DNA of 64,000 nt from Prevotella sp. (GCA_016291495.1 JAEEXI010000006.1:1-64000), one strand, 5' to 3'; positions 1 through 64,000 are shown, numbered from the stretch's first letter. Notes: a model not told the origin generated them from the sequence alone. Numbers and translations are program-made.

Positions 1-90
1 TTATGTAAGTCTTTTCAAAGAACTCTCTTCTCTACGCTAACGGCCCTCAGGAGCAACGCTCGTTTTTGGGCGAAAGCGGATGCAAAGGTA
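1..90 (-). promoter_or_regulatory. Strong promoter and probable rRNA-operon leader reading leftward out of the window
   Basis: Minus strand TTTTG-N19-TACCTTTG (-7 box at 83-90), followed by a leader containing GAGAGTTCTTTGAAAAGACTTACATAA, which resembles Bacteroidales 16S leaders (boxA-like TTCTTTGAA). 16S itself is not in the window. Confidence 0.5.
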
Positions 91-201
91 CGACAAAAAA
101 TCCAACTACCAAAACTTTTGGACAACTTTTTTAATACAAAATGAAAAGTTTTCGCCTTTCATGACAAAAAGCGAAAACTATACACATTATTATATAATAT
201 A

Positions 202-2523
202 TTATTCAAAGATTTCTCCCATATCCTCCTCCGGGACATCCTCCAGTCCTGAGTCATCATATTGACAGGGGTTATATCCGGCAGGTAGGTCAAATACAGC
301 ATTTCCGTTATAGCCTAAGCGCTTGTCCGCATAGACCCGCCGCATATAATATGCCCAAACAGGCAAAGCGCCAGCAGCACCCTGTCCCATACTTGTCATC
401 GTAAAGTGGATGTCACGATCCTCGCCGCCAACCCAGCATCCGCTGACCAGCGTGGGAGTGATTCCCATGAACCACGCATCACTATTGTTGTTGGTAGTAC
501 CCGTCTTACCAGCGATATCGCCCGTAATATTATACTTATAACGAAGTCGACCGGCAGTACCGCCTTCCACCACAGCCTTCAACATGTAAAGCATCTTATT
601 CGCACTCTCTTCGCTGATCACCTCATTCATACGAGGCTGGAACTCAGCAATCGTGTTTCCTTCATTATCCGTGATCTTTGTCACGAAAAGTGGTGACGTA
701 CGAATACCGTGATTCACAAAAGCAGTATAGGCACTTACCATCTCTCCCACCGTAATATCGCAGGGACCCAGACAAAGGGCCATGGACGGATGGATCTCCG
801 GATTATTGATTCCATACTCCCGCAAGAGTGTCACGAAAGCCTGTGGGTTGAGCTTACTCATCAGATAGGCGGATATCCAGTTGTTCGACTGTTGGAGTCC
901 CCATTTCAGGGTTACCATCTCGCCATAGCGTGCTCGACTACCATTTCGGGGAGTCCAGGCACGTCCACCGACGATGTATGTTTCCTGCACATTGGGAGCT
1001 TCGTCGCACGGTGAGAATCCGTTCTCCATCGCCAGAGAGTAAAGGAACGGCTTGATAGTAGACCCCACCTGACGTCGGCCCTCCATACACATATCATACG
1101 CAAAATGCATAAAATCCAAACCGCCTACATAAGCCTTCACATGTCCGTTCTGAGGACACATACTCATGAAGCCGCAACGCAAGAAAGACTTGTAATAACG
1201 TATAGAGTCCATTGGAGTCATGACGGTATCTTTCTCGCCATGATAGGTGAACACCGACATTTCCGTCTTGGTATTAAATGACCGCTTGATTTCTTCCTCC
1301 GAAGCTCCAGACTCTTTCAACACCCGGTAGCGTTCGCATTGCCGAACAGAACGCATCAGGATCTTGTTAACCTGTTCGGCAGACAGTTTTCCAGAATAAG
1401 GTGCACTCTTGCGCCCACGATTCTCCTTATCGAATGCCGGCTGCAGATACTTCACTATATGTTCACGAGCAGCCTGCTCTGCATATTCCTGCATCCGCGA
1501 GTCTATGGTCGTATAGACCTTCAGACCATCGGTATACACATTATAATTATCCCCATTCCGCTTGCGGTTCTTATTACACCAGCCATACAAGGGGTCCGTC
1601 TCCCAATTGATGGAATCCTGATGATACTTCACCATATTCCAAGACGGGTAATCCGACCGTTCCGGTTTCTTCGCCATCATATAACGACGGAGGAAATCAC
1701 GGAAATAGACCGCCACACCATCCTTATGGTCTGACACATGGAAATTCAATTTAAGAGGCTCGGCAGAATATTGCTGATACTGCGCCTCCGTCAGATAACC
1801 AGCCTTTACCATCTGTCCCAACACCACATTACGACGTTCCTGGCTTCTGTCGTGATGACGTACCGGATTATAATACGACGGATTCTTACAGAGTCCTATC
1901 AACGTGGCTGCTTCATTGACCGTCAAGGTCTTAGGTTCCTTTCCGAAGTACGTGTTCGCTGCCGTCTTAATACCTACCGCATTATGAAGAAAGTCGAAAT
2001 AGTTGAGATACATCGCGATGATTTCGTCTTTCGTGTAATTACGTTCCAACTGCACGGCAATCACCCATTCGATAGGTTTTTGCAACAATCGCTCCATCAC
2101 ACTATGTGCCGTTCCTGAGTACAGTTGCTTTGCCAACTGTTGTGTAATGGTAGAGCCACCGCCGGCACTCTTCTGTCGTAAGAGTCCTCTTTTGACGATA
2201 GCACGCCCTAGTGCGAAGAAGTCAATACCTGAATGGTCGTAGAATCGGACATCCTCCGTTGCCACCAGCGCCTGAATCAGCGACGGCGAGAGCTGTGAGT
2301 AATCCACAAGGACACGATTTTCCCGATTATAGTTCCACGTACCCATAATCTTTCCGTCGGAACTATATATCTGTGTCGCATATCTGTTAATCGGGTTCTG
2401 CAGTTCCTCAATAGGCGGCATATAGCCTATATATCCGTTATTGATAGCCCAAAATGCTACAATTGCCGTAAGGGCTGATGCACCCAGCAAAGACCATAGA
2501 ACACGAACAAATAGTTTTCCCAT
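202..2523 (-). CDS. Penicillin-binding protein 1A-type bifunctional transglycosylase/transpeptidase
   Basis: GT51 motifs (ATEDVRFYDHSGID, GGSTITQQLAKQL) and transpeptidase motifs (GSTIKPFLYSLAME, KTGTTNNNSDAWF). Minus-strand -7 box CAAATATA at 2552-2559. Confidence 0.93.
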   Translation of the reverse strand: MGKLFVRVLWSLLGASALTAIVAFWAINNGYIGYMPPIEELQNPINRYATQIYSSDGKIMGTWNYNRENRVLVDYSQLSPSLIQALVATEDVRFYDHSGIDFFALGRAIVKRGLLRQKSAGGGSTITQQLAKQLYSGTAHSVMERLLQKPIEWVIAVQLERNYTKDEIIAMYLNYFDFLHNAVGIKTAANTYFGKEPKTLTVNEAATLIGLCKNPSYYNPVRHHDRSQERRNVVLGQMVKAGYLTEAQYQQYSAEPLKLNFHVSDHKDGVAVYFRDFLRRYMMAKKPERSDYPSWNMVKYHQDSINWETDPLYGWCNKNRKRNGDNYNVYTDGLKVYTTIDSRMQEYAEQAAREHIVKYLQPAFDKENRGRKSAPYSGKLSAEQVNKILMRSVRQCERYRVLKESGASEEEIKRSFNTKTEMSVFTYHGEKDTVMTPMDSIRYYKSFLRCGFMSMCPQNGHVKAYVGGLDFMHFAYDMCMEGRRQVGSTIKPFLYSLAMENGFSPCDEAPNVQETYIVGGRAWTPRNGSRARYGEMVTLKWGLQQSNNWISAYLMSKLNPQAFVTLLREYGINNPEIHPSMALCLGPCDITVGEMVSAYTAFVNHGIRTSPLFVTKITDNEGNTIAEFQPRMNEVISEESANKMLYMLKAVVEGGTAGRLRYKYNITGDIAGKTGTTNNNSDAWFMGITPTLVSGCWVGGEDRDIHFTMTSMGQGAAGALPVWAYYMRRVYADKRLGYNGNAVFDLPAGYNPCQYDDSGLEDVPEEDMGEIFE

Positions 2524-2722
2524 TTTTTGAGACCTTTATGAATCTGCGATGCAAATATACGGCTTTTTATTGACATAAGAAAATTTTTGTCACAATTTCA
2601 ACAAAGCCCCTCTCTCCTCTTAATTATCGTTAAACCATAGATTCTTATCGAAGTTTTAGTTAATAAATTCTACTAACCGGATTTTTTTATCTATCTTTTT
2701 TTTCCGTTTCAATGATTATTCC

Positions 2723-2730
2723 TACTTTTG
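2723..2730 (+). promoter_or_regulatory. -7 box TACTTTTG upstream of the TolC-MacAB operon
   Basis: Matches the Bacteroidetes TAnnTTTG consensus; 33 nt upstream of the ATG. Confidence 0.6.
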
Positions 2731-2763
2731 CACCGTCGAAATGAATAAAAAAGACGATTAATT

Positions 2764-4113
2764 ATGATGAAAAATATGAAACGAACAATGATGACTGGGC
2801 TCATCCTTCTGCTGACGACCCTGATGTACGGGCAGAAGAAATGGACACTACAAGAGTGTATTGACTATGCCATACAGAACAATATCACCCTACAACAGGC
2901 AAGACTGAAGAAACAGTCTGCCACAGAAGACAAGAAACAATCACAGGCTGCCCTGTTTCCTTCTCTGACGGCATCCACCAATCAGGGCGTAGGCTATCGC
3001 CCATGGCAGTCGTCTGGTATGGCCACCGTCTCCAACGGCACGGTAAACACCTCAGTCAACAAGACCTACTACAACGGCTCATACAATATCAATGCGTCTT
3101 GGACGGTATGGAACGGTAATCAGAACCGCAACCAAATCAAGCTCAAAGAAGTCAGCGAGGAGCAGGCAGAACTGACCGTTGCCGAGACCGCCAACTCCAT
3201 TCAGGAGAAGATTGCACAGCTGTATGTACAGATTCTCTATATGGATGAGGCCATCAAAGTCAACAAAGAGAGTGTGGAGACCAGCAAGAAAAATGAGGAA
3301 CGTGGCAAGGAGATTGTGGAAGTCGGTAAGATGTCGAAAGCCGACCTTGCCCAGTTGACGGCACAAAGAGCATCTGATGAATATACTTTGGTTGAGTCGG
3401 AGAGTAATCTCGCCAATTACAAGTTACAACTGAAGCAACTTTTGGAAATTACAGGTGACGAGCCTTTCGATGTTGCGATACCTGCCACTACCGACGAGCA
3501 GGCACTTGCCGAAATTCCGTCACTGGGCAGTGTCTATGAGACAGCCCTATCCTACCGTCCAGAGATCCAGAACTCCGAGTTGAGTCTCAAATCCAGTGAC
3601 CTGCAGATGAAGATTGCCAAGGCAGGGCATCTGCCAACCCTCAGTATGACAGGAGGTTTAGGAACGAGTACTGCCTCTATGAGCTCCAGCGAATGGGGCA
3701 ACCAGTTGAAGACCAACTTCGATGCTACCCTTGGAGCATCCATCAGTATACCCATCTTCGACAACCGTAAGACGAAGACGGCTATCAACAAGGCCAAGAT
3801 ACAGCGTGAGCAGGCATTGCTTGACATTCAAGACAAACAGAAACAACTCTACTCCACCATTGAAGGCTTCTGGCTTGATGCCAACACCAACCAGCAGAAA
3901 TTCAAGGCAGCTCAAATTGCCGTTGCCAGTGAACAAGAAAGTTACAACCTCTTATCTGAGCAGTTCAACGTTGGCCTGAAGAATATCGTAGAACTCCTGA
4001 CGGGCAAGGATAAGTTACTTGCTGCCCAGCAAAGCAGACTGCAGAGTAAGTACATGACCATCCTTGATCAGCAATTGCTCCGTTTCTACAAAGGAGAAAA
4101 TATGAGTCTGTGA
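2764..4113 (+). CDS. TolC family outer membrane efflux protein
   Basis: Signal peptide, WTLQECIDYAIQNNITLQQARL N-terminus, two OEP-like repeats. Confidence 0.9.
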   Translation: MMKNMKRTMMTGLILLLTTLMYGQKKWTLQECIDYAIQNNITLQQARLKKQSATEDKKQSQAALFPSLTASTNQGVGYRPWQSSGMATVSNGTVNTSVNKTYYNGSYNINASWTVWNGNQNRNQIKLKEVSEEQAELTVAETANSIQEKIAQLYVQILYMDEAIKVNKESVETSKKNEERGKEIVEVGKMSKADLAQLTAQRASDEYTLVESESNLANYKLQLKQLLEITGDEPFDVAIPATTDEQALAEIPSLGSVYETALSYRPEIQNSELSLKSSDLQMKIAKAGHLPTLSMTGGLGTSTASMSSSEWGNQLKTNFDATLGASISIPIFDNRKTKTAINKAKIQREQALLDIQDKQKQLYSTIEGFWLDANTNQQKFKAAQIAVASEQESYNLLSEQFNVGLKNIVELLTGKDKLLAAQQSRLQSKYMTILDQQLLRFYKGENMSL

Positions 4114-4138
4114 GAGGTGAGAAGTAAAAAGTAAGAAA
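4111..4138 (+). repeat. Heptamer array A (TGAGAGG TGAGAAG TAAAAAG TAAGAAA)
   Basis: 7-bp period read directly; the first unit supplies the TolC stop codon. Confidence 0.75.
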
Positions 4139-4155
4139 ACAAAGATATAACAGAT

Positions 4156-5352
4156 ATGAAGAACAAAAAAATCTGGATAGGTGTAGGCGCTGTAGTCCTC
4201 ATCATCCTTGCCTACTTCCTTTTATCAGGTGGTAAAAAAGAAGAAAAAGTGTCGTTTGATACGGCCAAAGTCGAGAAATTAAACATTAGTACGAGTATTA
4301 CAGCCACAGGCACTATCGAGCCTGTGACCTCCGTAACTGTCGGTACACAGGTCAGCGGTATCGTATCAAAACTCTATGTCGACTACAACAGTGTCGTCAA
4401 GAAAGGACAGGTCATTGCCGAGCTTGACAAGACCAACCTTATCAGTGAGCTGAATACTGCCAAGGCGAATCTTTCCAGTGCCCAGAGTACGCTGAACTAC
4501 GAACTTGCCAACTACAACCGTTTCAAGACCCTTTACGACAAAGGGCTCGTCAGTGCCGACGACTATGAAAATGCGAAACTCTCTTACGACAAGGCACGGC
4601 AGTCTGTGGCCTCTTCCCGTGAGAGTGTCCAGAAGGCTCAGACCAACCTCGGTTATGCCACTATCACCTCCCCCATCGACGGTGTCGTGCTCTCTAAGTC
4701 GGTAGAGGAAGGCCAGACCGTTGCCGCTTCCTTCAATACTCCTGAGTTGTTTACCATTGCCCAGGACCTCACCAACATGCGTGTCATTGCCGATATTGAT
4801 GAAGCTGACATTGGTGGTGTCAAGGAAGGACAGCGTGTTACCTTCACCGTTGACGCCTTCCCCGACGACTCTTTCGAGGGAAGTGTTACCCAAGTGCGCC
4901 AGCAAGCGACTACGGAGAGTAATGTGGTTACCTATGAAGTTGTCATCTCCGCCCCCAACAATGACCTGAAGCTAAAGCCAGGGCTGACCGCCAACGTCAC
5001 CATCTTCACCTTAGAGAAAAATGGTGTGATGGCCGTCCCTGCCAAGGCACTCCGTTTCACTCCCAATGAGCTACTCCTCTCCAAGGGAGAACAGATTGAT
5101 GATTGTGAAGGTGACCATAAGGTATGGACTAAGGAAGGAAACACCTTCAAGGCCCACAAGGTAGAGGTCGGGACGAGCAACGGCATGCTCACAGAGATTG
5201 TCAGTGGCATCAGCGAAGGAACGGAAGTTCTCGTCGACTTCAATATTTCTGGCGGCGAGGCAGCAGGCGGCGAGCAACAAGCCAGCAACCCGTTCATGCC
5301 ACGTCCTCGAAACAATAACAAGCAAAACAACCAACAACAGAAGAAGCAGTAG
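4156..5352 (+). CDS. MacA/HlyD-type periplasmic adaptor subunit
   Basis: Single TM, VGTQVSGIVSKLYVDYNSVVKKGQVIAELD lipoyl-like motif, coiled coil; between tolC and ABC genes. Confidence 0.9.
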   Translation: MKNKKIWIGVGAVVLIILAYFLLSGGKKEEKVSFDTAKVEKLNISTSITATGTIEPVTSVTVGTQVSGIVSKLYVDYNSVVKKGQVIAELDKTNLISELNTAKANLSSAQSTLNYELANYNRFKTLYDKGLVSADDYENAKLSYDKARQSVASSRESVQKAQTNLGYATITSPIDGVVLSKSVEEGQTVAASFNTPELFTIAQDLTNMRVIADIDEADIGGVKEGQRVTFTVDAFPDDSFEGSVTQVRQQATTESNVVTYEVVISAPNNDLKLKPGLTANVTIFTLEKNGVMAVPAKALRFTPNELLLSKGEQIDDCEGDHKVWTKEGNTFKAHKVEVGTSNGMLTEIVSGISEGTEVLVDFNISGGEAAGGEQQASNPFMPRPRNNNKQNNQQQKKQ

Positions 5353-5355
5353 TAT

Positions 5356-6138
5356 ATGGAGGTAACAGCTAATAGCAAACAGCCAACAGCTGACCGAAAA
5401 GTAGTCATCGAACTGCAAAATGTGAAGCGATACTTCCAAGTAGGCAGTGAGACGGTGAAGGCATTGCGTGGTGTGTCGTTCAAGATTTACGAAGGTGAAT
5501 TTGTCACCATCCAGGGTACCTCCGGCTCCGGTAAGTCGACCCTGCTCAACCAACTCGGTTGTCTTGACACCCCAACCAGCGGAGAATACTTCCTTGACGG
5601 TGTCTCCGTCCGTACCATGTCGAAGACCCAACGTGCCCATCTGCGCAACCAGAAAATCGGTTTTGTATTCCAAAACTACAACCTGCTGGCGAAGACCACT
5701 GCCGTAGAAAATGTGGAATTACCGCTGATGTACAACAACAAATATGATGCCAAGCAACGACGTGCCGCTGCCGTCAAGGCTTTGGAGGCTGTCGGACTCG
5801 GCGACCGTTTGGAGCATAAGTCAAACCAAATGTCCGGTGGACAGATGCAACGTGTCGCCATTGCCCGTGCCCTGGTTAACGAACCCGCTGTACTTCTTGC
5901 CGACGAAGCGACAGGTAACCTCGACACCCGCACCTCTTTTGAGATGCTCGTCCTCTTCCAGGAACTCTACAAGCAGGGGCACACCATCATCTTCGTAACC
6001 CACAACCCTGAGATTGCCGAATACAGCAGCCGCAACATCAACCTGCGAGACGGCAAAATACGTGAGGATACTGTCAATACGAACATCAAGTCGGCAGCAG
6101 AGGCCCTTGCCAAGCTACCACAACCCGTAGATGATTAA
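5356..6138 (+). CDS. MacB/LolD-type ABC transporter ATP-binding protein
   Basis: Walker [13 protein letters not shown], signature [15 protein letters not shown], Walker [12 protein letters not shown]. Confidence 0.95.
5364..5391 (+). repeat. Heptamer array B, intragenic (AACAGCT AATAGCA AACAGCC AACAGCT)
   Basis: 7-bp period encoding the N-terminal extension [11 protein letters not shown] of the ABC ATPase. Confidence 0.6.
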
Positions 6139-6167
6139 GGATTGAAGAACTGAAAGATTGAAGTTTA

Positions 6168-7385
6168 ATGAATATATCAAATTTATTTAAGGTAAGCCTG
6201 AAGGCAGTAGCCAATAACAAGATGCGCTCCTTCCTCTCCATGCTCGGTATCATCATCGGCGTGGCAGCAGTGATCATCATGATGGCTATCGGACAAGGTT
6301 CCAAGGAAAGCATCCGCCAGGAGCTCTCCACGATGGGTACCAACCTGCTGACCATTCGTCCAGGTGCAGATATGCGAGGCGGTGTCCGTCAGGATCCATC
6401 ATCCATGCAAACCCTGAAGATGGCTGACTACGAGCGCATCCTCCGTGAGAAGCGTTTCGTCACGAAGGTATCCCCCGAGGTCACTGCCAGCGGACAGGCC
6501 ATCTATGGCAACAACAATACCAACGCCTCCATGTACGGCGAGTCGATAGATTACCTCGATATCAAGCAATGGCCCGTTGAGGAAGGCGACTGTTTCACGG
6601 AGGAAGATATCAAGAAGGCTGCAAAGGTTGTCGTGGTAGGAACTACCATCGTCAAGGAACTCTTTGGCGACAATGTCGACCCTATCGGCAAGACCATCCG
6701 TTTCAAGTCGATTCCCATGCGCATCATCGGTGTGTTGAAGTCAAAAGGCTATAACTCATGGGGCATGGACCAGGACAATGTCATCATTGCCCCGTATACA
6801 ACGGTCATGAAGCGTATCGCTGCCCAGACCTATTTCTCAAGTATCGTCTGTTCCGCCGTCACGGAGGAACTAAGCGATGCCGCCATCGAGGAGCTGACCC
6901 AGATTCTGCGTGACAATCACAAGTTGAAGGATGGTGCCGACGACGACTTCACCATCCGATCTCAAGCAGAGATGATGGAGACCATGTCGTCGACAATGGA
7001 CACCGTGACCATCATTCTGGTCGTGGCTGCCGCCTTCTCCCTGTTGGTTGCAGGAATCGGCATCATGAATATCATGCTCGTCTCCGTGACTGAGCGCACC
7101 AAGGAGATTGGCCTGCGCATGGCTGTCGGTGCCACCGGTCCAGTCATTTCCCTGCAGTTCCTCATCGAGTCGGTACTCATATCCGTCACCGGCGGACTGA
7201 TTGGTATCCTGGTAGGATGCAGTGCTAGCGGTTGTCTCGGTATGCTTGGCATGCCATCAAGCGTCCCTGCCTGGAGTATCTATGTATCGTTCTTTGTCTG
7301 TGTCTGCATAGGTGTCCTCTTCGGGTATATTCCTGCGCAAAAGGCTGCCAATATGGATCCGATAGAAGCCATCCGTCATGAATAA
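6168..7385 (+). CDS. MacB-type ABC permease (FtsX family)
   Basis: MacB_PCD-like N-terminus (NKMRSFLSMLGIIIGVAAVI) and FtsX C-terminus (LVSVTERTKEIGLRMAVGA). Confidence 0.93.
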   Translation: MNISNLFKVSLKAVANNKMRSFLSMLGIIIGVAAVIIMMAIGQGSKESIRQELSTMGTNLLTIRPGADMRGGVRQDPSSMQTLKMADYERILREKRFVTKVSPEVTASGQAIYGNNNTNASMYGESIDYLDIKQWPVEEGDCFTEEDIKKAAKVVVVGTTIVKELFGDNVDPIGKTIRFKSIPMRIIGVLKSKGYNSWGMDQDNVIIAPYTTVMKRIAAQTYFSSIVCSAVTEELSDAAIEELTQILRDNHKLKDGADDDFTIRSQAEMMETMSSTMDTVTIILVVAAAFSLLVAGIGIMNIMLVSVTERTKEIGLRMAVGATGPVISLQFLIESVLISVTGGLIGILVGCSASGCLGMLGMPSSVPAWSIYVSFFVCVCIGVLFGYIPAQKAANMDPIEAIRHE

Positions 7386-8448
7386 ACGACTGAAATACTT
7401 CCTGCATGTGGCATTCTGGGCGTTTATGTTCCTCTCGCCACTGACCTATGCCCGTGGCACGGGGATGACCATCCCACAGTATGTCATGAACTGCATGTCG
7501 CCACTGATGCTGATGGTGGTGTTCTACGTCAACTATTTCTGGCTGACGCCCACGTATTTCGTGGCTGGTAAGCACCGCTATTTCCTACTGATCAACGCCG
7601 TCATGGTAATCAGTCTGGGTATCGCGCTGCACTATTGGATGGAGTTCTCCGTTGACCTCTTCCAGTCCAGTTCACCACAACGCTATCAGCCCAGCGCCAT
7701 TGACACGTTCTTCTTTATCCTACGTGATATCATCAATCTTGCCATCTTCGCCACGGCTGCCACCTGCATCGCACTGGCACAACGTTGGTACTGGGCAGAC
7801 AAGGCACGCAGCAAGGCTGAGGCAGCACGTACCGATGCCGAACTAAGCAACCTGCGAAACCAGATTAATCCGCACTTCCTGTTGAACACTCTCAACAACA
7901 TCTATGCCCTCACTGCTTTCGACAAGGAAAAGGCACAAGAGGCGATACAAGAACTGTCGAAGATGCTGCGCCATATTCTCTATGACTACCAGCAGCCTGC
8001 AGTCCCTTTGCAGGACGAGGTGGAGTTCATTGACAACTACGTCAAGCTGATGAAGATACGGTTGCCACAGACGGTCAAGGTAGACTTTGATGTCAACGCC
8101 AGCAAGTCAGACATCACGATCGCGCCTATGCTCTTCATCTCTTTGGTAGAGAATGCCTTCAAGCACGGAGTCAGCCCAACAGAGCCCTCCTTCGTCCATA
8201 TCGCCATAGAGGCCGACGAGCAGAACATCATCTGCGACATCCGCAACTCCAACTACCCCAAGGCCGCCAGTGACCACAGCGGTCACGGCATCGGTCTGCA
8301 ACAGGTACAGCGCCGACTAGAGTTAGCCTATTTTGAGCATTACACTTGGACGAAAGGCGTGACAGCCGACGGCAAAGAATACCATTCACGCATCCATATC
8401 GTGGACTGGAAAGAATCAAACAGCAAACTAAAAAGTGAAAACAAATAA
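7378..8448 (+). CDS. LytS/YehU-family sensor histidine kinase
   Basis: LRNQINPHFLLNTLNNIYAL His_kinase motif, HATPase region; overlaps the macB-like stop. Confidence 0.9.
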   Translation: MNKRLKYFLHVAFWAFMFLSPLTYARGTGMTIPQYVMNCMSPLMLMVVFYVNYFWLTPTYFVAGKHRYFLLINAVMVISLGIALHYWMEFSVDLFQSSSPQRYQPSAIDTFFFILRDIINLAIFATAATCIALAQRWYWADKARSKAEAARTDAELSNLRNQINPHFLLNTLNNIYALTAFDKEKAQEAIQELSKMLRHILYDYQQPAVPLQDEVEFIDNYVKLMKIRLPQTVKVDFDVNASKSDITIAPMLFISLVENAFKHGVSPTEPSFVHIAIEADEQNIICDIRNSNYPKAASDHSGHGIGLQQVQRRLELAYFEHYTWTKGVTADGKEYHSRIHIVDWKESNSKLKSENK

Positions 8449-8449
8449 A
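8415..8449 (+). repeat. Heptamer array T (ATCAAAC AGCAAAC TAAAAAG TGAAAAC AAATAAA)
   Basis: Degenerate 7-bp period forming the C-terminal tail and stop codon of the histidine kinase. Confidence 0.45.
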
Positions 8450-8457
8450 TAAACATT

Positions 8458-9168
8458 ATGACCATTAATTGCGCCATTATCGACGACGAGCCCTTAGCAG
8501 CAGGACTGCTCAAGAGCTATGTAGAGAAAACCCCTTTTCTCGAACTCATTGGCACCTACGGCAGTGCCATCGAAGCTATGAAGGAACTCAGGGAAAACCC
8601 TGCCCAATTGTTGTTCCTCGACATCCAGATGCCAGAACTATCGGGCATTGAGTTTGCCAAGATACTGCCCCCCGAAACCAAGATTATCTTCACCACTGCC
8701 TTCCAGCAGTATGCCATTGAAGGCTATAAGGTCAATGCTCTTGACTACCTTATGAAGCCCATCAGCTATGACGATTTTTTAAAGTCAGCTGACAAGGCAC
8801 TCGAGTGGTTCACCGTAGCTCGGAAACAACAGGCCTACGCCACCGACCGTTTTATGTTTGTCAAGAGCGACTACAAACTGGTCCGTGTCAACCTCGACGA
8901 CATTCTCTACGTCGAAGGTCTCAAGGACTACATTCGTATCTATTTGCAAGACGGAACGAAGATTATGAGTCTGATGAACATGAAGAAGATTGAGGACTAC
9001 CTACCCCACCCCGAATTCCTGCGCACTCACCGCAGCTACATCGTCCACATGAAAAAGGCAGAGGTCATTGACCGTTTCCGCGTTGTTTTCGGCGACCAGT
9101 ACATTCCTGTATCTGATTCCTATAAAGAAGAAGTACAGCAGTTCCTTGATCTCCATACGTTGGTATAA
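8458..9168 (+). CDS. LytTR family response regulator
   Basis: Receiver domain (IIDDEPLAAGLLKSY, FLDIQMPELSG) plus LytTR domain (HRSYIVHMKKAEVIDRF). Confidence 0.93.
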   Translation: MTINCAIIDDEPLAAGLLKSYVEKTPFLELIGTYGSAIEAMKELRENPAQLLFLDIQMPELSGIEFAKILPPETKIIFTTAFQQYAIEGYKVNALDYLMKPISYDDFLKSADKALEWFTVARKQQAYATDRFMFVKSDYKLVRVNLDDILYVEGLKDYIRIYLQDGTKIMSLMNMKKIEDYLPHPEFLRTHRSYIVHMKKAEVIDRFRVVFGDQYIPVSDSYKEEVQQFLDLHTLV

Positions 9169-9179
9169 CACAAATTATA

Positions 9180-10754
9180 ATGACGAAAAATAAAAAGTAT
9201 CTTCCCTTTTCAAAGTTGCTGTCGCAACGCATTCTGTTGGTCAACGTGGCGACGATTACCATCCTCGCCCTGTTGGTCATTACGTTTATTACTATCGGGT
9301 TAAAGAACATGACCAATGCCTATTTCATAAGCGGACTTTATGGATGCCATGAGTCGATAGACAAAAGGCTTGGCAAGGTAGACAATGACAGTCTTTATAC
9401 GCATATCAAGAAATTAGATGTCGGCTTCAATTTGTTTAACCCACTGTTCAAGGATGACATCAACGAGAAGGACAATAAGAGTGTCTGGGCCTACAACATC
9501 GTTATCGACAGCGTAGGCACTTATATTTATCATCCTGACAAACAACGTATCGGAAAAAGAAATTTCTTCGAGGATATTCGACAGTCGGGTGATGCGCTCT
9601 GTAAGGAACTGGCGTTAGGTCTGAATTCCAATGAAATGAGTCACCAGAGGATAACGATAGACGGTGTATCTTCCTACATCTTCTATTGCGGTGTGAAAGT
9701 CACCCCGTGACGTAATGCCATCATCGTACCTGTAGACGGACTCGTGCTTCCCCTCATCATCACGGGACTGATCTTGCTGACAATTATCATATTGGGAATG
9801 CTGGTAGCATATTGGGTGAGCCGTTACACCATCCACCGCACCACTATACCCCTACGGGTTCTGGCCAAGAGTGCTGACGAGGTAGCTCAGGGAAACTTCC
9901 ATGCGCCGCTGCCAGAACCGAAACACAATGACGAAATTAGTCAATTGCGCGACTCCTTCAGCAACATGCAACAGTCGCTGACACAGTATATCGACCAACT
10001 CAAAACCACCACCGCCCAAAAGGCAGCCATGGAGAGTGAACTCAGTATCGCCCGTGACATCCAACTGTCGATGGTTCCCACCGTATTCCCAGAACTGGAT
10101 AATATCGACATCTTTGCCAGTATGACCCCTGCGAAGGCTGTTGGCGGTGATCTCTACGACTTCTTCGTGCGAGATAAGCAACTTTTCTTCTGTATCGGTG
10201 ACGTCAGCGGCAAGGGTGTGCCCGCCGCCCTGTTCATAACAGAAGCCAAGAGTCTATTCCGCGCCTACGCCACAGGAGTGGAATTGCCCCATCTTATCGT
10301 TTCGCGTATGAACAACGACCTAAGCCTAGATAACAAGGAATGTATGTTCGTCACTCTCTTTGTTGGCATACTCGACCTAACATCCGGTCTGCTGCGCTAC
10401 TGTAATGCCGGGCATGAAGCTCCCCTGATTATCAAAAAAACAGTTGAGCCACTTCCTGTGAATGAAATCTACCCCGTGGGACTCCTAATGGATGCACCCT
10501 ATGAGACACAGGAGATTGTTATAGAGCCAGAAACCACCATTCTGCTATACACTGACGGGCTGGATGAGGCGATGAATGCCGATAAAAAACAGTTTGGCGA
10601 AAAAAGGATTTTCGAAGAATTGAACCGTGCCATCCAGACTAAGCAACTATCTCCACAAACCGTGATTGAGCAAATGATTCAGGCCGTCCACGACTATGTC
10701 GGTGACACCGAGCAGAGTGACGACCTCACCTTACTCTGCCTGAGACGTGTTTAA
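9180..10754 (+). pseudogene. SpoIIE/RsbU-type PP2C phosphatase with sensor-like N-terminus, HAMP and phosphatase domain, interrupted by in-frame TGA at 9708-9710
   Basis: ORFs 9180..9710 and 9744..10754 share a frame. Reading through TGA gives YIFYCGVKVTP*RNAIIVPVDGL, continuous with TM/HAMP and PP2C motifs (GGDLYDFF, GDVSGKGVPAALF). Confidence 0.75.
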
Positions 10755-10760
10755 AACATC

Positions 10761-11444
10761 TCATAGCTGAGAATGTAAACCACAAAACGAAAGCAATTCG
10801 TCCGGATGAGAGATAAAAGTGGTGGCACCGTGAGCAAGGAGAGAGTCACGGTCACGGAAACCCCAAAGGACACTAATACAGGGCAGCCCGCTATTGTGTG
10901 CTGTCTGTAAGTCGACATCACTGTCACCTACATAGACAGCACTGGTATGTTGAGTGTTAGCTGTTGGCTGGCTAACGCCCAATTGTCGGAGAGCCTCGAA
11001 GACCGTATCGGGAGCCGGTTTCTTACGGATTCCCTCTGCCTCATGTTCACCAATAGCCACCTCGATCTCCGGGAAGAAATGACGAATGAGTTCCTGAGTG
11101 GCAGCATAGAACTTATTACTCACCACTGCAAGGCGACAGCCCCTTTCCTTCAAGGCATGGATGATCTCCGGGATACCCTCATAGGGACGGGTCATATCAA
11201 GAGAATGCTCCATATAATACTGCCGGAAGGTTGCAAAGGTTTCTTCGAAACGAGGATTAGTGGCACCACCAGGAATCGCACGTTCCATCAACAGACGTAC
11301 TCCATTACCCACAAAGCCACGTACCTCGTCCATCGTACGCTCTGGCATATCATGGGTGCGCAAAGCATAATTCACCGCCACTGCAAGGTCATCAAGGGTG
11401 TTCAGCAGTGTGCCGTCAAGGTCGAAGATGAAAGTATCGTACAT
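10761..11444 (-). CDS. gph: HAD-superfamily phosphoglycolate phosphatase-like hydrolase
   Basis: FDLDGTLLNTLDDLAVAVNYAL, VVSNKFY, YVGDSDVDLQTA motifs. Confidence 0.88.
   Translation of the reverse strand: MYDTFIFDLDGTLLNTLDDLAVAVNYALRTHDMPERTMDEVRGFVGNGVRLLMERAIPGGATNPRFEETFATFRQYYMEHSLDMTRPYEGIPEIIHALKERGCRLAVVSNKFYAATQELIRHFFPEIEVAIGEHEAEGIRKKPAPDTVFEALRQLGVSQPTANTQHTSAVYVGDSDVDLQTAHNSGLPCISVLWGFRDRDSLLAHGATTFISHPDELLSFCGLHSQL
10948..10975 (+). repeat. Heptamer array C, intragenic in gph (TGTTGAG TGTTAGC TGTTGGC TGGCTAA on + strand)
   Basis: 7-bp period; encodes QPTANTQH between LGVS and SAVYVGDS. Confidence 0.6.
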
Positions 11445-11484
11445 GGTCGTGATAACGTAATAACTATAACGTGATGAGAAAGAA

Positions 11485-14139
11485 TTAGCTCCGCTTGCTG
11501 CGGGTAATCATCGTCTTGAGTTTGTTGTTATATCGCTCGGCAGCGATAAGTTGTTCGATGGTAACATGCATCCGCCATTTCCAACGGTTATAGGGATCAC
11601 TGGGCACGTTAATACGCTCCTCTTGAGGATTTTTCGAACGCAACTCACCATCCATCGCCAGCCAGTCTTGCAACTGCAGGATACAGAGCATCGACGGACA
11701 ATAGAGATGACGGGCGATGATTTCCTCTGCCAGATGGGCAGGCAGCTGTTCGGGTGCCCGGCCCTCTTTCTGCAGCATCGTGACATAGAAACGCTGACGT
11801 CGCTCAGGACTCTCCTGCCACCAGAGACGTAGGGGTGACATGTCGTGGGTGGAGATGGTACAGACGGAGCGATAGGGATTCGCCTCCAGATGGGCGAACT
11901 CAAAGCCCTGCTGCTTTGGCATCTGTTGGATTTCAAGGGTGAGGATGCGCAACTGGTCGAGAACAGGTTCCACACAATCGGGCAGCATTCCCAAATCCTC
12001 TCCACAAATCAACAGACGTGAGTCCTTCAGGATAGCAGGCAACCGCTTGAGTGCCTGTTGTCCCCAGAATATCGAATGACGCTGATAGAAATAATTATTG
12101 TAGAGGCGCAGGAACGCATCCTTGTCCTCATTACTCAACGCCTCGAAGATTGGTTCGTTGACGACACCTATACGGGGATGGTACATCTCCGATTGACGGG
12201 GATCTTCAACAAAAAGCACATTACTGACCAAACGCATCAAACCGTCACGAATCCACAGGCTACTCTCGTCCCGGCGGTCGGCAAAGACTTCCATCACCTT
12301 ACGCTGGGTGGCAACTTCCTCACGCAAGTCATAGAGGTTATACGCCTTACGCACCAGAAAATTGTCACGCACATACTGGGCATGGATGCCAAAGAGGCGG
12401 TCAATAAGGCGGTCGTTGATAAACGGACGGGTAAACAGTTCCTTACGGAACGGGAGTCCAAAATACTCTATCTCACCAATGGTCAATGGCAGTGCCGGTG
12501 AAAAATGTCCTAACAGTCCGTCGACGGCATCCTCCGGAATCTCCCAGATACGGAAGAAGCCCAAAATATGGTCGATACGCAAGGCATCGAAGTACTGAGA
12601 CAGGTGTTGGAGACGGTATCTGAACCATGTGACGAGTCCTCCCGACTCCCTGTTTCTGTCACCAGACTCCCAATTATACGTAGGAAATCCCCAGTTTTGC
12701 CCTAGAGCAGTGAACGCATCAGGAGGTGCACCAGTCTGGGAGTCAAGGTGGAAAAGTTCCGGATGCTCTCTCGTCTCCACACTTTCCCGATTCACCCCGA
12801 TAGGCAGATCACCCTTGAGGATTACTCCCTTAGAGCGGGCATAATCAGCCGCCTCCTTGAGTTGCTGATGGAGCAGGAACTGGAGGTAGTAAGTAAAAGT
12901 TGAGGATTGAGCGTTAAGCGTTGAGAGATAGTCCGCATAGGGTTTCAACCACGCCTCGTTATCATGGACAAAATCCTTATACTCCTTCGAATCCATGACC
13001 TGTTTACCCCTCTCCTCAAAAAGCTGTTGCAGATATTCTTGTTTCACCCGATCGACTGCCTCATAATCACTATACGACAGAGCATTCAATTCCTGTTGAC
13101 GACGACGGAACATGATCATCTTCTGCTTAGAGCGAAGTGTGCCCGCCGCATCTAAATCGATATAATGCGGATGAAGGGCGAAGGCACTAATGATATTATA
13201 CGGATAGGAGTTCTGCCAGCCACCATTTGTCGTGGTATCGTTAACAGGCAATATCTGAATCACTTTCATACCCGTTAGCACCACCCAATCGACCAATCGT
13301 TTCAAGTCGCCGAAGTCACCCACGCCATAGGAATGCTCACTACGCAGGGAGAACACTGGAATGGCGACACCTGCAGCACGCCATAGTTGCTCACGGATAC
13401 GCAGTTGTTCCCCATAGAGTACCAATACCTGTCCATCAGGAAGTTCATTGAGCTGTTGGTTTTGCCAATCGCTAACGGCTACGATGCGATTGTCTCCTTC
13501 CTCCCAGCAGACCAAGGCATGTGTCTGGTCATCAACTACCACATACTTGTATTCTATGGGGAATACCATGCCCAAGGCATTGACCGTCAATATCCATTCG
13601 TGTTGTCCGGCATACTCCATCCGCAGATAACGGGAGGAATTCCAGTTACCAATGGCAGGATGACTGCCACAGATAGCTACCGACTGTCCAGCCTGTAATT
13701 GTGGGGCTGACACACGGAATGTCAGGGTGCGACGAAACAACGGTAGGCGTAATGGCTCCACCTGTTCGTTGACAGGGCGATGCGCCATCGCCAGATAGGC
13801 ATTGGTATAGAGATGACACGGCAACGGCAGGTCACGCCACTGGTCGGGAAAGACATAGTCTTTGGAAGTGTCAAAATGATAGATACGGGGCACCAAGTCC
13901 CATTCACGGCGTAGCACCTCGCCTTCTCCATTCTCCACCTGATAGAGGTAGACGATGTGCGACAACGGATGCTGGCGAGACAGCAATGCAGCCATCTCCA
14001 AAGTCCAGAGTTCTCCATCCTCTGTCTGCATCAACATGTTATGCCGTTTTATCATACCGTCTAGACTATGGTAGGCGATGACGACATGCAGACTCTCACC
14101 CCATGCCGTACGGTATCTGATACTGAATTTTAACTTCAT
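11485..14139 (-). CDS. malQ: 4-alpha-glucanotransferase (DPE2-like, CBM20 N-terminus)
   Basis: GH77 motifs (GDLPIGVNRESVETREHPELFHLDSQTGAPPD, LRIDHILGFFRIWEIP, LICGEDLGMLPDCV). Confidence 0.93.
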   Translation of the reverse strand: MKLKFSIRYRTAWGESLHVVIAYHSLDGMIKRHNMLMQTEDGELWTLEMAALLSRQHPLSHIVYLYQVENGEGEVLRREWDLVPRIYHFDTSKDYVFPDQWRDLPLPCHLYTNAYLAMAHRPVNEQVEPLRLPLFRRTLTFRVSAPQLQAGQSVAICGSHPAIGNWNSSRYLRMEYAGQHEWILTVNALGMVFPIEYKYVVVDDQTHALVCWEEGDNRIVAVSDWQNQQLNELPDGQVLVLYGEQLRIREQLWRAAGVAIPVFSLRSEHSYGVGDFGDLKRLVDWVVLTGMKVIQILPVNDTTTNGGWQNSYPYNIISAFALHPHYIDLDAAGTLRSKQKMIMFRRRQQELNALSYSDYEAVDRVKQEYLQQLFEERGKQVMDSKEYKDFVHDNEAWLKPYADYLSTLNAQSSTFTYYLQFLLHQQLKEAADYARSKGVILKGDLPIGVNRESVETREHPELFHLDSQTGAPPDAFTALGQNWGFPTYNWESGDRNRESGGLVTWFRYRLQHLSQYFDALRIDHILGFFRIWEIPEDAVDGLLGHFSPALPLTIGEIEYFGLPFRKELFTRPFINDRLIDRLFGIHAQYVRDNFLVRKAYNLYDLREEVATQRKVMEVFADRRDESSLWIRDGLMRLVSNVLFVEDPRQSEMYHPRIGVVNEPIFEALSNEDKDAFLRLYNNYFYQRHSIFWGQQALKRLPAILKDSRLLICGEDLGMLPDCVEPVLDQLRILTLEIQQMPKQQGFEFAHLEANPYRSVCTISTHDMSPLRLWWQESPERRQRFYVTMLQKEGRAPEQLPAHLAEEIIARHLYCPSMLCILQLQDWLAMDGELRSKNPQEERINVPSDPYNRWKWRMHVTIEQLIAAERYNNKLKTMITRSKRS
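12897..12924 (+). repeat. Heptamer array D, intragenic in malQ (AAGTTGA GGATTGA GCGTTAA GCGTTGA on + strand)
   Basis: 7-bp period; coding strand reads LSTLNAQSST. Confidence 0.65.
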
Positions 14140-14157
14140 GATTGTTTAAGTTTGTTG

Positions 14158-14216
14158 CAAAGATACAAAAAACTCTTAACTCTTAACCATTAACTCTTAA
14201 CTTTTTATTATCTTTG
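14158..14216. promoter_or_regulatory. Divergent promoter cassette malQ/mltG: CAAAGATA (14158-14165) and TATCTTTG (14209-14216), 43 nt apart
   Basis: Both match TAnnTTTG on opposite strands; the spacer is a heptamer array. Confidence 0.7.
14172..14206 (+). repeat. Heptamer array E (ACTCTTA ACTCTTA ACCATTA ACTCTTA ACTTTTT)
   Basis: 7-bp period read directly. Confidence 0.85.
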
Positions 14217-14237
14217 CAGAGTAAAAAACAAAAAGAC

Positions 14238-15263
14238 ATGAAGATTTCAGGTTATAAGATATATCTCATCCCTGCCATTATAGGATTAGTGCTAGTATTA
14301 GCCCTACCCTTCTATTTCCTCTTTAGTTCTGTATCGGCACAAGAAAACACCTATTATATATATATAGATGAAGACGATACTCAAGACAGTGTCATCGCAA
14401 AAATCAAGCCCATCGCCCATCCCACAGCAATGGCAGGACTGCAAACGCTGTTACGGCATGCCGATTATGGCGATTGTATCAAGACTGGACGCTATGCCAT
14501 CAAGAAAGGAGAAGGATCAGTCACCATTTACCGTCACCTGAAGAACGGACAACAGGAAAGTCTCAAACTGACGATTCCCGAGGCTAGAACAATGGACAGG
14601 CTTGCTGCCATATTAGGAAAGAAACTGATGCTAGACTCTGCAACGATAGCCGATGCCCTCTATTCACAGGAAACCTGCAGAAAATATGGTTACGATACCT
14701 GTACTATTGCTGCGATGTTCGTGCCCAACACCTATGATATCTACTGGAACGTCAGCCTCAACGGACTTCTGGAGCGTATGCAGAAAGAGCATGACCGTTT
14801 CTGGAACGCAGAGCGCACGACCAAGGCAAGCTTCCACGGACTGAAGCCCAATGAAGTGACGACCCTTGCCAGCATCATCGACGAAGAGACGGCAAACAAT
14901 GCCGAGAAACCGATGATAGCAGGGATGTACATCAATCGTCTGAAGGAAGGGATGCCCCTGCAAGCCGACCCCACTATTAAATTCGCACTGAAGGACTTCG
15001 GGATCAAGCGTATCTACAACAAACTGCTCAAGACAGATAGTCCCTATAACACTTATATCCACGAGGGACTGCCCCCCGGTCCCATCAAGATTGCCTCTAT
15101 TAAGGGGATTGATGCCGTGCTGAATGCCATCAATCATGACTACCTGTATATGTGTGCCAAGGAAGATTTCTCGGGAACCCATAACTTTGCCAAGACCTAT
15201 CAGGAACACCTGCAGAACGCAGCAAAATATACTAAAGCCCTCAACGAAAGAGGTATTAAATAA
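14238..15263 (+). CDS. mltG: Endolytic transglycosylase MltG (YceG-like)
   Basis: ASIIDEETANNAEKPMIAGMYINRLKEGMPLQADPTIKFAL and GLPPGPIKIASIKGIDAVLNA. ATG 14238 preferred over the track's TTG at 14214, which lies inside the -7 box. Confidence 0.92.
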   Translation: MKISGYKIYLIPAIIGLVLVLALPFYFLFSSVSAQENTYYIYIDEDDTQDSVIAKIKPIAHPTAMAGLQTLLRHADYGDCIKTGRYAIKKGEGSVTIYRHLKNGQQESLKLTIPEARTMDRLAAILGKKLMLDSATIADALYSQETCRKYGYDTCTIAAMFVPNTYDIYWNVSLNGLLERMQKEHDRFWNAERTTKASFHGLKPNEVTTLASIIDEETANNAEKPMIAGMYINRLKEGMPLQADPTIKFALKDFGIKRIYNKLLKTDSPYNTYIHEGLPPGPIKIASIKGIDAVLNAINHDYLYMCAKEDFSGTHNFAKTYQEHLQNAAKYTKALNERGIK

Positions 15264-15268
15264 AAAAT

Positions 15269-15292
15269 GCCCCTTGCTTCACAGCGAGGGGC
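15269..15292. terminator. Bidirectional intrinsic terminator (GCCCCTtGCTtcacAGCgAGGGGC)
   Basis: GC-rich inverted repeat with T-rich tracts on both sides. Confidence 0.8.
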
Positions 15293-15351
15293 TATTTTAT
15301 TTCGGTATTAGTCCTTTTAAGGTAAAAAGATTGTATTCAGGATAACGCCTG

Positions 15352-15359
15352 CAAAGGTA
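15352..15359 (-). promoter_or_regulatory. Minus-strand -7 box (CAAAGGTA on + strand) with no annotated gene downstream
   Basis: TACCTTTG on the minus strand, about 60 nt upstream of the 15269-15292 terminator. Confidence 0.4.
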
Positions 15360-15426
15360 CGGCCTTTTTAACTTCTGAACAAATATTTTCACATGTTTAA
15401 TAACATATTTTCAGTGGAAGATGAAA

Positions 15427-15454
15427 TAATTCTTAATTCATAATTCTTAATTCT
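15427..15454 (+). repeat. Heptamer array F (TAATTCT TAATTCA TAATTCT TAATTCT)
   Basis: 7-bp period just upstream of the glnS -7 box TAACTTTG (15466-15473). Confidence 0.8.
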
Positions 15455-15500
15455 TATTTTATTTGTAACTTTGCAAACCAAATAAACATCATAATAAATC

Positions 15501-17219
15501 ATGACAGAAGAGAAGAAAGTGACTGAGAACGAAGAGAAGAAGAGTCTCAGTTTTGTAGAGCAAATGGTGGAAGGCGACCTTGCCGCTGGTAAGAACGGAG
15601 GAAGAATACAGACCCGTTTCCCACCAGAGCCCAACGGATATATACATATTGGGCATGCCAAGGCCATCTGCATGGACTTCGGTGTGGCAGAACGCTTCGG
15701 AGGAACCTGTAACCTCCGTTTCGACGATACCAATCCAACGAAGGAGAATACTGAGTATGTAGAGAATATCATGAACGATATCAAGTGGCTCGGTTTCCAC
15801 TGGGAGAACGTTTATTATGCCTCCGACTATTTCGACAAACTGTGGGACTTTGCCATCTGGCTCATCGAGAAAGGAATGGCATATGTTGATGAGCAAACCT
15901 CTGAGCAGATTGCCGAACAGAAAGGAACCCCGACGCAGGCAGGAAGACCCAGTCCGTTCCGTGACCGTCCCATTGAGGAGAATCTGCGCCTCTTTAAACA
16001 GATGAACACACCAGAGGCTGTGGAGGGCTCGATGGTACTGCGTGCCAAACTTGACATGGCAAATTCCAACATGCACTTCCGTGACCCGATTATCTACCGT
16101 ATCATCCAGATACCTCACCACCGTACAGGAACGAAATGGCATTGTTATCCGATGTATGACTTCGCTCACGGACAGAGCGACTACTTCGAGGGTGTCACCC
16201 ACTCTATCTGTACGTTGGAGTTCGTTCCTCACCGTCCGCTGTATGACAAGTTCGTGGACTTCCTGCAAGAGAAAGAAGGACAGACCGACTATCGTCCCCG
16301 ACAGATAGAATTCAACCGACTGAACCTTACCTATACCGTGATGTCGAAACGTAAACTGAAGGCTTTGGTGGACGAAGGACTGGTCGACGGATGGAATGAT
16401 CCCCGTATGCCGACTGTCTGTGGCATGCGCCGTCGCGGATATTCCGCACAGAGCATCCGCAATTTCATCGACTCCATCGGTTATACCAAGTTCGATGCGT
16501 TAAACGACTATGCCCTGTTGGAGGCTGCTGTCCGTGACGACCTGAATAAGAAGGCATGCCGTGTGTCTGCCGTATTGAATCCTGTCAAACTGGTTATCAC
16601 CAACTACCCCGAGGATAAGACCGAGGATTTGGTAGCTGTCAACAATCCGGAGAATGAGGCAGACGGCACACATAACATTACCTTTAGCCGTGAACTGTGG
16701 ATTGAACGTGATGATTTCATGGAGGTCGCTGAGAAGAAGTTCCAACGTCTGGCTCCAGGCAAGGAAGTACGTCTGAAGAACGCCTATATCATCAAATGTG
16801 ACGAGGAGCACCCCTGCGACAAGGACGCCACGGGCAATGTGACTACTATTTATGCCACATACGATCCCGAGACGCGCAGTGGACTGCCCGGTGCCGACCG
16901 CAAGATCAAGGGTAAGACACTCCATTGGTTAAGCACCAAGCACTGTCTGCCAGCAGAAGTACGACTGTACGACCGTCTGTTTACTGTAGAGAACCCCAGT
17001 GCCGATGAACGTGACTTCCGTGACCTGCTGAACCCAGAGTCCTTGGTAACCCTGAAGAACTGTTATGTAGAGCAGTATCTGAAAGAAAAGAAACCTGGTG
17101 ACTTCCTGCAGTTCCAGCGCATTGGCTACTTCACCCTCGATGAGACTTCCAAGGACGGTCAACTCGTCTTCAACAAGACGGTCGGTCTGAAGGACACATG
17201 GGCGAAGATCAACAAATAG
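15501..17219 (+). CDS. glnS: Glutaminyl-tRNA synthetase
   Basis: RFPPEPNGYIHIGHAKAI class I signature, GlnRS-type MSKRKL. Confidence 0.96.
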   Translation: MTEEKKVTENEEKKSLSFVEQMVEGDLAAGKNGGRIQTRFPPEPNGYIHIGHAKAICMDFGVAERFGGTCNLRFDDTNPTKENTEYVENIMNDIKWLGFHWENVYYASDYFDKLWDFAIWLIEKGMAYVDEQTSEQIAEQKGTPTQAGRPSPFRDRPIEENLRLFKQMNTPEAVEGSMVLRAKLDMANSNMHFRDPIIYRIIQIPHHRTGTKWHCYPMYDFAHGQSDYFEGVTHSICTLEFVPHRPLYDKFVDFLQEKEGQTDYRPRQIEFNRLNLTYTVMSKRKLKALVDEGLVDGWNDPRMPTVCGMRRRGYSAQSIRNFIDSIGYTKFDALNDYALLEAAVRDDLNKKACRVSAVLNPVKLVITNYPEDKTEDLVAVNNPENEADGTHNITFSRELWIERDDFMEVAEKKFQRLAPGKEVRLKNAYIIKCDEEHPCDKDATGNVTTIYATYDPETRSGLPGADRKIKGKTLHWLSTKHCLPAEVRLYDRLFTVENPSADERDFRDLLNPESLVTLKNCYVEQYLKEKKPGDFLQFQRIGYFTLDETSKDGQLVFNKTVGLKDTWAKINK

Positions 17220-18644
17220 ATGAAGAAGACCGGCGACGAATATTTCGACAATGAGGAGTTCAGAGAACTTCTGGACAACTATGAGGAATCAGTCAAGTCA
17301 GGGCATCCCCTTTTTATGGATGCCGATGACTTGGCTGATATTGCTGATTATTACCATTTCACGGGAATGGACCAGCAAGCCGGTGAGACCATAGAATATG
17401 CCCTATCCCTTTATCCCAACGCCACCCTGCCCAATGTTTTCAAGGCTCGTGAGGCACTGACCTCCGGAGATGTTGATACAGCCCGGGAATGCGTGGAGAT
17501 GATTGAGAATAAAGACGACCCCGAGTATCACTACATGCAAGCAGAGTTGTTGATGGCCCAAGACAAAGTCGAGGAGGCCGACGATTATCTGCGGCAGTAC
17601 TTCAAGACTGTTCCACCCGATGAATACCAGGACTTTGTGATGGATGTGGCCAATATCTATTTTGACTACGGACTGAACGAGAAAGCCTATGAGTGGATGA
17701 TGCGCTCCAAAGGGGATGGGAGTAACGACTTCAAGGAACTGATGGCACGTACCCTCTTCGGGCTTGGAAAGTATAAGGACAGTGAACGTATCTTCAACGA
17801 GCTCTTAGACAAGAATCCCTATTCCAAACGTTATTGGAACGCCCTCGCCAATGCACAGTTTATGAACGAAGACTTCAGTGGAGCTGTCAGCAGCAGCGAG
17901 TATGCCATTGCCATCGACCCGGAAGATCCTGAGAGTATTCTCAACAAGGCAAACGGCCTATATCGTCTGGGCAACTACGAGGAGGCTATCCGTTATTACG
18001 ACCGCTACGGAGAAGCGGGAGCTCCCGATGAGTTCAGTCTCCTGCACAAAGGATCGTGCTATGTCAATCTGGGACAACAGGAGGAAGCTGCATCCACGCT
18101 CCTTCAAGCCTTAGATGTATGTCCTACTGATTCCAGGTTCCTGCCACAGATTTATCAGGAACTGGCCTTTACCTACAGTGCCCTTCATCAGTTGGACAAG
18201 GCGTTATATTATCTTGACCAAACCCGCAAATTAGATTGTGATCATATTGATATCATGGTGCTGAAAGGTCATATCCTGCTGGAGAACGACCATATCCACG
18301 AGGCGGAAAATGTGTTCAAGAACGCCATGATTCAATCTGACAACGACCCGTCTGTTATTCTGCGTATCATTGTATCCCTCTATGACAACAAATACGTGAA
18401 AGCCTGCTATACCATGTTCAAGAAATTCTTCTCCATGATGGTCAACGATGATTACAAGGAGGGACATGCATATATGGCACTGTGTTGTTTTGACCTCGGA
18501 TATACGGAAGAGTTTCTGATGTACCTGCGTATGGCCATCGAGCGCAATCCCCGTGAAGCCCGTCTCGTTCTGGCCCATCTGTTTCCAGAGGATATGCCTG
18601 CAAAAGACTATTATCAATATATGTATCAAAAATTGAAGAAATGA
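17220..18644 (+). CDS. Tetratricopeptide repeat protein
   Basis: Multiple TPR-like helices; directly follows the glnS stop. Confidence 0.85.
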   Translation: MKKTGDEYFDNEEFRELLDNYEESVKSGHPLFMDADDLADIADYYHFTGMDQQAGETIEYALSLYPNATLPNVFKAREALTSGDVDTARECVEMIENKDDPEYHYMQAELLMAQDKVEEADDYLRQYFKTVPPDEYQDFVMDVANIYFDYGLNEKAYEWMMRSKGDGSNDFKELMARTLFGLGKYKDSERIFNELLDKNPYSKRYWNALANAQFMNEDFSGAVSSSEYAIAIDPEDPESILNKANGLYRLGNYEEAIRYYDRYGEAGAPDEFSLLHKGSCYVNLGQQEEAASTLLQALDVCPTDSRFLPQIYQELAFTYSALHQLDKALYYLDQTRKLDCDHIDIMVLKGHILLENDHIHEAENVFKNAMIQSDNDPSVILRIIVSLYDNKYVKACYTMFKKFFSMMVNDDYKEGHAYMALCCFDLGYTEEFLMYLRMAIERNPREARLVLAHLFPEDMPAKDYYQYMYQKLKK

Positions 18645-19267
18645 ATTTCATATCATCCCTTCTTTCCAACCTCAACTACGGAACAATCCTGTTCCTGATG
18701 CTTTTGGAGAGTACGGTGGTTCCCGTTCCCTCCGAGTTTGTTGTCACGCCCGCTGCCTATCATGCCGCCGGTGGTAACCTCGATGTCTTTCTGGTAATTC
18801 TCTTTGCCACTATTGGGGCTGACCTGGGGGCATCTGTCAACTATGTTGTCGCCTATTATGTCGGCAGGCCTGTCATCTACCGCTTTGCTAACAGCAAATG
18901 GGGTAAGATGTGTCTGTTAAACCAAGAGAAGGTGGAGAAGAGTGAGAAATATTTCGATGACCATGGCGTGGTAGCCACCCTGACGGGACGACTCATCCCC
19001 GGTATCCGCCACTTGATATCCATTCCTGCCGGACTGGCAAAGATGAACTATTGGAAGTTCCTGTTCTACACGACTGTCGGTGCGGGTGTATGGCATAGTA
19101 TCCTTGCTGCCTTGGGATGGTATCTGCACGCTATCGTACCAGAGGAGCAACTCAACGACAAGATTAGCGAATATGCCGAGTACATCAAACTCATCATCAT
19201 CGCACTTGTCATTGCGGCCATCGTTTATTTCACGATCCGACATCTTCTGAAAAGAAAAACCGAATAA
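18641..19267 (+). CDS. DedA family membrane protein
   Basis: ESTVVPVPSEFVVTPAAY, GRLIPGIRHLISIPAGLAKM. Confidence 0.9.
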   Translation: MNFISSLLSNLNYGTILFLMLLESTVVPVPSEFVVTPAAYHAAGGNLDVFLVILFATIGADLGASVNYVVAYYVGRPVIYRFANSKWGKMCLLNQEKVEKSEKYFDDHGVVATLTGRLIPGIRHLISIPAGLAKMNYWKFLFYTTVGAGVWHSILAALGWYLHAIVPEEQLNDKISEYAEYIKLIIIALVIAAIVYFTIRHLLKRKTE

Positions 19268-19301
19268 GATTCGTTTGTATCGAATATTATTCGTATATTT
19301 G
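19261..19301 (+). promoter_or_regulatory. Twin palindromes CGAAT-N3-ATTCG (19261-19273, 19281-19293) abutting -7 box TATATTTG (19294-19301)
   Basis: Two 13-bp inverted repeats 20 bp apart (start to start) directly upstream of a TAnnTTTG box. Confidence 0.6.
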
Positions 19302-19327
19302 CCGAATAATTAAATACAACATTCATT

Positions 19328-20395
19328 ATGGCAAGAATTAACAACCATCTGGTTATCATGGCAGGAGGTGTCGGTAGCCGCTTTTGGCCCATGAGTACAG
19401 CAGAGAATCCCAAACAGTTTATTGACGTGCTGGGTATTGGCAGAACCCTACTGCAACTGACTGTCGACCGTTTTGATACGATTATCCCAAGGGAGAACGT
19501 CTGGGTTGTAACGAACCAAAGATATGCCGACATCGTCAGTAAGCAATTACCGGAGATGCCCCGCAATCATATACTCTGTGAGCCCTGTCGTCGCAATACG
19601 GCACCCTGTATTGCTTATGTCAGTTGGCGCATCAAGTCTACTGACCCGAAAGCCAATATCGTGGTATCCCCTAGTGACCACATCGTCCTGAATGTCAATG
19701 AATTCCGCCATATTATTACCGAATGCATGACATTCACCTGCGATAGTGATGCCATTGTTACCTTAGGAATGAAACCCACACGTCCAGAGACTGGCTATGG
19801 CTATATTCAGGCAGCCCTCTCCAGCAACTCCCTCCGCAACAAGGGTATCTTCCGGGTAGATTCCTTCCGTGAGAAACCCGATTTGGAAACAGCCAAGCAG
19901 TATATCAGCAAGAACAATTATTTCTGGAATGCTGGTATCTTTATCTGGAATGTCTCGACCATCGTCAATGCTTTCCGCATCTACCAGCCCGCCATTGCCA
20001 AGATTTTCGAGTCTTTATTGCCTATCTATGGCACCGACAAGGAACAGACAGAGATAGACCGTCTGTTCCCGGAGTGCGAGAACATCTCTGTGGACTATGC
20101 CATCATGGAGAAGGCGGAAGAGATTTTCGTGTGTCCTGCAGACTTCGGATGGAGTGACTTAGGTACATGGGGATCCCTACAACAAAACACCAAACAGGAT
20201 CTTTACGGGAATGCCTGCATCGGACAAGACATCACTTTGATAGAGTCGCACAACTGTATGGTACATACAACTCAAGAAAAGAAAGTGGTTATTCAAGGAC
20301 TTGATGGTTATATTGTCGCGGAGAATAATGACACACTGCTTATCTGTAAACTCTCAGAGGAACAGCGTATCAAACAATTCAGTGGTCAAGACTAA
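19328..20395 (+). CDS. manC: Mannose-1-phosphate guanylyltransferase
   Basis: MAGGVGSRFWPMSTAENPKQF, FREKPDLETAKQYI, WNAGIFIW. Confidence 0.93.
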   Translation: MARINNHLVIMAGGVGSRFWPMSTAENPKQFIDVLGIGRTLLQLTVDRFDTIIPRENVWVVTNQRYADIVSKQLPEMPRNHILCEPCRRNTAPCIAYVSWRIKSTDPKANIVVSPSDHIVLNVNEFRHIITECMTFTCDSDAIVTLGMKPTRPETGYGYIQAALSSNSLRNKGIFRVDSFREKPDLETAKQYISKNNYFWNAGIFIWNVSTIVNAFRIYQPAIAKIFESLLPIYGTDKEQTEIDRLFPECENISVDYAIMEKAEEIFVCPADFGWSDLGTWGSLQQNTKQDLYGNACIGQDITLIESHNCMVHTTQEKKVVIQGLDGYIVAENNDTLLICKLSEEQRIKQFSGQD

Positions 20396-20407
20396 AATAC
20401 AAAAGAA

Positions 20408-21505
20408 ATGGAAAACGGAAAAGTCGCTCTGATAACCGGTATTACAGGACAGGATGGTTCCTATCTGGCCGAGTTCTTAATCGAGAAAGGTTATGAGGTG
20501 CACGGTCTGCTTCGCCGTTCATCCTCTTTCAACACAGGAAGAATCGAGCACCTCTACCTGGATGAGTGGGTGCGTGACATGAAGAAGAAACGTCTGGTCA
20601 ATCTGCACTGGGCAGACATGACAGACTCCTCGTCGCTGATTCGTGTCATTGGCGAGGTGAAGCCTACGGAAATATACAACTTAGCGGCACAGAGTCACGT
20701 AAAGGTGTCGTTCGACGTTCCTGAATATACAGCTGACGTGGATGCTGACGGCGTATTGCGCCTGTTGGAGGCTGTGCGCATCTGCGGACTGGACAAGTCG
20801 TGTCGCATCTATCAAGCCTCAACATCCGAACTGTATGGCAAGGTACAGGAGGTTCCACAATCGGAGACTACCCCATTCTATCCCCGATCGCCATATGCAG
20901 TAGCTAAGCTCTATGGCTTTTGGATTATGAAGAACTACCGTGAGTCGTACGGTATGTACTGCTGCAACGGCATTCTGTTCAACCATGAGAGTGAACGCCG
21001 AGGCGAGAACTTCGTGACGCGTAAGATTACGCTGGCTGCAGCCCGCATTGCTCAAGGTTATCAAGACAAACTGTATTTGGGAAACCTGAACTCGCTGCGT
21101 GACTGGGGTTATGCCAAAGACTACATCGAGTGCATGTGGCTTATCCTACAACAGCCCGAACCCGACGACTTCGTGATTGCCACTGGTGAATACCATACCG
21201 TACGCGAATTCACCACGCTCGCCTTCAAGGAGGTTGGCATTGAACTGGAATGGCGTGGCGACGGTACCGATGAAAAAGGCTACGACAAAGCTACAGGCAA
21301 AGCATTGGTCGAAGTCGACCCGAAGTATTTCCGTCCTGCCGAAGTTGACCAGTTGCTGGGTAATCCTTCCAAAGCCAAGGCAAAGCTAGGTTGGAATCCA
21401 CAGAAGACATCGTTCGAGGACCTTGTAAAGATTATGGTTCGACACGACATGAAGTTCGTGAAGAAACTGTTCCTGAAAGCACAAATGGACAAGGAGGAGA
21501 TATAA
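20408..21505 (+). CDS. gmd: GDP-mannose 4,6-dehydratase
   Basis: [33 protein letters not shown]. Confidence 0.96.
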
Positions 21506-21544
21506 GAGGTGAGAGGTGAGAGGTAAGAGGTGAGAAGTTAGAAG
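21503..21544 (+). repeat. Heptamer array G (TAAGAGG TGAGAGG TGAGAGG TAAGAGG TGAGAAG TTAGAAG)
   Basis: Six 7-bp units filling the gmd-fcl gap; the first supplies the gmd stop. Confidence 0.9.
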
Positions 21545-21548
21545 CAAG

Positions 21549-22535
21549 ATGGAGTTAGATTCAAAGATATATGTAGCGGGGCACCGCGGTATGGTAGGCT
21601 CAGCCATTGTCCGTGAACTGAAACGGCAGGGATATACCCATATCATCACACGTACGCACCAGGAACTTGACCTTACCCGTCAGGAGGCTGTCGAGCAGTT
21701 CTTTGCCGAAGAGAAACCCGAATATGTGTTCCTCGCTGCCGCTAAGGTGGGCGGTATCGTAGCCAACCAGAGCGCTTTGGCCGACTTCATGTACGACAAC
21801 ATGATACTCGAGATGAATGTCATCCATGCCGCCTGGAAGAACGGCTGCAAGAAATTGGAGTTCTTAGGCAGCAGTTGTATTTATCCACGTATGGCTCCAC
21901 AGCCTATGCCCGAGAGCTGCCTGCTCACCTCTGAGTTGGAGAAGACCAACGAAGCCTATGCCCTGGCTAAGATCAGCGGTCTGAAATACTGCGAGTTCCT
22001 CAACCGACAGTATGGTACCGATTATATCTCTGTGATGCCTACCAATCTCTACGGCCCCAACGACAACTACCATCCAGAACACAGTCACGTATTGCCGGCC
22101 CTCATTCGCAGGTTCCACGAGGCGAAGGTGGCCGGATTAGAGTCCGTTACCTGCTGGGGAGACGGTTCGCCATTGAGAGAATTCCTGTATGTCGATGACC
22201 TGGCCAACCTCTGTGTGTTCCTGATGAACAACTACAGTGGCCGGAGCGAGAGCGACAATAAACACGGTCAAGGGTCGCCAGATTACATGGCGACGGTTAA
22301 TGCCGGCACCGGCAAGGAGCTGACCATCAAAGCTCTGACGGAGCTGGTAGCTAAAGTGGTAGGCTATTCTGGCCGCATTGAGTGGGATACCACCCGTCCG
22401 AATGGAACACCCCGTAAGTTGCTGGATGTCAGCAAAGCAACCAAGTTGGGGTGGACCTACAAGACGGAACTCGAAGATGGTATCCGACTCGCATACGAGG
22501 ATTTCCTCCATAATCCCATGCGAACAGAGCGATAA
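21549..22535 (+). CDS. fcl: GDP-L-fucose synthase
   Basis: VAGHRGMVGSAIVREL, SSCIYPRMAPQPMPE, LYGPNDNYHPEHSHVLPALIRRFHEA. Confidence 0.95.
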   Translation: MELDSKIYVAGHRGMVGSAIVRELKRQGYTHIITRTHQELDLTRQEAVEQFFAEEKPEYVFLAAAKVGGIVANQSALADFMYDNMILEMNVIHAAWKNGCKKLEFLGSSCIYPRMAPQPMPESCLLTSELEKTNEAYALAKISGLKYCEFLNRQYGTDYISVMPTNLYGPNDNYHPEHSHVLPALIRRFHEAKVAGLESVTCWGDGSPLREFLYVDDLANLCVFLMNNYSGRSESDNKHGQGSPDYMATVNAGTGKELTIKALTELVAKVVGYSGRIEWDTTRPNGTPRKLLDVSKATKLGWTYKTELEDGIRLAYEDFLHNPMRTER

Positions 22536-22574
22536 CCTCCCACCTCTGAAATACTAACCTCTAACATCAAAGCC
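22533..22574 (+). repeat. Degenerate heptamer array I (TAACCTC CCACCTC TGAAATA CTAACCT CTAACAT CAAAGCC)
   Basis: Imperfect 7-bp period filling the fcl-ptb gap. Confidence 0.5.
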
Positions 22575-22575
22575 T

Positions 22576-23412
22576 ATGCAACCTATAAAAACCCTGAACG
22601 ACATGATTATCTTCCTGCGGGAACGGGGAGACCGTAAACGTGTGGCCGTAGTATCAGCCAGTGATGCCAGTACTCGTTATGCTGTAGAGAAAGGTAAGGA
22701 GATGGGATTCATCGAACCCCTATATATTGATGGCGATGACAAGGAAGAATGTGCCCAACGAGCTGTGGCTCTCTGTAAGAATGGTGAAGCCGACATCCTG
22801 ATGAAGGGTCTTATCAATACTGACGTATTGCTGCGTGCCATCTTAGACAAAGAGAAAGGTATTATCCGCCCTGGACACGTATTGACCCATGTGGCGATGG
22901 CCGAGATTCCCAAATATGAGAAACTGCTTTTCTTCACCGATGCTGCCGTTATTCCTGTTCCTACCCCATCCCAGCGACGCCAACAGATTCATTATATGAA
23001 CTACGTATGTCACGCTATGGGCATTGAGGAGCCACGCATCTCACTCATCCATTGTGCCGAGAAAGTGAGTAGCAAGGCTTTCCCCTATACAGCCGACTAT
23101 CTCGACATTATCGCAGAGGCACAGACGGGATGCTTCGGACGTTGTATCATCGACGGACCGCTTGACTTGAAGACATCACTTGACGCTGTCAGCCTACATG
23201 AGAAAGGGATTCACAGTATCATTGACGGACAGGCCGACGCCCTCATCTTTCCCGATATCGTGGCCGGTAATGTCTTCTACAAGACATTGACGCTTTTTGC
23301 TTATGCCAAGACGGCCGGTGTACTACAAGGTACCCTCTGTCCTTGTGTGGTATCTTCACGTGCCGATAGTCCTGACTCCAAGTATTATTCACTTGCCTTG
23401 GCTGCCATCTGA
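22576..23412 (+). CDS. ptb: Phosphate butyryltransferase/phosphotransacetylase family
   Basis: PTA_PTB-like (ADILMKGLINTDVLLRAIL); adjacent to a butyrate kinase. Confidence 0.85.
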   Translation: MQPIKTLNDMIIFLRERGDRKRVAVVSASDASTRYAVEKGKEMGFIEPLYIDGDDKEECAQRAVALCKNGEADILMKGLINTDVLLRAILDKEKGIIRPGHVLTHVAMAEIPKYEKLLFFTDAAVIPVPTPSQRRQQIHYMNYVCHAMGIEEPRISLIHCAEKVSSKAFPYTADYLDIIAEAQTGCFGRCIIDGPLDLKTSLDAVSLHEKGIHSIIDGQADALIFPDIVAGNVFYKTLTLFAYAKTAGVLQGTLCPCVVSSRADSPDSKYYSLALAAI

Positions 23413-23465
23413 CCGCTCACCTCTCACCCCTCACCGCTCACCTCTCACCCCTCACCTCTCACCCC
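23410..23465 (+). repeat. Heptamer array H (TGACCGC then TCACCTC/TCACCCC/TCACCGC, 8 units)
   Basis: Eight 7-bp units filling the ptb-buk gap and ending 1 nt before the buk ATG. Confidence 0.92.
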
Positions 23466-23466
23466 T

Positions 23467-24567
23467 ATGAAAATATTAGTTATCAATCCAGGGTCGACAT
23501 CCACCAAGATGGCTGTCTATGAAAATGAGAAGCCTATCCTACTCCGTAACATCACCCACTCCGCCGAAGAGTTGGCTCCGTTCGGCGACATCACCGAGCA
23601 ACAGTCATTCCGCCGGCAGCTGGTACTTGACGAACTCATGCAGGCCAATATCCCATTGGAATTCGATGCGGTCATCGGACGTGGCGGACTGGTAAAACCG
23701 ATTGCCGGTGGTGTCTATGAAATCAACCAAAAGATGATAGACGATACGCTTCACGGTTGTGTGATGCATAACCACGCCTGCAACCTCGGTTGCCTCATCG
23801 CCTATGAGATTGCCGCAAAAATAAACGATCAACGCTCATCTCTCAACGCTCAACATCATCGTTGCCGTTCTTTCATCGCCGACCCCGGTGTCGTTGACGA
23901 ACTGACTCCCCTGGCCCGTATCAGTGGCTCCCCCATGATGCCTCGCATCTGTATCTGGCATGCACTGAATCAGCGAGCCATCGCCCGTCGCTATGCTCGG
24001 GGCATTGGCAAGGAATACGAAGACCTCAATCTGATTATCTGTCATCTCGGTGGCGGTATCAGTGTAGCAGCCCACGAACACGGACGTGCCATTGATGCCA
24101 ATAATGCATTGGACGGAGAGGGGCCTCTCTCCCCCGAGCGTGCTGGTTCATTACCAGCAGCCGACCTTATCCGGCTCTGTTTCAGTGGGAAATATACAGA
24201 AAAGCAATTGCTGAAGCGTATTGCTGGAAAAGCCGGACTGACAGCGCATTTAGGGACCAATGACATGCGCGAGATCCTGAAACGCATCAAACAAGGTGAT
24301 GAGCATGCCCAACTGTTGGTAGATGCCATGCTTTACCATACTGCCAAACAGATAGCCAGCGAGGCTGCTGTCCTCTGTGGACAAATAGATGCCATCCTCC
24401 TGACAGGCGGTATGGCACATAGTGACTATATCGTCAGCGAACTACGTCGCCGTATCGGTTTCCTTGCCCCCGTTTACGTATTCCCAGGTGAGGATGAAAT
24501 GGAAGCGCTCGCCCTGAATGCCCTTGCAGTGCTACAAGGGAGACGGGAAGCCAAGGAATACCAATAA
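23467..24567 (+). CDS. buk: Butyrate kinase
   Basis: INPGSTSTKMAVYENE, HLGGGISVAAHEHGRAIDANNALDGEGPLSPERAG. Confidence 0.93.
   Translation: MKILVINPGSTSTKMAVYENEKPILLRNITHSAEELAPFGDITEQQSFRRQLVLDELMQANIPLEFDAVIGRGGLVKPIAGGVYEINQKMIDDTLHGCVMHNHACNLGCLIAYEIAAKINDQRSSLNAQHHRCRSFIADPGVVDELTPLARISGSPMMPRICIWHALNQRAIARRYARGIGKEYEDLNLIICHLGGGISVAAHEHGRAIDANNALDGEGPLSPERAGSLPAADLIRLCFSGKYTEKQLLKRIAGKAGLTAHLGTNDMREILKRIKQGDEHAQLLVDAMLYHTAKQIASEAAVLCGQIDAILLTGGMAHSDYIVSELRRRIGFLAPVYVFPGEDEMEALALNALAVLQGRREAKEYQ
23827..23854 (+). repeat. Heptamer array J, intragenic in buk (GATCAAC GCTCATC TCTCAAC GCTCAAC)
   Basis: 7-bp period encoding NDQRSSLNAQ between EIAAK and SFIADPG. Confidence 0.65.
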
Positions 24568-24572
24568 AAAAA

Positions 24573-24603
24573 CGTGCCGCCTATCTGTTCGACAGGCGGC
24601 ACG
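24573..24603. terminator. Bidirectional terminator between convergent buk and xylB
   Basis: CGTGCCGCCT...AGGCGGCACG 10-bp inverted repeat with an A-tract on the left. Confidence 0.85.
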
Positions 24604-24615
24604 CTTGATGATCAA

Positions 24616-26106
24616 TTACATATTCTTATTCAAAGTTTCTTTCCACTGGGTATAGGCGGCAAGATATTCTGCACGCCGTGCCTGATCCGGTTCAATCACC
24701 TGCAGCTTATCCAATGTCGCGAAAGCCTCGTTATTATCCTTGTAGATACCGGCACCGATACCAGCACCCTTGGCGGCACCTACAGAGCCGTCGGTATCAT
24801 AAAGCTCAATGGTTGCACCACTGACACCAGCCAGGGTGTCACGGAACAGTGGACTGAGGAACATATTTGCCTTACCGGCATGGATATTACGGATATTCAT
24901 ACCCATCTGCTGCATAATTTCCATACCATAGCAGAAAGAGAAGACGATACCCTCTTGGGCAGCACGTACAAGATGTGCCTTGTTATGCTTATTGAAATTC
25001 AGTCCGTTGATAGAGCAGCCGATTTCCTTATTCTCCAGCACACGTTCGGCACCATTACCGAATGGCACAATCGTCACGCCCTCACTACCGATGGGCACCG
25101 TAGCTGCCAAGTCGTTCATCTCCGCATAACCGACATCCGGGGTGATGTTACGGTGTGTCCATGCATTCAGGATACCCGTTCCGTTGATACACAACAACAC
25201 GCCCAGACGGGTCTGGTCAACACGGTGATTCACATGGGCGAAGGTGTTTACACGACTCTTCTTGTCATAGTTCACATCACCCAGCACGCCATATACCACA
25301 CCGGAAGTTCCTGCTGTAGCAGCAATCTCGCCCGGATTCAACACATTCAGTGAAAGCGCGTTATTCGGCTGGTCACCACCTCTATAGGTAATCGGTGTAC
25401 CTGCCTTCAGTCCCAGTTCTGCAGCAGCCTCGGCACTGACCTCACTCTGAACGCTGAAGGTTGGAACGATATCGCTGATCAAAGAATTGTCGAAACCATA
25501 ATACTTCATCAGGAAGTCAGCCACCTGGTTGTTCTTGAAATCCCAGAACATACCTTCACTCAACCCACTGACTGTCGTATTCACGGTACCGGAAAGACGC
25601 ATGGCGATATAGTCACCGGGAAGCATAATCTTATAGATTTTCCCATAGATCTCCGGCTCATTCTCCTTGACCCACGCCAGTTTAGCAGCTGTAAAGTTAC
25701 CCGGTGAGTTCAGCAGATGACTCAGACACTGTTCGGCGCCCAAATCACGGAAAGCCTTCTCGCCATAGGGAACAGCACGTGAGTCGCACCAGATAATCGC
25801 AGGACGCAAAGCCTTCAGATCCTTATCCACACATACCAGTCCGTGCATCTGATAAGAGATACCGATGGCCTTGATTTCCTCGCCAGTTGCTCCGGCTTCT
25901 GCCATAATTTTTTTCAGACTCAGCTTCGCATTGTCCCACCACATTTGGGGATCCTGCTCAGCCCAACCAGCTTTAACCGCCATAATAGGGGCTTCCTTTT
26001 CGGGGAAAAACGCAGTTGCAGCACACTTACCAGTGTCCGCATTCACAAGAGATGCCTTGACAGATGAACTGCCAACATCAAAACCTAATAAATATCTATT
26101 TGCCAT
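24616..26106 (-). CDS. xylB: FGGY-family carbohydrate kinase, likely xylulokinase
   Basis: LLGFDVGSSSVKASLVNADTGK, GISYQMHGLVCVDKD, GAAKGAGIGAGIY. Confidence 0.88.
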   Translation of the reverse strand: MANRYLLGFDVGSSSVKASLVNADTGKCAATAFFPEKEAPIMAVKAGWAEQDPQMWWDNAKLSLKKIMAEAGATGEEIKAIGISYQMHGLVCVDKDLKALRPAIIWCDSRAVPYGEKAFRDLGAEQCLSHLLNSPGNFTAAKLAWVKENEPEIYGKIYKIMLPGDYIAMRLSGTVNTTVSGLSEGMFWDFKNNQVADFLMKYYGFDNSLISDIVPTFSVQSEVSAEAAAELGLKAGTPITYRGGDQPNNALSLNVLNPGEIAATAGTSGVVYGVLGDVNYDKKSRVNTFAHVNHRVDQTRLGVLLCINGTGILNAWTHRNITPDVGYAEMNDLAATVPIGSEGVTIVPFGNGAERVLENKEIGCSINGLNFNKHNKAHLVRAAQEGIVFSFCYGMEIMQQMGMNIRNIHAGKANMFLSPLFRDTLAGVSGATIELYDTDGSVGAAKGAGIGAGIYKDNNEAFATLDKLQVIEPDQARRAEYLAAYTQWKETLNKNM

Positions 26107-26291
26107 AATACAATAAGTTAATTCTACTTGTTATTACATTTTTACACCACAAATTTCCCTCTTTTTTTTCTAAAAACCAACTTTTTTGCAGGTTTTCAAC
26201 ATTTTTTTATCATTATTTGACTACAATTAAAAATATTTTTTTACCTTTGCACATTAGAACAACATAACCGAGAACTAAGATTTATTCATAT

Positions 26292-26660
26292 ATGAAGAAG
26301 AAAATACTAATCCTTGATGACAAAGAGACCATCGCTAAGGTGCTCTCTATTTACCTCATGAGCGAATACGATGTACAATGGTTGCCAGATGGTTTGCAGG
26401 GAGTGAAATGGCTTCAAGCCGGCAACACGCCTGACTTGATTATTTCTGACATCCGTATGCCAGGTATGCGTGGAGACGATTTCCTGGAGTGGATTAAACA
26501 GAACGAGTTGTTCCGCCATATCCCCGTAATCATGCTCTCCAGCGAAGATTCCACCAGTGAGCGTATACGCTTGTTGGAGATTGGAGCGGTCGACTACATC
26601 GTCAAGCCGTTCAACCCCATGGAATTGAAAATCCGTGTCAAAAAGATTCTTCCGAATTAA
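26292..26660 (+). CDS. Stand-alone response regulator receiver protein
   Basis: ILILDDKETIAKVLSIYL, IISDIRMPGMRGDDFL, DYIVKPFNP. -7 box TACCTTTG at 26242-26249. Confidence 0.9.
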   Translation: MKKKILILDDKETIAKVLSIYLMSEYDVQWLPDGLQGVKWLQAGNTPDLIISDIRMPGMRGDDFLEWIKQNELFRHIPVIMLSSEDSTSERIRLLEIGAVDYIVKPFNPMELKIRVKKILPN

Positions 26661-26678
26661 TTTACATTATTATATATT

Positions 26679-27881
26679 ATGATAGGTGTTGTTTACTTAG
26701 GTAACAATCCAAAGACACAAGAAAGGCTCAAATATATCCCCGGACAATTGGTTCGCATGGCGAATGCCTATAAGGATGCAGCTCAGGTATGTACCCCGCA
26801 TGTATCCAATGAGCATTTTATTGTCTTTTTTGAACGTAATGTTCGCAGTGAAGACATCACTGCCATCACCTATCTCCGGAAGAAATGCCGCAATGTCTAT
26901 ATCATTCTTCTGACTGACGACATGTCGGAGGAGGAACGGAACATCTACATCAAATGCGGTGTCAACGACACCATCAACAAAGATGCCTCTGTAACGGCAT
27001 TAAACAAGAAGATCCTATTCATTTCCGATCGTGAGAACATTCTGTTTGACGATGAGGCTCCCAAATACAGGATTCTGAAGTTCAAGATTCCCGTATGGAA
27101 ACGCCTCTTCGACATTTTCTTCTCCGGACTTGCCATTATCATTCTCTCTCCGATATTCATCCTGACGGCCATTGCTATCCGGCTGGAGAGCAAAGGCCCG
27201 ATTCTGTTCAAGTCAAAACGTGTGGGAACCAATTACACCATTTTCGACTTCTTGAAGTTCCGCAGCATGTATGTGGACGCAGAAGAGCGGTTGAAAGACC
27301 TGAGCAAGGAGCATAATCAGTATGCCGATAAAGACGAGGATGATGAGCACAAGACCATCACGGCTCCCCTCGGTGATCAGGCTGAACAGGATATGTTGGA
27401 TATGGGCATGGAATCTGAGATGATGATCAGCGACGAGGAAGTGATGCTGATTGGTGATGATTTCGTGGTAGCTGAAAGTGATTTCAACAAGCAGAAAGAC
27501 GAGGAGATCAATAATGCCTTCGTCAAGATTGAGAACGACCCTCGTATCACCAAAGTGGGACGCTTTATCCGCAAATACAGTATCGATGAGCTGCCTCAGC
27601 TTTTCAACATTCTCAAAGGCGATATGTCTATCGTGGGCAACCGGCCTCTCCCCCTCTACGAGGCAGAGAAGTTGACCGCCGACACCAGCATCGACCGTTT
27701 CATGGCGCCTGCCGGTCTGACAGGACTTTGGCAGGTAGAGGAGCGCGGCAAAGGTGGTAATATGTCGGCTGAGGAGCGCAAGCAATTGGATATCACCTAC
27801 GGACAGACCTACAATTTCATGTTAGACATGAAAATTATCTTCCGTACCCTGTTTACATTCGTACAGAAAGAAAACGTTTAA
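26679..27881 (+). CDS. Exopolysaccharide-initiating sugar transferase (phosphoglycosyl transferase) with receiver-like N-terminus
   Basis: C-terminal bac_transf motifs (FKSKRVGTNYTIFDFLKFRSM, RFIRKYSIDELPQLFNILKGDMSIVGNRPL); N-terminal approx. 120 aa pseudo-receiver-like. Confidence 0.88.
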   Translation: MIGVVYLGNNPKTQERLKYIPGQLVRMANAYKDAAQVCTPHVSNEHFIVFFERNVRSEDITAITYLRKKCRNVYIILLTDDMSEEERNIYIKCGVNDTINKDASVTALNKKILFISDRENILFDDEAPKYRILKFKIPVWKRLFDIFFSGLAIIILSPIFILTAIAIRLESKGPILFKSKRVGTNYTIFDFLKFRSMYVDAEERLKDLSKEHNQYADKDEDDEHKTITAPLGDQAEQDMLDMGMESEMMISDEEVMLIGDDFVVAESDFNKQKDEEINNAFVKIENDPRITKVGRFIRKYSIDELPQLFNILKGDMSIVGNRPLPLYEAEKLTADTSIDRFMAPAGLTGLWQVEERGKGGNMSAEERKQLDITYGQTYNFMLDMKIIFRTLFTFVQKENV

Positions 27882-27904
27882 CAACATAGATAATCTAGAT
27901 TAAA

Positions 27905-28930
27905 ATGAACAAAATAAAACGTTTACTGCTACTGATTTCCATGACAAGCATAGGCATCATGTCTTATGCGCAGTCTTTGGATGACAGTGGTATCAGTGCG
28001 GGATTCTTCGACTCCAGCGATGAGAGTACCTTGAACTTCTCGACGTTCCACCTCCCCCCGTTGTCCGTTCTTTTTGAGAATGCCAAACAGAATCCGACGA
28101 TTCTTTCGATGGAGAAGTCTGAACAGTTGGCCAAGGCGGAAGTCGCCAAACAAAAACGGCATATTTTCTCCTATGTCCGTGCGCATGCCAGTTATAGCTA
28201 TGGTAAGACGGATGTTTATGGTCAGATGACCAACAATTCAACGGGAACGTATAACTTTACGCCAATTTTCGAATCAAAAAATGGCTCTGAACAATCTTAT
28301 TGGACGGTAGGTGTGAATTTGAACGTTCCCTTGGAAGACATTTTGGACTGGGCCCCGTCCATTAAGCGGAAAAGGCTGGAGGCAGAAAAAGCCAGACTGG
28401 AGAAAGACATTAAATTTGAGGACTTAAAACTCCAGATTAGTTCTTTATATGCCAAGATTACGAATAGTTTGGTCACATTGAAAACCGCCAGTGAAGGTGC
28501 TGCCGCCTATCAGGGAGCCGGTGCCTTGAACCAGGAGGACTTCCACCAAGGCAATATGGATATTGAGGATTATGCGTGGACCAAGTTGCATGAGTTGGAT
28601 GTGGTCAAGCAATACCAGGTCTTGCAGACGGAAATCATGACGGATATCCTCACACTGGAGATTATCTCCCGCACCCCGATTATCACGAATGCCACAACGG
28701 AAGTAACCTTAGATGGTACGATTCACAAGTCGGAGAGTCAGATCCGTCGTGAGAACAAGGCGTTGGAGAAGCGCATCGCCAAAGAGGCAAAGGCTGACGA
28801 GAAGCGTTACCAGCAGTTGGAGCGTGAGGAGAGGAGGGCACAGTCCAAGGCATCCCGTATGGACGCCAGAGAGGCGTCCAGGTCAGCAAAAGCCGCAAGG
28901 GCTTATGAAAAGAGTAGTAGAAAACGTTAA
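27905..28930 (+). CDS. TolC-like outer membrane protein of the EPS locus
   Basis: Signal peptide, coiled-coil/OEP-like pattern, charged Arg/Lys-rich tail; upstream of a Wzz-like gene. Confidence 0.5.
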   Translation: MNKIKRLLLLISMTSIGIMSYAQSLDDSGISAGFFDSSDESTLNFSTFHLPPLSVLFENAKQNPTILSMEKSEQLAKAEVAKQKRHIFSYVRAHASYSYGKTDVYGQMTNNSTGTYNFTPIFESKNGSEQSYWTVGVNLNVPLEDILDWAPSIKRKRLEAEKARLEKDIKFEDLKLQISSLYAKITNSLVTLKTASEGAAAYQGAGALNQEDFHQGNMDIEDYAWTKLHELDVVKQYQVLQTEIMTDILTLEIISRTPIITNATTEVTLDGTIHKSESQIRRENKALEKRIAKEAKADEKRYQQLEREERRAQSKASRMDAREASRSAKAARAYEKSSRKR

Positions 28931-28941
28931 CATATAATACT

Positions 28942-31125
28942 ATGGATTTATTCAGATATATCGTTCGCTTTTTATACAAGATACGCTGGTATCTGGTTAT
29001 CTTGCCGTTAATCGCACTGGTTGTTGCATGGTTCTTAACCCGCCATATGGAGCGTGTTTACGACACCAACACCACCATTTATACCGGTATGATTACCGGT
29101 TACAATATCGAAGGTGGCGTAGGTACTGCTGGTGGAAACTCCCAGACCAACATTACCAACCTGATGCTGATTATCACGACGGAAAATACCATTCATGAGG
29201 TATCGCTCCGGCTGTTTGCCCGTTGTATGATGTATGGCAATCCCAACAAGGACAACAACTACATCTCCGCCGAGCATTTCCGTCAGTTGAATGCCTCTGT
29301 ACCGGCAGATGTCAAGGCCCTGATCAACCACAATAGTGAGTCGGCGACCTACGCGAATCTGAAAGCCTACGAGAAACCTTCACAAGATAATTATATCTTT
29401 GGTATTCTCAATTACCATCCCTATTTTGGTATCAATAATATCACATCTCGCTTGAAAGTATTGCAATTGGAGCGAAGTGATATCATAGACATCGGTTATT
29501 CCGCCAACGATGCCGGTATTGCCTATAACACGTTGGATATCCTAAATGAAGTATTTGCCCGTCACTACCAACAGATTCGTTTCGGCGAAACCAATAATGT
29601 GATTAAATTCTTCGAACGCGAGGTAGCCCGTCTTTATCGTATCCTGACAGGTGCAGAGGATGATTTGATTCGTTATAATATTTCCAAACGTATCATTAAC
29701 TATGGTGAACAAACCAAGCAGTTGACCGTACTGGAGATGCAGCAACAGAACTTCCGCAACCAGCAGTTGATGGACTACACCACCTCCAAGGCGTTGATGG
29801 ACTATCTGGAGCGTCAGTTAGGCGACCGTGCCCGTGTCATCCGTGCCAACAAGCAGTTCACCGACAAGATCAAGGATATCTCCCGTTTGCAGTCGCGTAT
29901 TTCCAACCTTCGCCTCATGGCAGGAGAAGGCGGTGACCTCAATAATGAGGCTCAGGAGGAGATGCAGAAGGCACAGCGTGAGTTGCAGAGCACCACGAAC
30001 AGCGTGAAAGACCTGACCCATGAGATTGAGGCAGGAACCTATAGCACTGAGACCGGTGTCAAGGCCAAGGACATGATAGATAAATGGCTGGAGCAGATGC
30101 TGTTAATGGAGAAGGCCAGGGCTGAGATGTCTGCTACCGATATTATGAAGCAGCAACTGGATCAGCAATACCTGTTCTACTCACCGATTGGAGCGACATT
30201 GGATCGTAAGGCACGTCATATTGGATTCGTAGAGGGTAACTATATGGAGATGTTAAAAGCGCTGAATGCGGCACGTCTGCGTCAGAAGAACCTGCAGATG
30301 TCCACGGCAACCCTGCGTGTATTGAACCCACCCATGTTCCCCTTGAACGCCCAACCCACCAACCGTTTGATGATTTTGTTGGGCGCTTTCCTGCTCACCT
30401 TCATGTTGACGGCATTATGGTTCTTTATCATCGAACTGCTCGACCGCACCCTGCGTGATCGGATGCGTTCCGAACGTATCACCAAGATTCCTGTCATGGG
30501 CTGTTACCCGAAGGAGAGCAACCTACGCTATCGCCGTTTCAACAAGACGATTGCCGACATGTCTCTCCGCCAGCTCAGCAAGGCCTTGCTGCCTAAGTTC
30601 AGGGAAGGACAGCAGAATGTGCTCAACCTCTTATCCACCGACTCTGGCAATGGTAAGAGTTACTTAGCCCAGGAGCTGGAGAATTACTGGATCTCTATCG
30701 GTTTACAGGTCCGTCGCCTGACCTACGACGAGGACTTCCTCGCTGAAGATAGCAAGTTTATTATGGCAAACGGAATCAAGGATCTCTGTCCGGATATCCT
30801 GCCGGAGGAGATTGCCATCATCGAGTATCCATGCTTGGATGAGAACTCCATCGCTCCGGCATTGTTGAATATGGCTACCGTCAACCTGATGGTAACACGA
30901 GCCAACCGTACATGGAAGGATGTTGACCAAAAAGCTTTGAAAGAAGTAGAGGCGATGTTGGATGAGGAGCATAAAGACACGCTCTTCATGTACCTAACGG
31001 AGGCGAGCCGCTACGCCGTAGAAGAATTCGTCGGTCAGTTGCCGCCATACACGAAGTTCAACAACTTTGTATATCGGATGTCACAATTAGGTTTGACAGC
31101 AACGGAGAACAGTCATGCCAAATAA
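28942..31125 (+). CDS. Wzz/GumC-like polysaccharide chain-length/co-polymerase protein with degenerate BY-kinase-like C-terminus
   Basis: N- and C-terminal TM segments, long coiled coil, P-loop-like LLSTDSGNGKSYLAQEL. Confidence 0.8.
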   Translation: MDLFRYIVRFLYKIRWYLVILPLIALVVAWFLTRHMERVYDTNTTIYTGMITGYNIEGGVGTAGGNSQTNITNLMLIITTENTIHEVSLRLFARCMMYGNPNKDNNYISAEHFRQLNASVPADVKALINHNSESATYANLKAYEKPSQDNYIFGILNYHPYFGINNITSRLKVLQLERSDIIDIGYSANDAGIAYNTLDILNEVFARHYQQIRFGETNNVIKFFEREVARLYRILTGAEDDLIRYNISKRIINYGEQTKQLTVLEMQQQNFRNQQLMDYTTSKALMDYLERQLGDRARVIRANKQFTDKIKDISRLQSRISNLRLMAGEGGDLNNEAQEEMQKAQRELQSTTNSVKDLTHEIEAGTYSTETGVKAKDMIDKWLEQMLLMEKARAEMSATDIMKQQLDQQYLFYSPIGATLDRKARHIGFVEGNYMEMLKALNAARLRQKNLQMSTATLRVLNPPMFPLNAQPTNRLMILLGAFLLTFMLTALWFFIIELLDRTLRDRMRSERITKIPVMGCYPKESNLRYRRFNKTIADMSLRQLSKALLPKFREGQQNVLNLLSTDSGNGKSYLAQELENYWISIGLQVRRLTYDEDFLAEDSKFIMANGIKDLCPDILPEEIAIIEYPCLDENSIAPALLNMATVNLMVTRANRTWKDVDQKALKEVEAMLDEEHKDTLFMYLTEASRYAVEEFVGQLPPYTKFNNFVYRMSQLGLTATENSHAK

Positions 31126-32649
31126 ATGACAAATAGTATAACGACATATACCAGTGAGAACAGAGGAAGAGCATTAGTGCTCTTTCTCTTGTTTGGTTTG
31201 GCGATATATCAGTTTGTCAATGCAGGCTTCAGTGCCTTTGCGATGGTCTGTCTGTCACCAGTCCTCGTGTTAGCCGTCTATGTAGCATTTACCTGGAAGA
31301 TGACCGCCTTTTGGGCGTTGTTTGCCATCAACTATACCGTTATGTTCTTCGGTAAGCAGCAAATGTTGCCCAATGGTATTCCCACCTCCTTATATAATGA
31401 GATGCTGGAATTGCTCCTGATAGCCATCGCCATTGTCGATGCCCGGGAGGAGCCTAAATTCGAGCGGACGGCAAACCTGATGTTGTATGCGCTGATAGCG
31501 TGGTGTGGTTATTGCACCTTACAGGTGCTGAATGACACGTGCGACTTAGGAATCAATGTCGGCAACTGGTATAGTGGTGCCCGCATGATGGCCTTTCAAT
31601 TGCTATATATTTTCTTGGTTTTTTCCCTATACATATCTACACCTAAGATTTTACACCAATATCTATGGGTATGGGCGTTTTTCTGTCTATTCTCAGCCTT
31701 TTGGACCTGGAAACAACAAACCTTTGGTTGGACTCACGCTGAAAGCGTATGGTTTGAGTCCGTGGGTTATGCGACACATAGGGTTAATGGTATCATCCGC
31801 TATTTCTCTACCTTCAATGATGCAGCCACCTACGGATGTAATGCTGCTGCTGCTGCCGTGGCTTTCATTATTTTCAGCATCACAACGAAAATTAAGCGAG
31901 ATCGCTATTTCTTCTTAATAGTTGCAGCTTTTATTGTTAAAGGTATGTTTGCGTCTGGTACACGTACAGCTATTGTCTGTCTATTTGCGGGTATCATGGT
32001 ATATGTAATTCTATCAAAGTCCATCAAAATAGCTGTACCAGTAATTTTATTTGCAGGATTAGCTTATGTTTTTCTTGCTTATACAGATATCGGACAAGGT
32101 AATTCTCAGATTCGCCGTATGCGATCTGCCTTCAACAAAAACGATGCTTCCGCCAATGTCCGTACCATCAACCAAGCATCCATCCGAAAATATATCCAAG
32201 ACGCACCATGGGGAATCGGTATTGGTACAAATTACAACAATGTACCCGCCAACAATAAATTCCGAAAGCTATCCACCATTCCGCCTGACTCTGAGTATGT
32301 CTATATCTGGGTACATGCTGGTCCCATTGGCATCACTACCTTTATTATCACCATGCTCCTGATGTTAGGCGGTGCCTGTTGGATTACCATGTTCCGTCTG
32401 AAAAGCCGTTCGTTGATGGGAATAGGGGCCGGATTCACGTGTGCTTTTGTTGCGATACAGTTGGGAGGATATGCCAACCAGATTCTAATGCAGTTCCCCA
32501 ATGCCCTCATATACTATGGTGGATTGTCCATCGTCTATATTCTTCCTTTCATCGAAAAAGATTGGGTACAGATGGAGGAGAAACGGTTTGCTGAGCAACA
32601 GGAACGTGAGCGGCTGAAGTTAGAGAAGAAGAAAGCGTCAAGGGTTTAG
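31126..32649 (+). CDS. O-antigen ligase/polymerase (Wzy-like) family membrane protein
   Basis: About 10 TM segments, Wzy_C-like loop, position in EPS locus. Confidence 0.75.
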   Translation: MTNSITTYTSENRGRALVLFLLFGLAIYQFVNAGFSAFAMVCLSPVLVLAVYVAFTWKMTAFWALFAINYTVMFFGKQQMLPNGIPTSLYNEMLELLLIAIAIVDAREEPKFERTANLMLYALIAWCGYCTLQVLNDTCDLGINVGNWYSGARMMAFQLLYIFLVFSLYISTPKILHQYLWVWAFFCLFSAFWTWKQQTFGWTHAESVWFESVGYATHRVNGIIRYFSTFNDAATYGCNAAAAAVAFIIFSITTKIKRDRYFFLIVAAFIVKGMFASGTRTAIVCLFAGIMVYVILSKSIKIAVPVILFAGLAYVFLAYTDIGQGNSQIRRMRSAFNKNDASANVRTINQASIRKYIQDAPWGIGIGTNYNNVPANNKFRKLSTIPPDSEYVYIWVHAGPIGITTFIITMLLMLGGACWITMFRLKSRSLMGIGAGFTCAFVAIQLGGYANQILMQFPNALIYYGGLSIVYILPFIEKDWVQMEEKRFAEQQERERLKLEKKKASRV

Positions 32650-32651
32650 GA

Positions 32652-32679
32652 GCATTGAACATTGAACATTGAGCATTGA
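32652..32679 (+). repeat. Heptamer array K (GCATTGA ACATTGA ACATTGA GCATTGA)
   Basis: 7-bp period; contains the probable TTG start (32669) of the next CDS. Confidence 0.85.
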
Positions 32680-33550
32680 AAAAAAAATATCCATCATAAC
32701 CGTCAATTACAACGGCGTAAAGGATACCTGTGAATTGATGGAGTCATTACCTTTGGATGACGAGTCTTTAGAGGTAATCGTGGTGGATAATGATTCTTTC
32801 CAAGATGAGGCTTCAGAAATTGAGAAGTGTTTCCCACAAGTCTTTGTTATCAGAAGTGATAAGAACTTAGGCTTTGCAGGAGGCAATAATCTTGGAATCC
32901 AAGCGGCACATGGCAAATACCTTTTCTTTATTAATAACGACACTATCATCCATCAACCATCAGCCATCAGCCATCTGATGAATCGTTTAGATTCATCTCC
33001 CTCGATTGGAATGGTATGTCCTAAGATTCGGTTCAGTTGGGGAAGCCAACAGATACAGTATGCAGGATATACGCCACTGTCTCCGATTACTTTGCGCAAC
33101 CAATCGATTGGATGCGGAGAGGAAGACCAGGGACAATATGATGCACCCCACCCTACACCGTATGCTCATGGCGCTGCCATGATGGTGAAACGAGAAGTGA
33201 TTGAGAAAGTAGGCATGATGCCTGAGTGTTACTTTCTCTATTATGAGGAGCTCGACTGGTCGGAGATGATAAGCCGTGCTGGTTATGAGATATGGTATGA
33301 ACCTACTTGTACGATCTTCCACAAGGAAAGTCAGACAACAGGTCGTATGTCACCATTGAAGATCTATTATATCACCCGCAACCGCCTGCTCTTTGCCCAA
33401 CGGAATGTCAAAGGATGTGCAAAATACCTGTCATTTCTCTACCTGATAGGTATTGTGGCACCCAAGGATATCCTGAAACATTTCTGTCAGGGAAACCTCA
33501 ATCTCTCAAAAGCGGTAATAAAAGGAATTATGGATTTTATCAAACTATAA
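32669..33550 (+). CDS. Family 2 glycosyltransferase (rhamnosyltransferase-like)
   Basis: ISIITVNYNGVKDTCELMESL, NLGFAGGNNLGIQAA, FINNDT. Confidence 0.9.
   Translation: MSIEKKISIITVNYNGVKDTCELMESLPLDDESLEVIVVDNDSFQDEASEIEKCFPQVFVIRSDKNLGFAGGNNLGIQAAHGKYLFFINNDTIIHQPSAISHLMNRLDSSPSIGMVCPKIRFSWGSQQIQYAGYTPLSPITLRNQSIGCGEEDQGQYDAPHPTPYAHGAAMMVKREVIEKVGMMPECYFLYYEELDWSEMISRAGYEIWYEPTCTIFHKESQTTGRMSPLKIYYITRNRLLFAQRNVKGCAKYLSFLYLIGIVAPKDILKHFCQGNLNLSKAVIKGIMDFIKL
32950..32977 (+). repeat. Heptamer array L, intragenic in GT2 (CCATCAA CCATCAG CCATCAG CCATCTG)
   Basis: 7-bp period encoding HQPSAISHL after NNDTII. Confidence 0.6.
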
Positions 33551-33554
33551 AACT

Positions 33555-34766
33555 ATGGATTTTTGGACCATATTATATATCATCGACTGGGTACTTTTCG
33601 GAATGGTCGCACTGACAGCCCTCTATCTGTTAGTTTTCACTATCTTCTCTTTGTTTTTCCGTACAAGTAACATTCCCAAGACGAATCACCAGAATCGTTT
33701 TATTGTATTGATTCCTGCCTATCAGAACAAAGGAGTAGTCCAGACGGTACATTCTGTCTTAGGACAAACTTACCAGCAGCGTCTGTTCGACATCTCTGTC
33801 ATTTCCGACCACAATGATGAGATGACGAATTTCCGGTTGGCGCAAGAACCCGTCACTTTATTGGTTCCCAACTTTGAAAAAAGCACAAAGGCAAAGGCAT
33901 TACAGCTTGCTATTAACAACCTGCCACAATTTAAGATTTATGATATCGTCGTCATTTTAAGTGCGGGAGACGTTGTAGAACCCGAATTCTTAGAGAACCT
34001 GAATGCCGCTTTTGAGTCTGCTGGTACCAAAGCCATTCAGACCCACCTATTGTCTCGCAATAGAGATACCACCGTCTCACGCATGGGCTCCATCTTCGAA
34101 GAAATCAATCATTCTATATTCCGTCGCGGACATATTGTCTGCGGCCTATCTGCAGGACTACAAGGATCAGGATGCGCCTTTGACTTTGAATGGTTTAAGA
34201 ACAATATTTTCAAGATCAAATCTGCTTGGGAAGACAAAGAAATAGAAGCTCTTTTGATGCGTCAGCATGTCTATGTTGACTACTTTGACCAGATTTATGT
34301 CTTTGATGAGAAAACACGGGAAGCCAAGGATTTCAATCGTGAAAGAGGTCGTTGGATTAAAGCACAATACCTGACCCTTCTGCGCAACATCCACTTCCTA
34401 CCTATGGCTATCCTTAACCGGCAATACAATTGGGCTGACAAGATTATTCAATGGATGTTGATTCCTCGCATGGTCATGATGGCCATCATCATCTTCATGA
34501 GTATTGTCTTACCCATGATCTACACCACTCTTGCTTTTAAATGGTGGGGCTTATTTGCCATCACCTTGCTGATTTTTGCCATGGCAACCCCCGACTATTT
34601 GGTGGATGACAAATGGGATTCTACCTTCTTCAAGACCCCACTTGTCTTAATGAAATCTATCCCTGGACTATCTAAAATCACGGATTTCATAGAGGAAAGA
34701 GAACATAAGAGAGAGAAAAAGAAAAAAGAAAAGGAGAAAAACAAAAAAAGGAAAAACAAAAAGTAA
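33555..34766 (+). CDS. Family 2 glycosyltransferase, membrane-associated
   Basis: FIVLIPAYQNKGVVQTVHSVLGQTY, C-terminal TM helices, Lys/Glu tail. Confidence 0.85.
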   Translation: MDFWTILYIIDWVLFGMVALTALYLLVFTIFSLFFRTSNIPKTNHQNRFIVLIPAYQNKGVVQTVHSVLGQTYQQRLFDISVISDHNDEMTNFRLAQEPVTLLVPNFEKSTKAKALQLAINNLPQFKIYDIVVILSAGDVVEPEFLENLNAAFESAGTKAIQTHLLSRNRDTTVSRMGSIFEEINHSIFRRGHIVCGLSAGLQGSGCAFDFEWFKNNIFKIKSAWEDKEIEALLMRQHVYVDYFDQIYVFDEKTREAKDFNRERGRWIKAQYLTLLRNIHFLPMAILNRQYNWADKIIQWMLIPRMVMMAIIIFMSIVLPMIYTTLAFKWWGLFAITLLIFAMATPDYLVDDKWDSTFFKTPLVLMKSIPGLSKITDFIEEREHKREKKKKEKEKNKKRKNKK

Positions 34767-35996
34767 ATGATGACACTCATACATATCATAGACTGGGTGC
34801 TATGGATTTTCATGGCACCATCTGTTCTATATGTGTTTTTTTATGCCATCATATCCCTCTTCCCTTCCCGTCGCACCAACCATCAGCCCTCGGCCCTCAG
34901 CCCTCAGCCATCCACCTTCCTCATCTTATTCCCTGCCTACAAGGAAGATGCGGTCATTGTCCATTCCGTGCGCCAATGCTTAGAACAGACCTATCCCAAA
35001 GGGCTCTATCATATCGGAGTCATCTCTGACCACATGCAGGAAGAAACGAATGAAGTGTTACGACAACTGCCCATCACTCTGTTTACGCCCCAGTTTGAGA
35101 AGAGCAGCAAAGCCAAGGCACTACAGTATGCCATCCAACAACTCTCTACTTTCCGCTCGGCCCAAAGGGACGCTTGTTCCGAAGGTCTCAAGAACTCTCA
35201 ACTTTCAACTTTCAACTATATCATTATTCTCGATGCCGACAATATGGTGATGCCAGATTTCCTGGAGCAGGTGAATGCCTCCTGTCAACAAGGCTACAAG
35301 GCAATCCAATGCCACCGCTGTGCCAAGAATAGTCAGAACGACGTGGCTGTCTTGGATGGGGTGAGTGAAGAAATCAACAACACCATTTTCCGTATAGCAC
35401 ACAACACCATTGGTTTATCCTCTGCCCTCATCGGCTCTGGCATGTGCTTTACGTTCGAATGGTTCAAACAACATGTCGAATTGTTAAATTCTGCCGTAGA
35501 GGATCGAGAACTAGAATCTTTTTTGTTACAAGAGAAAGTATTTATTAAATTTGAAGAGAATATTCATGTATTTGACGAGAAAGTCAGCAACCGCGATAAC
35601 TTCGAACGGCAACGACTTCGTTGGCTAAACGGGCAATTACAAACATTACTCATCATGCTGCCTTACATTCCTCATGCTATAGCCACAGGAAACATCAATT
35701 ACATCGACAAAACCATCCAACAGGCATTAATACCACGTTCTATTCTATTGGTTCTGATACCTGTGTTTAGTTTTATCATGTTATGCTTTGCTCCTATTTG
35801 GAGTCTCAAGTGGTGGATACTCTATCTAATATTATGCCTCTCACTATATATTGCAATCCCTTCGCAGATGCGCAACAGCACTGTTTTTGGCAAGCTAAGC
35901 AGTTTCCCCTCTTTGGCTTTCAAAATGCTGAAGAACTTGTTCCGCATAAATAAGCATAACAAAGAATTCCTTCATACAACCCACGGAAATGAGTGA
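34767..35996 (+). CDS. Family 2 glycosyltransferase, tandem paralogue of 33555..34766
   Basis: Same architecture (FEKSSKAKALQYAI / FEKSTKAKALQLAI). Confidence 0.85.
   Translation: MMTLIHIIDWVLWIFMAPSVLYVFFYAIISLFPSRRTNHQPSALSPQPSTFLILFPAYKEDAVIVHSVRQCLEQTYPKGLYHIGVISDHMQEETNEVLRQLPITLFTPQFEKSSKAKALQYAIQQLSTFRSAQRDACSEGLKNSQLSTFNYIIILDADNMVMPDFLEQVNASCQQGYKAIQCHRCAKNSQNDVAVLDGVSEEINNTIFRIAHNTIGLSSALIGSGMCFTFEWFKQHVELLNSAVEDRELESFLLQEKVFIKFEENIHVFDEKVSNRDNFERQRLRWLNGQLQTLLIMLPYIPHAIATGNINYIDKTIQQALIPRSILLVLIPVFSFIMLCFAPIWSLKWWILYLILCLSLYIAIPSQMRNSTVFGKLSSFPSLAFKMLKNLFRINKHNKEFLHTTHGNE
34880..34914 (+). repeat. Heptamer array M, intragenic (CCATCAG CCCTCGG CCCTCAG CCCTCAG CCATCCA)
   Basis: 7-bp period encoding HQPSALSPQPS; the paralogue upstream lacks it. 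Confidence 0.75.
35193..35220 (+). repeat. Heptamer array N, intragenic (AACTCTC AACTTTC AACTTTC AACTATA)
   Basis: 7-bp period; a partial copy AACTCTCTACTTTC at 35140-35153 flanks a 39-nt insert. Confidence 0.75.
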
Positions 35997-37539
35997 ACGT
36001 GTACATAGAAGTGTAATGAATATTAAAGTGGGCATGCTTTTTTATGTCCTCTCATTGTTTATTGCTTTCTTCTCGCGCAAAGTTTTCCTCGATTGTCTCG
36101 GTGCAGAGTTCATCGGACTGACGGGTATGCTCATGAACATCATGAGTTTCCTCAGTGTAGCAGAGTTGGGTATTGGCACGAGTATCGTCTACTTCCTCTA
36201 CAAGCCACTACAGGAAGATAACCATGAGAAAATCAACGAGGTAATGTCAATGCTGGCCTATCTTTATCGTTGCATCGGAGGAATTATAGGTATCTGCGGA
36301 CTTATTGTCAGTCTTTTCTTCCCTTGGTGGTTCGGACATCTCACGACAGGTCTTCCTTTGGTCTACTTTGCCTTCTACTCTTTTCTTGCCACCTCAATGG
36401 TCGGTTATCTTTTCAACTACCGCCAATTGCTGGTTGGAGCACATCAGCGACAATATGTGGTAAACGCCTATTTCCAGTCTATCGCCATCATCCAAAGTAT
36501 TGTTCAGATTATCCTTGCCTATTATTACCGCAACCTTTATCTGTGGGTCATCGTCGGTCTGGTATTTACCATCATCGGCTGTATTGTCTTCAATTATCGC
36601 ATCCGCAAGGAATATCCTTGGTTACGCATTAGTTTGAAAGAAGGTAGAGTTAATCTCAGGAAATACCCTGAAGTCTTAAGGAAAACCCGACAGATATTCG
36701 TTCAGCGTATCAAGAACTTCATTCTCTACCGCAGTGATGAAATTCTCGTAGGAACCTTTGTATCCGTCGTTCAGGTAGCCGTTTATGGCAATTACACGAT
36801 TATTGTTAACAAGCTCAATTTCCTTGTGAATATCCTGAGTGACGGTATGAATGCCGGTATCGGTAATCTCGTGGCAGAAGGCAACGATCAGAATACGATG
36901 AAAGTATTTTGGGAACTTACCGCCATTCGTTTTCTGATTGTTGGTATTATTGTCTTTGGACTATTACTTTTTATCCAACCTTTCATCTCATGTTGGTTCG
37001 GCATCCAGTATCGCCTAAATGATTGGATTGTCTACCTGTTGGTCTTTAATATCTTCATCATGCTTTCGAGAGGGGTTGTTGAGATGTATATCTCCGCATA
37101 TGGCCTGTTTTCCGACGTTTGGGCAGCATGGACAGAACTATTTGTCAACCTTACCGTAACCATCTGTCTGGCACCATTTTTTGGTATTGTCGGTATTCTG
37201 CTGGGTAAAATTATCAGCGTTTTCTTCATCGCCATGTTCTGGAAACCTTATTTCCTGTTCTCCAAAGGATTATTCCAAAGCGTTTCTGTCTATTGGCGAG
37301 GCATGCTCCCCTACTATCTTATCTTCGCAGTGTTCACCTGTGTGACACTCGTCGTCCGTTATCTATTGATTGAACCAGAAGTGAACACCCTACTTCTTTT
37401 GACGGGTTATGGACTGATAACCTATGTTCCTTTGATCCTTCTGTATTTCTTGACATTATTCTTTCTAACCAAGGGTATGAAATATTTCGTAGCACGAAAA
37501 CCTGCCCTTTATCATAAACTCAAAAAAATTAATCTATGA
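35989..37539 (+). CDS. Wzx-like polysaccharide flippase (MOP superfamily)
   Basis: About 12-14 TM segments, oligosaccharide flippase-like pattern. Confidence 0.85.
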   Translation: MSERVHRSVMNIKVGMLFYVLSLFIAFFSRKVFLDCLGAEFIGLTGMLMNIMSFLSVAELGIGTSIVYFLYKPLQEDNHEKINEVMSMLAYLYRCIGGIIGICGLIVSLFFPWWFGHLTTGLPLVYFAFYSFLATSMVGYLFNYRQLLVGAHQRQYVVNAYFQSIAIIQSIVQIILAYYYRNLYLWVIVGLVFTIIGCIVFNYRIRKEYPWLRISLKEGRVNLRKYPEVLRKTRQIFVQRIKNFILYRSDEILVGTFVSVVQVAVYGNYTIIVNKLNFLVNILSDGMNAGIGNLVAEGNDQNTMKVFWELTAIRFLIVGIIVFGLLLFIQPFISCWFGIQYRLNDWIVYLLVFNIFIMLSRGVVEMYISAYGLFSDVWAAWTELFVNLTVTICLAPFFGIVGILLGKIISVFFIAMFWKPYFLFSKGLFQSVSVYWRGMLPYYLIFAVFTCVTLVVRYLLIEPEVNTLLLLTGYGLITYVPLILLYFLTLFFLTKGMKYFVARKPALYHKLKKINL

Positions 37540-38372
37540 GAATAATCTGTGATGCCCCCGGACAAACATGTAACAGGCTATGGACTTATCTTGCTTCCGT
37601 AGCACAATGTGTGGCGGAAAAGAAGAAGATGGTGATTATCTTCTATGACTGGACCATTGAGGACTTTCCCAACCTGCTCCATGCATCGTTTATCTATTAT
37701 CCCTTATGGCAACCTTGGTTTCTTAGATTGCCAAAAGGATGGGGATGGTATAAGCATCTGACTTGGAAGGTGACGCATAATAAAGGATGGGATAAGGTCT
37801 TCAAGTTCCTTGGCTTCACCAAAGGCTGGCAGACTCGTACTGACACCCGCTACCTGAAACAGACAATGCCTGAACTGAAGCGCATTTTTCGCCCGAAGGA
37901 CGAAATCATGCAAAAAGCAGAGGCGATGATTGCCGGACTGCGACAGGATTCAGATTTGGTAGTAGGTGTACACATTCGCCGAGGAGACTATGCCACCTGG
38001 CATGACGGACGTTTCTTCTACGAATTAGAGGAGTATAGGGAGTTTATGCTTCGCATCCAAGAGTGCTACAAAGACAAGCGCGTCAGTTTCTTTATCAGTT
38101 CTAACGAAGACTTCTCTCCCAACCTTTTCGAGGGATGCATCTGTAAACGTTTCGGGAAAGAACCTTCGGGTGCTATCCTCGACCTCTATACGCTTTCTGT
38201 CTGTGACCTGATTATAGGTCCCTTCAGCAGCTATAGCCGTTGGGCATCATTCATTGGCGAGGTCCCTCTCTGTTTTCTGGAATCCAAAGACCAGCAGTTT
38301 ATGGAAGAGAGTTTCTCGAAGATTGTTGACTTCTTCCATTTTGAAAACGGCAAAGAGATTTTCGACTGGTAA
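37536..38372 (+). CDS. GT11-like alpha-1,2-fucosyltransferase-type glycosyltransferase
   Basis: VGVHIRRGDYATWHDGRFFYELEEY motif. Confidence 0.55.
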   Translation: MRIICDAPGQTCNRLWTYLASVAQCVAEKKKMVIIFYDWTIEDFPNLLHASFIYYPLWQPWFLRLPKGWGWYKHLTWKVTHNKGWDKVFKFLGFTKGWQTRTDTRYLKQTMPELKRIFRPKDEIMQKAEAMIAGLRQDSDLVVGVHIRRGDYATWHDGRFFYELEEYREFMLRIQECYKDKRVSFFISSNEDFSPNLFEGCICKRFGKEPSGAILDLYTLSVCDLIIGPFSSYSRWASFIGEVPLCFLESKDQQFMEESFSKIVDFFHFENGKEIFDW

Positions 38373-38377
38373 TAATC

Positions 38378-39562
38378 ATGAAGATAGCCATTCTTACATC
38401 CGGAATACTTCCTGTTCCTGCAGTACAAGGCGGAGCCGTAGAAAATCTCATTGATTTCTACTTAGAATACAACGACCTGCACAGACTTCACGATATGACC
38501 GTGTATAGCGTAGCTGACAAGGCTGTAAAAGGGCAATTTACCCTACAGTCGGATGTCAACCACTTTTTCTATATAGACATGGACAGCAGATGGGCGAAGT
38601 TACGCAAGAAATGGTATGCAAGAACACACGGAAAGGAGTATTATCACTACTCCATCGAATACTATTTTCAAGAAGTGATACGTCGTGTGAGAAAGGAACA
38701 ATACGATGTGATACTGTTGGAAAACCGTCCGGGATATGCACTGAAAATTTCAAAGGATTTGGATTCAAAGGTGGTGGTACATTTACATAACGACTTCATG
38801 AACACCGAAACACCATCCGTTAAGGAGATATACAATAGGACGGACAAGATAATCTGTATCTCCGAGTATATCAAATCACGTGTACTCACAATCAATAAAG
38901 AGGACGAAAAGTGTATCACCGTCCTGAACGGCATCAGTCTTGACACTTTCATGAACCCGTCAATATTTTCAATACATCGGCAGGATTTTAACTTATCTGA
39001 CAACGATTTCGTTATCGTCTTCTCAGGACGTATCATTGAACAGAAAGGTATCCGGCAATTGCTGATGGCGATGCAGGAACTGAAGGAACATCCAGACATC
39101 AAGTTAATGATTGTCGGCGGTTCGTTCTATGGTAACGAAGCAAGAAAAACGCCCTTCATTGAGGAATTGTTCAAACTCTCTGAGGATGTCCGCCATCAAA
39201 TCATCTTCACAGGTTTCCGTCCTTATCAGGAGATACCATCACTGCTGTCTCTTGCCGATATTGCCGTTCTCCCGTCCATTTGGGAAGAACCGTTGGGTCT
39301 CACTTGTATTGAGGCTATGGCGGCAGGACTCCCCGTCATCACCACAAAGCAAGGAGGTATTCCCGAGACTGTGACTCCAGACTGCGCCATCATGCTCGAC
39401 GTGGACGAGAAACTGCCACATCGTATCTCCGCTGTCATCCTCGACCTCTATGAACACCCAGAAAAAAGGAAGGCGATGAGCAAGGCATCATTGGAACGCT
39501 CCAAACTGTTCAGCAAGGAACGATATGCCCGTGAGTTCTTCGAGGCATTGGAAGCTATGTGA
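38378..39562 (+). CDS. Family 4 glycosyltransferase
   Basis: FSGRIIEQKGIRQLLMAM, EEPLGLTCIEAMAAGLPVITT. Confidence 0.92.
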   Translation: MKIAILTSGILPVPAVQGGAVENLIDFYLEYNDLHRLHDMTVYSVADKAVKGQFTLQSDVNHFFYIDMDSRWAKLRKKWYARTHGKEYYHYSIEYYFQEVIRRVRKEQYDVILLENRPGYALKISKDLDSKVVVHLHNDFMNTETPSVKEIYNRTDKIICISEYIKSRVLTINKEDEKCITVLNGISLDTFMNPSIFSIHRQDFNLSDNDFVIVFSGRIIEQKGIRQLLMAMQELKEHPDIKLMIVGGSFYGNEARKTPFIEELFKLSEDVRHQIIFTGFRPYQEIPSLLSLADIAVLPSIWEEPLGLTCIEAMAAGLPVITTKQGGIPETVTPDCAIMLDVDEKLPHRISAVILDLYEHPEKRKAMSKASLERSKLFSKERYAREFFEALEAM

Positions 39563-39594
39563 TTTGCTGATTCCCTATTTGGGAATCAGCAAAT
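39562..39594. terminator. Intrinsic terminator, 14-bp perfect inverted repeat
   Basis: ATTTGCTGATTCCC-TATTT-GGGAATCAGCAAAT immediately after the GT4 stop. Confidence 0.85.
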
Positions 39595-39913
39595 TTCTTA
39601 TGATTTCCTCATAGCCGCTCATAAATGGCGGTTCTTCGTCAGGATGACAATGGTGATAGTCCTGTTCCAGCAGGTCGAGGATTCGCGCCAATAGAAGAAG
39701 TCGTCGCTGGGGCGTAAACTCCCGGAAGAGGAGCATCCGAAGAATGGTGTAAAACTGTGGAAGACGTAAAAGCCCTCCGTTTTAGACTCGCATGCGCGTC
39801 TCCTGACTGATGTGGAAGCTACGGCATCCACGGTCAGAGAAACACTTTCGGTCACCACTGAACGTTTCCTGCAGGAAACGCAGCAGAAGTGGTGTGTTGA
39901 GAAATTTTCCCAT
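39575..39913 (-). pseudogene. Small ORF broken by one in-frame TAA (39782-39784); function unknown
   Basis: Minus-strand frame reads MGKFLNTPLLLRFLQETFSGDRKCFSDRGCRSFHISQETRMRV*NGGLLRLPQFYTILRMLLFREFTPQRRLLLLARILDLLEQDYHHCHPDEEPPFMSGYEEIIRNLLIPK*. Own -7 box (CAAAAGTA, 39972-39979). Confidence 0.45.
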
Positions 39914-39942
39914 AATTTTTGTTGTTAAATATTATAAATTAC

Positions 39943-39961
39943 GTACAGACATTGTCTGTAC
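39943..39961. promoter_or_regulatory. 19-bp perfect palindrome GTACAGACATTGTCTGTAC, operator candidate
   Basis: 9+1+9 inverted repeat between a leftward -7 box and the hidden ORF, in the region divergent from the ATPase gene. Confidence 0.65.
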
Positions 39962-40056
39962 AGAAACGTTACAAAAGTAGTTCTTTTTTCCGAACTTTGT
40001 AGTGTCCGGACAAAAGACTGTAAAAATTTTATACTTTTTTATGACTAATAGCTAAA

Positions 40057-41289
40057 ATGAATAACGAATCTTTTGACATCGTTCGAAAGGCGGTTGCAGA
40101 CCATTCCATGACCGACGACGACCGGCTACTGGAACAGTTACGCATCACACGTGACAAGAAGCTGCCCGATATGCAGTTCTTATTCCGCATCTTCGGCAAG
40201 CCCTGTTTCCCTCGTGGCGAATTAGTGGCAGTCACGGGTAAGGCGAAAAGCGGCAAGACCTTGTTTACCTCTATGTTGATGGCCTGTTGTGTGTGTGATG
40301 AGGTGCTACAGGTGCAGCGTCCTTTCGAAGACATCGATGACACGTGGCAGTGTCCGCCCATCCGTTGTCTCTGGTACGATACCGAACAGAGTGAACAGTC
40401 CACCCAGGATATTCTGCGACATCGCATCCTGCCGATGGCCGGCCTTCTGACGGAAGAGGGAAAAGGAAAGAAGGAAGAAGACTTTTACGATATCTTTAAC
40501 GTCAGAAGTCTGTACTACGAGGAGCGTCTGCGATTATTTGAGAAGGCGGTACGCAAGTACCGCCCTGACCTCTTGCTGCTTGATGGGGTGCGTGACCTTC
40601 TAGCCGATATCAACGATGGCGTGAAAGCCCAGGAGATAGTAGAGCGGCTGATGAAACTTGCCCAGGAGACCAACTGCTGCCTGGTGTGCGTGCTCCATCA
40701 GAACAAAGGGGCCGAGGACCGTAACCTGCGCGGTTGGATTGGTACCGAGCTAATGAACAAAGCCTTCGAGGTCTATTCCTGCGAGAAAGTAAAACCCGAA
40801 AACATCTTCGTGGTCGAGCAGACCCATACCCGCAAGTACGACCTCGACGGACTGATGTTCTTCCGTATGGATACCGAGACCGAGCTACCTGTAGTATGCG
40901 AGGCTCCTACCCGTTTTGCTGCGATGAACGAGTATGCAACAAGCTCTCCGTATGGCGAGAAACTTCCCTACATGAACCGCAAATACCTATGGTTCGATGA
41001 GAACAACAAGCCCCATCCCAAAAGCGAGGAGCTGTTCTACGAAGCCTTGAAAGCCGGTCCGCTGTTCTATAGTGACCTGCAGGCCAGGGTATTGGCATTG
41101 CTTGGCTGCACCACGCAGATGTGGAACAACATGTTCCGTGAGATGCGAGACCGTGGTGCTATCATTCGCACCAAGAACCAAGAAGGAAAGTCCGTCTGGC
41201 AACTGCCATCTGCGCAGACCAAGCAGCCTTTGCAAACCGATATGTATGACCAACTCGCCGCCGACTCAGGCGAAAGCCCCTCCTCTTAG
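40057..41289 (+). CDS. RepA-like AAA_25 ATPase (mobile-element type)
   Basis: Walker A VTGKAKSGKTLFTSML, Walker B LLLLDGVRDLL. Confidence 0.75.
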   Translation: MNNESFDIVRKAVADHSMTDDDRLLEQLRITRDKKLPDMQFLFRIFGKPCFPRGELVAVTGKAKSGKTLFTSMLMACCVCDEVLQVQRPFEDIDDTWQCPPIRCLWYDTEQSEQSTQDILRHRILPMAGLLTEEGKGKKEEDFYDIFNVRSLYYEERLRLFEKAVRKYRPDLLLLDGVRDLLADINDGVKAQEIVERLMKLAQETNCCLVCVLHQNKGAEDRNLRGWIGTELMNKAFEVYSCEKVKPENIFVVEQTHTRKYDLDGLMFFRMDTETELPVVCEAPTRFAAMNEYATSSPYGEKLPYMNRKYLWFDENNKPHPKSEELFYEALKAGPLFYSDLQARVLALLGCTTQMWNNMFREMRDRGAIIRTKNQEGKSVWQLPSAQTKQPLQTDMYDQLAADSGESPSS

Positions 41290-41320
41290 GCCCCTATAAG
41301 GGGGCCATAGAGGGGGGCTT
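41274..41320. repeat. Imperfect hairpin element rich in C/G runs overlapping the ATPase stop
   Basis: AAGCCCCTCCTCTTAGGCCCCT-ATA-AGGGGGCCATAGAGGGGGGCTT. Confidence 0.6.
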
Positions 41321-41326
41321 AGCCTA

Positions 41327-41354
41327 GTTAAGAGATAAGAGTTAATAGTTAAGA
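41327..41354 (+). repeat. Heptamer array O (GTTAAGA GATAAGA GTTAATA GTTAAGA)
   Basis: 7-bp period; the next unit GTTTATG overlaps the ATG at 41359. Confidence 0.8.
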
Positions 41355-41358
41355 GTTT

Positions 41359-42159
41359 ATGACGCTGAAGGAACTGTTGGACAAGACGACGCTGAAAGGG
41401 ATGGGACGGGAGATAGGTCTTGACGTTCAGATGGTCAACGGGGAAATGGTATGTAAGGCGCTGAACCCGAACGACCCTCGTTATTCCACCGATTTCATTC
41501 TTCCATCCATGAAGATGGTAGATGCATGCCGTGCGGATGATTTTGAGTTCTTCCAACCCTTCATCGATGCTGGAAGATTGACAGTCGAAGAGATGCACCA
41601 AGCCGCAGAGCATTATTATCTCGGCAAGACCAAAAACGGACAACCAATCTTCTGGATGATTGATGACCTGTTCGAACCGCTTGATGCCCACATCGGTAAC
41701 GATTGGATTTCCAAGTTCCTCATCGCCCGTGAACCTATCGTCGAATACTGGCAATTCAAACACTGCCTCTTCGGTCTCCATCTGCTTTCCTCCAATCCAG
41801 ATAGGCGTAGTTCCGTATCCTCGATGCCTATCAGTATCGTAGAGCGAGAAGAAGCTGCGGTTGTCCTCAGCGAACTGTTTCCGGAGAGTATCTGGATGTC
41901 ATACGCCACGACTCCACATCTGACATTGGATCTCTTCGCGCCTCTCAAAGGCTGTAACGTCACCTTCTACCCTCGCACTGACCCTAGTAAATCCAACTAT
42001 CTTTTCTTCTGTGATCTGGCAGATAGCATCCGCCAGCATGACCCCACCATCGACATCTCCGTCGATTCTCTCTTAGAAGACCAAGCCACCGAGGAACAGA
42101 AATCCCGCTGCATTGACCTCCTTGAATTTCTACTAGAATCTATCCACACAACAAACTGA
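41359..42159 (+). CDS. DUF6371-like (toprim/primase-associated) protein
   Basis: CLFGLHLLSS...SIVEREEAAVVLSELFPESIWMSYATTPHL...LKGCNVTFYPRTD pattern. Confidence 0.5.
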   Translation: MTLKELLDKTTLKGMGREIGLDVQMVNGEMVCKALNPNDPRYSTDFILPSMKMVDACRADDFEFFQPFIDAGRLTVEEMHQAAEHYYLGKTKNGQPIFWMIDDLFEPLDAHIGNDWISKFLIAREPIVEYWQFKHCLFGLHLLSSNPDRRSSVSSMPISIVEREEAAVVLSELFPESIWMSYATTPHLTLDLFAPLKGCNVTFYPRTDPSKSNYLFFCDLADSIRQHDPTIDISVDSLLEDQATEEQKSRCIDLLEFLLESIHTTN

Positions 42160-42161
42160 GT

Positions 42162-42344
42162 ATGAATCGGTTTTATAGCAAATCTGAGTTAGCTGCACAA
42201 GCAGGTGTATCCTATTCCACCTTCTATCGTTACCTGAAATCCAAGCGTTCTGCCCTCGAGGCGATGGGCGTCTCCATCTTCGCCAAGAAGCTACCGCCCC
42301 ATGCCGTCAAACTCATCTCCGAGGAATTCTGTATTGATCTCTAA
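42162..42344 (+). CDS. DUF4248-like small protein
   Basis: MNRFYSKSELAAQAGVSYSTFYRYLKSKRSALEAMGV, HTH-like. Confidence 0.65.
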   Translation: MNRFYSKSELAAQAGVSYSTFYRYLKSKRSALEAMGVSIFAKKLPPHAVKLISEEFCIDL

Positions 42345-42419
42345 TAGCCCAGGACCAAGTTTCTTATATACGTCATATATGGCCCCTCTTATTTCGAATG
42401 TAATCTCGTTATCTGTCAT
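42340..42419 (-). pseudogene. 5' remnant of a GxxExxY-family gene
   Basis: MTDNEITFEIRGAIYDVYKKLGPGLLE matches the family N-terminus, then runs into antisense of DUF4248. Minus -7 box CAAAGATA at 42440-42447. Confidence 0.6.
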
Positions 42420-42719
42420 AATAAGATGGAATATGGAGACAAAGATACAACAATTTCCTTTATTTCTGTGATTTCTGTGGGACTTTATAAATTTCTTTGC
42501 GCGTATCTTGTCAAAACTCGTCAATGGGCTTTCCGAATGTTGTAACTTTGTCAATGGTAAGCGAACCACATGGAACCATGTCACCTTTGGTCCATTGAGA
42601 CTATCTGAACGAGTCATTAAGATAATTCGAACAACCCAAAGAGACCATCCCTTACAGGGTATAGAGATTATCCGAATGACACTAAGAAACTATCCGGACA
42701 GTTCGTTAAGATAGGCTCC

Positions 42720-42747
42720 TTGAACATTGACCATTGAACATTGAGTT
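42720..42747 (+). repeat. Heptamer array P (TTGAACA TTGACCA TTGAACA TTGAGTT)
   Basis: 7-bp period. Confidence 0.75.
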
Positions 42748-42776
42748 TTCCGCTGTGAGTCCTATGCTTCCACCCA

Positions 42777-42818
42777 TTTAAACTCTTAAACTTTTAAACT
42801 TTAAACTCTTAAACTATG
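42777..42818 (+). repeat. Mixed 7/8-mer array (AAACTCTT AAACTTTT AAACTTT AAACTCTT AAACTATG)
   Basis: Tandem degenerate units running into the HU ATG. Confidence 0.6.
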
Positions 42819-43439
42819 TCACAAAAGTACATTAAATCTCAAAACAAGAACAGCCACAGTCTGGCTTACGGAAAGTACTATGCAACCGCTGTTTACGACA
42901 GCAACTTCGTAGGCACTGAGGAACTGGCTGAGTTCATCCAGCGCCAGGCTTCCGTGAAAAAGAGTGACATCAAGGCCGTTCTTCAGGAATTGGGTGAGGC
43001 CCTCAAGCATTTCTTCGAGATGGGCCAGAAGGTACGTCTTGACGGTATCGGTATCTTCAAGGTAGGCTTCAGCTCTATCGGTGTCACCAAGTTGGACGAC
43101 TGCAGCGCAGCCACCATCACCACCCGCCGTGTATTGTTCCAGCCCGAAACTACTCGTGTGGTTGTCGGTCAGGAGAAGAAAGACGACGGCTCTGTCAAGC
43201 AGAAGTACGTCAATGCCATCACCCTCCTGAAGGACGTGGTCTTCGAAGAGACCCACGACAATGCCATGAATGTCGAGTCCGACTCTGCAAGTTCCGGAAG
43301 CGGTTCGAGCGCCGGTTCGAATAGCGGTAGCGACACCGGATCAAACGGCGGTAGCAACTCCGGATCAGATGGCGGCAACACTGGTGGCGATTCCGGTGGC
43401 GACTCCGGTAACAACGGAGGAGGCTCAGATCCTAATTAA
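42816..43439 (+). CDS. HU-family DNA-binding protein with Ser/Gly/Asn/Asp-rich C-terminal tail
   Basis: Bacteroidales HU-like domain (YYATAVYDSNFVGTEELAEFIQRQASVKKSDIKAVLQELGEAL) followed by a low-complexity tail. Confidence 0.8.
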   Translation: MSQKYIKSQNKNSHSLAYGKYYATAVYDSNFVGTEELAEFIQRQASVKKSDIKAVLQELGEALKHFFEMGQKVRLDGIGIFKVGFSSIGVTKLDDCSAATITTRRVLFQPETTRVVVGQEKKDDGSVKQKYVNAITLLKDVVFEETHDNAMNVESDSASSGSGSSAGSNSGSDTGSNGGSNSGSDGGNTGGDSGGDSGNNGGGSDPN

Positions 43440-43594
43440 TGAAAAAGGGCAGATATCATGATGTGTCCGGGGCAAAGCGACAGGACCTCGCAAGTCCGTA
43501 AATCCATCGATTCGTGACTCCGTCATTCCATGTACATCTCCTGTGAACGCAGCTTGCACACTGACATCTGCCTTCTTTTCTCCTTCAAAATTAC

Positions 43595-43629
43595 CCTTAA
43601 ACCTTAACCTTTTAATCATTTAACTCACC
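43595..43629 (+). repeat. Degenerate heptamer array (CCTTAAA CCTTAAC CTTTTAA TCATTTA ACTCACC)
   Basis: Weak 7-bp period ending exactly at the smalltalk ATG. Confidence 0.4.
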
Positions 43630-43728
43630 ATGAAAATGAACTGGTCAACCATCAAGAAGATTATTCAGATTGTCATCACCATCCTCACCTCCATCGCCGG
43701 CACCATCGCCGTGCAGAGCTGTGGTTAA
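43630..43728 (+). CDS. Smalltalk-type small protein (32 aa); below the ORF track cutoff
   Basis: MKMNWSTIKKIIQIVITILTSIAGTIAVQSCG matches the Bacteroidales smalltalk pattern; between HU and amidase. Confidence 0.75.
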   Translation: MKMNWSTIKKIIQIVITILTSIAGTIAVQSCG

Positions 43729-43754
43729 AATGTCCCAAGCTGTGATTAATCCCT

Positions 43755-44261
43755 ATGAGACCACTTAAACACTCCTCTGTCAGACTCCTCGTAGTCCATT
43801 GCACCGCAACCAAGTGCAACTGTCCTTTCAGCGTAGAGTCCCTGATTGCCTGCGGCATTGCCAGATTCGGTCAGTGTAGTTATCACTACTATGTCCGTCG
43901 TAATGGCCATATCGTCCCTCTGCTGTCGGAAAGCGTCCAGGGCGTCCATGCCAAGCACTATAACGACTGTTCGCTGGGCATTGTCTATGAAGGAGGCCTT
44001 GATGAGAACGGCAAATCGGCTGACACCCGTACAGAAGCCCAAAAGCATTCACTCTATGAACTGCTGAAGGATCTTACAAAGGATTATCCCAATGCCCGTA
44101 TCCTCGGTCACTGTGAACTGCCGAAGCAGCGAGTGCCAATAGAACTCTTTCTAAATTGGTCGAGTCGCGACGGCAGTCGACAAAGTCGATTGCCCCTCGT
44201 CGCCAAGGACTGCCCCTGCTTCCTCCCTTCCAAGGAGTATGCAGACCTTCAGCCGAAATGA
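43755..44261 (+). CDS. N-acetylmuramoyl-L-alanine amidase
   Basis: LLVVHCTATKCN, SYHYYVRRNGHIVPLL, NDCSLGIVYEGGL, GHCELP, CPCF. Confidence 0.85.
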   Translation: MRPLKHSSVRLLVVHCTATKCNCPFSVESLIACGIARFGQCSYHYYVRRNGHIVPLLSESVQGVHAKHYNDCSLGIVYEGGLDENGKSADTRTEAQKHSLYELLKDLTKDYPNARILGHCELPKQRVPIELFLNWSSRDGSRQSRLPLVAKDCPCFLPSKEYADLQPK

Positions 44262-44288
44262 TGATGCTCCCCCTTTCTCTCCTCAAAA

Positions 44289-44319
44289 GCCTCAGCCTGC
44301 CTCACCGCTCGCTGAGACT
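44289..44319 (+). terminator. Probable terminator after the amidase
   Basis: CTCAGC...GCTGAG stem followed by ACTTTTT. Confidence 0.5.
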
Positions 44320-44429
44320 TTTTATTTCACTATCACAAATTTTTTCTATGAAAAAAGACTGATATTTCTAAAAATCTTTGTACCTTTGCAATATCTATAC
44401 CCTAATTTGTAACAAAAAAAATACACAAT

Positions 44430-47400
44430 ATGAAAAAGTTAACTTTAGTATTATTCACGCTACTGACCCTAATTCCAACAAATACATGGGCAGGAGAAGG
44501 ATATGTTGAGGATGTCTATTATGAATATGAGGGAGATTATGCCACCGTTAAATTCTGTCTCGATTCTAAAGAAATAATTGAAATTCCTCATGATTTCACT
44601 ATTGACGGACACCTTTACACAGTTAATGCCATTGCTCCAACGGCTTTCAATGGCTGTAGCGAGTTGAAGGCATTGATATTTAAGGGTCCTACATTACCAA
44701 CAATGAAAAACGTGGAATTCGAAAATGTTCCAGAAAACCTTGTAATCGCTTTTAATAATATCATGTACACCCACCAAGGAACATGGAACAATGGAGACTC
44801 CTTCACCGTAACGGGGGTGACAACTTACGGCAAGAATGACCTAAACTTTACTAATTACGAGATTATAGATGCCATTAACAATATTCATGTATCAGGTATT
44901 GCCAGCGATGCGTTCAATGGATGTAACTATATGACAATATTGGCGTTTAAGGGTTCTACATTACCGACCATGAATCATGTGGAATTCGAAGATGTCTCAG
45001 AAGACCTTGTAATCGCTTTTAATCATATCAAGTACACCCATCAAGGGACATGGAATAGCGGAGACTCATTCAAAGTAACAGGAGTTTCTGACAAAACTCT
45101 CACAAGTTACGAGATAACAGGTGCAATCAATCAAGGTGTTTATAATAATGTGACAACCATTGCCAATGATGCGTTCAGTGGATGTAGCAATATAAAAACA
45201 TTGGCAATTCCTACAATACCAATAATGAATAATGTGGAACTAGAAGGTGTTCCACAAGACCTAACTGTCACCTATAAAAACATTAAATATACCCATCAAG
45301 GATCATGGATTGGTGGAGGTTCTTTTACTGTGACGGGGGTAATTGATAATACATTATCTAATTACGAAATTATAACTACCATCAATAGTAAAATTGTATC
45401 AATAGCTAGCGAGGCTTTCAATGGATGTAACTATATGACGACATTGGCATTTATTGGTTCTTCGTTACCAACAATGAATAATGTGCAATTCTTAAATGTA
45501 CAACCAAGCCTTGTTATCACTTTTATGGGCATCAAATATAAGCATAACGGAGCATGGAACAATGGAGACTCGTTCAAAGTAACAGGAACATCCACTGATT
45601 CTTATTACTCCACATTAGAGATTTTAGATGCCATCAACAAAATTAATGTTACAGAAATTAGCGACAAAGCGTTTACTGGCTTACAAAACAAAGAAGTTAT
45701 TATCTCAAAGAATATTAATACCATTAGCATTTCTGCGTTTAGCAATTTCACTAATGGCGGTATAGATAATGCAAATCGCCTTTCTGGTATCACTGTTGAT
45801 GATAATAATACCAAGTATTTTAGTCACAACGGTGTTTTATATTCACGCTATAATCAAGGAACAGAGGAAGTTATTGAGTTGGTTACTTGCCCTGTTAAAA
45901 ACAATTATTCCAATATTTGGTTTGATGGTGTTACTGCCATTGGAAATAATGCTTTTATATGTCATAGAAATCTCTCTTCCATCACCATCCCTGCCACAGT
46001 AAAGACCATCGGTGAGAGTGCCTTTAACTTGGCAGGAGCCGATGCGCCCTCCCCCTTGAATGTCACCTTTGCTGAAGAAGGTAGTTGCTTGACAACTATA
46101 GGAAAATGTGCTTTCCAAAATAGTGGTGTTGCCGCAATAGTATTACCAGAAGGACTCAAAGAGATTGGAGAGAGTGCATTTAGGTATTGTTCAAGACTAA
46201 CTACCACTATATTCCCATCTTCCCTAGAGAAATTAGGCGGTAGTGCTTTCGAAGGATGTAAAAAATTAGAACATATCACTTTTTCAGGAAATAAGTTAAA
46301 AATTATACCTGCCCGTGCTTTTTTCAATTGCTTGCTAGAAAAACCTTTTATGATACCAGATGGAATTACTGACATTAAAGACAATGCTTTTAATGTAGAG
46401 GACTTTACTTCAAATTTAAGTTTTCTTCCAAGTGAAGTTCGAATTCCATCTTCCGTCCAGAATATTGCTGATACTGCATTCCCCTATGGGGTAACTAAAC
46501 AGTATAAACTAAACCTTTCTTTTGGGAATGAGGAAGAATGGGCCACCTACTATTCTTTAGACAATCTAGAATTGCCAACAGGAATAAAAGCATGGGCTAT
46601 CACAGGATTTGACTCGGAAGATAAAACCAAACTGAATACAGAAGAACTCCATTATATCCATAAAGAAGAGGCCATTCTTCTCCAAAGGACAGAGGGAGCA
46701 GCTCTTAACGATTTCTGGTGTGGCGTACCTTCAACAGATAATATAGCTGCAGATGCAGGAAAGAGTTCCAATACTGACATATTCAAAGGCTCTACCGCCG
46801 AAATCACGAATTTCTCCTCTATTTCTGGCGACAAATATGTACTAAATGGCAATCAGTTTGTGAAAACAAATCAAGGTTCACTTCCTGCCTTCCGCTGTTA
46901 TATCGTACGCCCCAATGCAAATGATCCGACAGAACATCTGTATTTCAAGAACAATGGTGAAAATAGCGACCATACTTTCATCTTTAAGGAGGATGGAACG
47001 CTTATCAATTATGACGCCTCCAAAGGTTCAGCAAAACTTGAGACGGTGGCAAAGAATAAGATGCAGTTGACTATTACCCCAGGTACGAATTATTATGCTT
47101 ATTATGATGATGAGAATTATAAAGATATTACTAAAAGCGATATCACCGTTAGACGCAATGTAACAGCCGCAAGTGGACGTGCTGCTGCAATTGGTCTTGA
47201 TAATACTTTTTACGAACTTACTCCAGGAGAAGATTCCAGTCAAGATAAATGTGGAGCTATAGTCTATACTTTTAATCCTGGCGAAGCAACTGTTTTTGAA
47301 GTGACGGTCAACTTCCATAAGCGTATTAACTTCCAAGCCGCAGAAACTAAACCAAAGGTAAATCTTCAAACCGGCACCAATTACATCTATGATGGAACAG

Positions 47401-50400
47401 CCCATAAGCCAGAAGTTCTCTCTGTTACCTATGGCGATAATGAGACCGAAGTGGACCGCGAAAATTACGACATTGTCTATACGGATAGCATTAATGCTGG
47501 TAAGGGCAAAGTTATCATTAAAGGAAAGCGTAAGTTCATGAGCGAATTTCATGGAGAATACACAATTAAAAGACGTAACATCAATGATATCCAGACCAAT
47601 GTTATTGCCGACCAAATCTATAATGGTAATGAAATTAAGCCTGATTTAGGAATCAAATACGGAGATGTCACTATTACAGAAGGGACTGATTATACATTAA
47701 AATGGGAAAATAATACCAATGTGAATACTAGTGGAGACGATGGAAAAAATGCTAAAGTTTCTATCATCGCAAAGGAAGGAAACTACACAAGTACAAAAGT
47801 CGTTTATTTCAAAATCATACCCAAAGACCTCTCTACAGAGGAGAACAAAGCGACCATCACTATTCCCGCAAAGAATTATACCGGTTTTGCCATTGAACCA
47901 ACAGACGAAATCACGGTAAAAGACGGCGACAAAACTTTAGAGTTTGGCACAGACTATGACGTTGAATATCCTTACAACGACAATATAGAAGCCGGAGAAA
48001 ATGTTGCTACCGCCATAATTACATTTAAGGGGAACTATAAGGGCACATTAGAGGAAAAATTCACTATTGTAGATCCTGGTCTTGAAAGAAACGTTACTGT
48101 CAGCTTCGATAGTGAAAACGAGTGGACAACCTACTACGCTTCGGAAAACCTCAAACTGACTAACGAACTTGAGGCATACATAGTGACTGGCATAGAGGGG
48201 CAGAAAGTCAATACAGAGAAATCTGAGAGCACCAATAAGGTATCTTTCATACCTAAGAACACTGCTGTATTGCTGCATCGTATCAGTGGTTCAAAAACTT
48301 CATTCGATGTCAAGACATGCTCTGGTGAGAAACTTCCCACAACGATTATACCTGATAATCGTTTCATAGGGACATCAGCAGCATTAGACATTTCGACTAT
48401 TCCTGGTTATAAGTTCATCCTTCTCAATGGTGAATTTATACAGGCAACAGAAGGTACGCTATTTACCAATCGATGCTATATCGTAGTACCTGAGCCTATC
48501 GATGGAGTTAGCACGCTGACAATAGGAAAAAGCTCAGACGGAATCATTTATATGTTGGGAGACAAGGAGAACAATACTATTGGCAAAGCTACCAAGTCCG
48601 AGCCAAAGGATGGGAAGGTTACTCTGACTATCAACCCTAATGACGGTTACTATGTAGAAGACGTCAAGGTCGTACGCGCTGCTAATGCAACGACTGCTCG
48701 TGCACCACAAATCAACATTGACAATAGTGAAGTAGAGGTAACACCAGAAGCTGTTACTGACAATACCGACTTCACTTCAACATATACATACACCTATCTC
48801 CATCAACAAAACTATGACTATCAAGTAACTGTTTTCTTCAAGCAGAGTACGAACCTGCAGGGAAATGTAGGACAGATTGCACCGATAGTTGACCTCGAAT
48901 ACAACAAGTCTGCTCAGGAGCCCCAGCCCGTTGTCAAGGTTGGCGAGACGACACTGGTAGAAGGAATAGACTATAAGGTCAGATATGAGAATAACGTGGA
49001 ACCGGGAAATGCAAAAGTCTATGTCAACGGTATACGCAAATATACCAAGGAGATTAACAGGGAATTCAAAATCAAGCAGCGCGACATCAATCATGCCACG
49101 CTGAAGGGTATTGAGAACTTGAAAGAACCCCTGGTCTACACTGGCAAAGACATTAACATTCTGGTGGAGGACCTCGTTGGAGAGACCAATATCATTGATG
49201 ACAGTGAATATATGCTCACCTGCATAGATCAGAATAAGAATGAAGACAAGAAGAACGCAGGCAAGCATACGGCTACTATCACCGGTAAGAACCACTATAC
49301 AGGAACGAAGCCTGTTGAGTTCGAGATTCTGAAAAAGGAGATGAAAGACGAGAATGTCGATGAAATCGGTGAGCAGCAATATGACGGCGGCAAGGCTATT
49401 GAACCCAAGCTCACCATCAAGTATGGCGAGAACACGTTTGTAGAGGGAACGGACTATGACGTCGAATGGAAGGACAACGTGGAGGCTGGAGAGGCTACCG
49501 CCACCATCACCTTCAAGGGCAACTATACGGGAACGGTGGTAAAGAAGTTTACTGTCACAGATCCAGGTCTTGAAAGAAACGTTACTGTCAGCTTCGATAG
49601 TGAAAACGAGTGGACGACCTACTACCCTGCCGAGAACCTTAAATTGGATGACGTGGCAACGGAACTGGAGGCATGGGTTGTGACTGGACGTGACGGCAGG
49701 ACAGTGAACACGAAGAAAGTAGAGTTCATTCCTAAGGGAATACCCGTCCTGCTCCACCGTATTGGCGGAGAAAAGACTTCGTTCGATGTAAAAACCTGCT
49801 CAGGAAGAAAACTAGAAAATGTTACACCTGACAACGAACTCTTCAAGGGAACCTTGGAAGGTCTGGATATCTCCACTGTCAGCGGAACGAAGTTTGTACT
49901 CCTTAACGGTGAGTTCGTACAAACGACAACCGGAACGCTGGCTGCCAACCGCTGCTATATCATGGTAAACGAGCCGATTGAGGGTGTTACCACCCTGAAT
50001 ATCAACAAAGCTACCGACGGTATCACCTATTACGATGAGAAAGGAAACGAAATTGCCGACAACGTCCTCGGAACTGCCACTAAATCTGTAAAGGACAATG
50101 TGGTGACCCTGACCGTGAAACCCAAGAAGGGCTACTACGTGGAGCCTTCTGACATCACCGTTATCCGCAGTACACAGGCTGGAAACGGACGCGCACAGGC
50201 TATCGACGGTGGTAAGGTAGAAATGACTGCCGGTACCATCACTGAAAATGAGGACTACACCTCTAACTACCCCTTCACCTATCCGTTTGTTGCCGACTGC
50301 GACTACCAAGTGGCGGTCAACTTCAAGAAGGCTACCAACCTACAGGAAGCAGGCAAACAGCCTGACATCAACTTTAAAGAGACTGTATATGACGGAACAG

Positions 50401-53400
50401 AACAGAAGACTGAGCCCACCGTCACTACCTACGACAAGAAGGAACTGACAAAGGATGTCGACTACAAGCTCGTCTATCCTGATGACGACTATACCAAGGC
50501 TGCAAATGGCAAGAAGGTGTCAGTCATCGGTATCCGCAAGTATGTCAACGGACTCGACAGGACATTCAATATCGAGAAGCGTAACGTCAATATGGTGACC
50601 TTCTGTGCCAAAGAGGGACAGACCTGGGTAGAAGGACATACCCCGGCAGATGAAACGCCTCAGATAGTCTTCACCGGTTCTGCCATCGAACTGGACATCG
50701 CTGATTTCGTCAATGACAAGAACATCCTCACCGATGAGGAGGCAACGATAACCTACGCTGCAGACATTACCAATGCAGGAAAAACTTCCGTCACCGTCAA
50801 GAGCAAGGGTGTCAACTACCAAGGTGAGAAGACGTTCAACTATACGATTCTGCCCAAGGAGATGACTGCCGACGACATCGCAGACATTCCTGAGCAGACA
50901 TATACCGGCAGTGAGATCAAGCCAAGCCTCACCATTAGGTATGGCAAGATCAAATTGATGGAAGGTGACGACTATGACGTGACATATACTGACAACGTCA
51001 AGGCTGGAACAGCTACCGCTACGGTTAACTTCAAGGGCAACTACGCTGGTGAGAATATCACGAAGACCTTCACCATTGTGGATATGGAGGAGACACTCAC
51101 CATCAACTTCGACAGCGAGAACGAATGGACAACCTACTACGGTACCAGGAATCTGGAGCTGACAGATGCCTTGAAGGCCTATGTGGTGACCGGACATAAC
51201 GGCAAGGAAGTACTGACGGAAGAGGTGAACTTCATCCCGAAGGAGACCCCTGTCCTGCTCCATCGCATCAGTGGTACTGACACCTCGTTCGATGTCATGA
51301 CCTGCTCGGGTAAGACTTTGCCCGGCAACATCCATCCCAGCGACATCTTCAAGGGAACCTTGAAAACCCTGAACATCTCCACTGTCGACGGAACGAAGTT
51401 CGTGCTCTTCAACGGACAATTCGTACAGACGGCAACCGGAACGCTTGCAGCCAACCGCTGCTACCTGACAGTTAAGGATCCTATCGATGGCGTCACCACC
51501 CTGAATATCAACAAGGGCATCAGTCAAGTCATCACCTTGGAGGAAGGTCAGGAGAGCACTGCTGGTGGTTCGGCACGTATCATCACCACACCAGACGAGA
51601 ACAATAACCTGATACTGATCGTATCACCTAACTCCAGCTACTATGCCGACCTCGAGGACCTCACGGTGGTCTATAGCGTAAAGGCAAGTTCGGGACGTGC
51701 TCCTGAGGTAGCTCCCAGCAAGGTAGAACTGACACCTGTCGCCGGATACGATAACACGAGCAAGGAGTTCCGTTATACCTTCCCAAATACAGATGGATAC
51801 TTCTATCAGGTGACGGTCAACTTCCATAAGTGTATTAACTTCCAGACCAAGGAGACTCAGCCGAGCATCACTCTCGAAGAAGGTTCTTATGTCTACGACG
51901 GTACAGAGAAAAAACCTAAGGTTGCCTCTGTGACGATGTTCGACGGAACTGTGACACTGACAGAAGGCAAGGATTTCACCATCTCTTACCAGAATAACAT
52001 CAATGCTGGTGCTGCAAAGGCTATCATTACAGGCAAGAACCACTACACCTCGACATTCCATAAGGACTTCTATATCGCCCAGCGTGACATCAAGCTCGTC
52101 ACCGTGGAGGCTATTCCCGACCAGACTTACAATGGCGGTGAGATTGAACCAGAAATCGTGGTCAAGGACATCGTCCAAATCGACGGTGTCGATGTAGACC
52201 TTATTAATAAGGTAGAGAACAAGCCCGACTATACCCCGGAGTACTTCGACAATATCTATGCCGGAACAGCCAAGGTGAATATCATTGCCAACAGTATCAA
52301 CTACACGGGTGTCAAGACCGGAACCACCTTTGAGATCAAGCCCAAGAACCTGAACCTGGAAGGCAACGAACCGACCATCGATCCGATTGAGCCGAAGATC
52401 TACACTGGTGAACCTATAGAGCCTGACTTGGTCATCAGAGACGGAGACCTCGTCGTTCCCGCCGACAACTACGATGTGGAGTATAAGGATAACATCGTGG
52501 AAGGAACGGCTACCGCCATCATCAACTTCAAGAAGAACTACGAGGGAAAGGCCACGACCAACTTCGAGATTACCTATAAGAAAGAAAGGAAACAACTGTA
52601 CGTCGACTTTGGTAGTCAGGACGAGTGGACGACCTACTACTCCCCCATCGACCTTGACAACGTGGAAGGACTGAACATCTTTGTGGTCACCGGTCTTAAC
52701 AAGGGACAGGGTCTTGACCTCAAGACTGAGCTGATCAACTACATCCCCAAGAACATCGGAGTTCTCCTGCAGCGTACAGACAAGACCAAGACAGAATTCT
52801 TCGGAGAGACCATGTCAAGTACTACGAAACTGGAGGGTGTGACACCTGACACAGACCTGTACAGGGGCACCATCACAGGAATCGACAACTTAAAGGCCAT
52901 CGACGACGGTATCAAGTATATCCTCTTGAACGACCGTTTCATACAGGTGGTTGAGGGAGCACTGCCTGCCTACCACTGCTACGTCTTCATCAATAATGAC
53001 AATAACGAAGGCATTAACCATGTAGAGGGAGAAGATGCCGATGGTATTGTCATCCAGGAGGAAGGAGAAGACAGCAAGACAGCTGGAACGGTTACTGTCT
53101 CAGGAGTATCCTCTGACGGCTACAAGACCATCACGGTCACACCAGCCTCTGTCAACTATGCTACCATGGATGAAGTGAAGGTAGTTCGCAGCATCAAGAA
53201 CGAAATGCCTGCCACTTCGTCTCACCGTGTGCCGGGCATCGAGAATACCCTGGTGGAAGTTATTCCTGTGAATTCTTCTGCCGACCCCAGTGGCACGACG
53301 TACTACAAATTCAAATATGAAGATGCCTACCACTATCAGGTTACTGTTGACTTCCAGAATCGTGTCAACCTGTCTGATATTGCCATCAGCCATCCCGTCG

Positions 53401-54494
53401 TTACACTGAAGGCAGCGGATATCCAGAATCTGGAATATGACGGTAGCGAGAAGAGACCAACCGTTGAAAAAGTCACCTGCAACAACGTGGTGGTTGACCC
53501 GAGCAATTATGACATCAGTTATGAGAATAACGTCAATGCAGGTATGCCACGTGTGATTATTACAGGTAAGCGCTTCCTCATGGGCTCCACACATGCGGAG
53601 TTCAGCATCAGCAAACGTAACTTCAGCCATGTCACTGTAGAGGAGCCCATCGCTGACAAGGAATACACGGGTCTTCCTATCACACCGACCGTTGTCATCA
53701 AGGATATCGTCAACGACAAGAACATTGTTAATAGCAATGATTATGAACTCGTCCTCGAGAATAACATTGAAGAGGGAACTGCTAAGGTGACCATCAAGCC
53801 GAAGAACAACTATTACGGTAGTTATAAGGACTATTACTTCAACATCATACCTTCAACAGTTGTCAAGGGCGATGCCAATGCAGATGGTTTCGTGAATGTG
53901 ACAGACATCGTAGCAACGGTGAACTTCATCATGGAAAGACCTTCTCCAAACTTTACCAAGGTAGGGGCAGACGTGAATGGTGATGGTGTAATCAATGTAA
54001 CGGATATCGTGAAGATGGTGTCCATCATCATGTCTGGTAACAGTTCTTCTACACGTCGTGCTGCTACAACTGGCAACATGGTATTCAATGGTACTGGCAT
54101 TCAGTTGAAGAATGCCGAGGACTATACAGCAGCGCAGTTTGACATCAATCTAAGTGATGGCCAGTCCGTCTGTGATGTTTTCCTGAACGGCAGTAGCGAC
54201 CACAGTCTGACATGGAAGATGGTCAATAACAACACCTGTCGTGTTGTTGTCTATTCGATGACCAATGAGCCATTCGGTGCTAATGGTGATAACCTGATTA
54301 ATATCATGATGACTGGCAGTCAGGATGCTGCTATCAGCAATGAGATCCTGGTTAGAAATGATGGCGTAACAGCTATTGATGCTATCCGTATGGAGACTGA
54401 AGACGGAAAGATATTCGATTTGCGTGGTCGTCAAGTGAAGAATCCAAGAAAGGGTCTCTACATCATTAATGGCAAGAAAGTGATTATCAAATAA
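44430..54494 (+). CDS. Giant (3354 aa) modular surface protein: BspA-like LRR N-terminus, five approx. 1.5 kb WTTYY/MBG-like modules, dockerin-like domain, T9SS type A-like sorting C-terminus
   Basis: Signal peptide; LRR_5-like segments; repeated (S/N)FDSENEWTTYY modules; KGDANADGFVNVTDIVATVNFI...GADVNGDGVINVTDIV; C-term FDLRGRQVKNPRKGLYIINGKKVIIK. -7 box TACCTTTG at 44381-44388. Confidence 0.9.
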   Translation: MKKLTLVLFTLLTLIPTNTWAGEGYVEDVYYEYEGDYATVKFCLDSKEIIEIPHDFTIDGHLYTVNAIAPTAFNGCSELKALIFKGPTLPTMKNVEFENVPENLVIAFNNIMYTHQGTWNNGDSFTVTGVTTYGKNDLNFTNYEIIDAINNIHVSGIASDAFNGCNYMTILAFKGSTLPTMNHVEFEDVSEDLVIAFNHIKYTHQGTWNSGDSFKVTGVSDKTLTSYEITGAINQGVYNNVTTIANDAFSGCSNIKTLAIPTIPIMNNVELEGVPQDLTVTYKNIKYTHQGSWIGGGSFTVTGVIDNTLSNYEIITTINSKIVSIASEAFNGCNYMTTLAFIGSSLPTMNNVQFLNVQPSLVITFMGIKYKHNGAWNNGDSFKVTGTSTDSYYSTLEILDAINKINVTEISDKAFTGLQNKEVIISKNINTISISAFSNFTNGGIDNANRLSGITVDDNNTKYFSHNGVLYSRYNQGTEEVIELVTCPVKNNYSNIWFDGVTAIGNNAFICHRNLSSITIPATVKTIGESAFNLAGADAPSPLNVTFAEEGSCLTTIGKCAFQNSGVAAIVLPEGLKEIGESAFRYCSRLTTTIFPSSLEKLGGSAFEGCKKLEHITFSGNKLKIIPARAFFNCLLEKPFMIPDGITDIKDNAFNVEDFTSNLSFLPSEVRIPSSVQNIADTAFPYGVTKQYKLNLSFGNEEEWATYYSLDNLELPTGIKAWAITGFDSEDKTKLNTEELHYIHKEEAILLQRTEGAALNDFWCGVPSTDNIAADAGKSSNTDIFKGSTAEITNFSSISGDKYVLNGNQFVKTNQGSLPAFRCYIVRPNANDPTEHLYFKNNGENSDHTFIFKEDGTLINYDASKGSAKLETVAKNKMQLTITPGTNYYAYYDDENYKDITKSDITVRRNVTAASGRAAAIGLDNTFYELTPGEDSSQDKCGAIVYTFNPGEATVFEVTVNFHKRINFQAAETKPKVNLQTGTNYIYDGTAHKPEVLSVTYGDNETEVDRENYDIVYTDSINAGKGKVIIKGKRKFMSEFHGEYTIKRRNINDIQTNVIADQIYNGNEIKPDLGIKYGDVTITEGTDYTLKWENNTNVNTSGDDGKNAKVSIIAKEGNYTSTKVVYFKIIPKDLSTEENKATITIPAKNYTGFAIEPTDEITVKDGDKTLEFGTDYDVEYPYNDNIEAGENVATAIITFKGNYKGTLEEKFTIVDPGLERNVTVSFDSENEWTTYYASENLKLTNELEAYIVTGIEGQKVNTEKSESTNKVSFIPKNTAVLLHRISGSKTSFDVKTCSGEKLPTTIIPDNRFIGTSAALDISTIPGYKFILLNGEFIQATEGTLFTNRCYIVVPEPIDGVSTLTIGKSSDGIIYMLGDKENNTIGKATKSEPKDGKVTLTINPNDGYYVEDVKVVRAANATTARAPQINIDNSEVEVTPEAVTDNTDFTSTYTYTYLHQQNYDYQVTVFFKQSTNLQGNVGQIAPIVDLEYNKSAQEPQPVVKVGETTLVEGIDYKVRYENNVEPGNAKVYVNGIRKYTKEINREFKIKQRDINHATLKGIENLKEPLVYTGKDINILVEDLVGETNIIDDSEYMLTCIDQNKNEDKKNAGKHTATITGKNHYTGTKPVEFEILKKEMKDENVDEIGEQQYDGGKAIEPKLTIKYGENTFVEGTDYDVEWKDNVEAGEATATITFKGNYTGTVVKKFTVTDPGLERNVTVSFDSENEWTTYYPAENLKLDDVATELEAWVVTGRDGRTVNTKKVEFIPKGIPVLLHRIGGEKTSFDVKTCSGRKLENVTPDNELFKGTLEGLDISTVSGTKFVLLNGEFVQTTTGTLAANRCYIMVNEPIEGVTTLNINKATDGITYYDEKGNEIADNVLGTATKSVKDNVVTLTVKPKKGYYVEPSDITVIRSTQAGNGRAQAIDGGKVEMTAGTITENEDYTSNYPFTYPFVADCDYQVAVNFKKATNLQEAGKQPDINFKETVYDGTEQKTEPTVTTYDKKELTKDVDYKLVYPDDDYTKAANGKKVSVIGIRKYVNGLDRTFNIEKRNVNMVTFCAKEGQTWVEGHTPADETPQIVFTGSAIELDIADFVNDKNILTDEEATITYAADITNAGKTSVTVKSKGVNYQGEKTFNYTILPKEMTADDIADIPEQTYTGSEIKPSLTIRYGKIKLMEGDDYDVTYTDNVKAGTATATVNFKGNYAGENITKTFTIVDMEETLTINFDSENEWTTYYGTRNLELTDALKAYVVTGHNGKEVLTEEVNFIPKETPVLLHRISGTDTSFDVMTCSGKTLPGNIHPSDIFKGTLKTLNISTVDGTKFVLFNGQFVQTATGTLAANRCYLTVKDPIDGVTTLNINKGISQVITLEEGQESTAGGSARIITTPDENNNLILIVSPNSSYYADLEDLTVVYSVKASSGRAPEVAPSKVELTPVAGYDNTSKEFRYTFPNTDGYFYQVTVNFHKCINFQTKETQPSITLEEGSYVYDGTEKKPKVASVTMFDGTVTLTEGKDFTISYQNNINAGAAKAIITGKNHYTSTFHKDFYIAQRDIKLVTVEAIPDQTYNGGEIEPEIVVKDIVQIDGVDVDLINKVENKPDYTPEYFDNIYAGTAKVNIIANSINYTGVKTGTTFEIKPKNLNLEGNEPTIDPIEPKIYTGEPIEPDLVIRDGDLVVPADNYDVEYKDNIVEGTATAIINFKKNYEGKATTNFEITYKKERKQLYVDFGSQDEWTTYYSPIDLDNVEGLNIFVVTGLNKGQGLDLKTELINYIPKNIGVLLQRTDKTKTEFFGETMSSTTKLEGVTPDTDLYRGTITGIDNLKAIDDGIKYILLNDRFIQVVEGALPAYHCYVFINNDNNEGINHVEGEDADGIVIQEEGEDSKTAGTVTVSGVSSDGYKTITVTPASVNYATMDEVKVVRSIKNEMPATSSHRVPGIENTLVEVIPVNSSADPSGTTYYKFKYEDAYHYQVTVDFQNRVNLSDIAISHPVVTLKAADIQNLEYDGSEKRPTVEKVTCNNVVVDPSNYDISYENNVNAGMPRVIITGKRFLMGSTHAEFSISKRNFSHVTVEEPIADKEYTGLPITPTVVIKDIVNDKNIVNSNDYELVLENNIEEGTAKVTIKPKNNYYGSYKDYYFNIIPSTVVKGDANADGFVNVTDIVATVNFIMERPSPNFTKVGADVNGDGVINVTDIVKMVSIIMSGNSSSTRRAATTGNMVFNGTGIQLKNAEDYTAAQFDINLSDGQSVCDVFLNGSSDHSLTWKMVNNNTCRVVVYSMTNEPFGANGDNLINIMMTGSQDAAISNEILVRNDGVTAIDAIRMETEDGKIFDLRGRQVKNPRKGLYIINGKKVIIK

Positions 54495-54531
54495 CTATCG
54501 GAGAGAAATAATCTCCACTTGTAATAATCGT

Positions 54532-54566
54532 TTGAGCCGGCTCAATTAGTCCTTGAGTCGGCTCAA
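54532..54566. terminator. Terminator whose arms are each palindromic
   Basis: TTGAGCCGGCTCAA-TTAGTCC-TTGAGTCGGCTCAA followed by TGTTTTT. Confidence 0.75.
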
Positions 54567-56428
54567 TGTTTTTGAATGCCTTTTTTCCTCTGGCGATAAT
54601 CCCTGACTATATGCGCAGTAAAGGCGGAGTCAAGCAAGGCATAGCCAGCCAAGTTCAAATGGAAATGGTCATCTGTATAAATATCCCGTTTGTCACGCCA
54701 ACCCTCAGGATTCCAAGAGGCAGCAGAGATATATACCACGCTATCCATCAGATGATAGGTGGTCAGCGTATCTTTCAAAGCCTGCCGGTAATCGCCCACC
54801 CCACGTAGCTCGGTATTCAACAGACTCATACAGATACGTGCTTTCAACTGATAATACAGGGTATTGCCATCGTATGCCTCATCAACATCCACATCAGGAA
54901 TCTCCATGACCACCGGCTTAATGTTGTTGGAGAGCAACAGACGCAGGATATGAACATAATTACGCACGTAATAGTTCTTGCCGCGACGCTGGCGTGCATC
55001 ATTAATACCTGCGGAGATGACACAGTAGTCGGCACCGCCCTCGATGACCTCCTGGGAACAGTAGTTTAGGTCATAGTCAATCGCCATCGTACGCTCCGCA
55101 CTCATACGCTCGTAGATTTGCCCACTGGTGAAGCCGTAGCGTCCCTTGGCTGTTACCTTCACCTTCCTGCTCCCTAACACCTTCTTCAATTGCACCTCAA
55201 AGGTTGAGTCCCTTCGCAGTGTCTCATGGAAATATACCCAACTGTCACCTATCATGATTACTCGCAAAGTGTCATCGTCATGCTGCTTCACCGTATAGGG
55301 AGGAATAACCTCAGCTGCCCGGTAGAACGGACGCCACTTCCAGGTGACCAGTAACACACAGCCGGCAATGCCAAACAGCCACAGCACAATCTTTCCCAAG
55401 ATGGCACGGTTACTGATACCACTAACGAAGCGGATGACAGGGACTGTACATACCAAAATAGCAATCAAGATATAGAGTATAGTCTCCAACGTAGGATTGT
55501 CAATCAAATCAAGTTGCGGCTTGACAAAGCGCGTAAGATTGACAAAATAGAATAACTGGAAAATATATATCGCATAGGAATGGGCTCCCATCGCACACAC
55601 CGCATTCTCCACCCAACTATTGGCCGGTAGCCAGTAGAAGAACTTACAGAGGAAGAACAACATCAGATAGAAAATATAGAAATAACAAATCCAATGAAAA
55701 GTTTTCCATCCCTCTGTATAATAAAACAACGGTGACCAATTGACATCCACGACCTTGAAGAGATACAAGGCCAGCAGGCTAATCGCCGACAGGGAAAGGG
55801 TCACAATGTTCAGTACAATACCTCTCTCCACCATCTCATAGCCAAGATATATCAAGAAGACATAACGCAGGAATAGGAGACGGTATAGCCATTCCGGCAT
55901 CTGGACAAGGCTGCAAACCATTTCAATGCCTATCGATAGGAATAGAAAAAAGAAAAACAACTGCATCCTATCAAGCCTTCGGAACAATGGTCGCAGCAAG
56001 GGCAGCAGCAGGGCAAACTGGATATAAATCCATGGATAATAGGAACCGGGGCCCTTACCTCCCCAGTAGAGGGCGTCTATCAACTTCCCATGCCAAGAAT
56101 ATGTCGGATTGAGAATCAAGTAGCAGATAAAGATCAATACCTCGGCAATCAAGAAGGGCAGTATTGCCCTTTTCCAAATCTTCCTCAGGTTAAGAATCTT
56201 CCTGTCATACCCGTTCTTATAGGAATGAAATACCTGTATCAACAAGAAAAGTGGGACAGCGGGATAGCCCCAGATATAGAACAGCGACTCCTCATGGAAT
56301 GCCTCCCCCGTAGTGTGGTGCAACAGAACCAACAGGATGCAAATGCCTTTCACGAAATCCAATGACAGATCACGACCAATCTTCGTGAATTCCATTTTTG
56401 TCTCGTACCTGTGAATGATATCAAACAT
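54563..56428 (-). CDS. Acyltransferase-3 membrane domain fused to SGNH-type hydrolase domain
   Basis: SLDFVKGICILLVLLHHTTG (Acyl_transf_3) and MIGDSWVYFHETL, ISAGINDARQ, DDHFHLNLAGY (SGNH). Confidence 0.8.
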   Translation of the reverse strand: MFDIIHRYETKMEFTKIGRDLSLDFVKGICILLVLLHHTTGEAFHEESLFYIWGYPAVPLFLLIQVFHSYKNGYDRKILNLRKIWKRAILPFLIAEVLIFICYLILNPTYSWHGKLIDALYWGGKGPGSYYPWIYIQFALLLPLLRPLFRRLDRMQLFFFFLFLSIGIEMVCSLVQMPEWLYRLLFLRYVFLIYLGYEMVERGIVLNIVTLSLSAISLLALYLFKVVDVNWSPLFYYTEGWKTFHWICYFYIFYLMLFFLCKFFYWLPANSWVENAVCAMGAHSYAIYIFQLFYFVNLTRFVKPQLDLIDNPTLETILYILIAILVCTVPVIRFVSGISNRAILGKIVLWLFGIAGCVLLVTWKWRPFYRAAEVIPPYTVKQHDDDTLRVIMIGDSWVYFHETLRRDSTFEVQLKKVLGSRKVKVTAKGRYGFTSGQIYERMSAERTMAIDYDLNYCSQEVIEGGADYCVISAGINDARQRRGKNYYVRNYVHILRLLLSNNIKPVVMEIPDVDVDEAYDGNTLYYQLKARICMSLLNTELRGVGDYRQALKDTLTTYHLMDSVVYISAASWNPEGWRDKRDIYTDDHFHLNLAGYALLDSAFTAHIVRDYRQRKKGIQKH

Positions 56429-56453
56429 TTGCGTTTTTGCACTTAATCAGCCA

Positions 56454-56512
56454 CAAAGATACGAAATAATTGAGATTTGAGAATTGAGATTTGAGAATTA
56501 TTTGTATTTTTG
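56454..56512. promoter_or_regulatory. Divergent promoter cassette: CAAAGATA (56454-56461) and TATTTTTG (56505-56512), 43 nt apart
   Basis: Opposing TAnnTTTG boxes with a heptamer array in between. Confidence 0.7.
56469..56496 (+). repeat. Heptamer array R (ATTGAGA TTTGAGA ATTGAGA TTTGAGA)
   Basis: 7-bp period read directly. Confidence 0.9.
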
Positions 56513-56529
56513 CATTTGAAAAAGATAAA

Positions 56530-57408
56530 ATGAAGGACGCTTTCCTACTTCTACGCCCTCTGCAATGGTTTAAGAACGCCTTCGTGTTCGCCCCATTGTT
56601 CTTCAGCAACAACCTGCTGAACAAGGTATTTTTTATGCAGACCTTCTGGACATTCCTCGCCTTCTGTCTTGTTTCCAGCAGCATCTACTGCTTCAACGAC
56701 ATCCATGATGTGGAGAGCGACCGTCTGCATCCCAAAAAGAAGCTACGACCCATTGCCGCAGGGAAGGTCAGTACATGGGAAGGCTACTTTATCATGCTCC
56801 TGTGTCTGATGGGCTCTCTCCTTTTGGTTACCCTATCTCATAGTGTCAATATGCCCATCCTCTACGGTCTGCTGCTGGGCTATTGGGGGATGAACATTGC
56901 CTATTGCGTCCGTCTGAAGCAATATGCCATTCTGGATGTAGCCATCATTGCCGTAGGTTTTGTAATGAGAGTGCTAATTGGTGGATTCACCACCGATATC
57001 TTTGTATCAGGCTGGTTGGCTCTGATGACATTCCTGCTCGCACTGTTTCTCGCCTTTGCCAAACGGAAGGACGACTACCGTATCTTTGAGCTGACTGGTA
57101 CGATGCCTCGTAAGAGTATTGCTGGTTATAACGCCCAGTTTATCGACCTCAGCGTGACCATCGTCGGTACCATCACCATGGTGTGCTATATCATCTACAC
57201 GATGAACGAGGGGGTTATCGAGCGTTTCGGTTCACCGTATGTCTACCTGACTAATTTCTGGGTACTAGCCGGCCTGCTACGCTACCTGCAGAACATGTTG
57301 GTCTATCAGCGCAGCGGCAGTCCTACGAAAGTACTGGTAAAAGACCGTTTCATCCAGATTTGCATCGCTGGTTGGATGCTATCGTTCTTTGCAATTATCT
57401 ATCTTTAG
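56530..57408 (+). CDS. UbiA-family prenyltransferase, decaprenyl-phosphate phosphoribosyltransferase (DPPR synthase)-like
   Basis: LLRPLQWFKNAFVFAPLFF, NDIHDVESDRLHPKKKLRPIAAGKVS. Confidence 0.8.
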   Translation: MKDAFLLLRPLQWFKNAFVFAPLFFSNNLLNKVFFMQTFWTFLAFCLVSSSIYCFNDIHDVESDRLHPKKKLRPIAAGKVSTWEGYFIMLLCLMGSLLLVTLSHSVNMPILYGLLLGYWGMNIAYCVRLKQYAILDVAIIAVGFVMRVLIGGFTTDIFVSGWLALMTFLLALFLAFAKRKDDYRIFELTGTMPRKSIAGYNAQFIDLSVTIVGTITMVCYIIYTMNEGVIERFGSPYVYLTNFWVLAGLLRYLQNMLVYQRSGSPTKVLVKDRFIQICIAGWMLSFFAIIYL

Positions 57409-58417
57409 AACTAACTCCAAACAGATATCTCGCCAAGAATGGACTGAGCCGAAGCACATAACTAGTGACTAGACAAAGTCCCAAGACTCCCAGTGCCAAT
57501 ACCAAAACGACAAAGATCTCCATCCATAGCTGATGACGGGAAAGAAGTAGGTCACGATAAGTCAGCAAGAACTCTGGCAGGAAAAAGAAATGAAGCAGAT
57601 AAATATCCAATGTGCGTGTACCGACATATTGCAGACTGCGCCCAAGAGGTTTCTCTTTGGTAAACCACAAAGCGAACTTACGGAAAAAGGTGAAGACCAT
57701 CACCATACCACAGATACCACTTATCGCAAAGCGCATATAAGCCCATGACCACCAGTCGGTAACCGGCAAGGCCGCCATCAGACAAAACAGTACCACAACG
57801 GTAAACTGTATCCCATGACGGTCAGTCAGTTCAAGGAAACGGTCGAAAAACTTCTTCGCCATGGCTCCCAATACGAAGAAGAGGTAGTAACGCCAAGTGA
57901 CAAAGCCCAGGAATCCCAACACCTCGCGCCCCCACCCCAACTGATGGGCAATGCGGTGATAGGACACATCATACCAGTAGGCTGCCACGGAGATGAGGAA
58001 TGCGGAAAAGAGGAATACAACGGTGCGGCGCCTCTTCACTAACCATGCGGTGAGCGTAAAAAGCACAAAATAGACAAAGAGACCGAACGTAAACCAATAA
58101 CCGCCCTTAAAGGCTCCTAACTGATGAAAGAACTGCGTCCGCTCATGCAGGGCGAGGAAGATGACGGTAGGCACTATCTGCACCATGAACTTATGGCTGA
58201 TGACCTGTCGGACTGTGAGCGAATCCCATATTCGCCCCACCTTATAGAACAGCCAGCCACTGATAAAGAAAAAACTGGGCAGACGTAAAAGGAACAACAC
58301 CTTGTTAAAGGCCATAAAGTAATCGCCGAAACAGAAAATACAGACATGAGAATACACCACGAGAATCATGGTAAATCCCCGCATTGCATCGATATATTCT
58401 ATTCTTGTCTTTGCCAT
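57395..58417 (-). CDS. Acyltransferase-3 family membrane protein
   Basis: RIEYIDAMRGFTMILVVYSH, multiple TM segments. Confidence 0.85.
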   Translation of the reverse strand: MAKTRIEYIDAMRGFTMILVVYSHVCIFCFGDYFMAFNKVLFLLRLPSFFFISGWLFYKVGRIWDSLTVRQVISHKFMVQIVPTVIFLALHERTQFFHQLGAFKGGYWFTFGLFVYFVLFTLTAWLVKRRRTVVFLFSAFLISVAAYWYDVSYHRIAHQLGWGREVLGFLGFVTWRYYLFFVLGAMAKKFFDRFLELTDRHGIQFTVVVLFCLMAALPVTDWWSWAYMRFAISGICGMVMVFTFFRKFALWFTKEKPLGRSLQYVGTRTLDIYLLHFFFLPEFLLTYRDLLLSRHQLWMEIFVVLVLALGVLGLCLVTSYVLRLSPFLARYLFGVSSKDR

Positions 58418-58425
58418 TTCAGATG

Positions 58426-58484
58426 CAAAGATAAGAAAAAATTGAAAATTGAAAATTGAAAATTGAGAATTATTCGTAATTTTG
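58426..58484. promoter_or_regulatory. Divergent promoter cassette: CAAAGATA (58426-58433) and TAATTTTG (58477-58484), 43 nt apart
   Basis: Same geometry as 56454-56512. Confidence 0.7.
58441..58468 (+). repeat. Heptamer array S (ATTGAAA ATTGAAA ATTGAAA ATTGAGA)
   Basis: 7-bp period read directly. Confidence 0.9.
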
Positions 58485-58488
58485 CAAC

Positions 58489-59499
58489 ATGAATGAAAGA
58501 ATCAATTGGATGGACTGGGCGAAGTTTCTTGTTGTGGCACTGACCATTCCCTGTCACATACCACAGGAACGGGGTGCGCAGCCCGTCACCTATTTTGAGG
58601 TATTTCTTCTTGCCAGCCTGATGTTCAACTCTGGCTATCTGAAGAAGGAACGCTCCAACCTCAAGGAAGAAATTAAGAAATATTGGTACCAGTTGGGGAT
58701 TCCCTATATTGCCTACAATATCGTATTCTTCCCATATTGGCTGGCAAAGTCCTACATAGAGCATTGTAGTATGCCCTCCATCTCAGAAGCCATCAGACCA
58801 GTATATGGAACCCTGCTATTACAAGCCAACAACAGCTTCGCAGAAGAATTGAATCCGGTTACCTGGTTTATCGCCGCCTTATTTATCATGCACCTTTTGT
58901 TGGACATCTGCCTGCGAATAAAACATGGCACATGGTTGATGGGATCTCTCTGTCTGTTGGCGATGGGGTTATACGTTGTTAGCAAATACAAAGGTTTCAC
59001 CACCCACTATGTTGCTGTCGGCATTTTCAAATCTCTTCCTTTCTATTATATGGGATTCCTCTGTAGGAAGTATCGTGTCTTTGAAATATGTAACTTCAAG
59101 AAAGACATGGGCTGGTTTCTTGTGGCTCTTATCATCAGCATCATCCTCTTTGAATACCACGCCAACGAGACCTCTTTCCTGTTACATATGCTATCATACT
59201 TCCCTGCTGTACTCTTCGGACTACTGGCCTTCATATATTTCTGCAAGTTGCTCAATGGGGTACGCTCCAAAGTCATCGTCAACTACTCCAATGGTACGAT
59301 GGTATTCATTGGGCTTCACTGGATGATGGTGGGATGTATCCGCTACGGCATTCTCAGGCCCTTCTTCCATGTGTCAGGAGATTATATCTACACACCTTTG
59401 GAGGCATACGCTCTCGGAGGACTTGTTACCCTGTTCCTCTACCCCATCATCCTCTTCTTCCAAGCGAAAATGCCCTGGATGTTAGGAAAGAGAGGTTAA
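58489..59499 (+). CDS. Acyltransferase family membrane protein (fucose 4-O-acetylase-like)
   Basis: RINWMDWAKFLVVALTIPCHIP, about 10 TM segments. Confidence 0.75.
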   Translation: MNERINWMDWAKFLVVALTIPCHIPQERGAQPVTYFEVFLLASLMFNSGYLKKERSNLKEEIKKYWYQLGIPYIAYNIVFFPYWLAKSYIEHCSMPSISEAIRPVYGTLLLQANNSFAEELNPVTWFIAALFIMHLLLDICLRIKHGTWLMGSLCLLAMGLYVVSKYKGFTTHYVAVGIFKSLPFYYMGFLCRKYRVFEICNFKKDMGWFLVALIISIILFEYHANETSFLLHMLSYFPAVLFGLLAFIYFCKLLNGVRSKVIVNYSNGTMVFIGLHWMMVGCIRYGILRPFFHVSGDYIYTPLEAYALGGLVTLFLYPIILFFQAKMPWMLGKRG

Positions 59500-60594
59500 C
59501 TTTTCAAAAAGTTCTTTCCACATGGGCATGATTATATCTGCAGAAAAACGCTGAGAAGAGACAATTGCCTTCATCCCCATTTGTTGACGCAAGTCTAAGT
59601 CACCCATCAACATTTCCAAGCGATTAGCAAACAATTGCCGGTTACGGTTAGGTATCAAAAAGCCCTCCTCCCTATCTGTAAGAATTGTAGCAGGACCATG
59701 AGGACTGTCAAAAACGACAACAGGAACACCGCAACTCATCGCTTCCGGAATGACCAAACCGAACGGTTCATAAAGAGAGGTCAATACTAAGATACTACTA
59801 TTACGGTAAATATCCATAATATGCTGTGTGGGCTCATGCACAACAATGTTTATATTTAAGACATCTGCCTCCTGCTTATAATGACTCCACAGGCATCCTT
59901 CACCATACAGGTCCAACTGCCAGTCAGGGGACTGTGGATGTACTAACTCCCAAATGGCAAACAAATCCCCGATACTTTTTTGTTCTTCAAAGCGTCCGAC
60001 AAATAGCACATGCCTTTCCGTACAATCACTGTATTGGTCTGTGTCATTCAGATTAACCACATTCGGTATCACATGGACATGTTTGCTAACACGCGACCAA
60101 TTCTCTGCATCTCCGTTAGTCAACGTCACCACAGCTTCTGCCTTGCCAATCCAGTAATTATTGATCAAGGTACGAATACGATGCATCCATGTATCAGGAC
60201 GAGTGAAATTAATATGAGACTCCACTATCAATGGGATATGTCCTTTTACTTTCAACAAAGGTCTTACATGTTGGGATGAGGTGCATACAATAATATCTGG
60301 ATGGATTTCTCCAAAAAGGTTTCGCAACTGTTCATGGTACTTTCGTGACAGCCTACGATATTCTATCAATCGACGCCATAGCCTGTATTGGAAACGGGAA
60401 TGGAAACGGATATTCAAGTCCATAAAGTGAACCCGTTCGTCAATATTATAGCGAATGGGATGTTGTCCTTGGTCTGAGGTAATCATATACACCTCATAGC
60501 CATAGTGACGAACCAGATAGTTCATCTTATCCACCAGGATACGCTCAATGCCACCCCAGATAGCCAATGAGGGATATAGATAGACGATTTTCAT
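59482..60594 (-). CDS. Family 4 glycosyltransferase
   Basis: YPSLAIWGGIERILVDKMNYL, FVGRFEEQKSIGDL, EPFGLVIPEAMSCGVPVVVFD. Confidence 0.92.
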   Translation of the reverse strand: MKIVYLYPSLAIWGGIERILVDKMNYLVRHYGYEVYMITSDQGQHPIRYNIDERVHFMDLNIRFHSRFQYRLWRRLIEYRRLSRKYHEQLRNLFGEIHPDIIVCTSSQHVRPLLKVKGHIPLIVESHINFTRPDTWMHRIRTLINNYWIGKAEAVVTLTNGDAENWSRVSKHVHVIPNVVNLNDTDQYSDCTERHVLFVGRFEEQKSIGDLFAIWELVHPQSPDWQLDLYGEGCLWSHYKQEADVLNINIVVHEPTQHIMDIYRNSSILVLTSLYEPFGLVIPEAMSCGVPVVVFDSPHGPATILTDREEGFLIPNRNRQLFANRLEMLMGDLDLRQQMGMKAIVSSQRFSADIIMPMWKELFEKLTSLS

Positions 60595-61442
60595 TTCTTC
60601 TTTACCAGATTATCCTCTGCATCCTCATAATAATCCACCTTGTGGAAGATACGAGTGATGCCCTTCATCTGAATCCTCACATGGTTGATAAAACTCTGCC
60701 AGAGCGATTCATCACCGACCGTTCCATAACCCGTTATGGCACGACAGCGACGGTCACGAACGAAGACAATCTTACCGTATTTCTTCAAGTTCAAAGCCAT
60801 TGAGCCATCTTCACCCCTGATAATGTCCACCCGATATGGTTCCTTACGACCATATTCGGCATTATAAGCGAATACCAGTCCACGGACAGAGAGTTCTGGG
60901 CGCTTGAAATGCTGTATCCACAAGAACAAGTCACGAGCCATCTCAAACAACTTCAAGCCCAAGGCAGAATGCTTTGCATCGGGGAAGAACCCCCAGGTCG
61001 CAGAGGCACATGACACCCCCGGTTTCATCAGATGCTCCAACATCACCTCATAATAATGAGGAGGATAGAGCGTATCACTATCCACATCAAAATAATACTT
61101 TCCTTTGGCATGCTGCAACCCACAACGGCGGGCATAGCCGCATGAATGCTCATACTCCGTATAATAAGGAATGCCCGACTTCTCGTATATCTCTGCTGTA
61201 CTGTCCTTTGAGTCATTATCTACTCCGATAATCTCGACAGGATATTTACATTGTATCTCGCTGATTGCCCACAGACATGCCTGCAAATGCGTCTCCTCAT
61301 TATAAGCAATAATCACAATAGACGCTACAGGATTAGGACTTTGCAACTTCGCTAATTGTTCCCGTGTACTGTCTATCACATCTTGGGGAACCTCACTGAA
61401 AGGCTTGCCATAAATGGTCATATATTTTTCGTACCAAGCCAT
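60591..61442 (-). CDS. Family 2 glycosyltransferase
   Basis: VASIVIIAYNEETHLQACL. Start placed at MAWYEKYM (61442) downstream of -7 box CAAAGATA (61473-61480); the track's longer start lies upstream of that box. Confidence 0.85.
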   Translation of the reverse strand: MAWYEKYMTIYGKPFSEVPQDVIDSTREQLAKLQSPNPVASIVIIAYNEETHLQACLWAISEIQCKYPVEIIGVDNDSKDSTAEIYEKSGIPYYTEYEHSCGYARRCGLQHAKGKYYFDVDSDTLYPPHYYEVMLEHLMKPGVSCASATWGFFPDAKHSALGLKLFEMARDLFLWIQHFKRPELSVRGLVFAYNAEYGRKEPYRVDIIRGEDGSMALNLKKYGKIVFVRDRRCRAITGYGTVGDESLWQSFINHVRIQMKGITRIFHKVDYYEDAEDNLVKKK

Positions 61443-61609
61443 AAAATTCAATGCTTTGCTGTATATCAACCACAAAGATAGAAAAAAAATCATAAAATCA
61501 CAAAGAAACGGCAAATAAAATATGTACTTTTAAAAAAAAAATTGTATTTTCGCAGCAAATTAGACTTACGAGAATATATCAATAGAGATAATTCAACAAA
61601 TGTAGCAAG

Positions 61610-62605
61610 ATGGACTTAAGTATCATTGTTCCTGTATATAATGTAGAGAAATACATCAGACCTTGCATAGAAAGTTTCTTCTGTCAAGGGCTTGAGGAAG
61701 ACCGATTTGAAGTCATTATCGTCAACGACAGCACTCCTGATCATAGCATGGAGATGATTGCTGACATCATTCAGCAACATGATAATATCACTGTCATTAA
61801 TCAAGAAAACCAAGGACTGTCCATGGCTCGCAACAATGGTATTACTGCAGCCAAAGGAGAATATGTTCTGATGCCAGATTCTGACGATATACTCTTCGAA
61901 AATAGTTTAAAGCCTCTACTCGAAAAAGCATTGGAGACAAAAGTCGACTTAGTCGTGGCAGACTTTTTAACTATGACTGATGAAGAAATAGACGATTTTT
62001 ACAAAAAAGAGTTCAAGCAACCTGAACCACAGTTTAAAAAGGTTGTTGGCGAACAGATATATTTAGAAGTATTAAATCCTTATCAATGTTACGTTTGGAG
62101 AACTCTTTACAGAAGGGATTTCATCACTAATCAAAATCTATTCTTTTACCCAGGTGTACGATATCAGGATATACCATTTACACATGAATGCTACCTCAAG
62201 GCAAATAATTGTATCCGTACAAATATACTTTTAAATATTTACAGGAAGTGGCCAGGATCATCCACCAACGCTTACAAATTAGATAACTCAAGACATTTTA
62301 TTACTGCTATAGCCCTAACATGGAAGTTAAAACAAATGGAAGGGCTTTCATCAGACTTGCTGTACAAGTTAGAAGAAAATGTATATATATCATTCCGCAA
62401 CATAATATATAACACATTACATTGCATCAAAGAAAAAAAAGACAGATATGCGTTGATGGATTACATAAACTTTCAGGCTCCTGATTTAAATTTCACACAT
62501 AACATCCAACAAAGATTCTTCACTTTGATGATTAAAAATATGCCACACCTTTTCATTTATCTATACTATCAATATGCACAGGTAGTATATAAATGGAAAA
62601 GATAG
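61610..62605 (+). CDS. Family 2 glycosyltransferase
   Basis: LSIIVPVYNVEKYIRPCIESFF, GEYVLMPDSDD. Confidence 0.92.
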   Translation: MDLSIIVPVYNVEKYIRPCIESFFCQGLEEDRFEVIIVNDSTPDHSMEMIADIIQQHDNITVINQENQGLSMARNNGITAAKGEYVLMPDSDDILFENSLKPLLEKALETKVDLVVADFLTMTDEEIDDFYKKEFKQPEPQFKKVVGEQIYLEVLNPYQCYVWRTLYRRDFITNQNLFFYPGVRYQDIPFTHECYLKANNCIRTNILLNIYRKWPGSSTNAYKLDNSRHFITAIALTWKLKQMEGLSSDLLYKLEENVYISFRNIIYNTLHCIKEKKDRYALMDYINFQAPDLNFTHNIQQRFFTLMIKNMPHLFIYLYYQYAQVVYKWKR

Positions 62606-62683
62606 ACATTTCTCCCAACGAAAAATATAGAATCAAATAATCAACTATTCTCCATCACCTCGCATACGATTTACATGCTGCAA

Positions 62684-63808
62684 TCAGTACCGCAGAACAG
62701 AGCAATAGACCGTTTCCCACTCTTTCATGACAACATCCTGTTGGTATCTGGCTGCTGCCTGATGGGCTTGGCGCCCCATCTCCCGTCTTTCGGCTTCATG
62801 CGTAATCATCCACTCCATCTTTTCGGACAAGTTCTTTGGTGTGTTCCCTGACAACAATCCCGTCACCCCGTCATCTATAATCTCTACAGGGCCAAACGGA
62901 CAATTGACAGAAACAACAGGTATTCCACAAGCCATAGCTTCTATTAATACTAGTCCAAAGCTTTCATAGTCGCTGCCAAGTACAAAGAAACTACTATTCT
63001 GGTATTCAACATATATATCTCGCGTAGGAGGTTTTATATTCATTCGATCTGTTAGATGACGCTCGGCTATCTGTTTCTGAAGTTGCTCATGCAAATCCCC
63101 CTCACCAAAAATGTCAACAACCCATTCTGGATATTTGTCTGCTATCATGGAAAATGCATCTATCACACGGTCGAAACGTTTGGTTTGCGTCAGACGTCCC
63201 GCACAAATAATTCGGGCGTTATCTCGCACAACCGGATGAAAAATATATGAAGTAAGAGGATTGGGCAACACACACACACGATTCACATATTTTCGCCAGC
63301 AAAAGGCATCGCCTTCTGTCAGCGAAATAACAAGATCGCACTTCTTAACACAACGATGTTTCATCCGCTGCCAAAAACGATGCGACCAAGAAGCATTTTC
63401 TTCCATGATATCTACAAAAGTACTGTGACTTTCATAAACAACTGGTACATATTGATTCATTGATATTGCTACTTCTTGGAACTCTTCCAGATTACAAGGT
63501 ATAACCATTACATCTGGTCGAAAATTTTCTATGATGGCATGAAGTCTTTTTTTAAACCTATACTTCATCAATAGTTTTCGAAACGGACGAGTAAATACAC
63601 TTTTTTGATAGACGGTAAAGAAACGGCATTCCAAGTCTTCATAGCAGACAGCCATATTAAGGGGGAAGGAGAAAGGATGGAGTCCTTGCTCATAAGTCAA
63701 GAAGAGGACGTCATGGCCATGAGATGCCATCCAATTGGCTTTGTCTATAAACACCCTTTCGATGCCCCCCGAAAGGACAACCGATCGCAAAACAAATACT
63801 ATACGCAT
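62684..63808 (-). CDS. Family 4 glycosyltransferase
   Basis: MRIVFVLRSVVLSGGIERVFIDKANWM, CAGRLTQTKRFDRVI, ESFGLVLIEAMACGIPVVSV. ATG 63808 preferred. Confidence 0.9.
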   Translation of the reverse strand: MRIVFVLRSVVLSGGIERVFIDKANWMASHGHDVLFLTYEQGLHPFSFPLNMAVCYEDLECRFFTVYQKSVFTRPFRKLLMKYRFKKRLHAIIENFRPDVMVIPCNLEEFQEVAISMNQYVPVVYESHSTFVDIMEENASWSHRFWQRMKHRCVKKCDLVISLTEGDAFCWRKYVNRVCVLPNPLTSYIFHPVVRDNARIICAGRLTQTKRFDRVIDAFSMIADKYPEWVVDIFGEGDLHEQLQKQIAERHLTDRMNIKPPTRDIYVEYQNSSFFVLGSDYESFGLVLIEAMACGIPVVSVNCPFGPVEIIDDGVTGLLSGNTPKNLSEKMEWMITHEAERREMGRQAHQAAARYQQDVVMKEWETVYCSVLRY

Positions 63809-63815
63809 ACCATAT

Positions 63816-64000
63816 TTACAAAAGTCTTCGCAATCGCGCAATTATTCTCATTAAAGCTACAGCAAAAAAAGGAGGAAAGACGCCTAATGAATAAAAGAAG
63901 AGGTTTTTGATCCTCCATCCAAGCATACATGTCTCGACGAAGGACAAAGGGGATTTCATGATGTCTCGTATTTCACGATTCGTAAATGCCGAAGAGATGA
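63816..64000 (-). CDS. C-terminal part of a CDS running off the right edge
   Basis: Open minus-strand frame to the window end: ...ISSAFTNREIRDIMKSPLSFVETCMLGWRIKNLFFYSLGVFPPFFAVALMRIIARLRRLL*. Stop 63816-63818, just upstream of the GT4 ATG. Confidence 0.5.
   Translation of the reverse strand, partial: ISSAFTNREIRDIMKSPLSFVETCMLGWRIKNLFFYSLGVFPPFFAVALMRIIARLRRLL

Follow-up and report, generated by a model that had tools for sequence, protein, structure and literature searches.

Within a 64,000-nucleotide stretch of DNA from Prevotella sp. (GCA_016291495.1 JAEEXI010000006.1:1-64000; hereafter the window), short tandem arrays with a 7-bp period recur among unrelated genes, which raises the question of whether they belong to one dispersed kind of repeat and, if so, how such arrays arise, spread, and persist.

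Period-7 arrays in the window and in the source genome

Arrays were detected with Tandem Repeats Finder and with a direct lag-7 scan, in which a score of at least 12 defined strong arrays and at least 10 a looser set. Every array named in the original prediction was recovered where predicted or a few bases off, and the expected count of about 20 loci in 64 kb proved somewhat high: the lag-7 scan finds 13 period-7 arrays at a score of at least 12 and 17 at a score of at least 10, two of the weakest among the latter being A/G-rich tracts (arrays with assigned units are given in Table 1). Sixty first-order Markov simulations of the window yielded a mean of 0.12 arrays at the looser threshold and 0 at the stricter one.

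The excess over shuffled controls that had been predicted for the whole genome is borne out in 838 kb of the source genome, which contains 107 period-7 arrays at a score of at least 12 versus 0 in two Markov shuffles. The same scan returned 17 arrays of period 8, 15 of period 9, 20 of period 11, 9 of period 12, and no more than 5 at periods 2–6; periods 14 and 21 are harmonics of period 7. A 50-kb E. coli control contained 0 arrays at periods 4–12. Across the entire source genome (G000), a pattern of five T-R-A steps has 230 matches at spacing 7 versus 8 at spacing 8. Spacing 8 and the arrays called de novo serve as the controls for this pattern; the pattern read backward is not an independent control, since its matches fall in those very arrays, with the phase shifted. 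As predicted, the arrays are unlike REP elements, CRISPRs, or ordinary microsatellites, and what they conserve is the period, not the unit.

Table 1. Period-7 arrays of the window, with the unit given on the + strand unless marked; G381 is the nearest species with long contigs
Position	Strand	Unit	Context	Remarks
4110..4137	+	TGAGAGG TGAGAAG TAAAAAG TAAGAA	Gap between OEP outer-membrane gene and HlyD-type gene	Weak, score 11.0
5360..5390	.	AACAGCN	Gene junction	Weak, score 11.5
14171..14205	+	TAACTCT	Between divergent GH77 and YceG genes	Flanked by two -7-like boxes
15427..15459	+	TAATTCW	Upstream of gltX
21505..21544	+	TGAGAGG/TAAGAGG	Fills gap between GDP-mannose dehydratase and epimerase genes
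23409..23466	-	CTCACCN on +, TGAGNGG on -	Between phosphate butyryltransferase-like and butyrate kinase-like genes	58 nt
23821..23854	-		Inside butyrate kinase CDS	In-frame 33-nt insert
32650..32679	+	CATTGAA	Between Wzy_C-domain and glycosyltransferase genes	CATTGAA array in G381 too
32945..32975	-	CCATCAG on +	GT2 glycosyltransferase CDS, residues 93-103, in GT2 domain	G381 site has a different unit, length +3
34874..34920	-	CCCTCAG on +	Second glycosyltransferase ORF, residues 36-52	G381 site without array
35193..35217	-	AACTTTC on +	Same ORF as 34874..34920, residues 143-151	Unit identical in G381
41326..41357	+	TAAGAGT	Directly upstream of DUF6371 gene
42720..42744	+	TTGAACA
56470..56499	+	TTGAGAT	Gap of two divergent genes
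58438..58471	+	ATTGAAA	Gap of two divergent genes

Unit anatomy and unit families

When each array is read in its best strand and phase, TRANNNN describes the unit of most. Among the de novo arrays of the source genome, one strand carries TGA or TAA in 87% of consensus units, TGA is observed at 0.66 versus 0.26 in letter-shuffled units, and TAG is depleted (0.05 observed versus a null of 0.25), values for TRA, TGA, and TAG that partly reflect pseudo-replication, as a few families recur. CCC/GGG is likewise depleted in the units (0.01 versus 0.16). With each distinct heptamer counted once outside G000, and with between-genome unit statistics computed without N runs, T-R-A occurs at 0.76 versus 0.58 (z 4.5) and TAG at 0.14 versus 0.25. 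A core near NNNYYAR had been proposed; a shared core does exist, for which TRANNNN is the better notation, although it amounts to a genuine TGA-driven tendency and not a rule.

Units are similar within a locus, as anticipated; the companion claim that they differ between loci is right only in part, since several families recur at many unrelated loci. Recurrent families in the source genome include TGAGAGG, TGAANAG, TGANAAT, TGANCAT, TGANGGC, and others. Variation within a family is limited to one or two columns, the same ones at many loci: column 4 in TGANAAT, TGANCAT, and TGANGGC, column 5 in TGAANAG, and columns 2 and 5 in TGAGAGG. Identical consensus units make up 9% of within-genome pairs versus 1.1% of between-genome pairs, and 0 of 2000 label permutations were as tight; the unit families are genome-specific.

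Within G000, 891 pairs of arrays match at E<1e-3; the match continues for at least 40 bp past the array in only 134 pieces, mostly between neighbours on the same stretch. A mobile element with flanks was rejected, as loci almost never resemble one another outside the array itself. A structured RNA of the kind collected in Rfam was also rejected, the window having no Rfam match at gathering score.

Genomic placement and the stop-codon question

On a crude gene map (ORFs of at least 150 aa, with gaps of 20–400 bp compared), 55 arrays in the 838 kb are intergenic and 49 lie inside ORFs, and 31 of 256 gaps contain arrays. The intergenic arrays comprise 39 in same-strand, 11 in divergent, and 5 in convergent gaps, in proportion to all gaps of these types (188, 47, and 21); thus there is no preference for promoters or terminators, and an element of either kind was rejected.

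In same-strand gaps, the T-R-A strand of TRA-rich arrays is sense in 22 of 34 cases and antisense in 12, and sense arrays often run from the stop codon of the upstream gene to the next start. This arrangement would suit a translational insulator, in which stops in all three frames protect gene ends, and the original prediction had pointed to the stops that a 7-nt period places in every frame. A role for stop codons is not supported, however, because TAG is depleted, more than a third of the same-strand arrays (12 of 34) face the other way, and the T-R-A strand of arrays inside ORFs is mostly antisense (38 of 49, with 11 sense), which leaves these arrays on the stop-free strand; we consider an insulator barely credible. 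The antisense bias inside ORFs is as expected if selection removes stop-bearing orientations.

Turnover between species

In G381, an array is kept at 7 of the 10 sites that can be aligned, about 5 of them with a different unit, compared with an occupancy of 31 in 256 for gaps overall, so sites outlast units. The same is seen within the source genome, where the paralogues C11:22157 and C13:16902 have near-identical coding flanks and unrelated units. The divergent GH77/YceG gap and the region upstream of gltX contain arrays of equal length but different units in several species, once on the opposite strand. In alignments, the 14171..14205 array has equal length in L053 and G381, with another unit or on the opposite strand, and relatives of the gltX array have the same length with the unit TAAACTC.

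Other sites differ by presence and length. The 23409..23466 site is empty in all aligned close relatives, where the two genes abut, and among these sequences only the window carries the array. Relatives differ at 21505..21544 by 14, 21, and 35 nt (-21 nt in G244, -35 nt in G381), the differences centring on a local TAAGAAG/AAAGATG seed, and this array is missing from more distant relatives. Turnover in multiples of 7 had been predicted, and it is seen at this window locus and in one relative pair (42 nt). It is not the general pattern: among 66 ordered orthologous array pairs, 24 have zero length difference, and where lengths do differ, by less than 60 nt, 4 of the 30 differences are divisible by 7, roughly what chance would give, in a comparison where array edges are fuzzy and coding sites permit only multiples of 3. 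With whole 7-nt steps no commoner than this, slippage of whole units is not the main mode of change between species.

Arrays occupy real enzymes, namely a butyrate kinase and a GT2 glycosyltransferase. Compared with PDB 1X9J, the butyrate kinase gains 12 residues from the array at 23821-23854. In relatives, this loop either lacks an insert or has one of equal length (33 nt) but built from a different unit (CAACAGC in L053); the loop of L203 is 21 nt shorter than that of L053. In-frame block inserts in coding sequences measure 33 and 39 nt, neither a multiple of 7.

Distribution across genomes and phages

The predicted dispersed family with a 7-bp period is present throughout the source genome and in its relatives. 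The source is a rumen Prevotella: the window's glutamyl-tRNA synthetase shares 97% identity with the enzyme of a Prevotellaceae genome from a RUG series and 93–96% with those of Prevotella genomes mostly named for ruminant samples. Similar arrays are patchy across Bacteroidota, and individual genomes have their own unit sets, such as TGAGAGT in G010, TAAACYG in G008, TGAATGG in G547, and TAACAAC/TGACTAC in G485. Prevotella relatives range from near-zero to hundreds of arrays within one genus, and this range of densities offers natural contrasts for finding the responsible gene or process. Period-8 arrays are also abundant in some genomes. TGAGAGG arrays are found on five IMG/VR contigs with a GC content of 0.53–0.65, so the phenomenon extends beyond Prevotella and low-GC DNA; judging from their translations, ORFs on two of these contigs, L240 and L243, resemble tail and tape-measure genes of phages.

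Origin and maintenance of the arrays

With modest confidence, we favour the explanation that the arrays are a fast-evolving "micro-satellite" population of degenerate heptad repeats, made and spread by DNA-level processes and not retained for a gene-specific function; they would be rapidly replaced filler of a little-studied sort, and not a regulatory code. An array could arise through stepwise copying of a short stretch, 7 nt at a time, or, alternatively, through insertion of a block of an existing array by template switching at micro-homology. Arrays that share T-R-A every 7 bp may then anneal in register, and in-register conversion or template switching would rewrite the other positions and spread unit families through the genome. 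Selection would act only as a filter that removes arrays breaking frame or spacing, which would explain why arrays lie in gaps, keep a constant length between divergent promoters, and in ORFs mostly present their stop-free strand. Dispersal, unit exchange, empty sites, and the frame filter appear in the alignments, from which we infer the copying steps; array birth and replacement are deduced from end states, because the nearest species is only ~85% identical and no between-strain insertion was caught. Two observations are less easily accommodated by DNA-level processes alone: the constant length of arrays between divergent promoters could also reflect a function, and a purely neutral model explains the TGA bias and TAG depletion only through shared ancestry or in-register annealing.

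Plain replication slippage, in which any local heptamer expands in 7-nt steps with no traffic between loci, draws on the observation that long SSRs in most genomes are most often heptanucleotide repeats and on the hypothesis of a polymerase favouring 7-nt loops (the latter from Mrazek et al. 2007; both as cited in PMC4679880). It would account for the seed-centred differences at 21505-21544, and the 21-nt higher-order repeat at 23412-23463 fits repeated duplication. However, slippage does not predict the same degenerate families at dozens of unrelated loci in one genome and different families between genomes, nor orthologous and paralogous sites that retain an array yet swap its unit, and neither the coding inserts of 33 and 39 nt nor the non-zero differences as a whole follow 7-nt steps. 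Because length changes show no excess of 7-nt multiples, slippage by itself is insufficient; its pure +/-7n form was rejected, and we regard slippage as an unlikely explanation. Binding sites for a sequence-specific regulator, possibly post-transcriptional, or for a nucleoid protein reading T-R-A per 7 bp seem quite unlikely. Such a protein could impose the T-R-A tendency common to the unit families, the fixed variable column of each family, and the single length that arrays between divergent promoters keep across several species, and a regulator-binding role has been proposed for TAACTGA repeats in Beggiatoaceae (PMC4679880), but the arrays have no gap-type preference and no clear strand (22 sense to 12 antisense), they lie inside enzymes, and close species gain and lose sites and swap units.

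Active writing of the arrays by an enzyme such as a reverse transcriptase, an HUH/Y1 transposase, or another polymerase would be compatible with whole-array insertions that lack whole-unit length steps, and genome-specific units would fit a templated writer. Yet G008 (90% complete, 505 pattern matches) and G019 have no RVT_1 or Y1_Tnp matches. As array-rich genomes lack both, neither is required and dependence on them was rejected; a writer enzyme appears very improbable. As a long shot, a hitherto undescribed active process of Bacteroidota, perhaps also of other phyla and some phages, might continually insert and rewrite arrays at tolerant sites including enzyme loops, for example through a polymerase or annealing activity that is coupled to repair, advances in 7-nt steps, and prefers T-R-A. 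If so, an active heptad-writing process would supply new intergenic spacers and new peptide segments.

The arrays, which number hundreds per genome in a genus dominant in gut and rumen, have been largely overlooked in the open-licence literature, in which we found no report of heptanucleotide or heptamer repeats in Bacteroides or Prevotella. They turn over faster than their flanks and add residues to enzymes, and so constitute a measurable source of intergenic and protein-loop evolution. The bacterial preference for heptanucleotide repeats, a long-standing question, becomes testable.

Relation to known heptamer repeats

The original prediction knew of no named Bacteroidales element with this structure, but the kind of repeat has precedents, as degenerate or abundant heptamer arrays are known in cyanobacteria, Xanthomonas, Beggiatoaceae, and a few Bacteroidetes (PMC4679880, PMC4692102, PMC2670836). 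The STRRs (short tandemly repeated repetitive sequences) of filamentous cyanobacteria have 7-bp tandem units and many intergenic copies, and their function is unknown (PMC2670836). Our arrays resemble them in being short, degenerate, tandem 7-bp repeats with dispersed intergenic copies (55 in 838 kb, in 31 of 256 gaps), and differ in having many T-R-A-leaning unit families per genome, in occurring also in coding sequence, and in belonging to another phylum. Units of cyanobacterial STRRs are of the CCCCART/GGGGATT type, and no such unit is found among the 107 arrays.

TAACTGA direct repeats have been described from Beggiatoaceae, Cyanobacteria, and five Bacteroidetes (MacGregor 2015, PMC4679880); one exact unit is dominant, related heptamers are rarely repeated, and most copies lie just upstream of start codons in forward orientation (PMC4679880). 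The likeness extends to heptamer arrays in gaps, TAA/TGA within units, relatives with shorter repeat-free gaps, and occurrence in some Bacteroidetes. In contrast, dozens of degenerate units related to one another coexist in the arrays described here, none of the 107 arrays has the unit TAACTGA, and the arrays are not consistently placed just upstream of starts in a single orientation, their gap contexts being proportional to all gaps and their strands 22 sense and 12 antisense. The GGGNATC/GGGGATT G-quadruplex heptamers of Xanthomonas and Nostoc have a G3-4 tract in each unit (PMC4692102). They share with our arrays an abundance of heterogeneous heptamers in gaps whose length and sequence vary between close species, but our units lack G3 tracts, and the depletion of CCC/GGG makes a quadruplex role impossible for most arrays.

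Long SSRs of bacteria favour period 7 (Mrazek et al. 2007, as cited in PMC4679880 and PMC4692102), and our arrays share this period; unlike those SSRs, they have degenerate units, form dispersed families, and undergo replacement at fixed sites. Phase-variation microsatellites have near-identical units, whereas ours are degenerate at one or two columns. Such microsatellites also vary in unit number within a population and thereby switch expression; in the comparisons between species made here, arrays between divergent promoters keep their length. The dependence of REP/BIME (RAYT) elements on a Y1 transposase is not found here, as the array-rich genomes G008, G019, and G027 have no PF01797 match. 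The arrays work like known heptamer repeats but fail each narrow family on unit sequence or placement, and we read them as the counterpart, in Bacteroidota, of the STRRs of cyanobacteria and of heptanucleotide repeats in other bacteria.

Period-8 arrays and phage-like contigs

Arrays in which successive T-R-A steps are spaced by 8 rather than the usual 7 bp are abundant in four of the genomes scanned (G028, G008, G001, and G051), examples being TGAACTCT and TAAGGTTA; the preferred period therefore varies by genome. Heptad arrays also occur at gene ends in three high-GC phage-like IMG/VR contigs (L240, L242, and L243), where array-encoded residues, e.g. SHLSPLTSPL, terminate some of the ORFs.

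Other sequences associated with heptad arrays

Two other repeat families occur with heptad arrays in the host genome. One is a dispersed element of ~160 bp that carries TGAGAGG arrays, inverted relative to each other, at both of its ends, and the other, CACAGAGACACAGAG...CTCTGT, adjoins heptad arrays and has a period-8-like structure. At the butyrate kinase protein loop, two loci of other Prevotella (L202 and L209) contain inverted-repeat inserts, GTCGACGG...CCGTCGAC, in place of heptads, and these inserts are another class of loop-filling DNA.

Coordinates of additional features in the window and on contigs C11 and C18 of the same Prevotella genome
Feature	Position	Locus	Remark
Dispersed ~160-bp element	C18:196640-197020	L038	97% identity between copies
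Dispersed ~160-bp element	C18:266320-266500	L028	97% identity between copies
CACAGAGACACAGAG...CTCTGT repeat	C11:8800-8900	L009	
CACAGAGACACAGAG...CTCTGT repeat	C18:196670-196720	L038	
Conserved intergenic region upstream of gltX	window 15264-15457		
Coding tandem repeats, 24-bp and 12-bp	window 43312-43409		Within HU-HIG domain protein
Single ORF	window 44430-54494		3354 aa

Region upstream of gltX

In the window, the 5' part of the conserved region upstream of gltX is a heptad array. The minus strand of this region gives a sub-threshold match to the Bacteroides sRNA BTnc060, scoring 60.3 bits (E 3e-9) against a gathering score of 228.9.
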